DNA of 64,000 bases from Candidatus Sulfopaludibacter sp. SbA3 (GTDB lineage Bacteria > Acidobacteriota > Terriglobia > Bryobacterales > Bryobacteraceae). The stretch spans positions 124,001 through 188,000 of the forward strand of contig CAMDCN010000003.1 of assembly GCA_945890485.1 (NCBI GenBank), written 5' to 3'. The notes below the pieces were generated by a model. It saw nothing but the letters and a program-made list of their open reading frames with translations. It did no database searches and was not told the origin of the DNA. The first letter of the stretch is position 1; every line of letters starts with the position of its first letter. Both the position numbers and the translations under genes were made by a program. Below are positions 1 through 64,000 of this stretch, piece by piece.

Positions 1-1
1 T

Positions 2-1396
2 AGCCTCGTCCCCGGCTGGTACGGCGGCATCGGTCCCCGCCTCGGCCTGGCCTATAGCCTCGACCAGAAGACCACCATTCGTTCCGGCTATGGCCGCTCC
101 TTCTCCCGCGTCACCGCGGTGCAGGGCTCGGGCCACTTCGCCGGATTCATCGGCCAGTACCAGTTCGAGAATAATTCTCAGGGCCTCCAGCCCACCTTCC
201 GTATCGACCAGGGCCTGCCGTCGTACGTCCTGCCCCCCTCGCTCGATCCGTCGTTCTCGAACGGATTGAACGTCGACTACTGGCAGGGCCAGGAAGCCAC
301 CCGCGCTCCGGAAAACTCATTCTGGACCTTTACTATGCAGCGGCAGGTCTCTTCCAGCCTTGTGGTTGAAATCGGCTATAACGGCAGCGCTGGCTCACAC
401 CTGCAGTCCGGCCTACTCGTCATGAACCAGGTCCCCACGCAGATCTATGAAAATCTGGTAGGCCGGTTCGGCGGCGCTCAGGCCAATAACATCCTGCGTG
501 CCGATATCAATTCGCCCCTCGCGGCCAGCGCCGGTATCGGATTGCCCTACCCCTCCTTCGCCACCCAACGTCTCCGCACCGTCGCTCAGGCGCTCCGCCC
601 CTATCCGCAGTATCAGGGCATTATCACCGGCGTCCAGAACGGCGACAAGTCCGGCCACTCCAGCTATCACGCCTTCATCCTGAAGGCTGATCGCCGCATG
701 TCAGGCGGCCTCACTTTCAATTGGAACTACGCCTTTACAAAGCTCCTCACCGACTCTGACTCCTATTTCGCCAACACCGGCGCTGCTCAGGATCAGTACA
801 ACCGTCGCCTGGAGAAATCCATCGGCCAGTTCGATCAGACTCACGCCCTGAAGTTCTCCACGATCTACGAACTTCCCTTCGGCAAGGGCCGCAAGTGGGC
901 TACCGGCGGACTCCTCAACCAAGTCATCGGGGGGTGGCGGCTCGCCGCGATTCAGACCTATTCGAGCGGTCTGCCCGTCGCCCTCCAACGGAACAATCCG
1001 TTGCCAATCTTCAACGGTGTCACCCGTCCCGTCGTCGACAGCTACGACAATTGGCGCGGGCCCGTTGCAGGCGACAGCTTCGATCCGAACGTCGACCGTT
1101 TCCTGAAGCCGGCGAACCAGTTCCCAGCCCAGCCCGTGTCTGCCTTCGGCAACGCTACTCGTTACAATCCGAAGCTACGCGGTTTCTGGAATACCACCGA
1201 GAACGTCAGCATCGCGAAGACCTTCAACGTCGGGGAACGTCTCCGGGTCGATCTCCGCGGCGAAGGCTTCAATATCTTCAACCGTACGATCTTTGGCACG
1301 GGCAGTACCAATCTCAACGCCGGCACCTTCGGGGTTGTCGCCAATCAGGTCAACACTCCCCGGCAAATCCAAGTCGGCTTGAAGATCTATTGGTAA
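2..1396 (+). CDS. TonB-dependent receptor, Oar-like, C-terminal part (5' end outside window)
   Basis: The frame is already open at base 2 and runs to a TAA, giving about 464 residues of a beta-barrel protein. It has alternating aromatic and polar strands, recurrent NYAFTKLL/YELPFGKGRKW-type segments, and a C-terminus ending in an aromatic residue (GLKIYW), as outer-membrane barrels do. The phrases match the C-terminal barrel of the large carboxypeptidase-regulatory-domain receptors typical of acidobacteria, and resemble the complete copy at 19165-22608. The plug and N-terminal domain lie upstream of the window. The expected role is TonB-dependent import of large substrates through the outer membrane; the ligand is unknown. 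It ends 3 bp from the convergent RNase T2 gene. The first in-frame GTG (119) is internal, not a start. Confidence 0.8.
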   Translation, partial: SLVPGWYGGIGPRLGLAYSLDQKTTIRSGYGRSFSRVTAVQGSGHFAGFIGQYQFENNSQGLQPTFRIDQGLPSYVLPPSLDPSFSNGLNVDYWQGQEATRAPENSFWTFTMQRQVSSSLVVEIGYNGSAGSHLQSGLLVMNQVPTQIYENLVGRFGGAQANNILRADINSPLAASAGIGLPYPSFATQRLRTVAQALRPYPQYQGIITGVQNGDKSGHSSYHAFILKADRRMSGGLTFNWNYAFTKLLTDSDSYFANTGAAQDQYNRRLEKSIGQFDQTHALKFSTIYELPFGKGRKWATGGLLNQVIGGWRLAAIQTYSSGLPVALQRNNPLPIFNGVTRPVVDSYDNWRGPVAGDSFDPNVDRFLKPANQFPAQPVSAFGNATRYNPKLRGFWNTTENVSIAKTFNVGERLRVDLRGEGFNIFNRTIFGTGSTNLNAGTFGVVANQVNTPRQIQVGLKIYW

Positions 1397-1399
1397 CCC

Positions 1400-2044
1400 T
1401 TAACGCAAAGGCTGTACGATAATCTCGGACAAACGGCAAGCCTGCCTCGCCACCTCGGCGGAGCAGGCTCTTGCTTTTAGGTCCTTCGTCAAACACACCC
1501 GAACCTCCTGCAGAAACCGGCCGCTGCACCCCACCGTCACCGAATCGGCTGGCAATCCTGGATTCGCCGCCACAAATTCCTTCTGAATCACAGCCGGGGC
1601 CACCGTCCGCGCCCGCTTTGGGCTCCGTAGCGAGGCCGGAATCTTGACGTTCTGAAACGCCCGTCTCGCCCGGTCAAAATACCTCGCTGCGTTTTCGCCA
1701 GAACACACCCCATGCTTCCGCCACTCGTGCCGGATCAGCCCCGTGCTCGGCATAATGTCCAATACTCCATCAATGACGGGTTTCGAAAGCTGCTCGCCCG
1801 TCTCGCAGAACTGCGGCCAACTCCGCTCATACTGCGGCCACAAGCCATGCAGAATGAAGTCGTATTGGCGCGTCCCTCCGCACTGCATCCTGTCCCGTTC
1901 CCCGGCCGGCGTGGAGCAGTGCTGCGGCGACCACGACAGGCTCAGCACGTAAAAGTCAAACTTCCCGGCCTCGCCTCGCGGTTGATCCCGCCGCTGTCCC
2001 ATCACCAGTCCAACACCGAAAATCAATACCAGAGCCAATCGCAT
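1400..2044 (-). CDS. Secreted ribonuclease T2 family protein
   Basis: The 214-residue protein starts with a hydrophobic signal peptide (about residues 1-16). It carries both RNase T2 active-site blocks: CAS I FILHGLWP at 63-70 (His66) and CAS II HEWRKHG at 106-112 (His106, Glu107, Lys110, His111). Several cysteines suit periplasmic disulfides. The family cleaves RNA through a 2',3'-cyclic phosphate intermediate with little base preference, so a periplasmic or secreted nutrient-scavenging nuclease is likely. Its start codon is only 25 bp from the divergent thiL start, so the promoters must overlap. It is a single-gene unit facing the partial receptor gene. Confidence 0.9.
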   Translation of the reverse strand: MRLALVLIFGVGLVMGQRRDQPRGEAGKFDFYVLSLSWSPQHCSTPAGERDRMQCGGTRQYDFILHGLWPQYERSWPQFCETGEQLSKPVIDGVLDIMPSTGLIRHEWRKHGVCSGENAARYFDRARRAFQNVKIPASLRSPKRARTVAPAVIQKEFVAANPGLPADSVTVGCSGRFLQEVRVCLTKDLKARACSAEVARQACRLSEIIVQPLR

Positions 2045-2057
2045 CGTTCTACCAACT

Positions 2058-2063
2058 TACAAT
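2058..2063 (+). promoter_or_regulatory. Candidate -10 box (TACAAT) for thiL
   Basis: TACAAT lies exactly six bases before the GTG start of thiL. Transcription would then begin at or next to the start codon, giving a leaderless mRNA. No Shine-Dalgarno-like purine run is present in the six bases between. No clear -35 hexamer is seen 17 bp upstream. Confidence 0.45.
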
Positions 2064-2069
2064 AGGCCT

Positions 2070-2933
2070 GTGGACGAAGCCGAGCTGATAGCCCGCATCG
2101 AGAAGAGCCTCGCCCGCCGCGGCCTCGCCACCGGCAACGGGATCATCACCGGAATCGGCGACGATTGCGCCATTTTCCGCCCACGCTCCGGCGACGATCT
2201 CCTCTTCACGACCGATCAGATGCACCAGGATCGCCATTTCACCGCCGCGACTGCCGCATGGCAAGTCGGGCACACAGCGCTCGCCCGCTCTCTGTCGGAC
2301 ATCGCCGCCATGGGTGGACGTCCCCTGTTCACTATCGTCGCCCTCGCCTCGAACGATCCCGCCTGGATTGACCAGTTCTATGCCGGCTTCCTCGCCCTCG
2401 CCGAAAAGCACCACGTCATCCTCGCCGGAGGCGACCTCTCCTCGACGCCGACGCCCTCCTGTGACGTCATGGTCTGCGGCGCCGTCCCCCGAGGCCGGGC
2501 CCTGCTCCGCTCGAAAGCCCGGCCGGGCGATACCCTCTACGTCTCCGGCCCGCTGGGCGCCGCTGCCCTAGCTCTCGAACGCGGCCGCCCCCGTCTCCCG
2601 GCGCCGCAGCTGGCGATGGGGCAGACACTCTACGCCCAAGGCGTCCGTTGCGCCATGGATCTCTCCGATGGCCTCTCCATCGACCTCCGCCGCCTCTGCG
2701 TCGCCAGCGGTGTCTCGGCCCATCTCGACAGCGTCCCTCGTGCTCGCGGCGCCAGTCTCCACCAAGCACTCCACGGCGGCGAGGACTACGCGCTCCTCTT
2801 CACCTCCCGCAAGCCAATTCCGAACGCCATCGCCATCGGCCGCATCACGAAGTCCAATCCCGGCGAGGTCTTCTTTGACGATAGGCCACTGCCCCCGTTA
2901 GGTTGGGACCACTACCATGAACCCAGTTCTTGA
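2070..2933 (+). CDS. thiL: Thiamine-monophosphate kinase
   Basis: This 287-residue protein has the ThiL/PurM-type ATP-grasp-like fold signatures: the Mg/ATP-binding GIGDDCA near residues 28-34, the SLSDIAAMGG block, the GGDLSSTP block, and the late MDLSDGLSIDLRR and HGGEDYALL motifs. It phosphorylates thiamine monophosphate to thiamine diphosphate, the last step of cofactor synthesis in the cytoplasm. It is slightly shorter than typical ThiL (about 320 residues). The GTG at 2070 is chosen because the conserved N-terminus begins there. Its 3' end overlaps the next gene by 17 bp, so the two are probably co-translated. No TPP riboswitch can fit in the 25 bp upstream. Confidence 0.92.
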   Translation: MDEAELIARIEKSLARRGLATGNGIITGIGDDCAIFRPRSGDDLLFTTDQMHQDRHFTAATAAWQVGHTALARSLSDIAAMGGRPLFTIVALASNDPAWIDQFYAGFLALAEKHHVILAGGDLSSTPTPSCDVMVCGAVPRGRALLRSKARPGDTLYVSGPLGAAALALERGRPRLPAPQLAMGQTLYAQGVRCAMDLSDGLSIDLRRLCVASGVSAHLDSVPRARGASLHQALHGGEDYALLFTSRKPIPNAIAIGRITKSNPGEVFFDDRPLPPLGWDHYHEPSS

Positions 2934-3891
2934 TCTCATTGAAGCCTTCCGCCGCTCGCAGGTGCTGTTCACCGCCGTCCACCTCGGCGTCTTCGATCTT
3001 CTTGCCACGGGCCACACCGCCCCGGCCATCGCCAACCGTCTCGCCGCGGACCTGCGCGCGACCGAACTCCTGCTCGACGCCTGCGTCAACCTCGGCCTGC
3101 TCACGAAAGCCGATGGCCGCTACCGCAACACCCCGGACGCCGAGCGCTACTGTACCCGGTCGAGCCCCGAGACTCTCGCCGGATACATGCTCTACTCCCG
3201 TGATGTCCTATGGCATCTCTGGGCCAACCTCCCGGACGCCGTCCGCGAAGGTTCCCACCGCTGGCCGCAAACCTTCCAACTCGACTCCAGCGCCGACATC
3301 TTCCGCCACTTCTTCCGCACGCCCGAGTCCCTCACGACGTTCCAGCAAGGCATGCATGGTTTCGGCCTGCTCTCCTCGCCCAAGGTCGTAGCGGCGTTTG
3401 ACTTGAGTGGTTTTCAGCACCTCTGCGACCTCGGCGGCGGTACTGGCCACCTTGCCGCCGCAGCCCGCGCGCACTGGCCCAACCTTTCCGCCAGCGTCTT
3501 CGATCTGCCCGCCGTCATCGAAGCCTATCCGGTTCCCGGAGTCCAAGGCATCGCCGGAGACTTCTTCGCCGACCCGCTGCCCGCCGCGGATCTTTATGCC
3601 CTTGGCCGCATCGTCCACGACTGGTCCACGCCGAAGGTTGAAACCCTGCTCACCAAAATCTACGCCGCCCTGCCCGCCGGCGGCGGCCTCCTCCTCGCCG
3701 AAGCCATTCTTGACGACGACCACACCGGCCCCCGCCACGCCGTCTTCCAATCCCTGAACATGCTCACCTGCACCGAAGGCCGCGAACGCTCGGTGCCGGA
3801 ATACCAAGCCCTGCTCGAAGCCATCGGCTTCGTCGACGTCCAAGCCCGCCGCACCGGAGCCCCTCTTGATGCGATCCTTGCTCGCAAGTAG
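2917..3891 (+). CDS. SAM-dependent O-methyltransferase (acetylserotonin OMT-like)
   Basis: The 324-residue protein has an N-terminal winged-helix dimerisation domain (about 1-100) and a C-terminal Rossmann methyltransferase domain. The SAM-binding motif I is LGGGTG at 172-177, and the likely catalytic-base His sits in RIVHDW (His234). This arrangement is that of plant-type and polyketide O-methyltransferases (acetylserotonin OMT/CrtF/TcmN families). The substrate cannot be read from the sequence. It overlaps thiL by 17 bp and the next gene by about 23 bp, so it is inside an operon. No polyketide synthase or other biosynthetic core lies near, so a link to a secondary metabolite is not supported here. 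Confidence 0.8.
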   Translation: MNPVLDLIEAFRRSQVLFTAVHLGVFDLLATGHTAPAIANRLAADLRATELLLDACVNLGLLTKADGRYRNTPDAERYCTRSSPETLAGYMLYSRDVLWHLWANLPDAVREGSHRWPQTFQLDSSADIFRHFFRTPESLTTFQQGMHGFGLLSSPKVVAAFDLSGFQHLCDLGGGTGHLAAAARAHWPNLSASVFDLPAVIEAYPVPGVQGIAGDFFADPLPAADLYALGRIVHDWSTPKVETLLTKIYAALPAGGGLLLAEAILDDDHTGPRHAVFQSLNMLTCTEGRERSVPEYQALLEAIGFVDVQARRTGAPLDAILARK

Positions 3892-5122
3892 CCTTCTTGC
3901 TCTGCCCCTGCTCGCGCAGCCCGATCTCCTCGACCGCGCCGCCACCCTGCCGCCCGAACTCTACGCCGACGTCGTGCTTCGCCTCGCCGAAGCCGGCAAG
4001 CTCAACGTGGAAGAACCCGCCGAACTCCTCGAACGCATCTTCCTCCTCGCCAACCAAGTGAAGTACCCTGTCCGGCCCAGCACCGGCCCTGGACTGCCAC
4101 TGTGGACTGACTCCATCACGGGTGTAACTCACGCGGCGGGAGATCATCAACTCGACCGCCTCTCCATCCAGGTCCGCGTAGCCGTCGCACTGAAGTCCGC
4201 CAAACTCTTCCGGGAAATCGACCCAACGCCCCCGCCCCAAACCTGCAACGACCTGTTCGTCTACCGGCCCGACATCTACTACGAGAATCTCTGGCGCTTT
4301 CCCGATACCGCCCCCGATGCCTTCCGTCGCATCCGCAGGTCCTCCCAAGCGGCCCCTGCCATCAGCTTGCTCGGTCGATTGCCCAACGCCGACGAACTCA
4401 CCGTCTTCCTCGCCGGCGCCATACCCGAGATCCACGACTCCTGGCGCAGCTTCGCCCCCTTTTCGTTCACCATGCTTACCGAGGCCCGCTCCCATCCCTC
4501 CTTGGTTCCCGCGTGGCGCACCTGGTTCACGAACCATATCAACGGCCACCGCTGCTCCAGTCCAGGGGAGGTTCACGAGCTGCGGATGGCGATCGAACTG
4601 TACAACACACTGAGTGATACGCCCATGGACCTCAAGGACTTCAAGTCCTCCGGGACGGACGAAACTCCAGAGCAGAGAGTTTTCTTCTCCGTACCCGTTT
4701 CCACGCGAATCCTCGCCGACTACCGTGCTCTTCGCTTCGGCGGCGCCAAGGAGACCCTGCCTGAAGCCGAACGCCGGAAGCCCGAGTGGGAAGCGCGCCT
4801 TCGGGACTTTCTCAAAGACCTGTCCGAATGGAAGCACGATGACCAACTGACCAGCCGCGAAATCTTCCATCACCGCGCCATCATGGAACAGGGTCTCTTC
4901 GACATCATCCCGCCCGGTCCCCTGCTGCGCAAAGCCACCACCGAGCACGTCAGCTTCCTCGCCCTCTCTCCCATCCGAACGGACTATGCCACCGAGTGGC
5001 TAACCTATGCCAAAAGACTGCTGCAGAATTCCCCCTACGCCGCCGAAGAGATCCGCCGCTCCGGCGACCTCGCCCTCAACGTTCTCCTCGAAACCGAAGC
5101 ACTCGCCCCGCGTAGGCGATAA
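3869..5122 (+). CDS. Secreted protein of unknown function
   Basis: I do not recognise this 417-residue protein. It begins with a clear signal peptide (MRSLLASSLLALPLLAQ) followed by a mostly helical, repeat-poor body rich in Leu, Ala, Glu and Arg. No catalytic motif or metal site stands out. The ATG at 3869 is preferred to the TTG just before it because it gives the cleanest signal peptide. It overlaps the methyltransferase gene by 23 bp and is followed 12 bp later by the DUF4380 gene. The location suggests an exported helper of the polymer-degradation genes downstream, but that is only context. Confidence 0.65.
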   Translation: MRSLLASSLLALPLLAQPDLLDRAATLPPELYADVVLRLAEAGKLNVEEPAELLERIFLLANQVKYPVRPSTGPGLPLWTDSITGVTHAAGDHQLDRLSIQVRVAVALKSAKLFREIDPTPPPQTCNDLFVYRPDIYYENLWRFPDTAPDAFRRIRRSSQAAPAISLLGRLPNADELTVFLAGAIPEIHDSWRSFAPFSFTMLTEARSHPSLVPAWRTWFTNHINGHRCSSPGEVHELRMAIELYNTLSDTPMDLKDFKSSGTDETPEQRVFFSVPVSTRILADYRALRFGGAKETLPEAERRKPEWEARLRDFLKDLSEWKHDDQLTSREIFHHRAIMEQGLFDIIPPGPLLRKATTEHVSFLALSPIRTDYATEWLTYAKRLLQNSPYAAEEIRRSGDLALNVLLETEALAPRRR

Positions 5123-5125
5123 ACT
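5120..5125 (+). promoter_or_regulatory. Possible -10 box (TAAACT) for the DUF4380 gene
   Basis: TAAACT lies nine bases before the ATG at 5135, overlapping the stop codon of the previous gene. If used, the leader would be only about three bases. The placement resembles the other start-proximal hexamers in this window, but this one is less exact, and the gene may simply be cotranscribed from upstream. Confidence 0.2.
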
Positions 5126-5134
5126 GACGGTTTC

Positions 5135-6043
5135 ATGTCCATCGAAAAAATCAACTTCCGCGGCTGGCCCAACTCCTACAAACTCTCGAACGGTATCGTC
5201 GATCTCGTCCTCACCTCCGACGTCGGCCCGCGCGTTATCCACTACGGCTTCACCGGCGGCCCCAATTTCTTCAAGGAATTCGACGAAATGATGGGCGGCT
5301 CCGGCGAGTCGCAATGGATGATCCGCGGTGGCCATCGCCTCTGGAAAGGCCCCGAAGATCGCCACGCCACCTACGCCCTCGACAACGGTCCCATCGAAGT
5401 CGTCGCCAGCGGCCTCTCCCTGCTCGCCAAACAACCCGTCGAGCCCGAGACAGGGCTCCGGAAAACCCTCCGCCTTACTCTCGATCCCGAGACGTCCCAG
5501 GTCGAAGTCCTCCACACCATCGAGAACACGAACCAGCTACCCGTCGAACTCGCCGCCTGGACGCCTACCGTCATGGCACAGGGTGGCGTCGGCATCACTG
5601 GATGGCCCCCGCGCGGCACTCATCCCGAAATGCTCGAACCCACCAATCCCATCATCATGTGGGCCTTCACGGACCTCTCCGACCCCCGCTGGAAGTTCAC
5701 GAAAAAATACCTGATGCTGCGGCAGGATCCCTCGAATCCGGTACCCCAAAAGCTCGGCCACTTCAACAATCACACCTGGGGCGCTTACAGTCTCCACGGC
5801 GGCCTGTTCCTGAAGCAATACTTCCCCGACGGCATCGCCGAAGAGCATCCCGAGTTCGGCGCTTCGTTCGAGATCTTCACGAACGCGGACTTCCTGGAAC
5901 TCGAAACGATGGGCCCACTCACGCAACTCCGCCCCGGCGACATGCTAACGCACACCGAACTCTGGAGCCTCCATCCGGATGTTCCGCTGACCGCCTTCAC
6001 CGACGACGAACTCGACGCCAAGGTCCTCCCCTTACTCGCATGA
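5135..6043 (+). CDS. DUF4380 family protein (aldose-epimerase-like beta-sandwich)
   Basis: The 302-residue cytoplasmic-looking protein has the pattern of the DUF4380/galactose-mutarotase-like fold: SNGIVDLVLTSDVGPRVIHY near the N-terminus, then GGHRLW, a long beta-rich centre, and HNTENTN-like strands (LHTIENTNQLPVELAAWTPT) typical of sugar-binding sandwiches. Members are thought to bind or modify carbohydrates, but no reaction is established. It lies between a secreted unknown and two sulfatases, and its stop codon overlaps the next ATG (ATGA). This supports a role in handling the sugars freed by those enzymes. The call is by family resemblance only. Confidence 0.7.
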   Translation: MSIEKINFRGWPNSYKLSNGIVDLVLTSDVGPRVIHYGFTGGPNFFKEFDEMMGGSGESQWMIRGGHRLWKGPEDRHATYALDNGPIEVVASGLSLLAKQPVEPETGLRKTLRLTLDPETSQVEVLHTIENTNQLPVELAAWTPTVMAQGGVGITGWPPRGTHPEMLEPTNPIIMWAFTDLSDPRWKFTKKYLMLRQDPSNPVPQKLGHFNNHTWGAYSLHGGLFLKQYFPDGIAEEHPEFGASFEIFTNADFLELETMGPLTQLRPGDMLTHTELWSLHPDVPLTAFTDDELDAKVLPLLA

Positions 6044-7410
6044 TCACCCGCCGTAGCCTGCTCGCTGCCCCCGCGCTGCTCAGCGCCCAATCGAAGCAGC
6101 CCGACATCGTGGTCGTCCTCACCGACGACCTGGGCTACGGCGATCTCTCTTGTTTCGGTCACCCGAACATCAAGACTCCCCACCTCGACAAGTTCGCGAC
6201 GCAAGGAATCCGCTTCACGGACTGCTATGCTGCCGCGCCGGTCTGCTCGCCCTCCCGCTGCGGCCTGCTCACCGGCCGCACCCCCACGCGTCTCGGCGTC
6301 TATGATTGGATCCCCGAGAAGTCGCCCATGCATTTGCAGCGCAGCGAACAGACGTTCGCGAAGCTGCTCCAACAGACCGGCTATGCCACCGCCCACATCG
6401 GCAAGTGGCATTGCAACGGCTTGTTCAACAACCCCGCGCAGCCCCAGCCGAACGACCACGGCTTCGACCATTGGGTGGCGACGCAAAACAACTCGCTGCC
6501 CTCGCACAAAGACCCCCTCAATTTCGTCCGCAACGGCCAGCCCGTCGGCCCGCTTACCGGCTTCTCCAGCCAGATCGTCGCCGATGAGTCCATCGCGTGG
6601 CTCAAGTCTGTCCCTGCCGCCAAGCCCTTCTGCCTGTTCGCCTGCTTCCACTCGCCGCACGAAAAGGTGGCCACCTCGGACGCCTTCACGGCGCAGTACG
6701 GCCAAGCCTCGCCCCGTGAACGCGCCGAGTACTTCGGCAACGTCGCCGAAATGGACCATCACTTCGGCCGGCTGATGGCTGCGCTCGAAGCGCAGGGCCG
6801 GGGCGATGCTCTCGTCTTCTTCACTTCGGACAATGGACCCGAGACCCTCCTCCGCTATCCGGCGGCGAACCGCTCCTACGGCACCCCCGGCCCGTTCCGC
6901 GGCATGAAGCTGTCGCTCTATGAAGGCGGCATCCGCGTCCCCGGCATCCTCCGTTGGCCCGGTCGCGCCAAGGCGGGCGTCACCTCTGCTGAACCCATCT
7001 GCGGAGTTGATATCCTGCCAACCCTGATCGAGGCCGCCCGCGGGCCGAAGCCCGCCAATCGCCTCGACGGCGCCAGCATCCTGCCGGTGCTGAAAGGCAA
7101 ATCCGTCCGCCGCTCCGTGCCTCTGCATTGGCACTACCTCAACGCCATGCATGAGCCGAAGGCCGCGCTCCGCGATGGCCCGTGGAAGGTGGTCGGCATG
7201 TGGCCGGAAGGAGCGCCGAAACTACCGGTCTCCGGCTTCCGGCCCGAGTTCCTTGACATCGCGCGGAAACAGACCCTGAGCCGCTTCGCGCTCTACCATC
7301 TGCCCACCGATGTGGCCGAGCAGAAGGACCTCTCGACCCAGTCGCCGAAACAATTCGCCAAGCTCAAAGATCGCTTGATCACGCTCCATCGCGAGGTACT
7401 GGCCGGATGA
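6040..7410 (+). CDS. Exported sulfatase (arylsulfatase family)
   Basis: This is a 456-residue type I sulfatase. A Tat-like N-terminus (ITRRSLLAAPALLSA) is followed by the metal-binding Asp pair in LTDDLGYGD (29-30) and the formylglycine motif CSPSR at 69-73, where the Cys must be oxidised by a maturase. HIGKWH and TSDNGPE supply further active-site residues. It removes sulfate from sulfated sugars or similar organics in the periplasm. The start at 6040 overlaps the previous stop (ATGA), and a second sulfatase follows with the same 4-bp overlap. No maturase gene is visible in the window. Confidence 0.9.
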   Translation: MITRRSLLAAPALLSAQSKQPDIVVVLTDDLGYGDLSCFGHPNIKTPHLDKFATQGIRFTDCYAAAPVCSPSRCGLLTGRTPTRLGVYDWIPEKSPMHLQRSEQTFAKLLQQTGYATAHIGKWHCNGLFNNPAQPQPNDHGFDHWVATQNNSLPSHKDPLNFVRNGQPVGPLTGFSSQIVADESIAWLKSVPAAKPFCLFACFHSPHEKVATSDAFTAQYGQASPRERAEYFGNVAEMDHHFGRLMAALEAQGRGDALVFFTSDNGPETLLRYPAANRSYGTPGPFRGMKLSLYEGGIRVPGILRWPGRAKAGVTSAEPICGVDILPTLIEAARGPKPANRLDGASILPVLKGKSVRRSVPLHWHYLNAMHEPKAALRDGPWKVVGMWPEGAPKLPVSGFRPEFLDIARKQTLSRFALYHLPTDVAEQKDLSTQSPKQFAKLKDRLITLHREVLAG

Positions 7411-8774
7411 CCCGCAGAGGATTTCTCGCAGCGCTAGCCGCGCCCGCCCCGAAACGGAACGTGCTCTTCATCGGGTCCGACGACCTGAATACCTGCCTGA
7501 GCTGCTACGGCCACCCCATCGTAAAAACGCCGAACATCGACCGGATTGCGAAGGCAGGCGTGCGCTTCGACCGGGCCTATTCGCAGTTCCCGTTCTGCAG
7601 TCCGTCGCGGACGTCGATGATGACCGGCCTCGCGCCGGATGCGACCAAAGTTTATGATCTCGTGAAGCACTTCCGCTCCGCGGTGCCGAACGCCGTTACG
7701 CTCCCGCAGCTATTCCGGAACAACGGCTACTGGACCGCGCGGATCGGCAAGATCTATCACTACGGCGTCCCCCGCGACGTCGGGACCGCGGGCCTCGACG
7801 ATCCACCGTCCTGGGACTACACCTTCAATCCCATCGGCGTTGACAAGACGAAGGAAGAGCCGCTGCTCATTAACCATACGCCGCAGCGAACCAACATCGG
7901 CAGCGCGATCACAATCCACTCCTCCAGCCATCCGGACGAGCAGCACACCGACGGCATTGCCGCGGACCATGCCGTGTCCTTACTCGAGAAGAACAAGGAC
8001 AAGCCTTTCTTCCTGGCCGTTGGTTTCTACCGGCCGCACGTGCCCTGGATCGCTCCCAAGAAGTACTTCGACATGTTCCCGCTCGACCAGATCGAACCGG
8101 TCTCGTTCGAAGAGGACGAGATGAAGATCGCCCCGCAATGGGCCTACTTCACCAAACCCGGCAATTGGGGCATGACCCTCCAACAGCGCAAGGAAGCCGT
8201 GCAGGCTTACTATGCCTCCATCGCGTTTCTCGATGTGCAGGTGGGCAAGGTGCTCGACGCGCTGGACCGTCTAAAACTCACCGCCTCGACAACGATAGTC
8301 TTCTGGTCCGACCATGGCTACCACCTCGGCGAGCACGGGCAGTGGATGAAGCAGGCGCTATTCGAACCGGCCACCCGCATCCCGCTGCTCTTCTCGGGCG
8401 CCGGCGTCAGCGCGAAAAACAAGGTCTGCCGCGGACCCGTGGAGATGCTCGACATCTACCCGACGCTGGCTGACCTCTGCGGATTAAAGCCGCCGCCGAA
8501 TCTGCACGGCCGCAGCCTGAAGTCGCTGCTCGCCAAGCCGGAACGTCGCTCCACCCATCCGGCGGTGAGCCAAGTGCAGCGCGGCAAGGTGATGGGGTAT
8601 TCGATCCGCACCGAACGCTACCGCTACACCATGTGGAACGACGGCGCCGAAGGCGAAGAGTTCTACGACTATCAGACGGACCCACGCGAGTTCAAGAACC
8701 TCGCCGCGACCGCCGAGCAGAAAGCCGCACTCAAGCAGCAGCTAAGAGCCATCGTTCAGGCGCGAGGCGCGTAG
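7407..8774 (+). CDS. Exported sulfatase (iduronate-2-sulfatase-like)
   Basis: The 455-residue protein starts with a short Tat-like TRRGFLAALAAPA signal and has the sulfatase core: GSDDLNTCLSCYGHP, the formylglycine site CSPSR at 64-68, and WSDHGYHLGEHGQW. The SDDL and FYRPHVPW blocks are those of the iduronate-2-sulfatase subgroup. It probably desulfates uronic-acid-containing glycans in the periplasm; the exact substrate is not readable. It is joined to the preceding sulfatase by an ATGA overlap, and its last 19 bp overlap the convergent VWA gene. It ends the + strand operon that begins with thiL. Confidence 0.88.
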   Translation: MTRRGFLAALAAPAPKRNVLFIGSDDLNTCLSCYGHPIVKTPNIDRIAKAGVRFDRAYSQFPFCSPSRTSMMTGLAPDATKVYDLVKHFRSAVPNAVTLPQLFRNNGYWTARIGKIYHYGVPRDVGTAGLDDPPSWDYTFNPIGVDKTKEEPLLINHTPQRTNIGSAITIHSSSHPDEQHTDGIAADHAVSLLEKNKDKPFFLAVGFYRPHVPWIAPKKYFDMFPLDQIEPVSFEEDEMKIAPQWAYFTKPGNWGMTLQQRKEAVQAYYASIAFLDVQVGKVLDALDRLKLTASTTIVFWSDHGYHLGEHGQWMKQALFEPATRIPLLFSGAGVSAKNKVCRGPVEMLDIYPTLADLCGLKPPPNLHGRSLKSLLAKPERRSTHPAVSQVQRGKVMGYSIRTERYRYTMWNDGAEGEEFYDYQTDPREFKNLAATAEQKAALKQQLRAIVQARGA

Positions 8775-9658
8775 TAGCCCTTTCGGGCGCGCACGATGAG
8801 GTCCTTGCGGGTCTTCACCTTTACGTCCACCCGGTGGAACAAGCCATCCGCCTTCAGCGGTTCCGGACGATAGAGCACGTTGTACTGGTGCCGTAGCTCG
8901 TTCGAGATGTTCTCAAACGACTGCGACAACTCGCGCGCCTGGAAAGGGAAGAACGCCATGCCGCCGGTCTCGGTGGAGAAGTAGCGAAGAACCTTATCGC
9001 CGTCTTTTTCGAGTTTGCTGTTGTTGGTCGAAATCGTATAGACCACGACGTCGGCCTTCTGCGCCATCTCCAGCGCCTGATCGCGCGTGTAGCGGCTGGC
9101 GTTATCGTCGCCGTCCCCCAGCACCACCATCGCCCGGCGGAACTTATGACGGGGCTGATCCTGCATCAGCTTGTCGCGGCACGCAAAATAGATGGCTTCA
9201 TAGAGCGCCGTGCCGCCGCCCGGCCGTAGGCTGCGGATGGCCTTCGCGAGCAACTCGGTGTTCCCCGTCAGGTCGGCGACGAGTTCGGCGCCCGAGTCGT
9301 AGCTGACGATCACTGCCTTGTCTTCGGGGCGGACGACGGAGTTGACGAACTCCACCGCGGCTTCCTGCTGGAACTTAAAACGGTCGCGAACGCTATTGGA
9401 AGAGTCGACGAGAATGCCAAGGCGGAGGGGCAGGTCGGACTCGGCGACGAACTCCAGGATCTGCTGCTCCTTCTTCTCCTCGCGGATTTCGAAGTCGTCC
9501 TTCGTCAGGTTGGTGACGAACCGGCCCTTTTTGTCCGTAACCGTGAACAGCATGTTCACGCGGGCGACATCGAGCACGATCCGGGCCTGCTCGTCGGTCG
9601 CTTGTTGCGCCGCCGCCGGAATAGCCGCCAGGGAACTGAGGAAGGTGCGTCGATTCAT
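8756..9658 (-). CDS. VWFA-related secreted protein (acidobacterial type)
   Basis: The 300-residue protein has an N-terminal signal (NRRTFLSSLAAIPAAA), a short beta region (about 27-75) and a von Willebrand factor A domain with the metal-ion-dependent adhesion site DSSNS at 85-89 and GGGTALYEAI further on. This architecture matches the VWFA-related family that is greatly expanded in Acidobacteriota. VWA domains mediate metal-dependent protein-protein contacts; the partner is unknown. It is translationally coupled to the pseudouridine synthase upstream (ATGA overlap at 9655-9658). Its 3' end overlaps the sulfatase gene tail to tail by 19 bp. Confidence 0.85.
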   Translation of the reverse strand: MNRRTFLSSLAAIPAAAQQATDEQARIVLDVARVNMLFTVTDKKGRFVTNLTKDDFEIREEKKEQQILEFVAESDLPLRLGILVDSSNSVRDRFKFQQEAAVEFVNSVVRPEDKAVIVSYDSGAELVADLTGNTELLAKAIRSLRPGGGTALYEAIYFACRDKLMQDQPRHKFRRAMVVLGDGDDNASRYTRDQALEMAQKADVVVYTISTNNSKLEKDGDKVLRYFSTETGGMAFFPFQARELSQSFENISNELRHQYNVLYRPEPLKADGLFHRVDVKVKTRKDLIVRARKGYYAPRA

Positions 9659-10557
9659 AAACTGCCTGACTCGATTATATCTTCGAGCTCACGTGGCAAA
9701 GGGGCTTCCACGGTAATGCGCTCTCCCGTGCCGGGGCTGCGGAAGTCCAGGCGAGCCGCATGGAGGAAAAAGCGGTCCGTGAGCAGCTCCGTGGCGCGGG
9801 CGCCATAAAGGCGATCGCCGAGAATTGGAAGTCCCAGCGAGGACAGATGCACGCGGATCTGGTGCGTCCGTCCTGTCCCGATCTTCACTTCGACCAGCGC
9901 GTGCTTGGCAAAGCGCCGGAGCACCTTCCAATCGGTTAGGGCGTGACGTCCGGCTTCGAGGCGGCAGGTCATCTTCGTCCGATGGACGGGGTCCCGGGTG
10001 ATGGGCTTTTCGACGCGGCCGCTATCGGTCTTCGGCAAGCCTTGGACGACGGCAAGATAGATCTTGTCGACCTCGCGGCTGGCGAACTGTTCGCTCAGTG
10101 AGCGATGCGCGGCGTCGGTCCGCGCGACTACCAGAACGCCGCTTGTCTCCTTGTCGAGACGGTGAACGATCCCTGGGCGCTCGTCGCCACCAGCCGTAGA
10201 GAGCTGGCCGAAGTGATGCAGCAAGGCGTTGACGAGGGTGCCGGTGTGCTGCCCGGCGCCAGCGTGGACGACGACCCCGGCGGCCTTGTTGACGACGACG
10301 ACATCATCGTCCTGATAAAGCACGGTGAGAGGAAGGTCTTCGGCTTCGGCGCGGAGCGGAGGGCGCTCCATCGGTTCGACGTCCACGCGCTCGCCACCCT
10401 TTAGGACAAGGGAAGCCTTTGGCGTGGTTCCGTCCACCTGTACGCGTCCCGCCTTAACCCACTCCTGCAGGCGGGAGCGGCTGAACTCCGGCAACTTACC
10501 CTGCAGATAGTGATCGAGGCGCTGGCCCTTTCCGGTGTCATCGACATGAAACTCCAC
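9655..10557 (-). CDS. rluD: RluD-type 23S rRNA pseudouridine synthase
   Basis: The 300-residue protein has an N-terminal S4 RNA-binding domain (QRLDHYLQGKLPEFSRSRLQ) and a RluA-family catalytic domain. The catalytic Asp is in the HRLDKETSG motif, and GRTHQIRVHL follows. Members convert uridines of 23S rRNA helix 69 to pseudouridine (RluD) or related sites, so the exact target is less certain than the family. The GTG at 10557 is chosen because upstream sequence is the promoter of divergent galU; the frame stays open further up but that part is not conserved-looking. GATACT lies six bases before the GTG, which fits a leaderless start. It is followed by the VWA gene with a 4-bp overlap. Confidence 0.88.
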   Translation of the reverse strand: MEFHVDDTGKGQRLDHYLQGKLPEFSRSRLQEWVKAGRVQVDGTTPKASLVLKGGERVDVEPMERPPLRAEAEDLPLTVLYQDDDVVVVNKAAGVVVHAGAGQHTGTLVNALLHHFGQLSTAGGDERPGIVHRLDKETSGVLVVARTDAAHRSLSEQFASREVDKIYLAVVQGLPKTDSGRVEKPITRDPVHRTKMTCRLEAGRHALTDWKVLRRFAKHALVEVKIGTGRTHQIRVHLSSLGLPILGDRLYGARATELLTDRFFLHAARLDFRSPGTGERITVEAPLPRELEDIIESGSL

Positions 10558-10563
10558 CTGTCC

Positions 10564-10569
10564 AGTATC
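10564..10569 (-). promoter_or_regulatory. Candidate -10 box (GATACT) for the rluD-like gene
   Basis: Read on the minus strand, GATACT ends six bases before the GTG at 10557. It overlaps, on the opposite strand, the TATCCT proposed for galU, so one near-symmetrical AT patch may start transcription both ways. Confidence 0.35.
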
Positions 10570-10571
10570 CT
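10566..10571 (+). promoter_or_regulatory. Candidate -10 box (TATCCT) for galU
   Basis: TATCCT ends six bases before the galU GTG, so the predicted first transcribed base is the start codon itself. There is no Shine-Dalgarno run between the two. Confidence 0.4.
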
Positions 10572-10577
10572 GTGTAA

Positions 10578-11462
10578 GTGATCCGCAGCGCGATAGTTCC
10601 TGTAGCCGGCCACGGCACCCGACTCCTTCCGGCAACGAAGTCCCAGCCCAAGGAGATGCTTCCCGTTGCTCGCAAACCGATCGTCCAGTATGTAGCCGAA
10701 GAACTCGTCGCCAACGGCATTGAGAACATCTGCTTTGTCACCGGGCGCAGCAAGACGTCCATCGAGAATCATTTCGATTCCGATCCGGAGTTGACCCGCG
10801 TCCTGACCGAAGGCAAGAAGCAGGAGTTGCTCGACGAATTGAAGTTCGAGGATTTGGCGGCGAAGTTCTACTACACCCGGCAGCGCGTGCAGCGGGGCCT
10901 CGGCGATGCCATCCTCTGCGGCGAAAACTTCGCCGGCGAATCGCCCTTCCTTGTCGCGCTCGGCGATTCCATTCTCGGCCTCAACGCGCAGTCCCGTAGC
11001 GTCGCCCGCATGTCGGAGCTGTTCGCCGAACTGCGCGCGACCTGCATCATCGCCGTCGAAGAGGTGCCCGCCAACGAGGTACATCACTACGGCATCATCG
11101 ATCCCGGCGAGGGGGAGGCGGACTGGACGCGCATTCGCAACATCGTCGAAAAGCCGTCGATCGACTCGGCGCCCAGCCGCTGGGCAGTGGCCGGCCGCTA
11201 TGCCTTTTCTCCGATCATCTTCGATATGATCCGCCGGGTGCAGCCGGATAAGCGCGGCGAGATTCAGTTGACGAGCGCCATTCAACACCTTTGCGAAGAG
11301 GGCAAGCGCGTGGTTGCGCTGAAGCTGCCTCCGCAGGACAAACGCTACGACATCGGAAACTTCCCGAGCTACTTCGAGACCTTTGTCGAATTCGCTCTGG
11401 CCGATCCGCTCTACGGCGCGGAGTTCCGCGTGACTCTCGAAAGGCTGCTCGGACGGAAATGA
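10578..11462 (+). CDS. galU: UTP--glucose-1-phosphate uridylyltransferase
   Basis: The 294-residue protein begins with the nucleotidyltransferase signature AGHGTRLLPATKSQPKEMLP, whose Gly-rich loop and Lys bind UTP, and continues with KPIVQYVAEE, ITGR-like FVTGRSK and the metal-binding VALGDSI. It makes UDP-glucose from UTP and glucose-1-phosphate for polysaccharide, LPS and trehalose synthesis. The usual length is about 290-300, so it is complete. The GTG at 10578 is the only reasonable start: the conserved IVPVAGHGTR strand begins five residues later. It shares a 20-bp divergent spacer with the rluD-like gene and overlaps the next gene (ATGA). galE, 3 kb on, uses its product. Confidence 0.95.
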   Translation: MIRSAIVPVAGHGTRLLPATKSQPKEMLPVARKPIVQYVAEELVANGIENICFVTGRSKTSIENHFDSDPELTRVLTEGKKQELLDELKFEDLAAKFYYTRQRVQRGLGDAILCGENFAGESPFLVALGDSILGLNAQSRSVARMSELFAELRATCIIAVEEVPANEVHHYGIIDPGEGEADWTRIRNIVEKPSIDSAPSRWAVAGRYAFSPIIFDMIRRVQPDKRGEIQLTSAIQHLCEEGKRVVALKLPPQDKRYDIGNFPSYFETFVEFALADPLYGAEFRVTLERLLGRK

Positions 11463-12805
11463 CCCGCGCGCGCGTCCTGCTTCCGCTGCTCTTCGCAGTG
11501 GTTCTGGCCGTGCGGCTCGGGCACCACTCGCTCGTCTGGGTGGAGGAAGGGTATCCGGCGGCGGCCGCGCTGGCGCTGCAGCAGGGCGCCTGGCTGTACC
11601 GCGATGTGTGGTTCGACAAGCCACCGGGGTCCGCGTTTCTGTACCTGCTTTGGGGCGCGCAAACCGGTTGGTTGCTGCGCTTGGCCGGGGCCGCCTACAT
11701 CACCCTGGCGGCCTATGCCGCCTACCGGTTCGCGCGCTCGGAGTGGGGCAAGCGTGAGGGCGCGATTGCGGCCGGGCTATTAGCGTTCTTTCTCACGTTC
11801 ACCGTGCCGAGCGCGGCGCTGGTGCTGGGCCCGGACATGCTGCTCATCGTGCCGCACCTGATGGCGGTGCACTACGCATGGCGGGGGCGGCCGTGGCTCA
11901 GCGGCTTCTGGTGCGGAGCGGGGCTGCTCGTAAACACCAAGGCGATGTTTGTAGCCGCCGTGTGCGGGTTCTGGCTGTACCGGTCGCTCCCGGCGTTCGG
12001 CTTGGCCGTTCTGACTCCGCAACTGTTGCTTTTGCCGGTGGCCCGCGAGTATTGGCAGCAGGTGTGGGCTTGGGGGATGGCCTATTCCCGGGACACATTC
12101 GTCGCGCAACCTTGGCGCGAGGCGTTGGTGCGGACGGGGAACTGGCTCGGGTTTCAAGCGGCAGCCGTGCTGGCGGGAGGATGGTTTCTACGCCAAGGGC
12201 CGGGGCGGCGGCGCTGGCTGCTCTGGCTGGCGATTTCGTTCGTGGCTGTGGCGGCGGGGCTGCGGTTCTTCCCGCGGTACTACTTCCATGTACTGCCGGT
12301 AGTGGTGCTGCTCGCGAGCCGTGGGTTCGTTTTGCTGCCGCGGCGTTGGGCCCTGGCGGTCAGCCTGCTGTTGCTGATTCCGCTAGTCCGCTTTGGCCCG
12401 CGCTACTACTGGCACGAGGGCTGGGCGGACCTGGCGATGGAACGTGACAGCCGGGCCGCGTCCGAACGGCTTGCCGGTTGCCAAAGCTTATTCGTATGGG
12501 GCTACCGGCCCGATATCTACGCGATGAGCGGCTGCCGCCCCGGAACGCCATACCTGGATTCGCAGCCCCTCACCGGCGTGATGGCCGACCGGCATCTGAC
12601 GTCCGTCGAGCCCACCGTGCCGGGCGACCGGAGCCGGTTGGTCCACTACCGGCCCCACTACGTCGTGGACGGGCTGGGACCGTACAACCCGAAGCTGGCA
12701 ATGAGCCAGTACCCGGACCTGGCCGGGTGGCTGGCGCAATATGAAGAGATCGGCCGCACGGCGGGGACGATTATTTACCGCGTCCGTCCAACTGCCACTG
12801 AGTGA
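11459..12805 (+). CDS. Membrane glycosyltransferase, GT39/PMT-like
   Basis: The 448-residue protein has about ten hydrophobic segments in its first 330 residues and a soluble C-terminal part. Near the N-terminus VEEGYPAAAALALQQGAWLYRD then FDKPPGSAFLYL matches the acidic loop and KPP motif of the dolichyl-phosphate-mannose/ArnT-type family (PMT_2). Such enzymes transfer a sugar from a polyprenyl-phosphate donor to a periplasmic acceptor. The first acidic position is EE rather than the usual DE. The start at 11459 overlaps the galU stop (ATGA), which ties it to nucleotide-sugar supply. Its last 35 bp overlap the convergent ThDP-enzyme gene. Confidence 0.75.
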   Translation: MTRARVLLPLLFAVVLAVRLGHHSLVWVEEGYPAAAALALQQGAWLYRDVWFDKPPGSAFLYLLWGAQTGWLLRLAGAAYITLAAYAAYRFARSEWGKREGAIAAGLLAFFLTFTVPSAALVLGPDMLLIVPHLMAVHYAWRGRPWLSGFWCGAGLLVNTKAMFVAAVCGFWLYRSLPAFGLAVLTPQLLLLPVAREYWQQVWAWGMAYSRDTFVAQPWREALVRTGNWLGFQAAAVLAGGWFLRQGPGRRRWLLWLAISFVAVAAGLRFFPRYYFHVLPVVVLLASRGFVLLPRRWALAVSLLLLIPLVRFGPRYYWHEGWADLAMERDSRAASERLAGCQSLFVWGYRPDIYAMSGCRPGTPYLDSQPLTGVMADRHLTSVEPTVPGDRSRLVHYRPHYVVDGLGPYNPKLAMSQYPDLAGWLAQYEEIGRTAGTIIYRVRPTATE

Positions 12806-14396
12806 AGGGAGAGCGGGCGCCCTGGACGTTGACGTTGAGGACGTATGGCACCTGAGAGCGAAAAGCGCGGTCGAGCGCGGGCCCGATCTGGCTGAGTTTT
12901 GTGATGTTCTCGCCGCCGCAGCCGAAGCCGCGAGCCACCTGATCGTAGCGAGTGCGGCGGAGTTCGCAGGCGACCGTCGAGCCGAGCAGCTCGCCCTGCA
13001 GTTCGCGTTCCAGGCCCCAGCCGCCGTCGTTGCCGACGACGATCACGAGCGGCAGCTTGTAGCGAACGGCCGTATCCAGTTCGGCGAGATAGAAGCCGAA
13101 GGAGCCGTCGCCGGTGACCATCATTACCGGCTGCTTAGGCCGGTGCATCTGCAGGGAGATCGCGTTCGGCAGGGCGGCGCCGATGGTGGCCATGGGGCCG
13201 AGGCGGAGCCAGCCGCCGGGGTGGTTGGCAGGCAACATACAGCGGCCCCAATGGACGAAGTCGCCGCCGTCCCAGGAGAGGAGCGGGTCGACCGGAAGGG
13301 TGCGGCGGAGCTCCGCGAAGAACGACGCCGGGTGCAGTACTTTGTCAGCCACGTGGGCGGCGGCGAGAGCGTCGAGTTCGGCGGGCCAAGTCGTCGTCGC
13401 AACCCAGGTGGGCGCCTTCCATTTGCCAACCTTGGCGTTGAGGGCTTCGAGCACCTGGCGGACGTCAGCGCAGAGGGCGACGGAGAGTTCGCGGTTCAGG
13501 CCAAGCTCGGGGCCATGAATATCCACTTGGGCAAACTTGGCATCCGGCGAGAAGAGCCGAGGTCCGCCCAAGGCGAGCCGATAGTCAATGCGCTTGCCAA
13601 GCACCAGGACAACGTCGGCCTGCCGGAAGACCTCGACGCAGGCACGGTTGAGCGAGGGGTCGGCGTAGCCGAGGCTGGGCGCCAAGCCGCGGGCCATGGT
13701 GACGTCGTAGTAGGGGAGTTGAGAGCGTTCGAGAAACTCGCGGAGGGGCAGGCCCGCATCGGCCCACCAAAGTCCACTGCCGCCGATGACGACGGGCCGC
13801 TTGGCGGACTTCAGGAGACGCAGGAGTGGGGAAACATCCGGCGGGCCCGCCAGCGGCACGGCTTGCGGAGCGCGGGGTGCGGCGGCGGCCGGGACGCGGA
13901 AGCAATCGACGGGAATGGTGAGATGAGCGACGCCCATGCGTCCAGTGGATGCCTCGCTGTAGGCTTTGCCGAGGGCAAAGGGAATCTGCGAGGCGGACGT
14001 GACGGTATGCGCCCACTTGGCGGCGGGGGCGGCCATGGCTGCCTGGTCAAGATCCTGAAAAACAACCCGATGGCGCATGAGCTGAGCGGGCGCGCCGCTG
14101 ACGGCGATGAGCGGCGTCCCGTTCGAATTGGCCGTCGCGAGGCCAGTCAGCGAATTCGTATGGCCCGGGCCTCCGGTGACGAGCGAGAGCGCGGGGCGGC
14201 GGGTGCAGCGCGCCCAGGCGTCCGCGGCATGCACGACGGCTGCTTCATGGCGCATATGGATGATCTCGATGTCGCTCCCCGCCGACTGGGAGAGCACCTC
14301 GTTCAGATGGTCCCCGATGAGGGTGAAGATGCGATCGATCCCCAGCGTCTTGAGCGTGCCGAGGAATGCCGCGGCGCCATTACCGGTGTCTGCCAT
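12771..14396 (-). CDS. Thiamine-diphosphate-dependent enzyme (acetolactate synthase-like)
   Basis: The 541-residue protein has the three-domain ThDP layout: N-terminal Pyr domain with catalytic Glu51 in MRHEAAVVHAADAW, a central Rossmann-like domain (GGSGLWW), and a C-terminal PP domain with the cofactor motif GDGSFGF...NDGGWG. This is the family of acetolactate synthase, oxalyl-CoA decarboxylase, 2-hydroxyacyl-CoA lyase and benzoylformate decarboxylase. The missing ilvN/ilvC neighbours argue against branched-chain synthesis, and the substrate stays open. Its ATG is only 14 bp from the divergent galE ATG. Its 3' end overlaps the glycosyltransferase gene by 35 bp. Confidence 0.82.
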   Translation of the reverse strand: MADTGNGAAAFLGTLKTLGIDRIFTLIGDHLNEVLSQSAGSDIEIIHMRHEAAVVHAADAWARCTRRPALSLVTGGPGHTNSLTGLATANSNGTPLIAVSGAPAQLMRHRVVFQDLDQAAMAAPAAKWAHTVTSASQIPFALGKAYSEASTGRMGVAHLTIPVDCFRVPAAAAPRAPQAVPLAGPPDVSPLLRLLKSAKRPVVIGGSGLWWADAGLPLREFLERSQLPYYDVTMARGLAPSLGYADPSLNRACVEVFRQADVVLVLGKRIDYRLALGGPRLFSPDAKFAQVDIHGPELGLNRELSVALCADVRQVLEALNAKVGKWKAPTWVATTTWPAELDALAAAHVADKVLHPASFFAELRRTLPVDPLLSWDGGDFVHWGRCMLPANHPGGWLRLGPMATIGAALPNAISLQMHRPKQPVMMVTGDGSFGFYLAELDTAVRYKLPLVIVVGNDGGWGLERELQGELLGSTVACELRRTRYDQVARGFGCGGENITKLSQIGPALDRAFRSQVPYVLNVNVQGARSPFTQWQLDGRGK

Positions 14397-14410
14397 ACTG
14401 AAACTTTCTC

Positions 14411-15385
14411 ATGTCCAACATCCTCGTAACAGGTGGGGCGGGTTATATCGGCTCGCACACCGTCCACCAGCTTCTTCAGCGTGGCTACAACGTAACGGTA
14501 CTTGACGATCTTTCCACCGGATTCCGCGACGCGGTTCCGGAGCCTCGGCTGCACATCTGCTCCTTATTCGATACCGAGCAGGTAACCCAGCTTCTGGTAC
14601 GGCAGAAGATTGATGCCGTCGTCCATTTTGCGGCGTTCATCGCCGTCGGCGAATCGACGAAGGAACCAGAGAAGTACTTTACGAATAATGTCGCCGGGAG
14701 CCTGTCGCTATTCAGCGCGATGGCAGCCGCGGGCGTGAAAAAGTTGGTGTTTTCCTCGACGGCGGCCGTGTACGGGAATCCTGTGAGCACTCCGATTCTG
14801 GAGACCGCGACGATTGCGCCGGTGAATCCGTATGGGGAGACGAAGGCGACTGTGGAACGCGCGCTGGTATGGCTGGATCAATGCCGCGGCCTGCGCAGCG
14901 TACGGTTGCGCTACTTCAACGCCTGCGGCGCCAATGCGGAAGCGGGCCTGAGCGAACGCCACGTGCCGGAGACGCATCTGATCCCGCTGCTGCTGAAGGC
15001 GGTGGTGACCGGGCAGCCGATGACGATCTTCGGGACGGACTATCCGACAGCGGACGGAACCTGTATCCGCGATTACATCCACGTGGACGACCTGGCGGCG
15101 GCTCATATCGCGGCGATCGAGCATTTGCTGGGGGACGGCGAGAGCGACGTGTTCAACGTGGGGACGGGACGCGGCTTCTCGGTTCGCGAGGTATTGGCGG
15201 CCGTGGAGAACGTAACGGGTAAACCGGTGCCTCACGTGTTTGGCGACCGCCGCGAAGGCGACCCGGCGGAGTTGGTGGCCGACTCGTCCAAGCTGCGCAG
15301 CCGGTTGGGTTGGCGACCGGAGTATACGGAACTGGAACGGATCGTCGCCTCGGCATGGCCCAGCGAACAACGCCGCTGGGCGTAG
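14411..15385 (+). CDS. galE: UDP-glucose 4-epimerase
   Basis: The 324-residue extended short-chain dehydrogenase has the NAD-binding GGAGYIGSH at the N-terminus, the catalytic Ser/Thr in SSTAAVYG, the YGETK active-site Tyr-Lys pair, and late RDYIHVDDLA and NVGTG motifs. It interconverts UDP-glucose and UDP-galactose for surface polysaccharides. Length and motifs are typical, so the gene looks intact. It starts 14 bp from the divergent ThDP-enzyme gene. Substrate specificity (UDP-Glc or UDP-GlcNAc) cannot be settled from motifs. Confidence 0.93.
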   Translation: MSNILVTGGAGYIGSHTVHQLLQRGYNVTVLDDLSTGFRDAVPEPRLHICSLFDTEQVTQLLVRQKIDAVVHFAAFIAVGESTKEPEKYFTNNVAGSLSLFSAMAAAGVKKLVFSSTAAVYGNPVSTPILETATIAPVNPYGETKATVERALVWLDQCRGLRSVRLRYFNACGANAEAGLSERHVPETHLIPLLLKAVVTGQPMTIFGTDYPTADGTCIRDYIHVDDLAAAHIAAIEHLLGDGESDVFNVGTGRGFSVREVLAAVENVTGKPVPHVFGDRREGDPAELVADSSKLRSRLGWRPEYTELERIVASAWPSEQRRWA

Positions 15386-15388
15386 AAT
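15383..15388 (+). promoter_or_regulatory. Candidate -10 box (TAGAAT) for the amidohydrolase gene
   Basis: TAGAAT overlaps the galE stop codon and ends six bases before the ATG at 15395. This predicts a leaderless transcript. No Shine-Dalgarno sequence is present. Confidence 0.4.
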
Positions 15389-15394
15389 ATCGGC

Positions 15395-16678
15395 ATGCGC
15401 TTTTTGCTTACCCTCTGTTTCGCCGCCTCTCTGGCGGCGCAGCCAGCCTATGACCTGTTGCTTAAAAATGGCACCGTCATCGACCCGAAGAACAATATCA
15501 ACGCCCGGCGCGATGTAGCGATTTCCGGAGGCAAGATTGCCGCCGTGGAAGCCTCGATTGATCCGGCGCGAGCCAAGAAGGTGATCGATGTTGCCGGGCT
15601 TTACGTTTCGCCCGGCTTTATCGATCTGCACGTGCATGTGTTCTACGGCGACAACGCCAGCTACAGTGATGGCGCATTAAGCGTGATTCCGGACTCTCAC
15701 TCCTTCCGCAGCGGCGTGACGACCATGGTGGACGCGGGGACGGCAGGCGCCAAGAATTTCGAGATCTTCAAGAAGCGGATCATCGATCGTTCGAAGACGC
15801 GGGTTTTGTCGTTTGTGAACATCGTCGGCGCCGGGATGGGCGGGGCGGTGGAGCAGAACCAGAACGATATGGACCCGAATCTCGTGATCGCGCTCGCGAA
15901 GAAATATCCGGAGATTGTGGTGGGCGTGAAGACCGCCCATTTCGCCGGGCCGGAGTGGACCGCCGTGGACAATGCCGTGAAGGCCGGGACGGGCGCGAAT
16001 ATTCCAGTGATGGTGGACTTTGGGGCTTTTCGCGTCGACCGTCCGCATGAGGAGCTGATCACCAAGCGGTTGCGGCCGGGCGACATGTATACGCACGCGT
16101 ACTACTCGGCCGTGCCGATGCTCGACGACAAGGGCAAAGTTCGTCCGTACTTGTTGGAAGGGCGGAAGCGCGGCGTGTTGTTCGACGCCGGCCACGGCGG
16201 GGGGAGCTTTGTATTCCGCCATGCCGTTCCGGCCATCAAGCAAGGGTTCATTCCGGACTCGATCTCGACCGACCTGCACACCTCGTCGATGATCGGCGGC
16301 ATGAAGGACATGACGAACGTAATGTCGAAGTTTCTCAATATCGGGATGACGCTCGAACAGGTGGTGCGGGCTTCGACGTGGCATCCGGCGCGGCAGATTA
16401 AGCGCACGGAGTTGGGCAATTTATCGGTGGGTTCGCCGGCCGATGTCGCGGTATTTTCGGTCCAAAAGGGTAAATTCGGCTTCGTCGATGTCTATGGCGC
16501 AAAGATGGATGGAACCCAGATGATCACTGCGGAGATGACGTTCCGCGATGGCCGGATGTACTGGGATTTGAATGGTTTGGCGCGGACGAGCTGGGATAAG
16601 TTGCCGAAAGACTACGGTCCGCAGGCCGATTGGACATGGGACGGCGTCATCTCTTCCGGTGTGCGAGGACGAAAATAG
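15395..16678 (+). CDS. Exported amidohydrolase/deacetylase-family metallohydrolase
   Basis: The 427-residue protein has a signal peptide (MRFLLTLCFAASLAAQ) and an amidohydrolase TIM barrel. The metal ligands begin at FIDLHVHVF, the probable carboxylated Lys is in EIVVGVKTA, and DAGHGGGSF and STDLHT carry later ligands. NGTVIDPKN at the start and SPADVAVF at the end are the usual small beta-sandwich of dihydroorotase-like enzymes. It likely hydrolyses an amide or ester in the periplasm; the substrate is unknown. Bacterial 'deacetylase' paralogues are mostly cytoplasmic, so the signal peptide is notable. It has no operon partner on its strand closer than 17 bp. Confidence 0.8.
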   Translation: MRFLLTLCFAASLAAQPAYDLLLKNGTVIDPKNNINARRDVAISGGKIAAVEASIDPARAKKVIDVAGLYVSPGFIDLHVHVFYGDNASYSDGALSVIPDSHSFRSGVTTMVDAGTAGAKNFEIFKKRIIDRSKTRVLSFVNIVGAGMGGAVEQNQNDMDPNLVIALAKKYPEIVVGVKTAHFAGPEWTAVDNAVKAGTGANIPVMVDFGAFRVDRPHEELITKRLRPGDMYTHAYYSAVPMLDDKGKVRPYLLEGRKRGVLFDAGHGGGSFVFRHAVPAIKQGFIPDSISTDLHTSSMIGGMKDMTNVMSKFLNIGMTLEQVVRASTWHPARQIKRTELGNLSVGSPADVAVFSVQKGKFGFVDVYGAKMDGTQMITAEMTFRDGRMYWDLNGLARTSWDKLPKDYGPQADWTWDGVISSGVRGRK

Positions 16679-16683
16679 CTTGA

Positions 16684-16689
16684 TACATT
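16684..16689 (+). promoter_or_regulatory. Candidate -10 box (TACATT) for the S41 peptidase gene
   Basis: TACATT ends six bases before the ATG at 16696. It sits inside a small perfect inverted repeat CTTGA-N5-TCAAG (16679-16693), which also fits the T-N11-A form of LysR-type operators. A regulator overlapping a leaderless promoter is possible but unproven. Confidence 0.35.
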
Positions 16690-16695
16690 CAAGGC

Positions 16696-18369
16696 ATGAA
16701 GCGATTTTTCGCAATATTTTTATGCCTTGTTTCGTCGGGATTTGCTGCTCTTACTAAAGAGCAAAAAGTCTTCGACTTCACCGTTCTTGCACAAACCTTC
16801 TCGGCTAATTATGGGCCTTATCACTGGAAAGTGGAGGCCCTTAAATACGACGCGATGGATTTGAAGCCTTGGCTGGCCAAGGTGGAAGCGACGCGGAACG
16901 ACATTGAGTTTTTGGAGGTGCTGGTCGACTATGTCGCCAGCCTTAAGGATGGTCACGCGTCGCTTGCCTTCTATGGCACTTTCCGCGCGACGTTGGGTTT
17001 TTCAACCGATCTCTACGACGGAAAAGTTCTGATCGACTCGATTAACCGGGCGACTCAGCCGTTGTCTCGCTTCCCGGCTCAGGTGGGAGACGAGTTGGTT
17101 TCCTTCGATGGGCAACCGGTCAATGCGGTGATTGACCAGTTGGCGAAGTATCAGACCGTGGGAAATCCGCGGGCGACGCGGCGCCTGGCGGCGAATATCC
17201 TGACCCTCCGGCCGCAGTCGCTTATTCCGAGCGCGGCCTCGGTGGGCGACACGGTCGAGATCGAGGTACGGCGGGCTGAGACCGGAGAGCTCGAGAAGTA
17301 CACCCTGCCCTGGACGAAGACCGGGATTGCGTTCACGGATTTGGGCACCGTGCCGGTGGCTCGCGACGCCGCGAAAGCCGGTCCCCGCGCCCTAGTGATG
17401 GAAGATGACTCTCTGCCGCCGTATATGCGGGCGATCACCCCACTGCTGACCGCGCGGTTGCCCCGGGATCCGGAAGGCGTGCTGGGCTACGGTGCGGTGG
17501 CTCCGGTTTATGGTTTCCCGACGGGATTCCGGCTGCGCCTGGCGGGCGGTAGCGACTTCTTCGCCAGCGGCACTTACGTGGCCGAGGGTAAGACGATTGG
17601 CTGGATCCGCATTCCCAGCTTCTCGCCACCGAGTGCCACGCTGGCGCTGCAACTGTTTGAGCGGGAAATGGCATTTTTCCAAGAGAATACCGATGGATTG
17701 GTGATCGACGGGATGCGCAATCCGGGGGGCTTGGTCTCGTTCAATGAGGCTCTTTTGCAGCGCGTTATCCCGTTCACATTTCGCACCACCGGCTTTGAGG
17801 TTCGCGCGACGAACTCATGGGCCCAGAGCTTTGCTTCGGTGTTATCGTCCGCACGGCAGTTCGGAGCCGAGCCTTGGATACTGCAGCACCTGGAGAACAA
17901 CTACAACGACGTCCTCCAGGCGAATCGGGAGGGTGGCCGGACGGGTTCGCTATCGCTGAACAGCACAGGATCGCTCATGCTATTGCCTTCGCCGATGGCA
18001 TACCGCAAGCCGCTGATTGTCCTCGTGGATGACATCTCGGCGTCGGCGGGGGATTCGTTTCCGTCCGTAATTCAAGACAACGGCCGGGGAAAGATCGTTG
18101 GGTACCAGACGATGGGCTTGGGCGGCAACGTTGTGGCTTATGACGCCACCGTATACTCCGAGGTGCAGGCGCGGGTGACCCAATCGTTGATGACGCGGCG
18201 GGAGCCAGTGGTGACAGCGGAGTTTCCGACGGCGCCTTACATCGAGAACATCGGCGTACGGCCCGACATAGAACTCGATTACATGACACGCGAAAACCTG
18301 ATGAATCGGGGGGCTGGCTTTGTCGAGGCATTCACGAAGATCATTCTGCAAGAGATCGGTGGCAACTAG
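16696..18369 (+). CDS. Exported S41-family peptidase (C-terminal-processing-like)
   Basis: The 557-residue protein has a signal peptide, an N-terminal helical region, a PDZ-like segment around the VGDELVSFDGQPV phrase (about residues 130-150), and a ClpP/crotonase-like S41 domain. The nucleophile is the Ser in VDDISASAGDSF. GWIRIPSF and GLVIDGMRNPGG are typical S41 core strands. These proteases trim or degrade periplasmic proteins or imported peptides. A Lys four residues from the Ser, as in CtpA, is not seen; the serine environment looks more like the tricorn/TSPc subgroup. It stands alone between the amidohydrolase and aqpZ. Confidence 0.82.
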   Translation: MKRFFAIFLCLVSSGFAALTKEQKVFDFTVLAQTFSANYGPYHWKVEALKYDAMDLKPWLAKVEATRNDIEFLEVLVDYVASLKDGHASLAFYGTFRATLGFSTDLYDGKVLIDSINRATQPLSRFPAQVGDELVSFDGQPVNAVIDQLAKYQTVGNPRATRRLAANILTLRPQSLIPSAASVGDTVEIEVRRAETGELEKYTLPWTKTGIAFTDLGTVPVARDAAKAGPRALVMEDDSLPPYMRAITPLLTARLPRDPEGVLGYGAVAPVYGFPTGFRLRLAGGSDFFASGTYVAEGKTIGWIRIPSFSPPSATLALQLFEREMAFFQENTDGLVIDGMRNPGGLVSFNEALLQRVIPFTFRTTGFEVRATNSWAQSFASVLSSARQFGAEPWILQHLENNYNDVLQANREGGRTGSLSLNSTGSLMLLPSPMAYRKPLIVLVDDISASAGDSFPSVIQDNGRGKIVGYQTMGLGGNVVAYDATVYSEVQARVTQSLMTRREPVVTAEFPTAPYIENIGVRPDIELDYMTRENLMNRGAGFVEAFTKIILQEIGGN

Positions 18370-18393
18370 GGGGGGTTGACACCGGTAACGGAA

Positions 18394-18422
18394 TGAAGTG
18401 GCATGTACCGCATGCCACTTCA
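18394..18422 (+). promoter_or_regulatory. Perfect 12-bp inverted repeat over the aqpZ start codons
   Basis: The arms at 18394-18405 and 18411-18422 (GAAGTGGCATG and CATGCCACTTC plus one more pair) are exactly complementary with a five-base spacer. Each arm contains a candidate aqpZ ATG (18403 and 18412). In RNA it would hide the start site; as DNA it could be an operator. Confidence 0.6.
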
Positions 18423-19107
18423 AAAGAGAGCGATTGCAGAGTTCTTAGGAACCTTCTGGTTAGTATTTGGCGGCTGCGGCAGTGCGGTGCTGGCGGCCGC
18501 CTTTCCGCAAGTTGGTATCGGGTTGCTGGGGGTCTCCCTGGCGTTCGGCTTGACGGTGTTGACGATGGCCTACGCGATTGGCCATATCTCCGGGTGCCAT
18601 TTGAACCCGGCGGTGTCGGTGGGGCTGGCGGTGGGCGGGCGGTTCCCGATGAGCGAGTTGCCGGCGTACGTGATTGCGCAGGTGGCGGGAGGCATTGCGG
18701 GAGCAGGTGTCCTGCTTTCCATCGCGAGCGGAAAAGCTGGGTTCGACTTGGGCGGCGGGTTGGCCTCGAATGGCTACGAGGCCCACTCGCCGGGCGGGTA
18801 CTCGATGATGGCGGGGCTGACGGCGGAAGTTGTGTTGACCTTCTTCTTCCTTCTGATCATTCTGGGGGCGACGGACAAGCGGGCGCCGGGCGGGTTTGCG
18901 CCGATTGCGATTGGTTTGGGGTTGACGCTGATCCACCTGATTGGAATTCCGGTGACGAATCTCTCGGTGAACCCGGCACGGAGCACGGGACCGGCGGTGT
19001 TTGTGGGCGGCTGGGCGATCGAGCAGTTGTGGCTGTTCTGGGTGGCGCCGATTGTGGGAGCGGCGTTGGCCGCGGTGGTTTATAAGTTCGTGGCGTCGGA
19101 AGAGTAA
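18403..19107 (+). CDS. aqpZ: Aquaporin Z
   Basis: The 234-residue protein has six membrane helices and both NPA boxes (HLNPAVSV and SVNPARST). Long stretches match E. coli AqpZ, such as [18 protein letters not shown]-like, [18 protein letters not shown] and the [13 protein letters not shown] block. The Arg after the second NPA and the His in [10 protein letters not shown] belong to the narrow water-selective filter. It allows rapid water flow across the inner membrane. Two ATGs are possible (18403 and 18412); both lie in a perfect inverted repeat, so translation may be structure controlled. TTGACA at 18376 could be a -35 but no good -10 follows. A strong terminator lies 6 bp downstream. Confidence 0.96.
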
Positions 19108-19112
19108 AAAGC

Positions 19113-19142
19113 AAAAGGGCCCGCCGGTTGGCGGGCCCTTTT
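19113..19142. terminator. Bidirectional intrinsic terminator between aqpZ and the TonB receptor gene
   Basis: A 13-bp perfect stem (AAAAGGGCCCGCC / GGCGGGCCCTTTT) with a GGTT loop is flanked by A-runs and T-runs on both sides. It would stop both the aqpZ transcript and the convergent receptor transcript. Confidence 0.9.
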
Positions 19143-19164
19143 GAGTTTGGCTTCGTTTCGTAAT

Positions 19165-22100
19165 TTAGAAGCTATAGCGCAGGCTGAGCTGCAGGTTGCG
19201 CTCGCTGCTCTTGCTGGTGATCTTGCCGAAGTTGGCGGCGGTGGGATTTGCATCCACACCGCCCCAGTTCGGGTGGTTGAGCCAGTTGAACGCCTCGAAC
19301 TTAAACGTCACAGCCTGGCGCTCCATGAACCGGAACGCCTTCTGCATCGAGAGATTCCAGTTCTGGAAGCCCGGATTGTTGAAGGAGATCGAGTTGCGGT
19401 TCTGGTTGGGCAGGGTCCCGTTCGCCGGCCGGGTGGCCAGCCGGGTGGCGCCGTCGGCAACCGGGAAGTAGAAGTTCGGTTCCCCGTTGTAGTTCCCAGC
19501 GGCGGTCACGTTGCTGAATGCACGGCCGGAGTTGTCCGGTGTGAAGTTCAGGTTCCAGGGCTTGCTGTTGGTGGATCCGATTCCGAGGTAGTCGTCGCCG
19601 TTGGCAATGGTGAAGGGAGTACCCGTCTGCCACTGATTAACACCGGCCAACTGCCAGCCGCCCGCCAGGAACTTCACAGCCTTGTTCGTATCCTGACCAT
19701 TGAAGAACGGGAGTTCCCACACAACGCTGGCCACGGCGATGTGGCGGGTGTCGTTGGCGGACTTGCCCCAGTTCAGTTCCTGGTTGTATACATCGATGAA
19801 CGGGTCGCGCGGACCGGAGTTGTTGTCCATCGTCTTCGACAAGGTGTACGAGAAGCTGTACAGGAAGCCCTTGCTGAAGCGGCGGTTCGCTTCCACCTGC
19901 AGACCGTTGTAGGTGCTGCGGCCGGAGTGTTCGAGCATGTTGATGTTGGCGAAGCCCTTGAAGGGGCGGAGGAAGTTGACGTTGGCGCCGGCATTCTCGG
20001 GCCGGAACGTGGTGCCGGTGGGCAACTGGTTCAGGTCACGTTCGCGGGCGAGGAACAAGCCCGTGGTGCCGACGTAGCCGACTTCGAGGGTGGTCGAGAA
20101 ACCGATCTCCCGCTGGTAGGTTGCATTCCACTGGTAGGACCGGGGAATCTTGTACGCGCGATCGATGGTCATGAAGAACTGCGGGAAGTTGACGCGCGTA
20201 CCGCCGCCTGGCTGGTCGGCGACACCGTTGGTCACGGAGGCCATCGGCTGGAACGGCGGGTTGCCCCCCAGGAAGACCGAGTCATAAACGCCGGGGCGGG
20301 CCATAAATCCGCCGAAGCCCATGCGAATGACCTGCTTATCGGTGAGCGAGTAGGCGAGCCCCACGCGGGGCATTACGTTGAACTGGCTCGGCGAAGGGTA
20401 GCCGTTACCGCCGTCGAACAAGTTGTTGTAGAGACCCGAGTCGATGGCGGGAACACGGCCCTTACCGGCCTCGGGGAACTCGGTGCCAGGGATGCGGACA
20501 CCATTGAAGCGGTTGCCGCTAAGGACGTTGCCAGTGGCGCGGTCGAGAACGGCGGCCTGTGCCGGATCGTAGTTCTTCGGGTCGAAGTAGGCCATATTGC
20601 CCCAGAGAGACTTGTAGTAGCCGGTCTGGTAGGTGCCACGGAAGCCGAGTTCGAGCTTCAGCTTCTGGTTGACGCGCCAAGAGTCCTGAGCGAAGAACTC
20701 AAACATGTTGCCGCGGTAGGGGGTATAGCTGCGCGGTCCAATTTCGGCGTAGGCGGAGAACAGGCCGAGGGCCGCATTGGCCAGCGCGGTGCCCGAGCCC
20801 GGAGCGCCACCGGGACGAAGGTCGTTGAATTCGAAACGTCCGTTCTGGTTGTTGGTGCCGCCGGGGACGCCAGACACGTTGATCTGGTCAAAGTCGTTCT
20901 GGCCGGAGCGTTCAAACAAGGCGCCCAGCTTGAAGGTGTGGTTGCCGACAATCTTGGTAATGTTGTCAGAGAACGTGTAGATGGGGCCCGAGGTTTTAGC
21001 CGGGTAGGGGCCGCCGTCGATGGTACCCACGTTCGCGATGGCGATGGTCGGGATCTTGTCGTTGATCTCCTTCGGTTCCGGGAACAGGTACGGATAGTTA
21101 ATGTTGTTCACGGAGCGTTGGTAGCGGCCGGTGGTCTGGACGGCGATGGTGACGACGTCGGTCGAACCCGTGATGGACGCTTCGTTGATCATGGTCGGAG
21201 ACAGGGTCCACACGTGGGTCAGGCTGCCGGTCTTGTTGGGCCTGTCGAGCGCGGCGGGCGCAAAGTCAAAGCCGCCGCGAAATGCATCGGCGATGTTGTA
21301 CGAAAAGTTGGAGTGGCGAAAGCGGACGGTCTGGTTCGACGTGGGGTTGTAGTCGATGGAGACCGTGTCCTTCCGTTGGTTTTGCGGCTGCGGCCGAACC
21401 TGCAAGAAGTTGTTGTTGCCCTGGAACAGACCATTGGGGGCCGGGTAGGTCCGGAGGAACGCGATGCCGTTGGGGCTCAGCCGGTTCTGCGGAATAATGT
21501 TTCCGGGAAACGGGGTGCCGGTGAGCGGGTCATTCAGGGTGCGGGGCGCCGAGTAGTACGGGTTCGTGCCGAGCAACTCGCTGAAGTCGCCATTGCGCAT
21601 AGCCACGCTGGGTACACGCTGGAAGGTGGTCTGGTCCTGACGGAACCGAACCCACTCCTGCGCCCATAGGAAAAAGAGCTTCTCCCGCTCTTTGTTGAAG
21701 ATTTTCGGAATCATGACGGGACCCGAAATGTTGTAACCGAACTGGTTGAACTTCAACGGCGCTGTGAAGTTGGTGGCGGCGGAGCGGTTGCGCGCCCAGC
21801 TATTCGCGTCGAGTTGGTTGTTGCGGAAGAACTCGTAAGCGCTGCCGTGGAAGTCTTTTTGGCCCGAGCGGGTGACCATGCGGATCTGGCCGTTGCCGGA
21901 CCGGCCATACTCGGCCGAGTAGTTGGCAGCAAGGATCTGCACTTCCTGCACCGTGTCGGCGTCAGCGGTACCGATGGAGGTGCCGTTGGCGCGGGTTCGG
22001 ACGGCGACAGCGCCGTCAACGGTGATCAGCGAGTCGTTGGACCGGCCACCGTTGATGGTGAAACCACCGCTCGAGAGGCCGAAGCTGAAGCCCGACAGAG

Positions 22101-22608
22101 CGCCGCCGCGAACACCAGGGCGGAGCAGAGCCGAAAACAGCGGGTTGCGGCCGTTCAACGTGAGGTTCTTGATCTGGGCCTGCTCGACCGTCTTGCCGAC
22201 GGTGGCCGATTCCGTGTTCACCTGCGCCGTGCTGGCTTCGACGGTGACCGTTTCGGTTAACTGACCAACGGCGAGGTCGATGTTGACCGCGATCGGTACA
22301 CCGGCGTCGAGCTTGTTGCGGCTGGATCCAGTCTTCTTGAAGCCGGTGGCTTCGACGGAGACGGTGTAGTAGCCGGGCGAGATGTTGGTGACGGTGTAAA
22401 AGCCGGAGCTATTGGTGGTTGTCTGCCGTTCGAAGGCAGTGTCGTCATTTTTGACGGTTACTTTTGCGTTGGCGACCACAGCACCGCTGGGGTCCTTCAC
22501 CACGCCGGAAATAGCGGCGTTGTCCGATTGTGCGAAAACGGACAGCGCAAACAGGCACAGTGCCGCGAGGGCAACTGTAGCTCTGCGTAGAGCTGCTTGA
22601 AGCTTCAT
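19165..22608 (-). CDS. TonB-dependent receptor with N-terminal carboxypeptidase regulatory-like domain (Oar-like)
   Basis: The 1147-residue protein has a signal peptide (about 1-26) and an Ig-like carboxypeptidase-regulatory domain (about 28-115, ISGVVKDPSGAVVANAKVTV). A plug domain follows (about 130-260, including DGAVAVRTRANG and NYSAEYGRSGNGQI), then a very long beta barrel ending in LSLRYSF. This is the Oar/CarboxypepD_reg-TonB receptor type that acidobacteria carry in many copies. It should import large ligands or act in surface adhesion; the ligand is unknown. A clear AAGGAG ribosome site lies before the ATG. It shares a terminator with aqpZ, and its start is 82 bp from the divergent ABC ATPase. 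Confidence 0.92.
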   Translation of the reverse strand: MKLQAALRRATVALAALCLFALSVFAQSDNAAISGVVKDPSGAVVANAKVTVKNDDTAFERQTTTNSSGFYTVTNISPGYYTVSVEATGFKKTGSSRNKLDAGVPIAVNIDLAVGQLTETVTVEASTAQVNTESATVGKTVEQAQIKNLTLNGRNPLFSALLRPGVRGGALSGFSFGLSSGGFTINGGRSNDSLITVDGAVAVRTRANGTSIGTADADTVQEVQILAANYSAEYGRSGNGQIRMVTRSGQKDFHGSAYEFFRNNQLDANSWARNRSAATNFTAPLKFNQFGYNISGPVMIPKIFNKEREKLFFLWAQEWVRFRQDQTTFQRVPSVAMRNGDFSELLGTNPYYSAPRTLNDPLTGTPFPGNIIPQNRLSPNGIAFLRTYPAPNGLFQGNNNFLQVRPQPQNQRKDTVSIDYNPTSNQTVRFRHSNFSYNIADAFRGGFDFAPAALDRPNKTGSLTHVWTLSPTMINEASITGSTDVVTIAVQTTGRYQRSVNNINYPYLFPEPKEINDKIPTIAIANVGTIDGGPYPAKTSGPIYTFSDNITKIVGNHTFKLGALFERSGQNDFDQINVSGVPGGTNNQNGRFEFNDLRPGGAPGSGTALANAALGLFSAYAEIGPRSYTPYRGNMFEFFAQDSWRVNQKLKLELGFRGTYQTGYYKSLWGNMAYFDPKNYDPAQAAVLDRATGNVLSGNRFNGVRIPGTEFPEAGKGRVPAIDSGLYNNLFDGGNGYPSPSQFNVMPRVGLAYSLTDKQVIRMGFGGFMARPGVYDSVFLGGNPPFQPMASVTNGVADQPGGGTRVNFPQFFMTIDRAYKIPRSYQWNATYQREIGFSTTLEVGYVGTTGLFLARERDLNQLPTGTTFRPENAGANVNFLRPFKGFANINMLEHSGRSTYNGLQVEANRRFSKGFLYSFSYTLSKTMDNNSGPRDPFIDVYNQELNWGKSANDTRHIAVASVVWELPFFNGQDTNKAVKFLAGGWQLAGVNQWQTGTPFTIANGDDYLGIGSTNSKPWNLNFTPDNSGRAFSNVTAAGNYNGEPNFYFPVADGATRLATRPANGTLPNQNRNSISFNNPGFQNWNLSMQKAFRFMERQAVTFKFEAFNWLNHPNWGGVDANPTAANFGKITSKSSERNLQLSLRYSF

Positions 22609-22690
22609 AGGTTCTCCTTACCAAAGCGGGGAGTGCGAATCCCCTCGTTTCATCAGTTTAACTTATCGAGGTCATAATGGGTGTTTCGAT

Positions 22691-23473
22691 ATGATGACGC
22701 CACTATTAAGATGGGATAACGTGACGGTGATGCATGACGAGGTGACCGCCCTCGACCAGTGTTCACTTTCGATCAATCCCGGGGAACATGTTGCGATTTT
22801 GGGTCCGAATGGATCGGGAAAATCGACGCTAATTAAGACAATCACGCGGGAGCTATATCCGCGGTGGCCGGCCCCGCGATGCCGGATGGAGGTCTACGGG
22901 CAGCAGATCTGGAACGTCTGGGAGCTACGGGCCTGGATGGGCATCGTGACGAACGACCTGGTGCACCAGTGCACGCAGCCGTATCCCGTGATCGAGACGA
23001 TCCTTTCGGGGTTCCATTCTTCGGTGGGTATCTGGCCATACCATCCAATTACGCCGGAGATGGAAGGACGGGCCGAGGAGCTGCTGGACCTGCTGGAAAT
23101 CCGGCACTTGAAGGACCGGCTGCTCACGGAGATGTCGAGCGGCGAGGTGCGGCGGGCGGTGATTGGGCGGGCGTTGGCGCATCGGCCGAAGGCATTAATC
23201 CTGGATGAACCGACGAATTCTCTGGATATTGCCGCAATGCGGGAGTTGCGGGAAGTGATGCGGACCCTGGCGCAGAGCGGCGTAACCGTGATTCTGGTGA
23301 CGCACCATTTGCCGGATATTATTCCGGAAATCGGGCGCGTGGTTTGCATGCGGCGGGGCCGAATCTACCGGGATGGTTCCAAAGCGGAGGTCCTGACGCC
23401 GGAGTGCCTGAGCGACGTTTTTGAGACGCCTGTCCAGGTGTTCGAACACGACGGTTTCTATCACATGTGGTGA
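22691..23473 (+). CDS. Orphan ABC transporter ATP-binding protein
   Basis: The 260-residue ATPase has Walker A GPNGSGKST (38-46), a signature loop EMSSGEVRR, Walker B ALILDEPTN and the switch His in VTHHL. The sequence resembles ModF/YlmA-type iron or molybdate ATPases (THHLPDIIPEI). No permease or binding protein is next to it, so its transport partner is elsewhere or it has a regulatory role. Two ATGs are adjacent (22691, 22694). CATAAT at 22673-22678 is a weak -10 candidate giving a leader of about six bases. It is followed by a tRNA gene. Confidence 0.85.
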   Translation: MMTPLLRWDNVTVMHDEVTALDQCSLSINPGEHVAILGPNGSGKSTLIKTITRELYPRWPAPRCRMEVYGQQIWNVWELRAWMGIVTNDLVHQCTQPYPVIETILSGFHSSVGIWPYHPITPEMEGRAEELLDLLEIRHLKDRLLTEMSSGEVRRAVIGRALAHRPKALILDEPTNSLDIAAMRELREVMRTLAQSGVTVILVTHHLPDIIPEIGRVVCMRRGRIYRDGSKAEVLTPECLSDVFETPVQVFEHDGFYHMW

Positions 23474-23491
23474 TGGTAGGCTGTTAGTTCG

Positions 23492-23567
23492 GGGCCCTTA
23501 GCACAACGGTTAGTGCAGCGGACTCATAATCCGTTGGTTGTTGGTTCGAATCCAACAGGGCCCACCA
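23492..23567 (+). tRNA. tRNA-Ile2 (anticodon CAU, lysidine type), CCA encoded
   Basis: The 76-nt gene folds as a normal cloverleaf. The acceptor pairs GGGCCCT with AGGGCCC, the D stem is GCAC/GTGC, the anticodon stem is GCGGA/TCCGT with loop CTCATAA, and the T arm is TTGG-TTCGAAT-CCAA. The 3' CCA is encoded. The anticodon CAT could mean Met or Ile2. The acceptor has C4-G69 and C5-G68, the pairs known to be used by TilS for lysidine formation in E. coli tRNA-Ile2; elongator tRNA-Met lacks them. I therefore favour Ile2, reading AUA. Confidence 0.85.
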
Positions 23568-23573
23568 GCTTTT

Positions 23574-26075
23574 ATGCGATGGCTCGTGCTGCTGTTGGCT
23601 GCTGCCGCCTGGGGGGCGGACCCCGCGTCCGTGTTGCGGGATCGGTGCCTGAAGTGTCATGGCGGGGAGAAGGTCTCGGCGGGCTTTGACCTGACGAAGG
23701 CGGGGTCTCCGCGCGTGATGGCAAAGGTGGAGAGCGGGGAGATGCCGATGGGCGGGCCCCGGCTTTCGGCGGATGAACTCAGCGCGGTGAAGGCTTGGGT
23801 CGAGGGCGGGGCGAAGCCCTTGGCGGCGGCGCCGCGGCAAGCGTTTTGGGCGTTCCGGCCCGTGGTGAAGCCGGCGGTTCCGGCAGTGGCAGCCGCCAAG
23901 ACCGCGATCGACGCCTTTCTGCTCGAGAAGCTCCAGGCGAAAGGGCTCGGCTTCGCGCCGCAGGCGGATGAGCGGACGCTGCTGCGGCGGTTGTCGTTTG
24001 ACTTGACGGGGTTGCCTCCGGCGGAGAGCCTGCCGTACGAGAAGGCTGTCGAGGCGTATCTGGCCTCGCCGCGCTATGGCGAGCGGTGGGGGCGGCACTG
24101 GTTGGACGTGGTTCGTTTTGGGGAAACGGACGGGGGCGAACATAATTTCGAACGGGCGCTGGCGTGGCCGTACCGCGACTACGTGATCGACTCGCTCAAC
24201 GCAGACAAGCCGTATCCGCAGTTCTTGCGGGAACAGATCGCCGGGGATTTGCTGGCGCCGCAGGACCCTAAGATCGTGCGGGCGACTGGCTTTCTGACGG
24301 CCGGGCCGTGGGACTCGGTATCAGCGGAACTGAACAAAGACGCCGCGATGAAGGCGACGGCGCGGATGGATGAGCTCGACGACATGGTGACGACCACCAT
24401 GCATACCTTCCAGGCGATGACGGCGAACTGCGCGCGCTGCCACGACCACAAGTTCGATCCGATTCCGACGCGCGACTACTACAAGCTGACGGCCGTGTTC
24501 CAGACGGTGGGATTCGGGACGCGCGAAGTCGTTACGCCAGAGGCGAAAGCCGCCTACGACAAGGCCACCGCACCGCTGCGGGCGCAGTTGAAGGACGTCG
24601 AGCAGAAGATTGCGGATGCCGAGGACCCGGTGCGGGCGGCTTATCTCCGGAAGGCGATCCGCGAGTTCCATGAAGCGCGAAAAGGCGAGGCGCGGCGGAT
24701 CCCGGTGAACCCCGTGTTCAACGTCAACCGCATTCGCGAGGCGGGTGAGTTGCGCCTGGTGATTACGGGCCATGACGGGCCACTGGCGAAATTGGATTGG
24801 CTAACGGTAGGCGGGCGACGGATCGAAAAGTGGCAGGCGGAGCGAAAGGCGACTCCGGATGAGCCGGTGTATCTTCCGTTGGGCGTCGTGACGGTGCCGG
24901 GGGAGATCGCCTGGGCTTGTGACGAGCAGTTGGCGCGGAAGCCGGGCGGGATCACGGTGTATCGGGTGGAGGCCAAACGGGGGACGGAGTGGGTGGAAGT
25001 CGCGAGTTCGCTGGATCACGTGCGGAGCGTCGAGGTATTGCTGCCGGCGGCTCCAGATCCCGGGTTGGTGCCGGAGCTTAAGAAAGAACGGGACCGGTTG
25101 AAGGCGGAGATCGCGAAAATTCCGGCGCCGAAACGGATTTATGCGGCGATGCCCCATCCGCCCGATCAGGCATTTGTTCTGGAGCGGGGAAGTATCGGGA
25201 AGAAGAAAGAGGCTGTGGCGCCGGGGGCACTTTCAGTGCTGCCGGCGGCGTTTGCCACGGACAAAGACCGGCGGCTGGCGCTCGCGGATTGGATGACCGA
25301 TCCGGCGAATCCGTTGACGGCGCGCGTGATCGTTAACCGCGTTTGGTACTTCCACTTCGGCAACGGACTGGTGAATACGCCAAGCGATTTCGGGTTGATG
25401 GGCGACCGGCCGTCGCATCCGGAGTTGCTCGATTGGCTGGCCGCTTCGTTTGTCGAGAACGGGTGGAGCCTGAAGTGGCTGCACCGGCAGATTCTGATGA
25501 CGCAGGCCTATCAGCAGTCGGCGGCGCATAACGAAAAGGCGTTTGCCGTCGATGCCGGGAACCGGTTGCTGTGGCACATGCCGCTCAAGCGGATGGACGC
25601 CGAGACGCTGCGGGACTCGATGCTGGCGGCGGCGGGGACGCTGGATCTGACGATGGGCGGGCCGAGTTTCCGGCTGCATCGAATGGAGTCCGGCGGTTCG
25701 TATATTTTCAAAGCCGTGGCGAATCCCGGGCCGGAGACGTGGCGGCGGTCGGTATACCGGTTCAATGTGCGGGGCGGGGACCGGCTGATGCTCGATAACT
25801 TCGATTGTCCGGATCCTTCGGTGGCGACCCCGCAGCGAAGTTCGTCGAATACGGCGCTGCAGGCGTTGACGCTGCTGAACGACGACTTCGTTTGGGAGCA
25901 GGCGCAGAAGTTGGCGGCGCGGGCGGGGGGTGTCGGCCGGGCCTACGAACTGGTGCTCGGCAGGCCGGCGACGGCGCGGGAGCTGGCGCTGGGCGGGAAG
26001 TATGCGGCCGATCACTCCTTGGCCTTGTTCTGCCGGGTGCTGTTAAACACGAACGAATTTTTGTACATCCCATGA
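23574..26075 (+). CDS. DUF1549/DUF1553 protein with N-terminal cytochrome c-type (PSCyt1) domain
   Basis: The 833-residue exported protein has a signal peptide (MRWLVLLLAAAAWGA), a haem-binding CLKCH at 25-29, then the PSCyt2/DUF1549 domain, which contains NCARCHDHKFDPIPT, and the PSD1/DUF1553 domain near the C-terminus (WYFHFGNGLVNTPSDFG). This architecture is common in Planctomycetes and acidobacteria and is nearly always followed by a DUF1501 gene, as here. The role is not established; polymer breakdown with redox chemistry is often suggested. The ATG lies only six bases after the tRNA-Ile2 CCA and has no Shine-Dalgarno site. The next gene starts in the overlap ATGA. Confidence 0.88.
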   Translation: MRWLVLLLAAAAWGADPASVLRDRCLKCHGGEKVSAGFDLTKAGSPRVMAKVESGEMPMGGPRLSADELSAVKAWVEGGAKPLAAAPRQAFWAFRPVVKPAVPAVAAAKTAIDAFLLEKLQAKGLGFAPQADERTLLRRLSFDLTGLPPAESLPYEKAVEAYLASPRYGERWGRHWLDVVRFGETDGGEHNFERALAWPYRDYVIDSLNADKPYPQFLREQIAGDLLAPQDPKIVRATGFLTAGPWDSVSAELNKDAAMKATARMDELDDMVTTTMHTFQAMTANCARCHDHKFDPIPTRDYYKLTAVFQTVGFGTREVVTPEAKAAYDKATAPLRAQLKDVEQKIADAEDPVRAAYLRKAIREFHEARKGEARRIPVNPVFNVNRIREAGELRLVITGHDGPLAKLDWLTVGGRRIEKWQAERKATPDEPVYLPLGVVTVPGEIAWACDEQLARKPGGITVYRVEAKRGTEWVEVASSLDHVRSVEVLLPAAPDPGLVPELKKERDRLKAEIAKIPAPKRIYAAMPHPPDQAFVLERGSIGKKKEAVAPGALSVLPAAFATDKDRRLALADWMTDPANPLTARVIVNRVWYFHFGNGLVNTPSDFGLMGDRPSHPELLDWLAASFVENGWSLKWLHRQILMTQAYQQSAAHNEKAFAVDAGNRLLWHMPLKRMDAETLRDSMLAAAGTLDLTMGGPSFRLHRMESGGSYIFKAVANPGPETWRRSVYRFNVRGGDRLMLDNFDCPDPSVATPQRSSSNTALQALTLLNDDFVWEQAQKLAARAGGVGRAYELVLGRPATARELALGGKYAADHSLALFCRVLLNTNEFLYIP

Positions 26076-27442
26076 CGAGACGAGACCTACTTTGGAACGC
26101 GGGCGGCGGCGCGGCAGGCTTGGCGCTGGCGCAACTGCTGCAGGGCAAAGGGACGCACTTCCCGGCCAAAGCGAAGCGGATGATCATGATCTTTCTGCCG
26201 GGCGGATTCAGCTCGGTGGATACCTACGACTACAAGCCGGACTTGGTGAAGCACCACGGTAAGGAGACGCAGGGAGCGAATACGATCACGCCGTTTTTCG
26301 GCAAGCGTGGGACCGTAATGCAGTCACCGTGGAAGTTCTCGCAGCATGGGCAGAGCGGGAAATACGTGAGCGAATTGTTGCCGCGCTTGGCGACCTGCGT
26401 CGACGACACGACGTTCGTACACTCGATGGTGACGCGGTCGAACGCGCACGGGCCGGCGCTGTTCCAGATGTCGACAGGCTTTATCTTTCAGGGGTTCCCG
26501 TCGATTGGATCGTGGATCAGCTACGGGCTGGGGAGCGAGAACGAAAATCTGCCGTCGTTTGTGGTGCTGCCGGACCGGCGGGGCCTGCCTCCGTGCGGCG
26601 TGGCGAACTGGGGCAACGGCTTCTTGCCGGCGGTACACCAAGGCGTGGCGTTCGGAACGCAGGAGCAGCCGATTGCGAATTTGCGGCCGCCGGCGGCGGT
26701 GAACGCGAAGGCGCAGGCGGCGAGCTACGACCTGCTCAGCCAGTTGAACGAAGAGCATGCCGGGGCGAATCCGGGCGAGGATGCGTTGGTTTCGCGGATC
26801 CGCGCGTATGAGCTGGCGGCGAAGATGCAGTTGGCTGCGCCGGAGGTGACGGACATCAGCGGGGAGACGGCGGCGACGCGCAAGGCGTACGGCCTCGACG
26901 ATCCCGACATGCGCGACTACGGGTACAACTGCCTGCTGGCACGGCGGTTGATGGAGCGCGGCGTGCGCGTGATCCAAATGTACAATGGCGGGCACTTTGG
27001 GGCGCCGCGCGTGAACTGGGACGCGCATGAGGACCTGATCACGAACCACGGCAAGAACGCCCGGATTCTGGATCAGCCGACGGCGGCTCTGCTGAAAGAC
27101 TTGAAGCAGCGCGGGATGCTGGACGATACGCTGGTCGTGTTTACGACCGAGTTCGGGCGTTTGCCGATCTCTGAGGGCTTGGGAGAAGGCGGAAGGGACC
27201 ACAACCCGGAGGGCTTTACTTCGTGGATGGTGGGTCCGGGGCTGAAGAAAGGCTTCAGCTACGGGTCAACCGACGAGATGGGCTACAAGGCGGCGGAAAA
27301 TCCGGTGACGCTGTACGATTTCCACGCGACTATTCTGCACCTGATGGGGCTGGACCATACGCGGCTGAGCTGGTACCACAACGGCTTGCAGCGGCGGCTG
27401 ACCGACGTGCACGGGCACGTGATCAAGCCGCTTTTCGCTTAG
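26072..27442 (+). CDS. DUF1501 family exported protein
   Basis: The 456-residue protein begins with a Tat-type signal (TRRDLLWNAGGGAAGLALA) and has the alkaline-phosphatase-superfamily-like DUF1501 fold, with FLPGGFSSVDTYDYKPDL, TEFGRLP and DFHATILHLMGLDH motifs. The last matches the usual DUF1501 C-terminal His/Asp block. It is the usual partner of DUF1549/DUF1553 proteins, and the genes overlap by 4 bp. Its activity is unproven; hydrolysis of phosphate or sulfate esters is plausible from the fold. The 3' end overlaps the convergent terC by 20 bp. Confidence 0.88.
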   Translation: MTRRDLLWNAGGGAAGLALAQLLQGKGTHFPAKAKRMIMIFLPGGFSSVDTYDYKPDLVKHHGKETQGANTITPFFGKRGTVMQSPWKFSQHGQSGKYVSELLPRLATCVDDTTFVHSMVTRSNAHGPALFQMSTGFIFQGFPSIGSWISYGLGSENENLPSFVVLPDRRGLPPCGVANWGNGFLPAVHQGVAFGTQEQPIANLRPPAAVNAKAQAASYDLLSQLNEEHAGANPGEDALVSRIRAYELAAKMQLAAPEVTDISGETAATRKAYGLDDPDMRDYGYNCLLARRLMERGVRVIQMYNGGHFGAPRVNWDAHEDLITNHGKNARILDQPTAALLKDLKQRGMLDDTLVVFTTEFGRLPISEGLGEGGRDHNPEGFTSWMVGPGLKKGFSYGSTDEMGYKAAENPVTLYDFHATILHLMGLDHTRLSWYHNGLQRRLTDVHGHVIKPLFA

Positions 27443-28094
27443 AAAGGAACCAACCGGCGGCGACCACGAATGCTGCGCCCGCAGCTTGGATGGCGATGTC
27501 GACCGCGAACGTGGGGTGGAAGAGCTTCACGACGACCGGGTCCGTAAGGATCATCTCCGCGCCAACACGACCGAGGATGGCGGCGCCGATCCAGACGATG
27601 ACGGGGTACTTGTCCATGATGGTGGACAGGAGTTTCGACGTGAAGACGACGAACGGGATGGAGAGGCCCAGGCCGAAGATCAGCAGGAAGAGGCTGCCCT
27701 TGGAAGTCCCGGCGACGGCCAGGATGTTGTCGACGGACATGGTGATGTCGGCCACGAGGATGTACCAAATGGCGGACATGAGCGAGGTGGCTTGTGGCCC
27801 GCCGGCGTTGTGGTCCGCGGCGTCGGTAAGTAGCTTGATGGCGATCCAGAAGATGAGGACACCGCCGACGAGCTTGAGCCAGGAGACTTGCAGAAGCTGG
27901 GCGGCAAAGAACGTGAGGCCGATGCGGAGGACGACGGCTACGCCGGCACCGATCATGATGCCGAGTTTCTTTTCGCGTTCGGGAAGAGACTTGACCGCGA
28001 GCGCGATGATGACGGCGTTGTCTCCGGCGAGGAGGAGATCAATCAGGACAATAGCGAAGATGTCGAGGAGGAGTTGAAGGGACAGTTCCGGCAT
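27423..28094 (-). CDS. TerC/YjbE family integral membrane protein
   Basis: The 223-residue protein has about seven hydrophobic helices and the two TerC acidic motifs, DLLLAGDNAVIIAL and DITMSVDNILAVAG. The YjbE-like branch is linked with metal (Mn2+) efflux and with metallating exported enzymes. The ATG at 28094 is chosen because MPELSLQLLLD begins the conserved helix; the frame is open further upstream but that part is not membrane-like. I looked for a yybP-ykoY Mn riboswitch in the 65 bp upstream and saw none. Its end overlaps the DUF1501 gene by 20 bp. Confidence 0.85.
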   Translation of the reverse strand: MPELSLQLLLDIFAIVLIDLLLAGDNAVIIALAVKSLPEREKKLGIMIGAGVAVVLRIGLTFFAAQLLQVSWLKLVGGVLIFWIAIKLLTDAADHNAGGPQATSLMSAIWYILVADITMSVDNILAVAGTSKGSLFLLIFGLGLSIPFVVFTSKLLSTIMDKYPVIVWIGAAILGRVGAEMILTDPVVVKLFHPTFAVDIAIQAAGAAFVVAAGWFLSKRKAA

Positions 28095-28159
28095 GCAGGG
28101 GCTGGTGTCCTGAAGATAGCACGACCGGTCGCCCGTTCTGCGCATCCTAAATAGTGACT

Positions 28160-28999
28160 ATGGCTCCCGAATGGATGAAACGTTGGCTGCTGGCGGCCGG
28201 AATCTACAACATAGCCTGGGGCTTGCTGGTGGGGTTGTGGCCGAACCTGATGTTCGATTGGGCGGGGATGGAGCGGCCGAACTACCCGGAGTTGTGGCAG
28301 TGTATCGCGATGATTGTTGGCGTTTATGGTGTTGGGTACGCGATTGCTTCGCTCGATCCGTATCGGCATTGGCCGATTGTGTTGGTTGGCTTTCTGGGGA
28401 AATTGTTCGGGCCGATCGGGTTTGTGCAGGCGGCGGTGGAGGGGCGGTTCTCCTGGTGGTTCGGGGTGAACAACATTACGAACGATCTGATTTGGTTGAT
28501 TCCGTTCGCCTTGATTTTGAAAGGGGCCTGGACGGACCGGGGGCCGGTGGGTGATCTCAGCTCATTCCTGGCCGGGCATCGGGACGCGCTGGTGGTTTTC
28601 CTGCGGCACGCGGGCTGTACGTTTTGCCGGGAGACGCTGGCGGACGTAGCTCGGCAGCGGAAACAGATTGAGGCCGATGGCGCGAAGATCGTGCTGGTGC
28701 ACATGGGCGGCACGGAGGAGTTTTTCGCTCAGTATGGGTTGGCGGACGTCGAGCGGGTGCATGATCCGGAGCGGGCTTTGTACAAGGCGTTTGGGCTGAA
28801 GCGGGGGAACGTGTGGCAGTTGCTGGGGCCGTCCGTCTGGTGGCGCGGATTTCTGGCTTGGCGAAAGCACGGGGTGGGCTATTTGGAAGGGGACGGGTTT
28901 CAGATGCCGGGGGCGTTCGTGGTTAAGGGCGGGAAGATCGTGAAGGAGTACCGGCACGAGACGGCAGGGGATCGGCCGGACTATTGCCAGCTATCGTAG
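28160..28999 (+). CDS. Membrane domain fused to a SelL-like AhpC/TSA redoxin
   Basis: The 279-residue protein is a fusion. Residues about 8-115 hold three or four membrane helices (WLLAAGIYNIAWGLLVG, WPIVLVGFLGKLFG). Residues about 125-279 are a thioredoxin-fold domain of the AhpC-TSA_2 type with a CTFC motif at 153-156 (FLRHAGCTFCRE). The redoxin part probably reduces peroxides or disulfides, and the membrane part anchors it. The start is either GTG 28154 or ATG 28160; the ATG is preferred. It lies divergent to terC and 4 bp upstream of hemD, so it may share the redox operon. Confidence 0.72.
   Translation: MAPEWMKRWLLAAGIYNIAWGLLVGLWPNLMFDWAGMERPNYPELWQCIAMIVGVYGVGYAIASLDPYRHWPIVLVGFLGKLFGPIGFVQAAVEGRFSWWFGVNNITNDLIWLIPFALILKGAWTDRGPVGDLSSFLAGHRDALVVFLRHAGCTFCRETLADVARQRKQIEADGAKIVLVHMGGTEEFFAQYGLADVERVHDPERALYKAFGLKRGNVWQLLGPSVWWRGFLAWRKHGVGYLEGDGFQMPGAFVVKGGKIVKEYRHETAGDRPDYCQLS
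28992..28997 (+). promoter_or_regulatory. Possible -10 box (TATCGT) for hemD
   Basis: TATCGT ends six bases before the hemD ATG and lies at the end of the preceding gene. It could give a leaderless internal start, but hemD may also be read from the upstream gene. Confidence 0.25.
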
Positions 29000-29003
29000 A
29001 GAC

Positions 29004-29816
29004 ATGGGTTTTGACGGACTCCGGGTCCTGGCTTTGGAATCGCGCCGCGCGACAGAGATGGCGGTGCTGGTGGAGAAGAATGGTGGCGTAGCGACGGTAG
29101 CTCCTTCGATGCGCGAGGTGCCGCTGGCCGAGAACCCCGAGGCGTTCGCGTTCTTCGACCGTCTGCGGGCGGGCGAATTTGAACTGGTGATTTTGTTGAC
29201 CGGCGTGGGGGCCCGGGCGTTGGACAAAGTCCTTTCGACACGGTGGCCGGAGGGTGCGCTGGCGGAAGAGCTGCGGAAGCTGCCGGTGGTGGCGCGCGGG
29301 CCGAAGCCGATGGCCGTGCTGCGGGAGTGGAACGTGCCAGCGGCGGCGATGGCGCCTGAGCCGAATACGTGGCGTGAACTGATGCAGGTGATGCGGGGGC
29401 GGACGGAGCGCCGGATAGCCGTGCAGGAGTACGGGAAATCGAACCTTTTTCTGCTGGAAGCGTTGCGCGCCCAGGGAGCGGAAGTGACGCAGGTGCCGGT
29501 GTATCAGTGGGCGCTGCCGGAGGATACGGCGCAATTGCGAGCCGCGGCACGGGGATTGGCGGCGGGGGCGTTCGATGTGATCTTGTTCACCACCTCGATT
29601 CAAGTAACCCATCTATTGGACGTGGCCGCGGAGGAGGGCGTGGACGTATTACCCGCGCTGCGCCGGATGGTGATCGGGTCAATCGGGCCCACTACATCGG
29701 AGGCGCTTGAAGAGATAGGATTAAAGGCCGATATGGAGCCGTCTCACCCCAAGATGGGAATCCTGGTGAAGGAAGCCGGGGAACAGGCGGCCGCGATCCT
29801 GGAGAAGAAGCGATGA
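29004..29816 (+). CDS. hemD: Uroporphyrinogen-III synthase
   Basis: The 270-residue protein has the two-domain HemD pattern: an N-terminal VLALESRRATEMAVLVEKNGG strand, the linker region VARGPKPMAVLREWNV, and the C-terminal DVILFTTSIQVTHLLD and IGPTTSEALEEIGL blocks that form the active cleft. It cyclises hydroxymethylbilane to uroporphyrinogen III in haem synthesis. HemD is poorly conserved, so identity rests on these blocks and the length. It is joined by an ATGA overlap to an FMN oxidase gene and then a hexaheme cytochrome gene, which fits a local demand for haem. Confidence 0.85.
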   Translation: MGFDGLRVLALESRRATEMAVLVEKNGGVATVAPSMREVPLAENPEAFAFFDRLRAGEFELVILLTGVGARALDKVLSTRWPEGALAEELRKLPVVARGPKPMAVLREWNVPAAAMAPEPNTWRELMQVMRGRTERRIAVQEYGKSNLFLLEALRAQGAEVTQVPVYQWALPEDTAQLRAAARGLAAGAFDVILFTTSIQVTHLLDVAAEEGVDVLPALRRMVIGSIGPTTSEALEEIGLKADMEPSHPKMGILVKEAGEQAAAILEKKR

Positions 29817-30955
29817 ATCGGCGCGATCTGGTGCGGAACTTGGTGAGCTTGGCGGCGGGGTCTCCGCTCTTGACCGCGGAGGTGCCGGACGAGTTGATGG
29901 GACCCATCAACGTCCACGAGTTTGAAGAGGTCGCCAAGCGGAAGATGCACAAGCTGGCGTACGACTTCATCGCCGGGGGCGTCGAGGACGAGTACACCCT
30001 GCGGGCGAACCGAGAAGCGTACGAGAAGTATGTGCTGCGGCCGCGCGTGATGACGGACGTTTCGAACGTGTCGCTGGATGTGGATCTGCTGGGGATCAAG
30101 TTGACGAGCCCCATCCTCATTGCACCGACCGGGGGGAAGAACCTCGTGCTGGAAAATGCCGATGAAAAGGTGGCGGCCGCCGCGCTGGCGTCGAAGACGC
30201 TGATCTGCTCGGGAACCGGCGTGCAGAAGATTCTGGAAAAAGGCGAGCCGCTCCTGTGGTGGTCGAATACGATCGGCGCGGCGACCAAGGCGCAGGCGCG
30301 CGGATATGCGCGGCGCATTGAAGACGGCGGCGGGAAGGGAATCACGCTGACGGTGGATAACCAATACCAGTCGAACCGGGACCGGAACAATCGCAACCGG
30401 TTCGACTACGGGTACATGCAGACCGGCATCCCGAAAGAGGGCGAGCCGAAGCCGAAACCGCGGTCTCCGGCCCTGCCGGCGATGTGGCAGCCGCATACCC
30501 CGCAAATGACGTGGGAGCAGATTTCGTGGATGAAAGAGGGCGCGAAGATCCCGGTGATTGTGAAGGGGATTATTCATCCGGAGGACGCCGCGCTGGCCGT
30601 GAAGCATGGGGCGGACGCGATTGTCGTATCGAACCACGGCGGGCGGCAGTTGGACGGCGTGATGGGGACGCTGGAGGCGTTGCCGGATTGCGTCGATGCG
30701 GTAGGCGGGAAGGTGCCGGTGCTGATGGACGGCGGCTTGCGCCGCGGCACCGATATTCTGAAGGCGATGGCGTTGGGGGCCAAAGCGGTGTTGGTGGGGC
30801 GAGCGCCGTTGTGGGGCTTGGGTGCGTTTGGGCAGCCTGGCGTGGAGCGGGTGCTGTGGATGTTGAACGCGGAACTGAAGCTGGCGATGGCGCTGGCGGG
30901 GATGGCGAAGCCGGGCGACATTACGCGGACCATTGTGAAGAGGAAGCTGGGATGA
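29813..30955 (+). CDS. FMN-dependent alpha-hydroxyacid oxidase family protein, exported-looking
   Basis: The 380-residue protein has the glycolate oxidase/LldD barrel: APTGGKNL, KGIIHPEDA with Lys251, NHGGRQLD with His275 and Arg278, and the FMN-phosphate loop DGGLRRG...GRAPLWGLG. These residues give FMN binding and proton abstraction. Two substrate-side tyrosines of the family look replaced: the YDY-type position is Phe52, and the QLY block reads WSNT (151-153). The N-terminus NRRDLVRNLVSLAAGSPLL resembles a Tat signal. The gene overlaps hemD and the hexaheme cytochrome by 4 bp each. I infer oxidation of a hydroxyacid with electrons passed to the cytochrome; the substrate is not known. Confidence 0.8.
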   Translation: MNRRDLVRNLVSLAAGSPLLTAEVPDELMGPINVHEFEEVAKRKMHKLAYDFIAGGVEDEYTLRANREAYEKYVLRPRVMTDVSNVSLDVDLLGIKLTSPILIAPTGGKNLVLENADEKVAAAALASKTLICSGTGVQKILEKGEPLLWWSNTIGAATKAQARGYARRIEDGGGKGITLTVDNQYQSNRDRNNRNRFDYGYMQTGIPKEGEPKPKPRSPALPAMWQPHTPQMTWEQISWMKEGAKIPVIVKGIIHPEDAALAVKHGADAIVVSNHGGRQLDGVMGTLEALPDCVDAVGGKVPVLMDGGLRRGTDILKAMALGAKAVLVGRAPLWGLGAFGQPGVERVLWMLNAELKLAMALAGMAKPGDITRTIVKRKLG

Positions 30956-31446
30956 TTTGGGTTCTGCTGTTGCTATTGGGTTCGTTTCGCCTGGAAGCCC
31001 AGCAGGATTGCGCGCCGTGCCACAACGAGCAGATTGCGGACTTCGGGAAGCATAAACACAATACGAAGGCGGGCCTGCAGTGCGGCGTTTGCCACGGGCC
31101 GAGCGATAAGCATCGCAAGAGCAATGGCGAGGCTCCGCCGGACCGGGTGGCCGCTCCCGATGAGGTGGCGGGGATGTGCGGGAACTGCCATTTGCTCGAG
31201 AAGAATCAGTACGTCGAGAGCAAACATCATCACGCGGTAGTGCAGCGGACGGCGAAATCAGCCAACTGCAGCACGTGCCATGGGCACCATGCGATGAAGG
31301 AGTGGACGGCAACGCAGGCGGGCTGTGCGCGCTGCCACACGTCGACGCCAGCGGCTTGCAAAGAGAAGCCGGTGGGCGCGGCGGTGGCCAAAGTGACCTG
31401 CATGAACTGCCATGCGCGGCACACGCTGGCGGTATCGTCACGGTGA
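30952..31446 (+). CDS. Periplasmic hexaheme c-type cytochrome
   Basis: The 164-residue protein has a signal peptide (about 1-17) and six CXXCH haem sites at residues 20-24, 44-48, 76-80, 106-110, 125-129 and 150-154. Many extra His could act as sixth ligands. Haem density is high (six in about 147 mature residues), as in cytochrome c3/c7-like electron carriers. It starts in an ATGA overlap with the FMN oxidase gene and ends in a GTGA overlap with atpZ. The likely role is to carry electrons from the oxidase to a terminal acceptor. The ATG at 30952 is chosen because it begins the signal peptide. Confidence 0.92.
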   Translation: MIWVLLLLLGSFRLEAQQDCAPCHNEQIADFGKHKHNTKAGLQCGVCHGPSDKHRKSNGEAPPDRVAAPDEVAGMCGNCHLLEKNQYVESKHHHAVVQRTAKSANCSTCHGHHAMKEWTATQAGCARCHTSTPAACKEKPVGAAVAKVTCMNCHARHTLAVSSR

Positions 31447-31670
31447 AACGGGAACGCAGCGTCGGCCGGTTGATATCGGACTACATGAATCTGGCACTGA
31501 TCCTGCCGGTGAGCCTGCTAGTGGGGTATGCGATCGGCCTGGGGCTGGATAAGGCCTTCGGGACGAACTTCTGGTACATCGTTTGGTTGATCGCCGGCGT
31601 GATCGCGGGGATGCGAGAGCTGATTCGGAAATTGAACAAAGAGTTTGATCGGGATACGGATTCGAAGTGA
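31443..31670 (+). CDS. atpZ: F0F1 ATP synthase-associated AtpZ-like protein
   Basis: The 75-residue protein has two membrane helices (LILPVSLLVGYAIGLGLDKAFG and FWYIVWLIAGVIAGMREL) and a charged C-terminus. The helix-GLGLDKAFG-helix pattern is that of the 'ATP synthase gene 1' (AtpZ/AtpI-like) family, which is linked to Mg2+ or Ca2+ uptake and to assembly of the c-ring. The GTG at 31443 is in a GTGA overlap with the cytochrome stop. It is followed by atpI, again with a 4-bp overlap, then atpB and atpE, so its place in an F0 gene cluster is secure. Confidence 0.82.
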   Translation: MKRERSVGRLISDYMNLALILPVSLLVGYAIGLGLDKAFGTNFWYIVWLIAGVIAGMRELIRKLNKEFDRDTDSK

Positions 31671-32020
31671 CAGATTACGAAGGGCTTGTTCGGCGGCTGG
31701 AGTGGGGGATTGCGGGGTGGGGCGTGGTGTTCGCGACGGTGGCGGGAGTCGGCTGGGGCGGATTGGCGGCTCTGGGAGTGGCGACGGGTGCGGCGGCGGC
31801 GTGGGCCAATTTCCGATGGCTGGAGAGCGCGTTTTCCCGGCCGACCCCGGCGCGCGCGGGCCTGCTGGGCCTTCGTTTGGCCGTGCTGGGCGGGGTGGGC
31901 TATGTTATGCTGAAGGTATTTGCGGTTACCCCTGTCACGTTCCTCATCGGACTGTTGACCGCTGCGGCTGCGGCGCTGGGGGAAGCGCTCTACCAATTGA
32001 TTTATGCACGAATCTCATGA
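31667..32020 (+). CDS. atpI: ATP synthase subunit I
   Basis: The 117-residue protein has four hydrophobic helices and small Gly/Ala-rich loops (WGVVFATVAGVGWGGLAALGVATGAA, LLGLRLAVLGGVGYVMLKVF). This is the usual shape of the AtpI/subunit I family, a helper for assembly of the c-ring. The GTG at 31667 overlaps the atpZ stop by 4 bp, and the end overlaps atpB by 17 bp. Sequence identity in this family is low, so the name rests mostly on topology and position. Confidence 0.75.
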   Translation: MTDYEGLVRRLEWGIAGWGVVFATVAGVGWGGLAALGVATGAAAAWANFRWLESAFSRPTPARAGLLGLRLAVLGGVGYVMLKVFAVTPVTFLIGLLTAAAAALGEALYQLIYARIS

Positions 32021-32735
32021 GCTCTGGCTCACCGCTCTCTTCAACGATCACCTGGCTGGGCTAGGAAATTCGGTTCTTTCGGCGGTGGGCATGCAGACCC
32101 ACGCACGGCCCTGGGCGAACTACATCACCATGGAAATTCTGGTGGCGGTGTTGATCGTGATTCTCTTCACGATCGCCAAGAGCGGCTTTTCGATGACGGC
32201 CCCTGGCAAGTTGCAGCATGTTCTTGAGGCGATGTACGAATTTTTGGGCGAACAGGCCCACGACAACGTTCATGAGGGCTACAAGAAGTACATCCCGATC
32301 GCCGGGACGTTTTTCGTATTCGTGCTCTTCTCGAACCTCCTCGGCGTGATTCCTACATTTGAATCGCCGACGATGTATCACTACGTGCCGGCGGGCATCG
32401 CGCTGCTCGCGTTCCTCTACTACAACATTCAGGGCATTCGCCAGCACGGCGGCCACTACATCAGCCAGTTTACGGGTCCCATCTGGTGGTTGACCCCGCT
32501 GATGCTGCCGATCGAAATCGTCAGCCACGCTGCGCGCCCGGTCTCTCTCACCATTCGTTTGTTCGCGAACATGTTCGCGGGCGAGCAGGTAACCCTGGTC
32601 TTTTTGAGCTTGACCTATATCGTGGTGCCGGTAGCCTTCATGGGGCTGCATGTGTTCATCTCGGTGATTCAGGCTTACGTCTTCGCGCTGCTGACGCTGA
32701 TCTACATCGGCGCGGCGGTGGGCGACGAACACTAA
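32004..32735 (+). CDS. atpB: F0F1 ATP synthase subunit a
   Basis: The 243-residue protein has the subunit a pattern: FVLFSNLLGVIPTFESPT, the essential Arg in VSLTIRLFANMFAGE, and ISVIQAYVFALLTLIYIGAAV at the C-terminus. It forms the half-channels that pass ions to the c-ring. It follows atpI with a 17-bp overlap and precedes atpE by 105 bp. Subunits b, delta, alpha, gamma, beta and epsilon are not in the window, so the F0 sector here is separate from the F1 genes. Confidence 0.95.
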   Translation: MHESHELWLTALFNDHLAGLGNSVLSAVGMQTHARPWANYITMEILVAVLIVILFTIAKSGFSMTAPGKLQHVLEAMYEFLGEQAHDNVHEGYKKYIPIAGTFFVFVLFSNLLGVIPTFESPTMYHYVPAGIALLAFLYYNIQGIRQHGGHYISQFTGPIWWLTPLMLPIEIVSHAARPVSLTIRLFANMFAGEQVTLVFLSLTYIVVPVAFMGLHVFISVIQAYVFALLTLIYIGAAVGDEH

Positions 32736-32840
32736 TCTTTTTATTCGGCATTAACCCCGCGCCAGTGTGAGCCCTCACCGTCCCAACGGAGGAACGGAAC
32801 CACCTCCTGAGCGCAATTTATACCCAAGGAGCAACACCCC

Positions 32841-33119
32841 ATGTTCGGAAACATGTTCGTTCTGGCCTTCGTTTTGATGGCCTTCGCTATGCCCTCGATG
32901 GCCGCTGACCCCGCCATTGTTCTTACCAGCGCTTTCTCGATGGCCATTGCCTCGGGCCTCTGCGCCCTCGGCCAAGGCAAGGCGATTGCCGGCGCCGTGG
33001 AAGCCATTGCCCGCAACCCTGGCGCCGCCACGGTGATCCGTGGTCTTGGACTGCTCGGCCTCGTCTTCATCGAGTCGCTCGCGCTGTTCACCCTCGTTAT
33101 CGTCTTCGTGAAAGGCTAA
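32841..33119 (+). CDS. atpE: F0F1 ATP synthase subunit c
   Basis: The 92-residue hairpin protein has the usual c-subunit loop ARNPGA at 58-63, GQG around Gln45, and the ion-binding Glu78 in FIESLALF. An AAGGAG Shine-Dalgarno site lies 9 bases before the ATG. The first 21 residues (MFGNMFVLAFVLMAFAMPSMA) look like a cleavable signal peptide or extra helix, leaving a mature subunit of about 70 residues. Gln45, Glu78 and Ser79 match part of the Na+-binding set of sodium-driven rings, but the Thr and Tyr of that set are Leu80 and Phe83. The ion is probably H+, but this needs testing. Confidence 0.95.
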   Translation: MFGNMFVLAFVLMAFAMPSMAADPAIVLTSAFSMAIASGLCALGQGKAIAGAVEAIARNPGAATVIRGLGLLGLVFIESLALFTLVIVFVKG

Positions 33120-33126
33120 TTCTCTT

Positions 33127-33164
33127 AGGGCGCGGCGCTCCGGATTTCGGGGCTGCCGCGCCCT
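33127..33164 (+). terminator. Likely intrinsic terminator after atpE
   Basis: A perfect 10-bp stem (AGGGCGCGGC / GCCGCGCCCT) with an 18-base loop follows the atpE stop by 7 bases. The tail (TAGTGTTTCTAT) is only moderately T rich. It ends close to the start of the next gene. Confidence 0.5.
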
Positions 33165-33170
33165 TAGTGT
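33165..33170 (+). promoter_or_regulatory. Candidate -10 box (TAGTGT) for the DapA-like gene
   Basis: TAGTGT ends six bases before the ATG at 33177, directly after the terminator stem. It is a weak hexamer, but it has the same exact spacing as other start-proximal boxes in the window. Confidence 0.3.
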
Positions 33171-33176
33171 TTCTAT

Positions 33177-33923
33177 ATGTTGAAGATTCAGGGCATCCTC
33201 GTTCCGGTTTCGACACCGTTTGATCATCGCGGCGACGTCTACAAGGCAAAGCTGAAAAGCAATGTGGAGCGGCTGAACGCGATCAGTCTCGCAGGGTATG
33301 TGGCTGGCGGTTCTCTGCTGACGGCAGAGGAGAAAGTCCTGGTTTGGGAGTTGGTGGCGGCGAGTGCGAAGCCGGGCAAGCTGCTGGGGGCGGCGGCATC
33401 GGCGCCGAGTGTTCGGGAGACGGTGGCGTTAGCCAACCGGGCGGCGGAGTTGGGATATCACTTTGCGTTCGTGGGGGCGGCCGCGGAGTTCGGCGGAGAG
33501 ACACGCACTCTCTACTACCGGTCAGTTGCGGACGCCTCGCGGATTCCGGTGGTCGTGGACGGGGATTTGGCGCCGGAGCATCCGAACATCTTGAAAGTGG
33601 CGTTGACGCAGGAGTCGGCGCGTCTGTTCGGCGCCTTCAAAGACGGCGCGACGGCGGCGCTGGTTCCCGTGGCGAATGCGATTCCGTATTCAGTGCAACT
33701 GGTCTGGGAGGCCTACCGCCAGCGGGAAGACGAAGCGGGGGCGGACTGGCAGGAACGGATCCGGCCGCTAGTGGCCTTGGTGGAGGCGCACGGGACGCCG
33801 GCTCTGAAGTGCGCGATGGATTTGAACAGTTACTACGGTGGCGTGCCGCGGTTGCCGTTGACGCCGGTTGCGGAATGGGTCAAACCGGCGATTGCGGCGG
33901 CGCTGCACGATCTCAAGAGTTGA
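33177..33923 (+). CDS. Divergent dihydrodipicolinate synthase-family aldolase
   Basis: The 248-residue protein has a DapA/NAL-type barrel: GILVPVSTPFDHRGDV at the start, and FGAFKDGA in the position of the Schiff-base Lys. It is shorter than the usual 290-300. The GTTGE motif is reduced to GGSLLTAEE, and the YN.P block that carries the catalytic Tyr reads VDGDLAP. So the Lys is kept but Thr-Thr and Tyr seem lost. It may be an aldolase with other chemistry or an inactive relative. It does not look like lysine-pathway DapA. TAGTGT lies six bases before the ATG. Confidence 0.65.
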   Translation: MLKIQGILVPVSTPFDHRGDVYKAKLKSNVERLNAISLAGYVAGGSLLTAEEKVLVWELVAASAKPGKLLGAAASAPSVRETVALANRAAELGYHFAFVGAAAEFGGETRTLYYRSVADASRIPVVVDGDLAPEHPNILKVALTQESARLFGAFKDGATAALVPVANAIPYSVQLVWEAYRQREDEAGADWQERIRPLVALVEAHGTPALKCAMDLNSYYGGVPRLPLTPVAEWVKPAIAAALHDLKS

Positions 33924-33929
33924 TATGAT
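33924..33929 (+). promoter_or_regulatory. Candidate -10 box (TATGAT) for the DUF4440 gene
   Basis: TATGAT ends eight bases before the ATG at 33938, giving a predicted leader of about two bases. No Shine-Dalgarno site is seen. Confidence 0.4.
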
Positions 33930-33937
33930 CGGGTTCC

Positions 33938-34336
33938 ATGAAAACGATCCTAGGAATTTTTATGCTTGCTGCTGCTAGTTTCGGCCAGGCCGAATCGGAA
34001 GTGAAGGCGGTCCACGCCGAGTATGTGAAAGCCGCCAAGGCGGGAGACACGGCGACGCTGAATAAGCTGTTCGCGCCGGAGTTGCAGTATAGCCACTCGA
34101 ACGCGCTGCTTGAAGACAAGGCGACGGCTGTGGCGGCGCTGGCCAAGGGCAAGCCCACCTTTCAGGTACACAGCGAGGCGATCAAGGTCTACGGCAACAC
34201 TGCCACCATCCGGGCCCGCGTGACATCCATTGCGAGCCCGAATCTCGAGATGACCGTGCTGCTGGTGTGGGTGAAGAACGGCAGCCAGTGGCAGTTGGTA
34301 CAGCGCCAAACGACACGCGTACCCGCGAAGAGCTAA
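33938..34336 (+). CDS. Exported DUF4440 / SnoaL-like (NTF2-fold) protein
   Basis: The 132-residue protein has a signal peptide (MKTILGIFMLAAASFGQ) and the cone-shaped NTF2-like fold typical of DUF4440: VKAVHAEYVKAAKAGDTATLNKLFAPELQYSHSN, then alternating strands ending in GSQWQLVQRQTTRV. Such proteins are small ligand-binding or isomerase-like domains; no function is known. Its stop overlaps that of the convergent enolase-family gene (4 bp, tail to tail). Confidence 0.78.
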   Translation: MKTILGIFMLAAASFGQAESEVKAVHAEYVKAAKAGDTATLNKLFAPELQYSHSNALLEDKATAVAALAKGKPTFQVHSEAIKVYGNTATIRARVTSIASPNLEMTVLLVWVKNGSQWQLVQRQTTRVPAKS

Positions 34337-35562
34337 ATGTAAGCAACCGAACCGTCGACGTGGTAATCGAAACCACGGCGCCACGGTTTGGACGGCATCC
34401 GGCGGAGGGCGTCCTCATTGAGTTCGACGCCCCAGCCGGGCTTGGTTGGCAGTGGGATGTAGCCGTCCTTAACCATGAGCGGCTCCTTAAGCAGGTCCTT
34501 GCGTGGGGAGACGTCGTCGGGGTGATATTCGAGGACGAAAAAGTTCGGCGTGGCGGCGGCGAAGTGGACGTTGACCACGGTCGCTAGCGGGCCCATCGGG
34601 TTATGCGGCGCAACCATCACATAGTGGGCTTCGGCCATCGCGGCGATCTTCCGCATCTCCCAAAGGCCGCCACAGACGCAGATATCCGGCTGAATGATAT
34701 CCAGCGACTGGTTGGAGAGGATCTTGCGGAACTCGTGCCGGGTGTAGTTGCATTCGCCGCTGGCGAGCGGGATGTTGACGTGGTCAGCCAGTTTCCCCAT
34801 CGCGTCCTCGTTTTCCGGCCGAATCGGTTCTTCGAGCCAGGCGGGTTGATACGGCTCAATGGCCTGGGCGAGACGGACGGCGCGGCTGACTTCAAGGAAT
34901 CGCGCGTGGATGTCGCAGCCGATATCGACGTTCGGCCCCACGGCTTCGCGGACGGCGCGGACGCGGGCGGCGGCACCGAGGGTAACGGCGTTATAGGAGA
35001 GTTGGTTGTCCTTCGGCGGTTGGGGGCGCATCTTCAGGCAGGTGTAGCCGTACTTGGCGACGAGCGCCTTGGCATTGGCGGCGATCTCATCCGGGGTGTT
35101 GCCGCCGACGGATTGATAGACGCGGATCTTCTCGCGGACCTTGCCGCCGAGGAGCATGTAGACCGGAAGCCCGGCGGACTTTCCGGCGATGTCCCATAGG
35201 GCGTGTTCGATGCCGGAGATAGCCGCATTGACGACGAGCCCGCCGGGGAAGCGGGTGAAGTTCATCATCATGTTGTACAGGTGCTCGATGTTGCGTGGGT
35301 CCTGGCCAACCAGCCAGCTTTTGAAATCGGCGACCACGGCGGCCGTGGCTTCGTCGGGGCCGCAGGAGTAGGCTTCGCCGATGCCGGTGTGGCCCTGGTC
35401 GGTTTCGACTTTGACGAAGCATGTATTACGGCTGCCGGTGCCGACGAGGATGGTCTTGATGTCGGTAATCTTCAGCGCCGGTTTGCCTCCCGGCTGGGCG
35501 GCTTGGAGCGCGGGCACGGCGCTGGCGGCGAGGGCGTGTTCAAAGAAGGCGCGGCGTTTCAT
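34333..35562 (-). CDS. Enolase-superfamily sugar-acid dehydratase (galactonate dehydratase/MR-like)
   Basis: The 409-residue protein has a Tat-like N-terminus (KRRAFFEHALAASAVPALQA) and a mandelate-racemase-type capping domain plus barrel. Catalytic and metal residues appear as CLKMRP, DIHARF, WLEEPIRPEN and ASGECNYTR, with the His base in APHNPMGP. This set fits D-galactonate- or similar sugar-acid dehydratases. The Tat signal on an enolase-superfamily enzyme is unusual and suggests export. The ATG at 35562 begins that signal. TAGAAT lies ten bases upstream on its strand. Its end overlaps the DUF4440 gene by 4 bp. Confidence 0.82.
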   Translation of the reverse strand: MKRRAFFEHALAASAVPALQAAQPGGKPALKITDIKTILVGTGSRNTCFVKVETDQGHTGIGEAYSCGPDEATAAVVADFKSWLVGQDPRNIEHLYNMMMNFTRFPGGLVVNAAISGIEHALWDIAGKSAGLPVYMLLGGKVREKIRVYQSVGGNTPDEIAANAKALVAKYGYTCLKMRPQPPKDNQLSYNAVTLGAAARVRAVREAVGPNVDIGCDIHARFLEVSRAVRLAQAIEPYQPAWLEEPIRPENEDAMGKLADHVNIPLASGECNYTRHEFRKILSNQSLDIIQPDICVCGGLWEMRKIAAMAEAHYVMVAPHNPMGPLATVVNVHFAAATPNFFVLEYHPDDVSPRKDLLKEPLMVKDGYIPLPTKPGWGVELNEDALRRMPSKPWRRGFDYHVDGSVAYI

Positions 35563-35594
35563 CGTGCCGCGAATTCTATCAGAGCGGGAGACGG

Positions 35595-36227
35595 TTAGTG
35601 GCAGCCGAGGCAGCGGAAGTCGCGGCCGTGGCACACGGTGCAGGTTTCGCGTTCGAGTTTGTCTTTGAAGCGGTTGTGGCGATCGATGTAGCCGGGCGTG
35701 TGGGTGGCGGGCAGTAGCTTGGCCGGTTCTGCGTGGCACTGTTCGCAGGTGAAGGGCGGATCGATCTTCGTGTGGCAGGTGAGGCAGTCGGCCATGTGGG
35801 GGAAGTGGGACGATTTTTCGGCGACGGCGACGCTTTGCTCGATGCCTTGGTGGCAGGCGGCGCAGGCGTTCTTCGAGTCCAGATGGGCGGCGCGGGCGGT
35901 GCCTTCAGCCTTCGTGCCGAGCCAAGTGCCGGCGGTGATGGCCCCGCGGAAGGCGGGGGCGAGGTTGCCCAGTTTGGTGTGTACCGAATGATTGAACTTG
36001 TCGACGGTGCGCCTGTCCGGAGCCTTGACGGAGACCTCGCCTGGCTTATGGCACGAAGCGCAGACGGCCGCGTCCGGCAAGTTGTTGTCGGCGGCGGTGG
36101 TGGACTGCGCAACCTTCTGGTGACAGGTGACGCAGTTCAACTTGAGAGCGAGATGTTGTTGATGGGAGAACGGTGCGGCCGCGGCAAGGGCGGCGCACAG
36201 GATCAGCCCTTGTAGGAGATACGCCAA
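35595..36227 (-). CDS. Periplasmic heptaheme c-type cytochrome
   Basis: The 210-residue protein has a signal peptide (about 1-18) and seven CXXCH sites at residues 32-36, 56-60, 122-126, 148-152, 161-165, 196-200 and 206-210. The last haem His is also the last residue of the protein. A His-rich stretch (HFPHM, HNRF, HSVHT) can supply sixth ligands. It begins inside the end of the PQQ dehydrogenase gene (25-bp overlap), so the two are translated together. The natural reading is that it accepts electrons from that dehydrogenase. It resembles cytochrome c3/c7-type carriers but is not identical to any I can name. Confidence 0.9.
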   Translation of the reverse strand: MAYLLQGLILCAALAAAAPFSHQQHLALKLNCVTCHQKVAQSTTAADNNLPDAAVCASCHKPGEVSVKAPDRRTVDKFNHSVHTKLGNLAPAFRGAITAGTWLGTKAEGTARAAHLDSKNACAACHQGIEQSVAVAEKSSHFPHMADCLTCHTKIDPPFTCEQCHAEPAKLLPATHTPGYIDRHNRFKDKLERETCTVCHGRDFRCLGCH

Positions 36228-37381
36228 ACCTTGTTGCCCCCATCGTCGGAGAGAAGCAGACTGCCATCGGGCAGTTGCAGGAAGCCTACCGGGCGGCCCC
36301 AGACTTCGCGCTTATCGGGGGCAAGCATCCACCCGGTGAGGAAGTCCTCCTTCGGGCCGACGGGTTTGCCGCCCTTGAAAGGAACGAAGGCGATGGAGTA
36401 GCCGATGCGCTGCGAACGGTTCCAGGAGCCGTGCTGGGCGACGAAGACGCCTTCCTTGTACTTCTTGGGGAACTGGCTCCCGGTATAGAAGAGCATGTCG
36501 ATGACGGCCACGTGCGCGCCCATAACGAAGTCCGGCTCAAGGGTTTTCTTGACCAGATCGGGGTTCTTGCCTTTATTGGTCGGGTCTTCGTTGGGGCCGG
36601 TGTAGGCGTAGGGCCAGCCGTAGAAGCCGCCGTCTTTCACCTTGACGAGATAGTCGGGGACGAGATCGTCGCCGAGGCCATCACGTTCCTGAACAGCGGC
36701 CCAGATTTCGTCAGTGCCGGGTCGGTGGCTGAGACCGATGATGTTGCGCAGGCCAGAAGCGTAGATGCGGTGGCCGGATCCGTCGGGGTTGTATTCGTTC
36801 AGGGCCGCGCGGCGGGGATCTTCGCCGACCGTGGCGTTCGACTCCGAGCCGCAACTGACGTACATCTTGTCCTTCTTCAGATCGAAGAGGATGGTGCGGG
36901 AGTTGTGGCCTTTGCCGAGGCCCGCATAGGAGACGACCTCTTCGCCTTTACCAGCGCTCAGCGCTTTCGAGTCGTATTTATAGCGTTTGATGGATGTCGG
37001 CTCGCCGACGTAGAGCCAGTCTTTGTAAAAGGCGAGGCCGTAGGGCCGATCGAGACCTTCGATGATCTTCTTCTTGTCTTTGCCGTTGTTGGTGAGGGCA
37101 TAGACGACGCCGTTCGGGGCGATATTGGTGTCGGTGATGAGGATCTCGCCGTTCGCACCCTGGAGCATGAAACGGGGGCGGGAGAAGCCACCTGTGGAAA
37201 ACTCTTCGATGGAGAAGCCCGCGGGAAGTTTCAGTTGGGCGCCGTCGGGGCGAGAGACTACTTGAGGCCGGTTGTTGGAAGAGGGGGTGGCGTAGGGGGC
37301 CGGGAGGGTGATCTTGCTCTTTTGAGCGAAGGCTGCGCCGGAAGCGGCAATAGCGGAAAGGGTGAACAGACGACGTTGCAT
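36203..37381 (-). CDS. PQQ-type sorbosone/glucose dehydrogenase-like exported protein
   Basis: The 392-residue protein has a signal peptide (MQRRLFTLSAIAASGAAFAQ) and a six-bladed beta propeller of the GSDH family: LDRPYGLAFYKDWLYVG, ASGLRNIIGLSHRPGTDEIWAAVQERD, VAQHGSWNRSQRIGY and LQLPDGSLLLSDDGG. Such proteins oxidise sugars using PQQ in the periplasm. No cytochrome motif is present in it, but the next gene (25-bp overlap) encodes a heptaheme cytochrome. A GAGGAG Shine-Dalgarno site precedes the ATG and lies in the stem of a long inverted repeat. TAGAAT upstream is a plausible promoter. Confidence 0.82.
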   Translation of the reverse strand: MQRRLFTLSAIAASGAAFAQKSKITLPAPYATPSSNNRPQVVSRPDGAQLKLPAGFSIEEFSTGGFSRPRFMLQGANGEILITDTNIAPNGVVYALTNNGKDKKKIIEGLDRPYGLAFYKDWLYVGEPTSIKRYKYDSKALSAGKGEEVVSYAGLGKGHNSRTILFDLKKDKMYVSCGSESNATVGEDPRRAALNEYNPDGSGHRIYASGLRNIIGLSHRPGTDEIWAAVQERDGLGDDLVPDYLVKVKDGGFYGWPYAYTGPNEDPTNKGKNPDLVKKTLEPDFVMGAHVAVIDMLFYTGSQFPKKYKEGVFVAQHGSWNRSQRIGYSIAFVPFKGGKPVGPKEDFLTGWMLAPDKREVWGRPVGFLQLPDGSLLLSDDGGNKVWRISYKG

Positions 37382-37382
37382 T

Positions 37383-37425
37383 GGGACTCCTCGAAGGCTT
37401 TATTCTATCGCCCTCGAAGAGTCCC
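37383..37425 (-). promoter_or_regulatory. 16-bp imperfect hairpin with the GSDH Shine-Dalgarno site in its stem and a -10 box in its loop
   Basis: Arms 37383-37398 and 37410-37425 pair with two mismatches. On the minus strand the downstream arm contains GAGGAG and ends 1 base before the GSDH ATG. The loop holds TAGAAT (37402-37407 reversed), a -10 candidate. It may act as a terminator of the porin transcript, as a translation switch, or both. Confidence 0.5.
37402..37407 (-). promoter_or_regulatory. Candidate -10 box (TAGAAT) for the GSDH gene
   Basis: Read on the minus strand, TAGAAT lies about 20 bases before the ATG at 37381, with GAGGAG between. This predicts a short leader with a ribosome site, unlike the leaderless genes nearby. 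Confidence 0.45.
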
Positions 37426-37437
37426 GATGGGGTGGGT

Positions 37438-38550
37438 TTACATGCCGAAGAAGGCGACGAAACCGATGAGCAGGGTGGACTGCGACTTCGCGCTGCCGTT
37501 CTCGTTGCCGCGATCGAAGTAGGGCTGGTTCGACCAATCCTTCCGGTATTCGAGGCGGCTGAGGAGGCCCTGGGCCCACTTGTATTCGCCGGTCATGGTG
37601 AAGGTGTTCAGCTTCTGCGCCTTACCGGTGATGAAGCCGTCACGGTCATTGTAGTGCTCGTAACGGGGGGTGATGGCGACGGTCTTCGAGACCTGGAACT
37701 TCGAGGCGATGCCGATGGCGACCCAAGTGTCGCTGCCGCCGCTCAAGCGCCGGTCGGCGCCGTAGTCGAAGTTGATGTACATGGCCGTCTTGTCGTTGGG
37801 GTTGATGTTCAGCACCGTGTCGTAGAAGTTGCGGAAGCCTTTGTTGGTGCCGGTCTTTTCTGGGCCGGTGTAGTAGTTGTTGAACCAGGAGACCTTGGAA
37901 CCGGTCCACGCCGTGGTGAAGCCCAGCGTTTTGCCGCTATTGTTGTCTTCGACGTTGTTCCAGCCGTTGACCAATTGGACGCCGGCGGAGAAGGACTTGG
38001 TCAGCGGCTTGGTCAGGCGGAGGCCGGTGTGATAGTACGGCCCGTTGGCGTACAAGTAACCGCGGGAGTAGTTGCCCGACAGGTGCGTCTCGGTGAGCTC
38101 GGCGCCGGCGGAAGTGTAGAATTTGCCGAAGTCGATTTGCAGGCCGCCTGCGTTCTTGGGCTTGAGGCTGACGTAGGCCTGCGGAATGTAGCGGACGATA
38201 TCAGTGCCGGCGGGGTCGGTGGCGTGGAAGATCTCCCAGGCGCGGCCGAAGCCCACATCAATCTTGAAACCAACCGGATCAGCGTCGTGTTCAAAGGTCA
38301 GTTTGGTCATGTTCAACGTCATGGAATTGGACTTGACGTCGAAGTTGCGCAACACGTTGTTGCCGGAAGCGGGATTGCCGAAGTTCTTGCTGTAGTAGCC
38401 GTCGATCAAACCGCTGATCTTGATCGAGCCAACAGTCCAGGGGGCCGCCGCGGCCGGAGCAGGGTCGGGCGCAGGCGCGGTGGTCTGCGCAAAAATGCCG
38501 GTCCCCGCAAAAGACAACACGACGAGGGTGAGATTCGCCGGAATCTTCAT
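37438..38550 (-). CDS. Outer-membrane beta-barrel porin (OmpL/Bbp2-like)
   Basis: The 370-residue protein has a signal peptide (about 1-21), a Pro/Ala linker and a barrel of alternating strands: SGLIDGYYSKNFG, NMTKLTFEHDADP, VAITPRYEHYND, with a C-terminal Phe-Gly-Met. This fits the putative beta-barrel porin-2 (Bbp2/OmpL) family, which forms general or specific pores in the outer membrane. A GGAG site lies before the ATG at 38550. It is divergent from the ammonium transporter gene with 225 bp between, so a role in letting small nitrogen or organic solutes pass is possible. The specificity is not readable. Confidence 0.78.
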   Translation of the reverse strand: MKIPANLTLVVLSFAGTGIFAQTTAPAPDPAPAAAAPWTVGSIKISGLIDGYYSKNFGNPASGNNVLRNFDVKSNSMTLNMTKLTFEHDADPVGFKIDVGFGRAWEIFHATDPAGTDIVRYIPQAYVSLKPKNAGGLQIDFGKFYTSAGAELTETHLSGNYSRGYLYANGPYYHTGLRLTKPLTKSFSAGVQLVNGWNNVEDNNSGKTLGFTTAWTGSKVSWFNNYYTGPEKTGTNKGFRNFYDTVLNINPNDKTAMYINFDYGADRRLSGGSDTWVAIGIASKFQVSKTVAITPRYEHYNDRDGFITGKAQKLNTFTMTGEYKWAQGLLSRLEYRKDWSNQPYFDRGNENGSAKSQSTLLIGFVAFFGM

Positions 38551-38775
38551 TGAGAGTTCTCCAGTTTTGATTAGGGTGAGTGGGAACGACGGGGTTCCTG
38601 AGGAGAATACCGAATCGCTTAGCTGGAGGGCCAATAGATAATTTCAATCGCTTGAATAGCAATGTTCGATTTCCCATGGAGATACGGGCGTAGCATCATG
38701 ACTAACGATGCACTGTCGCAAGTCGGCCCTGTCCGCACGACTTCCTCACACTCACCACTCCAATCGAGGTGTTTC

Positions 38776-42941
<4,166 letters not shown>

Positions 42942-42957
<16 letters not shown>

Positions 42958-44282
42958 CGCGGCGAAGCGTGCTGGCGGCGATGGCGGCGCCCGCCGCGCG
43001 CCGGCCGAATATTCTGCTGCTGCTGCCGGACCAGTGGCGGCCGGACTGGATGCCTGGACAGCCGGAGATTCCAGTCCGGTTGCCGAACGTGGAGCGCCTG
43101 ATGGCGCGGGGCGTACGGTTTGTCAACGCGATTACCCCTTCGCCGCTTTGCGCGCCCGCCCGCGCTTGCCTGGCTTCGGGCAAGGAGTATGCGCGGTGCG
43201 GCGTCGCGTCGAACGCCTTCGACTATCCGCTGAACCAGCAGACCTACTATCAATTGCTGCGGGGTGCGGGTTACCACGTGATGGGCTGCGGGAAACTGGA
43301 CCTGCACAAGAAGAATTTGGACTGGGGGCTGGACGGGCAGCGCCTGCTACGGGAGTGGGGCTTCTCCGACGGAATCGACAACGCCGGCAAGATGGATGCG
43401 GTGCGCAGCGGGTTGCCCGTGCCGAGGGATCCATACATGAAGCTGTTGCACGACCGCGGAATGGCGGAAGTGCATGTGAAGGACATGCGGGCGCGGAAAG
43501 CGCACGACGGAACCTACCCGACGCCGCTGCCAGACGACCTGTATTGTGACAATTTCATTACACGCAACGCATTGACGCTGTTGGGCCGGGCACCCAGTAA
43601 CCAGCCATGGCATCTCACCGTCAATTTTACGGGTCCGCACGACCCGTTGGACATCACGGCATCTATGGAAAAGACCGCACGCGATCGACGCTATCCTCAG
43701 CCGAACCGCAATACGCAGGATTCGCCGGAGCATCATGTGGCGGTGCGGCAGAATTACTCCGCAATGTGCGAAAACATCGACCGGGGAATCGGCGAGATCC
43801 TGGCCGCGGTAGCCACGCGGGGCGAACTGGACAATACGCTGGTCGTGTTTTCCTCCGACCATGGCGAGATGCTGGGAGACCACAACCGCTGGGGTAAGCA
43901 TGTGCCGTATCAGCCCTCGTTGGGCGTGCCGCTGGTGATAGCGGGACCGGGCGTAAAGGCCCGGGGCACAAGCCGGGCGCTGGTGACCTTGATGGACCTG
44001 GCCGCGACGTTTTTGGATTGTGCCGGCTTGCCCGTTCCGGCAGCGATGGATAGCCGGTCGCTGCGCCCTTTGCTGGCCGGCAAAACGCGAAAGCATCGGC
44101 AGCATCTGGTAGCGGGCCTGGCAGAATGGCGGCTGGTTTGGGACGGGCGGTACAAACTGATCGAAGGCTTCGAAAAAGCGCCCCAATTGTTTGACCTGAA
44201 GTCTGATCCATTAGAGAATCTAAATCTGTGGCAAGCGGAGAGGCGGATCCGGACCCACTTGAAAACTCTGCTCCCCGCCTGA
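42942..44282 (+). CDS. Exported sulfatase (formylglycine CAPAR type)
   Basis: The 446-residue sulfatase has a Tat-like signal (LTRRSVLAAMAAPAARR), the metal-binding LLLPDQWRPD, the modifiable Cys in PLCAPARACLASGK, and FSSDHGEMLGDHNRWGKH further on. C-A-P-A-R is a valid formylglycine site, but the fourth position is Ala where the other two sulfatases have Ser. It should cleave organic sulfate esters in the periplasm. The GTG at 42942 overlaps glnD by 16 bp, so it is tied to the nitrogen-control operon, an odd combination. Confidence 0.88.
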
Positions 44283-44313
44283 AAAAAATTAATCCGGTCA
44301 AAGTAATCCGATT

Positions 44314-44319
44314 TATACT
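44314..44319 (+). promoter_or_regulatory. Candidate -10 box (TATACT) for the Rieske gene
   Basis: TATACT ends eight bases before the ATG at 44328, giving a predicted leader of two bases. The surrounding 45 bp are A+T rich. No -35 consensus is obvious. Confidence 0.45.
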
Positions 44320-44327
44320 CAAGACAT

Positions 44328-44825
44328 ATGAAGTCGCCTTCACCCGAGGAGCCGCGCCGCGGATTTCTCATCGCCTCCATTAACGGCCTGATGGGCCTGA
44401 TCACGGCAGCCTTAGCGCTGCCTTCCGCCGGGTATTTGCTGGGCGGATCGAAAGCGAAACGACCGGCGGATTGGGTTCCGGCGGGCGACCTCGCGAAACT
44501 GGAAGAAAACGTGCCCGAACAGATTGTTTTTGAACGGGTGCGCCGGGACGGCTGGAAGACGGTGAAGGAAAAAGCCAGCGCCTGGATGGTGAAGACGAGC
44601 GATAAGGAAGTGGTGGCTTTCTCCCCGGTGTGCACTCACCTGGGTTGCGCGGTGAGCTGGGACACTTCGGCAAAGACCTTCGCCTGCCCTTGCCATACCT
44701 CGAGCTTCGGTACGGACGGCAAGGTGCTGGCCGGTCCGGCGCCGCGCTCGCTGGACCGTTTTGCGGTGAAGATGGACGGGTCGACGATTCTTTTGGGCGA
44801 GATTCGCCAGGCCGACAAGGCATAG
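44328..44825 (+). CDS. qcrA: Rieske iron-sulfur protein of a cytochrome bc-type complex
   Basis: The 165-residue protein has an RRGFLIASINGLMGLITAALALPSAGYLLGG signal-anchor with a Tat-like twin Arg. The [2Fe-2S] site is made by CTHLGC (Cys102, His104) and CPCHTSSFG (Cys120, His123). Such proteins carry electrons from quinol to cytochrome c in the complex III family. It is followed, 2 bp after its stop, by the fused cytochrome b gene. The pair is complete for a b-Rieske module, and no separate c1 gene is present. Confidence 0.93.
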   Translation: MKSPSPEEPRRGFLIASINGLMGLITAALALPSAGYLLGGSKAKRPADWVPAGDLAKLEENVPEQIVFERVRRDGWKTVKEKASAWMVKTSDKEVVAFSPVCTHLGCAVSWDTSAKTFACPCHTSSFGTDGKVLAGPAPRSLDRFAVKMDGSTILLGEIRQADKA

Positions 44826-44827
44826 CC

Positions 44828-46405
44828 ATGCTGAACAAAGTGCGCGCGTGGGTGGAGGATCGCACCGGCCTGGAATCCGGGATCAACCACTTCTTAAACG
44901 AAGATATTCCAGCGTCGAGCGGCTGGCACCAGGTGTTTGGGAGCATGGCGCTGTTCATGTTTCTGGTCCAGGTGTTCACCGGGATCATGATGGCGCTGAA
45001 CTATGCGCCCACTACCGCCGAAGCGCATAGCAGCTTGCGGTACATCCTCACCGAACTGACGGCTGGGCGTTTGATGCGAGGCTTGCACCATTGGGGCGCC
45101 AGCATGATGATCTGCATCGTTGTGCTGCACATGCTTCAGGTATTCCTGTGGGGCGCCTACAAAAAACCGCGGGAAGCGACGTGGATGCTCGGCGTAGTCC
45201 TGCTGCTCCTGACTTTGGGGTTCGGGCTCACCGGCTACCTGCTGCCTTGGGACAACCGGGCGTATTGGGGTACGGTGGTGACCACGCAGATTGCCGCCAA
45301 GGCGCCGATGATGGGCCCGTACATTCTGACGTTGCTGGGAAGCGAAGATGGCCAAATTGGTTCGGTGACCTTTGCGCGCTTTTACGCCGCGCACGTTTTG
45401 ATTCTGCCTGCGGTCACGGCGCTGTTGATCTTCCTGCACGTTTATCTCGTGCGGCGTCACGGGGTGGCCCCCGCTCCGGTGGAGACCGCACCGCCGATCA
45501 AGTTCTATCCGCGCCAAGTGTTCAAGGACACGGTGGCGATTTTCGGAATGTTCGCGCTGTTGTTTGTGCTGGCGGTGGCCGTGAGAGTACCGCTGGGCAA
45601 GTTGGCCGATCCGAATGACGTCTCGTATATCCCTCGGCCGGAATGGTACTTCCTCTTTCTCTTCCAGATCCTGAAGTATTTTGAAGGGCCGCTGGAGATC
45701 GTCGGGAGCATGATTCTGCCGGGCTTGGCGGTGCTGTTGCTCTTCCTGACGCCGTTTATCGACCGGGGCAAGGCGATCGCGCTACGGCAGCGAACGGGGG
45801 CGATCGGCGTATTGTTGCTGGCCCTGATTGGCTGGGGCGGATTGACGGCGGCGGCGCTATCGACCACGCCGCATCGGGATCCGTGGAAAGGATTCACGGC
45901 CGAAGAGATGGCGGCAATTGGAACCTTCCGGCAGTCCGACTGTTGGAAGTGCCATGCGACGACGCCGGGCGAATCGCGGACGGGGCCGAATCTGGCCGAT
46001 ATTGCCGTGCTGCGCGACCGCGATTGGCTGGTAAAGCATTTCAAAGATGCCAGCGGCGAAGCGGGTAAAGCCGTGAAGGACCTGCAGTGGCGCCGCCTGG
46101 CGACATTCCTGCCGAAGTTGGACGACGAAAACGTCGAAAGCTTGCACCGGGCGCCGCAGACGATGGTGGCTGGCGCGATGGTGTACCAACAGAACAACTG
46201 CGGGGCCTGCCACGTGATCAACGGAGCCGGGATGAAGTCCGGGCCGCCGCTGAACGGTGTGGCCAAGCGGTGGGACCGAAAGTGGATGGAAGAGCACTTC
46301 ATCGATCCGGAGAGCAAGTCGCCGGGGACCATCATGCCGGCGTACAAGTTCTCGCCCGCCGACATGACCGCGATGCTCGACTACATGATGTCGCTTACTG
46401 ACTAA
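44828..46405 (+). CDS. qcrB: Cytochrome b fused to a C-terminal di-haem cytochrome c region
   Basis: The 525-residue protein has the four-helix cytochrome b core with two b-haem His pairs in helices (LHHWGASMMICIVVLHML and FYAAHVLILPAVTALLIFLH), the quinol-site PEWY at 271-274, and helices after it. From about residue 350 the membrane part ends and two c-type haem sites appear, CWKCH at 372-376 and CGACH at 458-462. So the b and c1 functions are joined, as in some Gram-positive and deep-branching bc complexes. It passes electrons from quinol to downstream carriers and moves protons. It follows the Rieske gene directly. Confidence 0.9.
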   Translation: MLNKVRAWVEDRTGLESGINHFLNEDIPASSGWHQVFGSMALFMFLVQVFTGIMMALNYAPTTAEAHSSLRYILTELTAGRLMRGLHHWGASMMICIVVLHMLQVFLWGAYKKPREATWMLGVVLLLLTLGFGLTGYLLPWDNRAYWGTVVTTQIAAKAPMMGPYILTLLGSEDGQIGSVTFARFYAAHVLILPAVTALLIFLHVYLVRRHGVAPAPVETAPPIKFYPRQVFKDTVAIFGMFALLFVLAVAVRVPLGKLADPNDVSYIPRPEWYFLFLFQILKYFEGPLEIVGSMILPGLAVLLLFLTPFIDRGKAIALRQRTGAIGVLLLALIGWGGLTAAALSTTPHRDPWKGFTAEEMAAIGTFRQSDCWKCHATTPGESRTGPNLADIAVLRDRDWLVKHFKDASGEAGKAVKDLQWRRLATFLPKLDDENVESLHRAPQTMVAGAMVYQQNNCGACHVINGAGMKSGPPLNGVAKRWDRKWMEEHFIDPESKSPGTIMPAYKFSPADMTAMLDYMMSLTD

Positions 46406-47468
46406 GCGCTGCTTCCTGGAAAGCGTGCCGGACGGGGGAATCGTCCGAATTGGCGAAGCCGGCACGCTGAACTAACAGGAGCAGAGCGATGCCCTTCTGC
46501 GGGTCGATCCAGGCCTGCGTGCCATAGGCGCCGCCGTGGCCGTGAGAGCCGGGACTGAGAAGTTTGGTGACGCCCTGCGGTTCGCGCACGACGCACCATG
46601 CCAGGCCCCAGCCATGACCGGGGGTGAAACCGGTTTTGAGATCGCCGGACTGGATGGTCGTCATCTGCTTGACGGACTCGGACTTCAGGTATCGTTTGCC
46701 ATCGAGAGTTCCTTCGTTCAGGATCATGCGCTGAAAGCGAAGGTAGTCAGCAGCGGTGGAGAACAGGCCGCCGTTCGCGGCGGGAAATGGCTCCGGGTCG
46801 AAGCCGACGGGGAGTTCGGCGGGGCCGAGCTTGCCGGTGAGCTTATCCTTGCGCACGGGTTTCACCAGCCGGGCTTTCTGCTTGGCGGTGGGGAAGAAGG
46901 TGGTGTCCTTCATGCCGAGTGGCTCAAACAGGCGCTGCGCGAGGAACTTTTCAAACGGCATGCCAGAGGCGACCTCGACGACGTGGCCGAGCGTATTGAT
47001 GCCGGATTGGCAGTACTTCCACTGGCTGCCGGTTTCGAACTGGAGCGGTTTCGAGAGGTAGGCCGGGATGAGGTCCCCGAGCTTCTTGGCTGCGGCCCAT
47101 TCCGCCGGGGTGGCTTCCGCAAGGCCCGAGGAGTGCATCAGCAAATGCTTCAGCGTGATGGCGGGATACTTCGAGAAGGCTGGGATGTGCTTGGCGACAG
47201 GGTCGTTGACGTTGAGTTTGCCCTCCTCTTGCAGCATGAGGATAGCGGTGCCCGCGACGGGCTTGGTCATGGACGCGATCCAAAAGAGGGAATCTTTCTT
47301 AACGGCTCCGGTAGCGGCGAGGTGAGTGACGTCGGAGCGGGTGGCAATGGCGGTGACAGCCCCGTGGATCTCCTGAGCGTCAATCATCTTTTGCATGGCG
47401 GCGCGGATAGGCGCGTCCTGGCCCAAGGCCAGCGCGGGGAGGAAGACGACAGCAAGAAGGCTTCGCAT
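46395..47468 (-). CDS. Exported serine hydrolase, beta-lactamase class C / EstB-like
   Basis: The 357-residue protein has a signal peptide (MRSLLAVVFLPALALG) and the beta-lactamase fold: SMTK carries the Ser-Lys dyad, WKYCQSG is the YxN-like position, and HGHGGAYG replaces KTG. These features fit penicillin-binding-protein-like esterases and D-alanyl hydrolases rather than resistance enzymes. The Tyr motif reads YCQ rather than YSN or YAN. TACGCT lies six bases before the ATG on its strand, and the start is 25 bp from the divergent gene. Its tail overlaps the cytochrome b gene by 11 bp. Confidence 0.82.
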   Translation of the reverse strand: MRSLLAVVFLPALALGQDAPIRAAMQKMIDAQEIHGAVTAIATRSDVTHLAATGAVKKDSLFWIASMTKPVAGTAILMLQEEGKLNVNDPVAKHIPAFSKYPAITLKHLLMHSSGLAEATPAEWAAAKKLGDLIPAYLSKPLQFETGSQWKYCQSGINTLGHVVEVASGMPFEKFLAQRLFEPLGMKDTTFFPTAKQKARLVKPVRKDKLTGKLGPAELPVGFDPEPFPAANGGLFSTAADYLRFQRMILNEGTLDGKRYLKSESVKQMTTIQSGDLKTGFTPGHGWGLAWCVVREPQGVTKLLSPGSHGHGGAYGTQAWIDPQKGIALLLLVQRAGFANSDDSPVRHAFQEAALSQ

Positions 47469-47474
47469 GGCGCC

Positions 47475-47480
47475 AGCGTA
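47475..47480 (-). promoter_or_regulatory. Candidate -10 box (TACGCT) for the serine hydrolase gene
   Basis: On the minus strand TACGCT ends six bases before the ATG at 47468. It abuts the TATCAT proposed for the opposite gene, so both promoters share about ten bases. Confidence 0.35.
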
Positions 47481-47484
47481 TCAT
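47479..47484 (+). promoter_or_regulatory. Candidate -10 box (TATCAT) for the gene at 47494
   Basis: TATCAT ends nine bases before the ATG, so the leader would be about three bases. A GAAGGG run lies between but would be upstream of the predicted start of transcription. Confidence 0.35.
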
Positions 47485-47493
47485 GAAGGGTTG

Positions 47494-48573
47494 ATGCCTC
47501 AAGACTGGTTGAAACTGCGGGTGTTCCCGCTGAGCGAAAGAAAAAGCCTGACCCGGGTGGAAGACATCTTGATCGATCCGGTGAGTGATCCGAAGCCCGC
47601 GCCGGGGGCCGTGGCCGAGTGCGCGGCCAAGATATTGGCGGCGCGGGAGCGGGGGGCGGCCGTGGTTTTGTTCTACGGGGCGCACCTGCTGCGGAACGGG
47701 GCGGCACTGATACTCGACCGAATGATGGAGCGCGGATGGATCACCCATGTGGCCACGAACGGCGCCGGGACGATCCACGATTGGGAGTACGCCTGGCTGG
47801 GCCGTTCGACGGAAAGCGTGGAGGAGAACGTCGCAACGGGCACGTTCGGTTCCTGGGACGAAACGGGGAAGAGCCTGCACGTGGCGATGATGGCGGGGGC
47901 GTTACGGGGCGATGGGTATGGCGCTTCACTGGGACGGTTCATCGCCGAAGACGGGGTGACTCTGCCCGAAGCAGCAGAATTGGAACGTTTGATCCGGGAG
48001 GAACCGAGGCATCCGCTGACGGCGGCGCGCGCGGATCTACTGGCGGCCGGCCTGCCGGGAGGGCGGTATGTGGTGGACCACCGCTGGAAGCACGCGTCGA
48101 TCCTCTATCATGCCTTCCGCCATGGGGTGCCGGCGACGGTGCATCCGGGAATCGGGTACGACATTATCGCGAACCATCCGCTGTTTAACGGAGCGGTGAT
48201 CGGGCGCGGGGCGGGGACGGATTTCCGGTTACTGGGCGATACGGTGGAGGGATTGGACGGGGGCGTCGTGCTTTCGGTGGGGTCGGCGATTATGGCGCCG
48301 CAGGTGTTTGAAAAGACGCTGAGCAACGTGAACAATCTGCGGTTGGGAGCGGGGCGGGGAATTGTAGCGGGGCACGAGATCTACGTGGTGGATCTGCAGG
48401 ACGGCGGCGGCTGGGACTGGACGCAGGGCGAACCGCCGAAAACGAACCCGGCCTACTACCTGCGCTTCTGCAAGAGCTTTTCGCGGATGGGCTGCCCGAT
48501 GCACTATGTGCAGCATGACAACGCCGGGTTCGTCCACAACCTGTATCGGACGCTAGAGCGACTCGTCGCCTAG
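47494..48573 (+). CDS. Conserved protein, possibly deoxyhypusine synthase-like
   Basis: I do not firmly recognise this 359-residue protein. Its pattern VLFYGAHLLRNGAALILDRMM..., WITHVATNGAGTIHDWEYAW and SVEENVATGTFGSWDET resembles the NAD-dependent deoxyhypusine synthase-like superfamily found in some bacteria, but the catalytic Lys cannot be placed by eye. A late GAGRGIVAGHEIYVVDLQDGGGWDW block may bind a nucleotide. It has no signal peptide. The ATG at 47494 is chosen because GAAGGG precedes it and the conserved part begins there. It diverges from the serine hydrolase gene and converges on hldD (21-bp overlap). Confidence 0.4.
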   Translation: MPQDWLKLRVFPLSERKSLTRVEDILIDPVSDPKPAPGAVAECAAKILAARERGAAVVLFYGAHLLRNGAALILDRMMERGWITHVATNGAGTIHDWEYAWLGRSTESVEENVATGTFGSWDETGKSLHVAMMAGALRGDGYGASLGRFIAEDGVTLPEAAELERLIREEPRHPLTAARADLLAAGLPGGRYVVDHRWKHASILYHAFRHGVPATVHPGIGYDIIANHPLFNGAVIGRGAGTDFRLLGDTVEGLDGGVVLSVGSAIMAPQVFEKTLSNVNNLRLGAGRGIVAGHEIYVVDLQDGGGWDWTQGEPPKTNPAYYLRFCKSFSRMGCPMHYVQHDNAGFVHNLYRTLERLVA

Positions 48574-49545
48574 GCGGCGGTCGTGGTTGAGGTAGTTGCG
48601 GATATAGTCAGCGACCGAGTCGGTGAGCGGGGTGATGGCGGGGGTGTACCCGGCGCCCCTTAACTTATCGATGGTCGCGCAGGTGCGGTACTGGTATTTC
48701 CCGCGAAGGTGCTCCGGCATCGGGATGAACTCGATATTCGGTTCAAGGTCGAGGGCGGCGAAGATGGCGCGGCCGAGGTCAAGCCAGGTGTGCGCGTGGC
48801 CGGAGCCGAGGTTGAATAAGCCGCCGGCCTCGGGATTGTCGGCGAGGTGGATCGACATGGCAACGGCGTCCTTGACGTAAAGGAAGTCGCGTTGCTGGCA
48901 GCCGTCTTCGAAGTCTGGGCGATGGCTACGGAAAAGTTCGAGTTTGCCAGTCGAGCGGATCTGGTGGAAGGCCTTGTGGACGACGCTGCGCATGTCGCCC
49001 TTATGGTCTTCGTTCGGGCCGAAAACGTTGAAGTATTTCAAGCCGACGACGCGTTCGGCGAACCCGGCGCGGAGGGCGTACTGGTCGAAGAGGTGCTTCG
49101 AGTAGCCATACATGTTGAGGGGGCGGAGTGAGTCGAGGGGCAGGTCTTCCCGGAAATCGTCTTCGCGGGCGCCATACGTGGCGGCGGAGGAGGCGTACAC
49201 GAAGCGGGCGCCTTTCGAAAGAGCCCAATGCGCCAGGGTCTTCGTGTACTCAAAGTTGTTGCGCATCAAAAAGGCGGAATCTTTCTCGGTGGTGGCGGAG
49301 CAGGCGCCGAGGTGAAAGATGGTATCGACTTCGCCGAGTTGGGGGAGGGTTTGGAGGAGGTCTTCGCCGTCCACATAGTCGAGAAACTGGAGCGGCACAA
49401 GGTTGCGCCACTTCTCGGAGAGGTCGAGGCGGTCGGCGATGAGGATGTGTTGGTAGCCGAGCTGGTTCAGCTTCCAAACGATGGCACTGCCGATCATGCC
49501 GGCGCCGCCGGTGACCAGGATGCGGCGGGAGGAGTCAATGGGCAT
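48553..49545 (-). CDS. hldD: ADP-L-glycero-D-manno-heptose 6-epimerase
   Basis: The 330-residue SDR protein has GGAGMIGSAIVWKLN for NAD(P), the HldD-specific ADRLDLSEKWRNL and FHLGACSATTEKD blocks, SSAATYG with the catalytic Ser/Thr, and YGYSKHLFDQY with the Tyr-Lys pair. It makes the heptose donor for LPS inner core, which supports a Gram-negative envelope. The length is typical. The gene diverges from the DinB gene with 23 bp between the ATGs. Its end overlaps the preceding gene by 21 bp. Confidence 0.93.
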   Translation of the reverse strand: MPIDSSRRILVTGGAGMIGSAIVWKLNQLGYQHILIADRLDLSEKWRNLVPLQFLDYVDGEDLLQTLPQLGEVDTIFHLGACSATTEKDSAFLMRNNFEYTKTLAHWALSKGARFVYASSAATYGAREDDFREDLPLDSLRPLNMYGYSKHLFDQYALRAGFAERVVGLKYFNVFGPNEDHKGDMRSVVHKAFHQIRSTGKLELFRSHRPDFEDGCQQRDFLYVKDAVAMSIHLADNPEAGGLFNLGSGHAHTWLDLGRAIFAALDLEPNIEFIPMPEHLRGKYQYRTCATIDKLRGAGYTPAITPLTDSVADYIRNYLNHDRRLGDESL

Positions 49546-49555
49546 AGTAACCCGC

Positions 49556-49561
49556 TATTAT
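49556..49561 (+). promoter_or_regulatory. Candidate -10 box (TATTAT) for the DinB gene, overlapping an hldD box
   Basis: TATTAT ends seven bases before the DinB ATG at 49569. The same patch read backward gives GATAAT for hldD, with a predicted leader of about five bases. Confidence 0.4.
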
Positions 49562-49568
49562 CCCTCTT

Positions 49569-50096
49569 ATGGCTTCCTTCTTTCTTGACGAATGCACCGC
49601 TGTGCTGGAGCGGACTCCAGTGGTTTTGAATGCAATGTTGCGGGGGCTTCCGGAGGCTTGGACGTCCTGTACGGAGGGAGAGGGCACGTGGAGCCCGTAT
49701 ACGGTAGTGGGGCACCTGATCCACGGGGAGAAGGCGGACTGGATGCCGCGGTTGGCGATAATTCTTGAGCACGGGACGAGTCGTCCGTTTCCGCCATTTG
49801 ATCGGGAGGCGCAGTTTCGGGAGAGTGCGGAAAGGACGCTGGACGAGTTGCTGGACGAATTCGCCGAAAGGCGGCGCGCAAGCTTGGCTCAGCTGGCGGG
49901 GATGAACATCCGACCCGAGCAGTTGGAGCTACAAGGGATGCACCCAGCGTTTGGAACGGTGACCGCGCGGCAACTGCTGGCCACGTGGACGGCGCATGAC
50001 CTCAGCCACCTGGTGCAGGTGAACCGGACGATGGCGAAACGATACCGGACTGACGTTGGTCCGTGGGCGCAATACCTATCCGTAATGGATCGATGA
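49569..50096 (+). CDS. DinB/YfiT-like four-helix-bundle metal-binding protein
   Basis: The 175-residue helical protein has the three His positions of the DinB superfamily: VVGHLIHGEKADW (His in helix 2) and TWTAHDLSHLVQ (two His in helix 4). These usually bind Ni2+ or Zn2+. Bacterial members are often thiol-S-transferase-like or stress related; the substrate is unknown. It is the only gene before tRNA-Pro, which is on the opposite strand. Confidence 0.8.
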   Translation: MASFFLDECTAVLERTPVVLNAMLRGLPEAWTSCTEGEGTWSPYTVVGHLIHGEKADWMPRLAIILEHGTSRPFPPFDREAQFRESAERTLDELLDEFAERRRASLAQLAGMNIRPEQLELQGMHPAFGTVTARQLLATWTAHDLSHLVQVNRTMAKRYRTDVGPWAQYLSVMDR

Positions 50097-50124
50097 TGGG
50101 CTAAAAAAGCCGCTGCGCGAGAAA

Positions 50125-50201
50125 TGGTCGGGGCGAGAGGATTCGAACCTCCGGCCTCCTGGTCCCGAACCAGGCGCTCTACCAGGCTGAGCCACGCCCC
50201 G
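50125..50201 (-). tRNA. tRNA-Pro (anticodon CGG), CCA encoded
   Basis: The minus-strand 77-nt sequence folds with acceptor CGGGGCG/CGCCCCG, a D arm containing GGCTCAGCCTGGTAGAGC, anticodon stem CCTGG/CCAGG with loop TTCGGGA (anticodon CGG), T arm with GGTTCGAATCC, discriminator A and an encoded CCA. It reads proline CCG codons. Confidence 0.95.
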
Positions 50202-50284
50202 AAGCAATTAGGATAGCGCGTTCACTGCGGATTCGGCAAGAGTGATTGCTTTCCACTTCGCCTTTCGCCCTAATGGGGGACGCT

Positions 50285-51187
50285 ATGAAAATCGCATTTG
50301 TCATTGGCTGGGTGTTCTTCGCCTTGGAAGCTGTCTCTGTGGCCTCGCTGTTTTTCGCGAGGAACGCCGGCAACGACGCGGCCGGTAAGGGAATGGCGAC
50401 CGGCTTTGCCTTTGCCTCGCTTCCACTACTCCTCCTGGCTGGCGCCCTGCTGCTTTGGGCCCAAAGGTCGAACTCCGTCGGCCTGCAGTACGCCGCCCTG
50501 CTTGTTGTTTCCGTTCCATTCCTGGCCGGCGGTGGCTTGTGGGTTTCGAACTGGGCCAATGAGCGCAGCCACGAACGCAATCGCCAGGCGGCCGGCCGGT
50601 TTCCAAACGCGCATCTGACCCGGATCGCCGAGGCGTTGGACCAGAAAAACTTCGCGGACGCGGACGCCCTGCTGAAACAAGGCCCGGCCGTGGACTGGGC
50701 GGCCGTCGATGCCCACGGCAAAACGCTGCTCGAACATGCCGTGGCCCGTGTCCTCGAAGACTATAGCGGCGATGCCGGCGTGGAGGGCGTGACGATCTTA
50801 TTGAGCCATGGCGCTCCGCTGCCGAAGCCTGAAGTCGTCAGCACGATCTTTGAGGGCAACTCGCCGGGAGCCGTAGCACTGCTCGGCGCCGTTCTAAAGG
50901 CTGGCGTCGATCCGAATTCGAAGGACCGATTCGGGGAACCTTTCGTGCACCTGACCCACGTTTTCCGGGGACGGGAAAAATTGGAGCTATTGGCCCAGCA
51001 CGGGGCTGACCTGCAGGTGCTGAGCTCGCGGACCGATCGGCCCCAGTGGAATGCATTAATGACAGCGGTTGCGATGGGGAATCAGGAAGCGGCGAAGTTC
51101 CTGCTGGAACATGGCGTTTCGGCGACCTATCAGGCTCCGGACGGACAGTCGGCGGCGAAGATGATAGTGGAGCGACCGCTAAGATAG
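50285..51187 (+). CDS. Membrane protein with ankyrin-like repeats
   Basis: The 300-residue protein starts with about three hydrophobic helices (MKIAFVIGWVFFALEAVSVASLFF, FAFASLPLLLLAGALLLWA, LLVVSVPFLAGGGLWV). Its C-terminal half has loose ankyrin-type units: VDAHGKTLLEHAVARV, GVDPNSKDRFGEPFVHLTHVF and NALMTAVAMGNQEAAKFLLEHGVS. A membrane-anchored protein-binding role is likely; the partner is unknown. A GGGGGAC ribosome site precedes the ATG at 50285. No operon partner is obvious; ldhA follows 9 bp later. Confidence 0.7.
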   Translation: MKIAFVIGWVFFALEAVSVASLFFARNAGNDAAGKGMATGFAFASLPLLLLAGALLLWAQRSNSVGLQYAALLVVSVPFLAGGGLWVSNWANERSHERNRQAAGRFPNAHLTRIAEALDQKNFADADALLKQGPAVDWAAVDAHGKTLLEHAVARVLEDYSGDAGVEGVTILLSHGAPLPKPEVVSTIFEGNSPGAVALLGAVLKAGVDPNSKDRFGEPFVHLTHVFRGREKLELLAQHGADLQVLSSRTDRPQWNALMTAVAMGNQEAAKFLLEHGVSATYQAPDGQSAAKMIVERPLR

Positions 51188-51196
51188 GAAGCGGTC

Positions 51197-52174
51197 ATGC
51201 ACATCGCTTTCTTCAATACCAAACGCTACGAGAAGCAGCCGTTCGAAGAGGCCAACCGGGACGCCGGCCACGAAATTCGCTGGATCGACCTGCCACTGCG
51301 TGCCGATACGGCGGATTTGGCGAAGGGATGCGAGGCGGTCTGCGTATTCGTCAACGACCAGGTGAACGCCGCGGCGATCGGGCGGTTGGCCGAAGCCGGG
51401 GTCAAACTGGTGGCGACCCGTTCAGCGGGATACAACCATATCGATGTGCCGGCGGCGCATGCGGCGGGGTTGGCCGTGGTGAGGGTGCCGGCGTATTCGC
51501 CCTATGCCGTGGCGGAACATACTATCGCGCTGATGCTGTCACTGAATCGCCACGTCCACCGGGCGTATAGCCGCGTTCGGGACGGCAACTTCTCGCTGGA
51601 CGGGCTGTTGGGTTTTGATATGCACGGCAAGACCGTGGGGCTGATCGGCCTGGGTAAAATCGGCGCATGTACGGCGCGGATACTCAACGGCATGGGTTGC
51701 CGCGTTGTGGGCTACGATCCGTTTTCGGTGGCGGAAGGGGTGACGCCCGTGGCGCTGCCCCAGCTCCTGGCCGAGAGCGACATTGTCTCGCTGCACTGTC
51801 CATTGACGGTGGAAACGCACCATTTAATTGGCGCCGAGGCGATTGCAACGATGAAGCGGGGAGCGATGCTGATTAATACCAGCCGCGGAGCGCTGGTGGA
51901 TACCCTCGCGGTGATTGAGGCGCTGAAGTCGGGCCAACTCGGCTGGCTGGGGATCGACGTGTATGAAGAGGAGGGGGAGTTGTTCTTCTCCGATCTTTCG
52001 GAAACGGTAATTCAGGACGATGTCTTTTCCCGGCTGCTGACCTTCCCCAATGTGCTGGTAACCGGGCATCAGGCGTTCTTCACCGCGGAGGCGCTGGCGG
52101 CGATTGCGGCGGTTACGGTGCAAAATGTAAGTGAATACGAAAAGTCTGGCAGTTGTAATAATGCGATCGTCTGA
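51197..52174 (+). CDS. ldhA: D-lactate dehydrogenase (2-hydroxyacid dehydrogenase family)
   Basis: The 325-residue protein has the D-2-hydroxyacid dehydrogenase pattern: ATRSAGYNHID, the NAD-binding GLGKIG, INTSRGALVD, the catalytic Glu in YEEEGE and His in TGHQAFFT. The YEEEGELFFSDLS phrase and the TGHQAFFT ending resemble E. coli LdhA. It reduces pyruvate to D-lactate, regenerating NAD+ during oxygen limitation. An AGGAAG site lies before the ATG. The preceding gene ends 9 bp upstream, so cotranscription is possible. Confidence 0.9.
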   Translation: MHIAFFNTKRYEKQPFEEANRDAGHEIRWIDLPLRADTADLAKGCEAVCVFVNDQVNAAAIGRLAEAGVKLVATRSAGYNHIDVPAAHAAGLAVVRVPAYSPYAVAEHTIALMLSLNRHVHRAYSRVRDGNFSLDGLLGFDMHGKTVGLIGLGKIGACTARILNGMGCRVVGYDPFSVAEGVTPVALPQLLAESDIVSLHCPLTVETHHLIGAEAIATMKRGAMLINTSRGALVDTLAVIEALKSGQLGWLGIDVYEEEGELFFSDLSETVIQDDVFSRLLTFPNVLVTGHQAFFTAEALAAIAAVTVQNVSEYEKSGSCNNAIV

Positions 52175-52230
52175 GCAGGGACAAGCTTGAGTATGAGATC
52201 CTGACAGGAAATCTTCCGCTTTGAACTGAG

Positions 52231-54627
52231 TTGTCCGAACTAAAAGACGATCTCCGTTTCGCCCTCCGGCTGCTTGTGAAGCAGCCCGGTTTCGCGACAG
52301 TAGCTTTACTGACGCTGGCGTTGGGAATCGGCGCAAACATTGCCATCTTCGCGTTGGTGAACAGCGTTCTGCTACGCCCGCTGCCCTATGCCAATCCTGA
52401 CACTTTGGTGCACTTGTCCGGAGTGCCGACGAACGAAGGCAAGGAGTTACGCGGCATCTCGATGCCGGATATCGTGGACTACCGGCAACTGACGAAGACC
52501 CTCGAAAGTCTGGTGGCTTACTCGTACTATGCCAACCGGCTGGTTTATACGGGATTGGGCGAGCCGGAGCAGGTAGAAACAGTGGGAGTGAACTTTAACT
52601 TCTTCGATCTACTCGGCGCCCGGCCGTTGCATGGCAGGACGTTCCGGGAGGGCGAGGATGTGCTCGGGCGGCACGGCGTTATCGTGCTCTCTCACTCCTG
52701 GTGGCTGAGCCGATTTGGCGGCGATACGAGCGTGATTGGTACGAAGTTGATGCTGAACGCGGCCAACTACGAAGTGATCGGGGTGATGCCTCCCGACTTC
52801 AAATTCCCGCATCCGGTGGCGGGCTGGACGCCGATAGCGGTGGGCTCCATCGGTTCCAAGATGCGCGACGGGCACATCTACAAAGCCATCGGCCGGTTGC
52901 GTCCAGGGGCGACCGTGGAGGCAGCGCGGCAGGAAATTCTGGCGTTGGGCGAGCGGAATGAGCAGATGTACCCGCTTACGAACAAGGGCTACCGGGCGCA
53001 TCTGGAGACGCTGGACCACACAATTACCGGCGAGGTTCGGCCAACGCTATACCTGCTCTCGATCGCGGTCGGCGTTCTGCTGCTAACGGTGTGTGGGAAC
53101 ATCGCGAATCTTCTTTTGGCGCGGGCGACGAACCGGCAGCGGGAGTTCGCCATCCGCACTGCCGTAGGGGCGCCCAGGGGGCGTTTGATCCGGCAATTGC
53201 TCACCGAAAGCTTTGCGTTGGCGGCGCTGGGCGGGGCGCTGGGCATGGCGCTGGCCTGGTGGGCGGTACGGGTGTTGCGGGTGCTGGATTTGCCCGCCAT
53301 GCCGCGGCTGGACGAATTGCAAATTGATGGGGCGTCGGTGGCGTTCACAGTGGGCGTCGTCAGCCTGACGGCGCTGCTGTTCGGCATCGCTCCGGCGCTG
53401 CTGGCCACCGACCTGAAGGCGAGCGGCGGGCGCGGGTCCACCGGCGGCGTCGGGCAAAGCACGGTGCGTGGGGCGCTGGTGATTGGCGAAGTGGCGCTGG
53501 CCTCCTTCCTGCTCATTGGTGCGGGATTGCTGCTTGAAAGCATGCGGCGGCTGTTGGCGGTGGATGCCGGATTTGCCGTGAACGAGGTGACCATACTCGA
53601 TTTGTCCCTGCCTTCGCGCAAATTTTCATCGCTCGACGCGATGGCGCAATTCGTGGACCGCTATCTGGAGCGGGTGAGGGCGATGCCGGGAGTGGAATCG
53701 GCGGCCGCGACGATTTTCCCTCCGCTGGGGGGCGTGTACTCCTTTATGGACCTCTCCATCCCAGGAGAGCCGCCCCAGCCGGTGAAACCGGCGATCGGCA
53801 ACGTGTCGGTGACGCCCGGATACTTTGAGACATTCCGGATTCCTTTGCTGCAGGGCCGGCTATTCGATGAGCGGGATACGAAAGATTCGGCGCCGGCGGC
53901 GATCATCTCCGAGCCCATGGCGAAGCAGTTCTTTCCCGGTGTGAACCCGATCGGGCGAAAATTGACGCTCTCTTACGGCTCCGACTGGACCGGCGAAGTG
54001 GTTGGCGTTGTGGCGGGAATCCGCCGGCGCGGTCTGGCGGAAGAGCCGCGGGCGGAGGTCTATTTGCCGTTCTCACAGATGCCGTATCCGACCCTGAATA
54101 TTGTTGTGCGGTCGTCTTTGCCGACGTCCCGATTGGCCGGAGCATTGAAGCAGGAGATGAAGCAGTTGGACGCGAACATTCCGCTGAACCGGGTCCGCTC
54201 GATGCAGGACGTGGTGCTCGAGTCCATTGCGGCGTCGCGAATCCGGAGCTTGGTGACGCTGTTGTTCGCGGGGGCGGCGCTGCTTCTCGCGAGCATCGGA
54301 ATCTACGGAGTGATGGCGTACTCGGTCGCGCGGCGGACGACGGAGATCGGCATCCGCCTGGCGCTGGGTGCCGGGCCCGGGCAGATCCTGCGCCTGGTGA
54401 TGGGGCAGGGCCTGCGGTTAGTGGCGGCGGGAATTGGGGCGGGGGTGGTGCTGGCGGCCGTCGTCGGGCAAGCGCTGGCCACCGTGTTGTATGGCATTAG
54501 CGCATGGAATCCCGTGGTGTACTTCGGTGTGGCGGCGCTACTGGGAGTCGTGGCGGCGTTGGCGACGTTTCTGCCTGCCTGGCGGGCGACGCGGATTGAC
54601 CCAGCCGTGGCGCTACGCGGCGAATAG
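52231..54627 (+). CDS. ADOP-type FtsX/MacB-like ABC permease
   Basis: The 798-residue protein begins with LRFALRLLVKQPGFATVALLTLALGIGAN, the typical start of the acidobacterial duplicated orphan permease family. It has two MacB_PCD periplasmic domains and two FtsX membrane blocks (about 265-420 and 670-790). No ATPase is next to it, hence the 'orphan' name. It may export peptides or lipoproteins with a distant ATPase. The TTG at 52231 is the only start near the conserved N-terminus. It ends 5 bp before the convergent kinase gene. Confidence 0.9.
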   Translation: MSELKDDLRFALRLLVKQPGFATVALLTLALGIGANIAIFALVNSVLLRPLPYANPDTLVHLSGVPTNEGKELRGISMPDIVDYRQLTKTLESLVAYSYYANRLVYTGLGEPEQVETVGVNFNFFDLLGARPLHGRTFREGEDVLGRHGVIVLSHSWWLSRFGGDTSVIGTKLMLNAANYEVIGVMPPDFKFPHPVAGWTPIAVGSIGSKMRDGHIYKAIGRLRPGATVEAARQEILALGERNEQMYPLTNKGYRAHLETLDHTITGEVRPTLYLLSIAVGVLLLTVCGNIANLLLARATNRQREFAIRTAVGAPRGRLIRQLLTESFALAALGGALGMALAWWAVRVLRVLDLPAMPRLDELQIDGASVAFTVGVVSLTALLFGIAPALLATDLKASGGRGSTGGVGQSTVRGALVIGEVALASFLLIGAGLLLESMRRLLAVDAGFAVNEVTILDLSLPSRKFSSLDAMAQFVDRYLERVRAMPGVESAAATIFPPLGGVYSFMDLSIPGEPPQPVKPAIGNVSVTPGYFETFRIPLLQGRLFDERDTKDSAPAAIISEPMAKQFFPGVNPIGRKLTLSYGSDWTGEVVGVVAGIRRRGLAEEPRAEVYLPFSQMPYPTLNIVVRSSLPTSRLAGALKQEMKQLDANIPLNRVRSMQDVVLESIAASRIRSLVTLLFAGAALLLASIGIYGVMAYSVARRTTEIGIRLALGAGPGQILRLVMGQGLRLVAAGIGAGVVLAAVVGQALATVLYGISAWNPVVYFGVAALLGVVAALATFLPAWRATRIDPAVALRGE

Positions 54628-54632
54628 GCCGC

Positions 54633-56231
54633 TTAGAGATTAAAGAATCGCTCGGCTTTGCGAAGCGCCTGCTCGGCCGTCTCGAAGTGTTGCCGGGCGT
54701 CGTCGACGTCCGCCTCCTTGACCGCGGCTTCGCCTTCGTTGACTTCGCTGGCGACGGTCTGCAACAGGATGCCGATGTCGCCTCGAGGCTTAAGGCCCTG
54801 CGCGGCCAGTGTATCGCGGAGACTGTTCATCGCAGCTTTGCAGGCTTCGAGACGCGATTGAATGCGGACCCGGCGAACGCGAAGCTCGGAGACGAGGGCG
54901 GCGTGTAAGCGGGGCGGCGCGGGTTGTGCCACGGGTGCCGGGGTATATGCAGGAGGAGGCGTCACGGCAACCGGCGCCGGCGTGGTGGGCTCCGGAGTAT
55001 TGACTCGGGCCGGCGGAGCCGTCTGGGGCGTCGACTTAACTGGCGGCGTTACGACGGGCGCAGGGGACTTGGTGATCGGAGCAGTAGCCACCGCGACAGG
55101 CTCGGTCGGCTTGGCGTCGCTGGGCGTCGGCTCCGGCGCCACGGGGTCGGGCTGTTTCTCCTCCTTCGGAGGCTCAGGCTGCGGGGGCGTCACGGCGACG
55201 ATGGGCTCCGGCTCGACGGTGGGCTTCCGCAGTTTCCACCAAGCCAAGCCGCCGCCCACAACCAGGAACATCACCAAGGCCACCATGACGAGCTTCAATC
55301 CCAAACCACTGCTGGACGATGGGGGCGGGGGTGTCGAGGGCGTGGGAGTGGCCTGGGGTTGGGGGGCGGGAGCGGGAGCGGCCGCGGCCGGTTGCCCGCC
55401 GCTCTGAATGGCGCGCAGAACAGCTTCGAGCCCGGCGTGAAACTCGGCTGCACTTTGGAAGCGGTTGTTGACATCCTTGGCGATCGCGCGCAAGATGACG
55501 TCGTTCAACATCCGCGGCATCGACGGATCCAGCTGGATGGGAGGGATGGCCTGTTGCTGCATGTGAGCGGCCATGATGGAGAAGTCGCTGGTGCCATCGA
55601 AGGGCTTGCGGCCAGTGACCATCTGGTAGAGCGACACGCCAAGGGAGTAGAGGTCGGAGCGGGCATCGACGGGCTGGCCGTTAATCTGCTCCGGCGACAT
55701 GTAGAACAGCGAGCCGACGGTTTGGCGCGTCTGCGTGAGCGAGGGATCGTTGATGACGCGGGCGATGCCAAAGTCGAGCAGCTTGATCTGGCCCTGGCTC
55801 GTGAGCATCATGTTGGAGGGTTTGATGTCTCGGTGTACGATGCCGCGGGCGTGCGCGTAGTCAAGGGCGCTCAAAACCTGCATGCAATGCCATACCGCGT
55901 GGTCGAGCGGCATCGGCCGTTCGGGCGTGAAAAGGCTTTCGACGGTGCGGCCTTCGACAAACTCCATCAGCATCAAAAGCTGATTGTCTGCGCGCATGGC
56001 GGTATGCAGCCGGGCGATGTGGGGATGCTCCAGGCTCGCCTGCACCTTGATTTCGCGCAGGAAGCGGTCGGCCAAGTCGGAGTCGCGCGTAAGGTCAGGC
56101 AGCAACACCTTCATCGCTTCCAAGCGGTCGGAGATGACGTTCTGAACCTTGTAGACCTTGCCCATCCCTCCGGCGCCAAGCTCTTGCAGGATTAGATAAT
56201 CACCAATTTGTTGTCCAGGCGCGAGGCTCAT
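54633..56231 (-). CDS. Transmembrane serine/threonine protein kinase
   Basis: The 532-residue protein has an N-terminal kinase domain (about 1-285) with GAGGMGKVYKV, the HRD loop VHRDIKPSN, DFGIAR and MSPEQ. A single membrane helix (about 318-338, LKLVMVALVMFLVVGGGLAWW) follows, then a Pro/Ala-rich extracytoplasmic stretch and a C-terminal helical part. This is the PknB/acidobacterial-type receptor kinase layout. It likely phosphorylates cytoplasmic targets in response to a periplasmic signal. The ATG at 56231 is chosen because MSLAPGQQIGDYLILQELG begins the kinase fold; the longer open frame upstream is not conserved. Confidence 0.9.
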   Translation of the reverse strand: MSLAPGQQIGDYLILQELGAGGMGKVYKVQNVISDRLEAMKVLLPDLTRDSDLADRFLREIKVQASLEHPHIARLHTAMRADNQLLMLMEFVEGRTVESLFTPERPMPLDHAVWHCMQVLSALDYAHARGIVHRDIKPSNMMLTSQGQIKLLDFGIARVINDPSLTQTRQTVGSLFYMSPEQINGQPVDARSDLYSLGVSLYQMVTGRKPFDGTSDFSIMAAHMQQQAIPPIQLDPSMPRMLNDVILRAIAKDVNNRFQSAAEFHAGLEAVLRAIQSGGQPAAAAPAPAPQPQATPTPSTPPPPSSSSGLGLKLVMVALVMFLVVGGGLAWWKLRKPTVEPEPIVAVTPPQPEPPKEEKQPDPVAPEPTPSDAKPTEPVAVATAPITKSPAPVVTPPVKSTPQTAPPARVNTPEPTTPAPVAVTPPPAYTPAPVAQPAPPRLHAALVSELRVRRVRIQSRLEACKAAMNSLRDTLAAQGLKPRGDIGILLQTVASEVNEGEAAVKEADVDDARQHFETAEQALRKAERFFNL

Positions 56232-56303
56232 ATTCTTGCCATTATGGTACGCGGAAAACAGGCGCCGCAGAATATGCCTCTCCCAAAAATTACCGGGATG
56301 GAC

Positions 56304-56309
56304 TTGACA
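56304..56309 (+). promoter_or_regulatory. Candidate -35 hexamer (TTGACA) upstream of infC
   Basis: A perfect TTGACA lies 40 bases before the infC ATG. Seventeen bases further is TAAGTA, a poor -10. It is the best -35 match near infC. Confidence 0.3.
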
Positions 56310-56343
56310 GCCGGTTCCGATTACACTAAGTACAACGAGCTGA

Positions 56344-56952
56344 ATGTATCCAAACCGACCTTTTCGTCTTCCGCGCCCCAAGATTCGAGAGAATGTCAAC
56401 GAAGCAATCCGAGCGCGCGAAGTCCGCGCCGTGTTTCCAGATGGCACCGTGGAGGTCATGCCGACTCCAGCCGCCGTGCGAAAGGCGAAGGATCTTGGAC
56501 TAGACCTCATCGTCATTGCCCCGACGGCCGAGCCGCCTGTGGCAAAAGCCATGGACTATGGCCAATGGCAGTACGAGCAGAAGAAGAAGTCGCACGACGC
56601 CAAGCGGAAGCAGCACGTCATCCACGTGAAGGAGCTGAAGTTCCGGCCCAACACGGACGACCACGACTACGACTTCAAGAAGAACCATGCCATCCGGTTC
56701 CTCGGCGAAGGTAATCGAGTGAAGGCCGTTGTGCAGTTCCGCGGCCGCGAAATCGCGCACGTTGATCTGGGGCAGAAGTTGTTGCTCCGGTTCGCCGGCG
56801 ATTTGAAGCCATACGGCACCGTTGAAGGTTCACCCCGGCTCGAAGGCCGCAACGCGCACATCCTGATCAGCCCGTTGAAAAAAGATCTGCCTGTCAAGAA
56901 AGCGTCTCCCGCTCCAGCCCCGGCAACCGGCGGACCGGAAAATCCCCGCTAA
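56344..56952 (+). CDS. infC: Translation initiation factor IF-3
   Basis: The 202-residue protein has the IF-3 N-terminal domain (VNEAIRAREVRAVFPDG, DLGLDLIVIAPTAEPPVAKAMDYG), the linker and the C-terminal domain (VKELKFRPNTDDHDYDFKKNHAIRFL, GNRVKAVVQFRGREIAH). It prevents early joining of ribosomal subunits and checks the start codon. The ATG at 56344 is forced: a TGA stop is directly before it in the same frame. The usual partners rpmI and rplT do not follow; a DUF4160 gene does. The C-terminus has an Ala/Pro-rich tail longer than in E. coli IF-3. Confidence 0.95.
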   Translation: MYPNRPFRLPRPKIRENVNEAIRAREVRAVFPDGTVEVMPTPAAVRKAKDLGLDLIVIAPTAEPPVAKAMDYGQWQYEQKKKSHDAKRKQHVIHVKELKFRPNTDDHDYDFKKNHAIRFLGEGNRVKAVVQFRGREIAHVDLGQKLLLRFAGDLKPYGTVEGSPRLEGRNAHILISPLKKDLPVKKASPAPAPATGGPENPR

Positions 56953-56981
56953 CTCGTCGGCCAGAAGCGGGAACACTGTAC

Positions 56982-56987
56982 TATACT
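56982..56987 (+). promoter_or_regulatory. Candidate -10 box (TATACT) for the DUF4160 gene
   Basis: TATACT lies 22 bases before the ATG, with CAGGAGAT between, so this gene would have a normal leader and ribosome site. No -35 consensus is clear. Confidence 0.4.
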
Positions 56988-57009
56988 TACGTCGATCAGG
57001 AGATCGCGT

Positions 57010-57270
57010 ATGCCAACAGTACTCCAGCTACAGGGATGGCGTTGTTACTTCAACTCCAATGAAGGGGAGGAGCCGATGCACGTCTACGTGCAGAAGGGCA
57101 ACATAGAATGTAAGTTCTGGTTGCACCCGGACCAATTTGTGATTGAAGAGGACTTCGAGCACAACTTGACGGCGCGGTCTCGCCGCGACGCTCGGCGGAT
57201 CGTCTACATGCACTTCGACGAAATCGCCGGCGGATGGTACGACCTGTTCGGAGGCCGCCGTGCCGTCTAG
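57010..57270 (+). CDS. DUF4160 family small protein
   Basis: The 86-residue protein has the DUF4160 pattern: MPTVLQLQGWRCYFNSNEGEEPMHVYVQKG near the start and FVIEEDFEHNLTARSRRDARRIV in the middle, ending in a helix. Members sit next to DUF2442 genes in many genomes and are often treated as toxin-antitoxin-like pairs, though the activity is not proven. An AGGAGAT ribosome site precedes the ATG. Its end overlaps the next gene by 11 bp. Confidence 0.82.
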   Translation: MPTVLQLQGWRCYFNSNEGEEPMHVYVQKGNIECKFWLHPDQFVIEEDFEHNLTARSRRDARRIVYMHFDEIAGGWYDLFGGRRAV

Positions 57271-57493
57271 CGCGATTCTGGCGCGCGAGATCAGCGCGAA
57301 CGAAACTCACCTCACCATCTTCACCCACCGTGGAAAGACCGAGATGCGCTGGGAGTTGATCTCCGAGAGGCTGGGGCAGGCCACGAGCGTGGAGCGCATG
57401 CGCTGCCACCTCTCCCCTAGCGGCTACTCGATTCGATGGCCGTTGCTCGATGAAGACCTCGGCATCGGCGAAATGATTCTCCCGGGGCGTTAA
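57260..57493 (+). CDS. DUF2442 family small protein
   Basis: The 77-residue protein starts at a GTG overlapping the DUF4160 gene by 11 bp. ERMRCHLSPSGYSIRWPLLDEDLGIGEMI matches the DUF2442 core (ligand-like W-P-x-DEDL ending). With DUF4160 it forms the common two-gene module. Its stop codon lies in the loop of a strong hairpin. Confidence 0.78.
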   Translation: MPSSAILAREISANETHLTIFTHRGKTEMRWELISERLGQATSVERMRCHLSPSGYSIRWPLLDEDLGIGEMILPGR

Positions 57494-57505
57494 CCCCGGG
57501 AGAAT
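57476..57505. terminator. Perfect 12-bp hairpin at the end of the DUF2442 gene
   Basis: ATTCTCCCGGGG and CCCCGGGAGAAT are exact complements around a CGTTAA loop that contains the stop codon. There is no long T-run. A second weaker stem (CCCTGGCT/AGCCGGGG, 57509-57526) follows toward gltD. Together they may end both convergent transcripts. Confidence 0.5.
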
Positions 57506-57516
57506 CGTCCCTGGCT

Positions 57517-58941
57517 TTAGCCGGGGAGCTTGCTATCGCCCATCAACCACTGGTCGACGCCCCGGGCTGCCTTGCGGCCCTCAGCGATCGCCCAAACGAC
57601 TAGTGACTGTCCGCGCCGCATGTCGCCCGCCGCGAACACCCCCGGCACCGACGACATATACTGCTCGTCGCACTTCACGTTGCCACGCTGATCCAGTTCC
57701 ACGCCGAACTGCTCGATCATGCCGTTCTTCACCGGACCCAGGAAGCCCATCGCGAGGAGAACCAGATCGGCGTCCCACACCTGCTCCGAGCCCTTGATGG
57801 GTTCGAACTTCGGTGGCGGTCCAACTTTCACCGTGTGGAGTTTCTTGACGTTGCCTTCTGCGTCACCTTCGAACTTCGTCGTGAGGATCGACCACTCGCG
57901 CTGACCACCTTCCTCATGGGCGCTTTCCGTCCGCAGCATCAGCGGCCATGCTGGCCACGGAGTGCTGGCGGCGCGCGTCGCCGGCGGCATCGGCATTAAC
58001 TCGAACTGCGTAACGCTCTTGCACTTGTGCCGGTGCGACGTGCCCAGGCAGTCCGCGCCCGTATCGCCACCGCCGATGATGATGACGTGCTTATCCGTCG
58101 CCAGGACGTCGAATTCGCCCTTGACGTTGTCGCCTGCCACCCGCTTGTTCTGGTTCGGCAGCCACTGCATAGCGAAGTAGATGCCCTTCAACTCGCGGCC
58201 CTCGGCTTTGATGTCCCGCGGCGCTTCCGAACCACCCGTCAACAGGACGGCGTCGAAATTCTTCCGCAAATCTTCGATCGAGACATTGTGGCCGACGTGA
58301 GCATTGACGACGAACTCAACTCCTTCCGCCTTCATCTGCTCGACCCGCCGATCAATATGGTGCTTCTCCATCTTGAAGTCGGGGATGCCGTACCGCATCA
58401 GGCCGCCAATGCGGTCGTTCTTCTCAAACAGCGTGACGCTGTGGCCAGCGCGGTTCAACTGCTGCGCCGCCGCCATGCCGGCGGGGCCGCTGCCCACGAC
58501 AGCAACCTTCTTGCCGGTCCGGTTCTCGGGCGGTTCAGGCACGATCCAGCCCTGTTCCCAAGCATGGTCGATGATGGTCCGCTCAATCGTCTTGATGGCG
58601 ACCGGCGGCTCATTGATGCCAAGCACGCAAGCCGATTCGCAAGGCGCGGGGCAGATGCGGCCCGTGAACTCCGGGAAGTTATTGGTGGAGTGAAGAATGC
58701 GAATCGCGTCGCGCCAACGATCCCGGAATGCGAGGTCATTCCAATCGGGGATGATGTTGTTCAATGGGCAGCCGTTGTGGCAGAAGGGCACGCCGCAATC
58801 CATGCAACGGGCGCCCTGGGTCTGCACCTTGGCCAGCGGGAAGGGCTCGTAGATCTCCTTCCAGTCCTTCACCCGCTCGGCTACCGGGCGCCGCGTGGGG
58901 ACTTCACGTTCAAACTCAATAAAACCAGTTACCTTACCCAT
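57517..58941 (-). CDS. gltD: Glutamate synthase small subunit
   Basis: The 474-residue protein has two N-terminal iron-sulfur cysteine clusters ([13 protein letters not shown] and CPAPCESAC), the FAD-binding [15 protein letters not shown], the NADPH-binding [11 protein letters not shown] and the [14 protein letters not shown] block near the end. It passes electrons from NADPH to the large subunit for glutamate synthesis. The start overlaps the gltB stop by 8 bp, so translation is coupled. Confidence 0.96.
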
Positions 58942-61900
58942 GGATCACCTGCTCACCCTGGTTCGCGCCAGGAACAAAGTACGGGGTCTCGCGGCGCGGC
59001 ACTCCGGCCACGCGCTTAAATTCGTGCGGGAACACTTTGACGAACTGCGGCAACATCGTGCCCCAGTTTTCAAGGATCCAGCGGCCGCGCGGGCTGCCGG
59101 TATAACGCACATGCCTCTCAATGAGGTTCTGCAGCACCTGAATGTCAGCGGCTTCTTCCACCGGCTCCAGGTCGACTCCGGCGCGGTTGCAACGCGTCCG
59201 GCAGAACTCGCCAGACTCGTCGAGGACATAAGCGATACCACCACTCATGCCCGCCGCAAAGTTCTTGCCGGCCTTGCCGAGGCAGACCACCAAGCCCTTC
59301 GTCATGTACTCGCAGCCGTGGTCGCCCACACCTTCGACGACCGCTGTCGCACCCGAGTTGCGGACCGCGAAGCGTTCGCCCGCCATCCCGTTGAAGTACG
59401 CCTCACCACTGGTGGCGCCGTAAAGAACGACGTTGCCCACCAGGATGTTTTCTTCAGGAATGAACGAGGAGACCTTCGGCGGATAAACAATCACCTTCCC
59501 GCCCGACATCCCCTTGCCCACGTAGTCATTCGAATCGCCTTCGAGTTCGAGGGTGACGCCGCGCGACAGGAATGCGCCAAAGCTCTGCCCGGCCGAGCCG
59601 TGGAACTCGAACTTAATGGTGTCGTCCGGCAAGCCAGCCGATCCGTACCGCTTCGCCACTTCGCCCGAGAGCATCGCGCCCACCGTCCGGTGAACGTTGC
59701 GGATGGGCATCTTGAACTCCACCTTCTCCGCGCTTTCAAGAGCCGGTTTAGCGAAGTCAATCAGCTTGTAGTCGAGGGCATCGGCCAAGCCATGGTCCTG
59801 ACCAATCATGCAGCGGCGGCCGACTTTCGAAGGAACCGGAGGATTGTACAGGATTGCACTGAGGTCGAGCCCCTTTGCCTTCCAGTGGTAGCTGACGTCC
59901 CGCGTTTCGAGCATGTCCACGCGGCCCACCATCTCGTCCACCTTGCGGAAGCCGAGCTTCGCCATGATCTCCCGCATCTCTTCGGCGACGAAGAAGAAGA
60001 AGTTGATCACGTGCTCCGGCTTGCCCTGGAACTTGGCGCGGAGCGCCGGGTCCTGCGTGGCGATACCGACCGGGCAGGTGTTGAGATGGCATTTCCGCAT
60101 CATGATGCAGCCCATGGTGATGAGCGGTGTGGTGGAGAAGCCATACTCTTCCGCGCCCAGCAGCGCGGCGATGGCGACGTCGCGGCCGGTCTGCAATTTT
60201 CCATCGGTCTGCACGCGGATGCGGCTGCGCAGATCATTCATCACCAGCACCTGCTGGGTTTCGGCCAGGCCGAGTTCCCAGGGGACGCCCGCATGACGAA
60301 TCGACGTCATGGGTGCGGCGCCGGTGCCGCCGGAGTCGCCCGAGATCAGCACCAGATCCGCATGCGCCTTGGCGACGCCCGCGGCCACCGTGCCGACCCC
60401 AACTTCAGAAACCAGTTTCACGGAGATCCGCGATTTCGGGTTCACGTTCTTCAAGTCGAAGATCAACTGCGCAAGGTCTTCAATCGAATAGATGTCGTGG
60501 TGCGGAGGCGGCGAAATCAGGCCGACCCCCGGCGTCGAATGCCGTACCTTCGCGATAGCTTCATCGATCTTGTGACCGGGAAGCTGACCACCTTCGCCAG
60601 GCTTGGCGCCCTGCGAAATCTTGATCTGCAACTCGTCGGCGTTGACCAGGTAGTTGGTCGTGACGCCGAAGCGACCGCTCGCGACCTGCTTGATCGAAGA
60701 CCGCTTGGAGTCGCCGTTCGGCATCGTCTGGAAGCGGATCTCGTCCTCGCCGCCTTCACCGGTGTTGGAGCGGCCGCCCATGCGGTTCATCGCAATCGCG
60801 ATGGTCTCGTGGGCTTCCTTCGAGATCGAGCCAAACGACATGGCGCCGGTAGCGAAGCGCTTGACGATCTCGCTGGCCGGTTCCACTTCCTCAATCGGCA
60901 CCGGGTTGCCGGCCTTGAACTGCAGCAGGCCGCGAATAGTGCAAAGCGCCCGGGTCTGCTTATTGACGTGGTCCGAGTATTCCTTGTACGTCGCGTAGCT
61001 ATCGTTCCGCACCGCGTTCTGAATCGTGCTGACGGTCTGCGGATTCAGCAGGTGATACTCGCCGCGGATGCGGTACTGATAGGTGCCGCCGACATCGAGT
61101 TCCGTGTCCGCATCGGTCATCGGGCGGAATGCGTGATCGTGCTTCATCTTGGCTTCTTTGGCCAAAACTTCCAAGCCAACGCCTTCGATGCGGGAGGGAG
61201 TCCCGGTGAAATACTGCTTCACCAAGTCGGTGTTCAGGCCGATCGCCTCGAAGATCTGCGCGCCGCGGTAGCTCTGCAGCGTGGAGATGCCCATCTTCGA
61301 GAAGACCTTTAGCATGCCCTTGTTGATCGCCTTCTTGAAATGCTTCAAGGCGACTTCGAACGACACGGTGAGGCGGCCGCGAAGAGCCAGATTCTCAAGG
61401 GTTTCGATGGCCAAGTAAGGATTGATCGCGCTGGCGCCATAGCCGATCAGCAGGCAGAAGTGCATCACTTCGCGGGGCTCGCCGCTCTCGATCACGAGCG
61501 CTACGCGAGTACGGCTGCCTTCGCGGATCAAATGGTTATGGACGGCGGTCAGAGCGAGCAGCGACGGAATCGGCGCCGAGTCGGCATCGATACCGCGGTC
61601 GCTGAGGATGAGGATGGAGTAGCCGGCCTCGATCGCCCAGGAGGCCCGCTTGCAAAGGGAATCGAGCGCGCGTTCGAGCTCCTTCTCCCCGCCGTGGACG
61701 TTGTAGAGCGTCGGGAGCGTGTAGGCGAGGAAATCGCCTTGGCTCACGCGCCGCATCTTTTCAAGGTCGCGGTTGGTGAGAACCGGCTGCTTCAGCTTCA
61801 GAGTGTGGCAGTGAAGCGGGGTCTCTTCGAGCAGGTTGCGCTCGTTGCCGATGTAGCTCGTCATCGACATCACCAGCTCTTCCCGGATCGGGTCGATAGC

Positions 61901-63517
61901 GGGGTTCGTCACCTGAGCGAACAGTTGCCGGAAGTAGCTGAACAGACTCTGGGGCTTGTCGGAGAGACAGGCCAAGGGCCAGTCGATGCCCATGGAGCCA
62001 ATGGCCTCTTCGCCGCTCACGGCCATCGGGCCCATGATTACTTTGAGGTCTTCGTCGCTATAGCCGAAAGCGCGCTGCCGCTGCAGCAACGTCTCGTGTT
62101 CGGTGGCGTGGATGCGGGCGGGCTCGGCCAAGTGGTCGAGCGTGATCTGGTTCTCGTTCAGCCACTGGGCGTAAGGCTGACGGCTCCAAAGCCCTTCCTT
62201 CAACTCCTCGTCCGGTATGATGCGGTGCGCCTGCATGTCGACCAGGAGCATCTTGCCGGGCTGAAGACGGCCCTTGTAGTCGACATCCTCTGGCTTGATC
62301 TGCAGAACGCCGGTTTCGGAGGAAACAATCAACAAACCGTCTTTGGTGACCAGGTAACGCGACGGGCGCAGCCCATTGCGGTCGAGCGTAGCGCCGATCA
62401 CCTTGCCGTCCGTGAAGGCCACCGAAGCCGGGCCATCCCACGGCTCCATCAGCGAGGCGTGGAATTCGTAGAACGCCTTCTTGTCCGGGTGCATGGTGGA
62501 ATCCGCATCCCAGGCTTCCGGAATCAACATCGCCATCGCGTGCGGCAGCGAGCGGCCGGAAAGGGTCAGCAGTTCGACGACGTTGTCGAGGGTGGCCGAG
62601 TCGCTGGCTCCCTGTTCGACAATCGGCATGATCTTCTTGAGGTCGTCGCCCCAAACTTCGGACGCCAGCACCGCTTCGCGAGCGCGCATCCAGTTGGCGT
62701 TGCCCTTCACGGTGTTGATTTCGCCGTTGTGGCAGATAAAACGGAACGGGTGCGCCAGCTTCCAACTCGGGAAAGTGTTCGTCGAAAAGCGCTGGTGCAC
62801 CATCGCGAGCGAACTCTTGCATTCCGTGTCGGAAAGGTCCTTGTAGAACTTCTGGATCTGCGGCGCCAGCAGCAGGCCCTTGTATACGACAGTACGGCAG
62901 CTCAGCGACGGGATATAGAAGAAGTCCTTATCCCGAATCTCGCTGCCGGCGATTTCGTGCTCGGCGCGTTTACGGATGACGTAGAGCTTCCGTTCGAGGG
63001 CGTCTTCCGACATGCCCGGCGCCCGGCGGATAAAAATCTGTTCAATATAGGGTTGCGAAGCCCGAGCCACGCGGCCGATGGCGTCAGCGTCGATGGGCGT
63101 ATCGCGCCAACCGAGCACCTCAAGACCCTCTTCGCGGGTAATGCGTTCCACGATGCCTTCGGCCTGCAGGCGAGCGGTATGCTCCACCGGCAGGAACACC
63201 AGGCCCATGCCGTATTCGCCCTGATTCGGCAACGTGAAGCCCTGCTTCTGGCATTCGCGGGCATAGAACGAGTGCGGAATCTGAATCAACAGACCCGCGC
63301 CGTCGCCGGTCTCCGGATCGCAGCCGCAAGCGCCGCGATGGGTCAAATTCACAAGAATCTGAACGCCTTTCGTGATGATGTCGTGGGAGCGGTGGCCTTT
63401 AATGTTAACGACGAAGCCAATGCCGCAGGCGTCATGCTCGTTCGCCGGAGAATAGAGCCCTTGCGCTTCGGGGAGCCCAGGGCGGGACAGGGTGGGATGG
63501 TCGAACTGCTCACTCAT
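58934..63517 (-). CDS. gltB: Glutamate synthase large subunit
   Basis: The 1527-residue protein has a class II glutaminase domain whose nucleophile would be Cys31 after removal of a propeptide (HDACGIGFV). It also has the central and FMN domains ([15 protein letters not shown]), a 3Fe-4S site in [15 protein letters not shown] and the C-terminal beta-helix ([16 protein letters not shown]-like). It uses glutamine and 2-oxoglutarate to give two glutamates. The ATG at 63517 is preferred because it leaves a normal propeptide; an upstream ATG adds 11 residues. A LysR gene diverges from it. Confidence 0.96.
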
Positions 63518-63654
63518 ATGCGGGGAAACCTCACAATCCAGATAAACCAATATAGGGAATCACTGAGTATTAGTCAAATGAAACCTAGAAGTCGGCACAA
63601 TCGGTTTTCCTAATATAACAAAATTATGAAACTCGATAATTGTCGCCTGTTGGA

Positions 63655-63669
63655 ATAAGGCGATCTTAT
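63655..63669 (+). promoter_or_regulatory. LysR-type T-N11-A dyad in the gltB/LysR spacer
   Basis: ATAAG-GCGAT-CTTAT is a perfect 5-bp dyad with T and A separated by 11 bases, the form recognised by LysR-type regulators. It lies 3 bp before the LysR ATG and overlaps a TATGAT (63667-63672) that could be a -10 for it. Confidence 0.5.
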
Positions 63670-63672
63670 GAT

Positions 63673-64000
63673 ATGCTGGCGCTTGTGAATTTCGAGCATC
63701 TTAAGCTCTTTCGCGATATCGGTCAATACAGGAGTGTCAGCAGAGGCGCGTCGCTCAATGCGATCAGCCAGTCCGCCGCGAGCCAGCATATCCAGGAACT
63801 CGAAAAGTCACTTTCGGTGAAACTGCTGGACCGCTCCACCCGGCCGCTGACGCTGACGTCCGCCGGGCGCCTCTATTTTGAGCTTTGCCGGGACGTCTTG
63901 CGGAGGAAAGAAGAGTTCGACGCGTCGTTAACCAACCTGGCGGGCGATGTGGAAGGCACGGTGCGGGTGTCGTCGATCTATTCCGTCGGCCTGTCTGAGA
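63673..64000 (+). CDS. LysR-family transcriptional regulator, N-terminal part (3' end outside window)
   Basis: The frame is open to the window end (109 residues). It has the LysR winged helix-turn-helix: NFEHLKLFRDIGQYRSVSRG, SQSAASQHIQELEKSLSVKLLDR, and TLTSAGRLYFE. It should bind DNA as a tetramer with a small-molecule co-inducer. A GTG at 63685 would give MNFEHLKLF, the usual LysR start, so the true start may be 12 bases later. It diverges from gltBD, as GltC-type regulators often do, and may control glutamate synthase. Confidence 0.88.
   Translation, partial: MLALVNFEHLKLFRDIGQYRSVSRGASLNAISQSAASQHIQELEKSLSVKLLDRSTRPLTLTSAGRLYFELCRDVLRRKEEFDASLTNLAGDVEGTVRVSSIYSVGLSE

Follow-up and report, generated by a model that had tools for sequence, protein, structure and literature searches.

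A TANNNT hexamer at a fixed distance from start codons points to leaderless transcription, and perhaps to shared divergent promoters, in an acidobacterial genome

Why do so many genes in one stretch of bacterial DNA carry a TANNNT hexamer that ends exactly six bases before the start codon? The question arises from a 64,000-nucleotide stretch (the window) of an Acidobacteriota genome whose nearest named relatives are Bryobacterales-type MAGs. An initial annotation had named eleven TANNNT hexamers at this or a slightly larger distance and read them as promoter elements of leaderless genes; a position check found all eleven in place. Seven begin at −12 relative to the start codon. On the plus strand, we predict TACAAT (2058..2063) and TATCCT (10566..10571) to be the −10 elements of leaderless thiL (GTG 2070) and galU (GTG 10578), and TAGAAT (15383..15388), TACATT (16684..16689) and TATCGT (28992..28997) those of the amidohydrolase (ATG 15395), S41 peptidase (ATG 16696) and hemD (ATG 29004) genes; TAGTGT (33165..33170), before a DapA-like gene (ATG 33177), is a doubtful case. 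The seventh, TACGCT (47475..47480, minus strand), is the predicted −10 of a serine hydrolase gene (46395-47468, minus). The other four, all on the plus strand, also lie as annotated: TATTAT (49556..49561) at −13 of the DinB gene (start 49569), TATGAT (33924..33929) at −14 of the DUF4440 gene (start 33938), TATACT (44314..44319) at −14 of the Rieske/qcrA gene (start 44328) and TATCAT (47479..47484) at −15 of ATG 47494, as the predicted −10 of the gene spanning 47494-48573. The gene names given earlier agree with Pfam (Amidohydro_1, Peptidase_S41, HEM4, DHDPS, Beta-lactamase, DinB_2, DUF4440 and Rieske), with the name thiL resting on an AIR-synthase N domain and galU on NTP_transferase; the gene at 47494 gave no Pfam match.

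Start codons throughout were taken from a home-made gene caller, which failed to call some genes of the window (RNase T2, DinB). With the starts it placed, TANNNT stands at −12 in 5 of 49 genes of the window, against 0.43 expected (P = 9e-5), in agreement with the earlier claim of an excess over chance. The enrichment check that the annotation had set for −12 to −7 was applied to 864 kb of the genome; it left the proposal standing, with an approximately six-fold excess exactly at −12 (32 of the 608 starts called, where chance predicts 5.3 per position). The spacing is strict and one-sided: the distance profile has a shoulder from −13 to −17, and on the near side drops as a cliff to 8, 2 and 2 at −11, −10 and −9. 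The control hexamer TGNNNT was found at −12 seven times against 7.5 expected, and the highest of eight control hexamers, TNNNAT (18 against 6.7), has letters in common with the box. The raw excess of the pattern over the whole genome is small, at 807 occurrences compared with 683 for the reversed control, and in some relatives there is none or it turns negative.

The same enrichment above chance at a fixed distance from the start is present in a relative, G009, where 26 of 307 starts have TANNNT at −12 (2.2 expected). It was also found in 35 named Acidobacteriota loci without galU (16/343 against 2.4), while 13 loci from Planctomycetes and Chloroflexi gave 2/128 against 1.3. An ortholog was found in the G009 stretches for 187 of the 608 genes, 161 of them with the start codon kept; hexamer and spacing were retained together in 15 of 16 orthologs. 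TANNNT further upstream is often kept in G009 too, in 29 of 38 cases at −40..−25 and 14 of 18 at −25..−18 (25 and 12 with spacing), so retention by itself separates weakly. The two far bins of this comparison both include position −60. Gene-based samples of other Acidobacteriota families contributed little. A cruder count of TANNNT-N6-ATG against the pattern read backwards in 149 Acidobacteriota genomes pointed to families f24, f28 and f55 as having a strong excess and to f4 as having at most a slight one. A gene-based check of G124, from f55, disagreed with this count (0/50 at −12, background 1.3), and the samples from G094 (3/120, background 0.5), G148 (3/38, 0.2) and G033 (2/85, 0.5) were too small; the crude counts were not drawn as a map of the phylum.

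The hexamers are very probably −10 elements that give rise to leaderless mRNAs, with overlapping boxes that would serve two genes in some divergent pairs. The enrichment at −12, the near-side cliff, the repeat in G009 and the conservation of both hexamer and spacing all lend support at the sequence level to the leaderless reading. Bound by the housekeeping sigma factor, such a box would direct polymerase to begin about seven bases past its final T, at the start codon or a few bases off, and the resulting mRNA would thus be leaderless. We infer that translation would then proceed by direct recognition of the 5'-terminal start codon; recognition of this kind is carried out by 70S ribosomes or with IF2. 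On our best reading, leaderless genes would make up some 11-18% of the total, or roughly one in seven.

This core finding is ordinary for the phylum, given that leaderless genes were predicted in three of three Acidobacteria genomes in 2011, at a mean of 13.3% and a range of 9.7-19.4%, from the same TA-like signal immediately upstream of starts (Zheng et al., 2011; PMC3160421). That work, as far as the portion used here goes, is a motif count over a few genomes; the present analysis would add conservation, a −10-only appearance and divergent sharing, so that the motif count would become a feature conserved within one order. Our literature search found no study of Acidobacteria transcription start sites by dRNA-seq. 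In Deinococcus-Thermus, a −10 region of the form TANNNT adjoins about 30% of ORFs and yields leaderless mRNA, by experiment, with a −35 that enhances and is not needed (PMC12340547); set beside what is reported there, the present case is read from DNA and its share is about half.

Several divergent gene pairs have start codons approximately 22-28 bp apart with overlapping −10 boxes on opposite strands (ANNNTANNNT), the arrangement expected of a bidirectional promoter; they include thiL with RNase T2 and the serine hydrolase pair. Facing thiL, TAAGTT (2054..2059, minus) is the predicted −10 of the RNase T2 gene (1400-2044, minus), at −15, and within the core AACTTACAAT it has its TA in common with the thiL box; a further TANNNT lies at −20 of the RNase T2 gene, and the pair is also present in G009. 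TATCAT at 47479..47484 likewise has TA in common with the serine hydrolase box. The block CAGCGTATCATG at this pair is invariant in the genome itself and eight relatives (9 of 20 loci, these being the full-length matches, own included), and the 47494 gene has its ATG at the same spacing from the box in 9/9 genomes; L216 has two tandem copies, and there the second is the one counted from. A TTG at 47491, for which TATCAT would stand at −12, was rejected as the start of this gene, as the TTG occurs only in the genome itself, L209 and L210 and the ATG in all nine. The DinB start lies 23 bp from that of a divergent epimerase gene, and an identical 23-bp pair exists in G009. Between galU and a pseudouridine synthase gene (9655-10557, minus, GTG), the window copy has a weak −10-like GATACT (10564..10569, minus) at −12, which is not TANNNT; TANNNT at exactly −12 on the synthase side, with a 22-bp gap, was found in 6 of 18 ortholog pairs, and with only these six having it on both sides we discarded the galU double box as a general feature.

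Counts over all divergent pairs agree with these examples. At 10-45 bp between starts, a box falls within −19..−11 on 18 of 28 sides; the figures are 9/38, 16/60 and 22/72 for pairs further apart and 3/6 for closer ones. Boxes on both sides at a gap of 22-28 bp number 7/42 against 6/225 in the genome itself and 9/23 against 5/124 in G009. Five sites in the genome itself, eight in G009, four in the named loci and none in the others have a shared core flanked at 6-9 bp by in-frame candidate starts belonging to two called genes; control cores and spacings gave 0-3 sites. We lean towards the view that Bryobacterales possess a conserved class of divergent pairs that are driven by a single 10-bp double −10 (ANNNTANNNT) and whose two mRNAs have no leader or almost none. 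The boxes overlapping by TA, one short element would serve both genes. If this is true, about 22-28 bp of DNA would hold a complete promoter for each gene together with the two translation starts; polymerase could take only one direction at a time, so that the two genes would be coupled, and such very compact two-gene control regions would be predicted to fire two leaderless mRNAs in a mutually exclusive manner. The conserved core could instead be a regulator binding site, as the invariance of CAGCGTATCATG as a block across nine genomes might suggest. We consider this unlikely: the core varies between pairs except for A...TA...T, it keeps a near-fixed distance to both start codons, and where the block is doubled, in L216, each gene has an adjacent copy.

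Elements of this arrangement are known elsewhere. In E. coli, the −10 is symmetric, which allows a single element to act for the two strands, with divergent start sites 18 bp apart and also 10 and 23 bp (Warman et al., PMC12825309), and two −12 boxes around ANNNTANNNT would likewise give start codons 23 bp apart; the word 'leaderless' is absent from the text of that paper drawn on here, whereas our putative start sites lie at or near both start codons. In M. tuberculosis, mapping of start sites has revealed leaderless mRNAs, a figure legend describes closely juxtaposed divergent promoters as common, and divergent prpD and its regulator have start sites at both start codons (PMC3898074). We have therefore withdrawn the idea that no paper links leaderless with divergent promoters. 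This is a different phylum, and the relevant parts of that study do not mention −10 boxes that overlap or a constant distance between the two starts. Divergent promoters also overlap at lysG/lysE of M. tuberculosis and in EcoRV restriction-modification, and lysE has a second, leaderless start (PMC5648196, PMC5333194). As described in the sections concerned, 108 bp separate lysG from lysE and it is not the overlapping promoter that gives the leaderless start, and the leaderless transcript in PMC5333194 belongs to AhdI, not to divergent EcoRV. In our data, the 18-bp type of double box (TANNNTA, gap 17) has a single instance, in G094.

The boxes could also be −10 elements of ordinary promoters with leaders, the true starts lying further downstream and the predicted N-termini being too long. 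Scoring on coding alone, the caller indeed put the galU and S41 starts downstream of those in the initial annotation. Ortholog alignments of both extend to residue 1 of the annotated starts, which brings the count of exact −12 boxes in the window to seven and shows how such boxes can directly help to correct start codons. Most galU loci align as far as residue 1, and of the 46 orthologs chosen, 32 have the box at −12 and 37 have it within −14..−11 (the 46 were hand-picked from 80 loci, leaving out remote Acidobacteriota and other phyla, and include near-duplicates). In Bryobacterales bacterium F-183 (AP025252), apparently an isolate, the galU box stands at −13. Among the orthologs listed (at most 14 relatives per gene), residue 1 is reached in 6/6 for S41 and 5/6 for thiL, with the box at −12 in 5/6 (−13 in the remaining one) and 6/6, respectively. 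The hemD alignments reach residue 1 in the 17 full-length loci of 30, own included, with the box at −12 in eight, at −11 in eight and missing in L191. Six of the 10 orthologs listed for the amidohydrolase have the box at −12; in the four more distant ones it stands at −15 when counted from the aligned residue, a place that is −12 for an ATG one codon further upstream. Wrong starts would, moreover, be expected to smear the peak, not sharpen it, and we regard ordinary leaders as very improbable. The DapA-like hexamer fares worse: G009, the sole relative found for that gene, lacks it, and a role as a promoter is doubtful for this hexamer.

As promoters, the boxes look to be of the −10-only type, about a fifth of them with an extended −10: in a simple scan, TG precedes the box in 19 of 87 cases (5.3% expected), and no −35 is visible, with TTGA or TTGC at the −35 place in 5 of 87 (7.1%). 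The initial annotation had added that most of these genes lack a Shine-Dalgarno run. SD-like cores precede 9 of 115 box genes and 150 of 493 others, but as independent evidence this lack is weak, since the hexamer takes up the same space; shifted control positions gave 1/34, 1/32 and 1/23, a similar odds ratio. Box genes are not SD-poor beyond this occlusion, and we dropped the absence as independent proof of leaderless mRNAs. SD use is modest in any case, with SD-like cores at 32% of starts in the genome sample, a figure that would suit an RNA-level signal in which an A/U-rich, unstructured patch aids ribosome binding on SD-less leadered mRNAs. A DNA promoter element fits better with the fixed TA...T around a freer middle, the one-sided cliff, the upstream TG and the sharing across two strands, making an RNA signal less probable still.

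Least credible is an artefact of start calling or stop codons, by which in-frame TAG or TAA at −12 would mark ORFs starting after stops or upstream genes ending there: −12 is in frame, the TAG of the amidohydrolase box doubles as the stop codon of the preceding gene and the final T of the hemD box is part of an upstream TAG stop, yet the excess survives in the stop-free forms TA[CT]NNT (20 against 2.6), extends to the out-of-frame positions −13 and −14 and is present in genes whose upstream neighbor is on the opposite strand (17/206 against 2.2). Promoters would be expected before first genes, and a refined hexamer, TA[CGT][ACG][ACG]T, derived from the same data on which it was then counted, lies within −17..−12 in 22.8% of these 206 genes and in 9.9% of 212 operon-internal ones. 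At −12 itself, it was found 15 times in the former against a background of 1.13 per position and nine times in the latter against 0.37, so that, as a ratio, operon-internal genes are enriched no less.

The initial annotation had placed a TANNNT hexamer (the box) shortly before the start codons of eleven genes in the window, and all eleven boxes (11/11) are present in the sequence at the distances given. Counting from the hexamer's first base, such that a box at -12 ends six bases before the start, seven genes carry it at -12 (thiL, galU, the amidohydrolase, the S41 peptidase, hemD, the DapA-like gene and the minus-strand serine hydrolase), and four others at -13 (DinB), -14 (DUF4440 and Rieske/qcrA) and -15 (the gene at 47494). 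Pfam agrees with the names of these genes and gives no match for the gene at 47494. The suggested tabulation of TANNNT by distance from start codons was run on 864 kb of the 7.1-Mb genome (700 kb of contig C1 plus 164 kb of C3 that take in the window, C3:124001-188000) and bore out the enrichment. The gene caller was self-trained, with coding score and start-codon type as its only inputs and no upstream motif; it called 609 genes, 608 of them usable. TANNNT stands at -12 in 32 of 608 starts, against a background, taken from -60 to -26, of 5.3 per position. The counts at -17, -16, -15, -14 and -13 are 15, 12, 15, 25 and 19, and they drop to 8, 2 and 2 at -11, -10 and -9; this one-sided cliff is as a promoter would require, because a closer box would begin transcription within the gene. 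Summed over -17 to -11, the excess amounts to about 89 genes (15%).

Position -12 shares the reading frame of the start codon, hence TAG and TAA could be enriched there by ORF selection, and two window boxes (amidohydrolase, hemD) do overlap upstream stop codons. Against this, TA[CT]NNT alone occurs at -12 in 20 starts versus 2.6, and among genes with an upstream neighbor on the other strand the box is at -12 in 17/206 versus 2.2, which rules out upstream stops as the general cause of the enrichment. Eight other hexamer forms were tried at -12, the highest being TNNNAT (18 versus 6.7), whose letters are partly common with the box; the next highest, ATNNTN and ATNNNT, gave 13 versus 7.6 and 12 versus 6.3, and TGNNNT showed no enrichment in the 864-kb sample (7 versus 7.5).

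Across the 32 genes with a -12 box, the middle of the hexamer is poor in A at its third position (3%) and in T at its fourth (9%) and fifth (0%). Among 87 boxes selected with the refined form derived from those same genes, TA[CGT][ACG][ACG]T, TG directly precedes the box in 19 (background 5.3%), and no -35 element is visible upstream (TTGA/TTGC in 5/87 versus 7.1%). The reported lack of Shine-Dalgarno runs held as an observation, cores being rarer in box genes (9/115) than in others (150/493); as independent support it did not hold, since the hexamer at control positions also excludes these cores (1/34, 1/32 and 1/23).

The enrichment recurs in G009, a genome of the same genus (26/307 at -12 versus 2.2; excess 18% of genes), and in 35 named Acidobacteriota loci around galU (GalU identity 66-82%), with 32/378 genes, or 16/343 versus 2.4 when galU is left out (excess 38 genes, 11%). 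Thirteen Planctomycetes/Chloroflexi loci gave 2/128 versus 1.3. Small samples from other Acidobacteriota families gave 3/120 (G094), 3/38 (G148), 2/85 (G033) and 0/50 (G124). TANNNT-N6-ATG lies far above its reversed control in some distant Acidobacteriota families (G094, G148 and G124), which the small gene-based samples did not confirm. A 2011 prediction reports leaderless genes with a TA-like signal in three of three Acidobacteria genomes, at 9.7-19.4% of genes (PMC3160421), and the same box-to-start arrangement was shown experimentally in Deinococcus (PMC12340547). The TANNNT observation is right, and its reading as the -10 elements of leaderless genes very probably so; such genes with an adjacent box are ordinary for the phylum.

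The start is kept in 161 G009 orthologs; a -12 box precedes 16 of these, and 15 of the 16 retain it at that spacing. Position by position, the hexamer is 0.94-1.00 identical, against 0.69-0.88 at -40 to -18. TANNNT is retained in 10/20 cases at -80 to -60, 12/24 at -60 to -40, 29/38 at -40 to -25 and 14/18 at -25 to -18, which makes for a modest contrast between the -12 box and the nearer bins. The clearest case of conservation is galU: its box is exactly at -12 in 32 of 46 chosen relatives, within -14 to -11 in 37, at -10 in one and absent in eight, and in remoter relatives the flanks differ throughout. The galU start codon (10578) is GTG in 38 of the 46, although the gene looks leaderless. 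GalU relatives place the window's genome in Acidobacteriota, the nearest named record being MAG Acidobacteria bacterium Ga0077553 (99% identity), with many of the next-nearest titled Bryobacterales or Bryobacteraceae. A bacterial 16S rRNA family search of the window's assembly, rated 97% complete, gave no match. Among the relatives listed, the thiL box is kept in 6/6, the S41 peptidase box is at -12 in 5/6 and at -13 in the sixth, and the amidohydrolase box is kept in 6/10; in the remaining four it lies at -12 relative to an ATG that is one codon upstream. The hemD box is at -12 or -11 in 16/17 loci, and the one relative found for the DapA-like gene lacks its box.

Three of the seven genes have a divergent neighbor 20-25 bp away: thiL (RNase T2, 1400-2044, minus), galU (pseudouridine synthase, 9655-10557, minus) and the serine hydrolase (gene 47494, plus). 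The putative -10 boxes on opposite strands have TA in common in thiL/RNase T2 (AACTTACAAT) and serine hydrolase/47494 (AGCGTATCAT). In the latter region (47469-47493), CAGCGTATCATG is identical in the window's genome and eight relatives, with flanks varying on both sides; in G012 (locus L216) the core-bearing stretch of about 23 bp is tandemly doubled, each gene having its own copy at the usual distance. The plus gene has its conserved start at ATG 47494, which puts the box at -15, and its predicted mRNA may therefore have a leader of two or three bases.

In the 864-kb sample, 18/28 sides of divergent pairs separated by 10-45 bp have a box at -19 to -11, against 9/38, 16/60 and 22/72 at wider gaps. 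Two divergent candidate starts, each in frame with a called gene, flank the core ANNNTANNNT at a distance of 6-9 bp at 5 sites in the window's genome, at 8 in G009 and at 4 in the named loci, three of which are galU; 453 kb of others have none. Five of the sites in the window's genome and G009 are the same loci, and distinct sites therefore number about ten. Five control cores gave 0, 3, 0, 0, 0; 1, 0, 0, 0, 1; and 0, 1, 1, 0, 0 in the same test, and ANNNTANNNT at wider spacings 0-1 sites. Candidate start pairs with a box at -15 to -12 on both sides favor gaps of 22-28 bp in the window's genome (7/42 versus 6/225, P 0.001) and in G009 (9/23 versus 5/124, P 1.5e-5), both P values being optimistic because candidate starts of one gene were counted separately. 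Across 100 genomes of the order, a scan that used no gene calls counted the strict form (a box at -12 on both sides) 349 times and the reversed control 215 times; some individual genomes have more hits to the control.

Searches of listings of open-licence papers turned up no class of leaderless pairs whose -10 boxes overlap and whose start codons stand a fixed distance apart. According to a figure legend on M. tuberculosis, divergent promoters in close juxtaposition are common there, and the legend names one divergent pair with both mRNAs leaderless (PMC3898074); a divergent leaderless pair as such is therefore not new. In E. coli, the divergent start sites of bidirectional promoters lie 18, 10 or 23 bp from each other (PMC12825309); two start codons separated by 6+10+6 bp come to 23. 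Two further divergent pairs lie in the window: the TPP enzyme (12771-14396, minus) and an epimerase (14411, plus), with 14 bp between start codons (14397-14410) and no TANNNT at -20 to -10 on either side, and an epimerase (minus) and the DinB gene (plus), 23 bp apart (49546-49568), with a box on the DinB side only.
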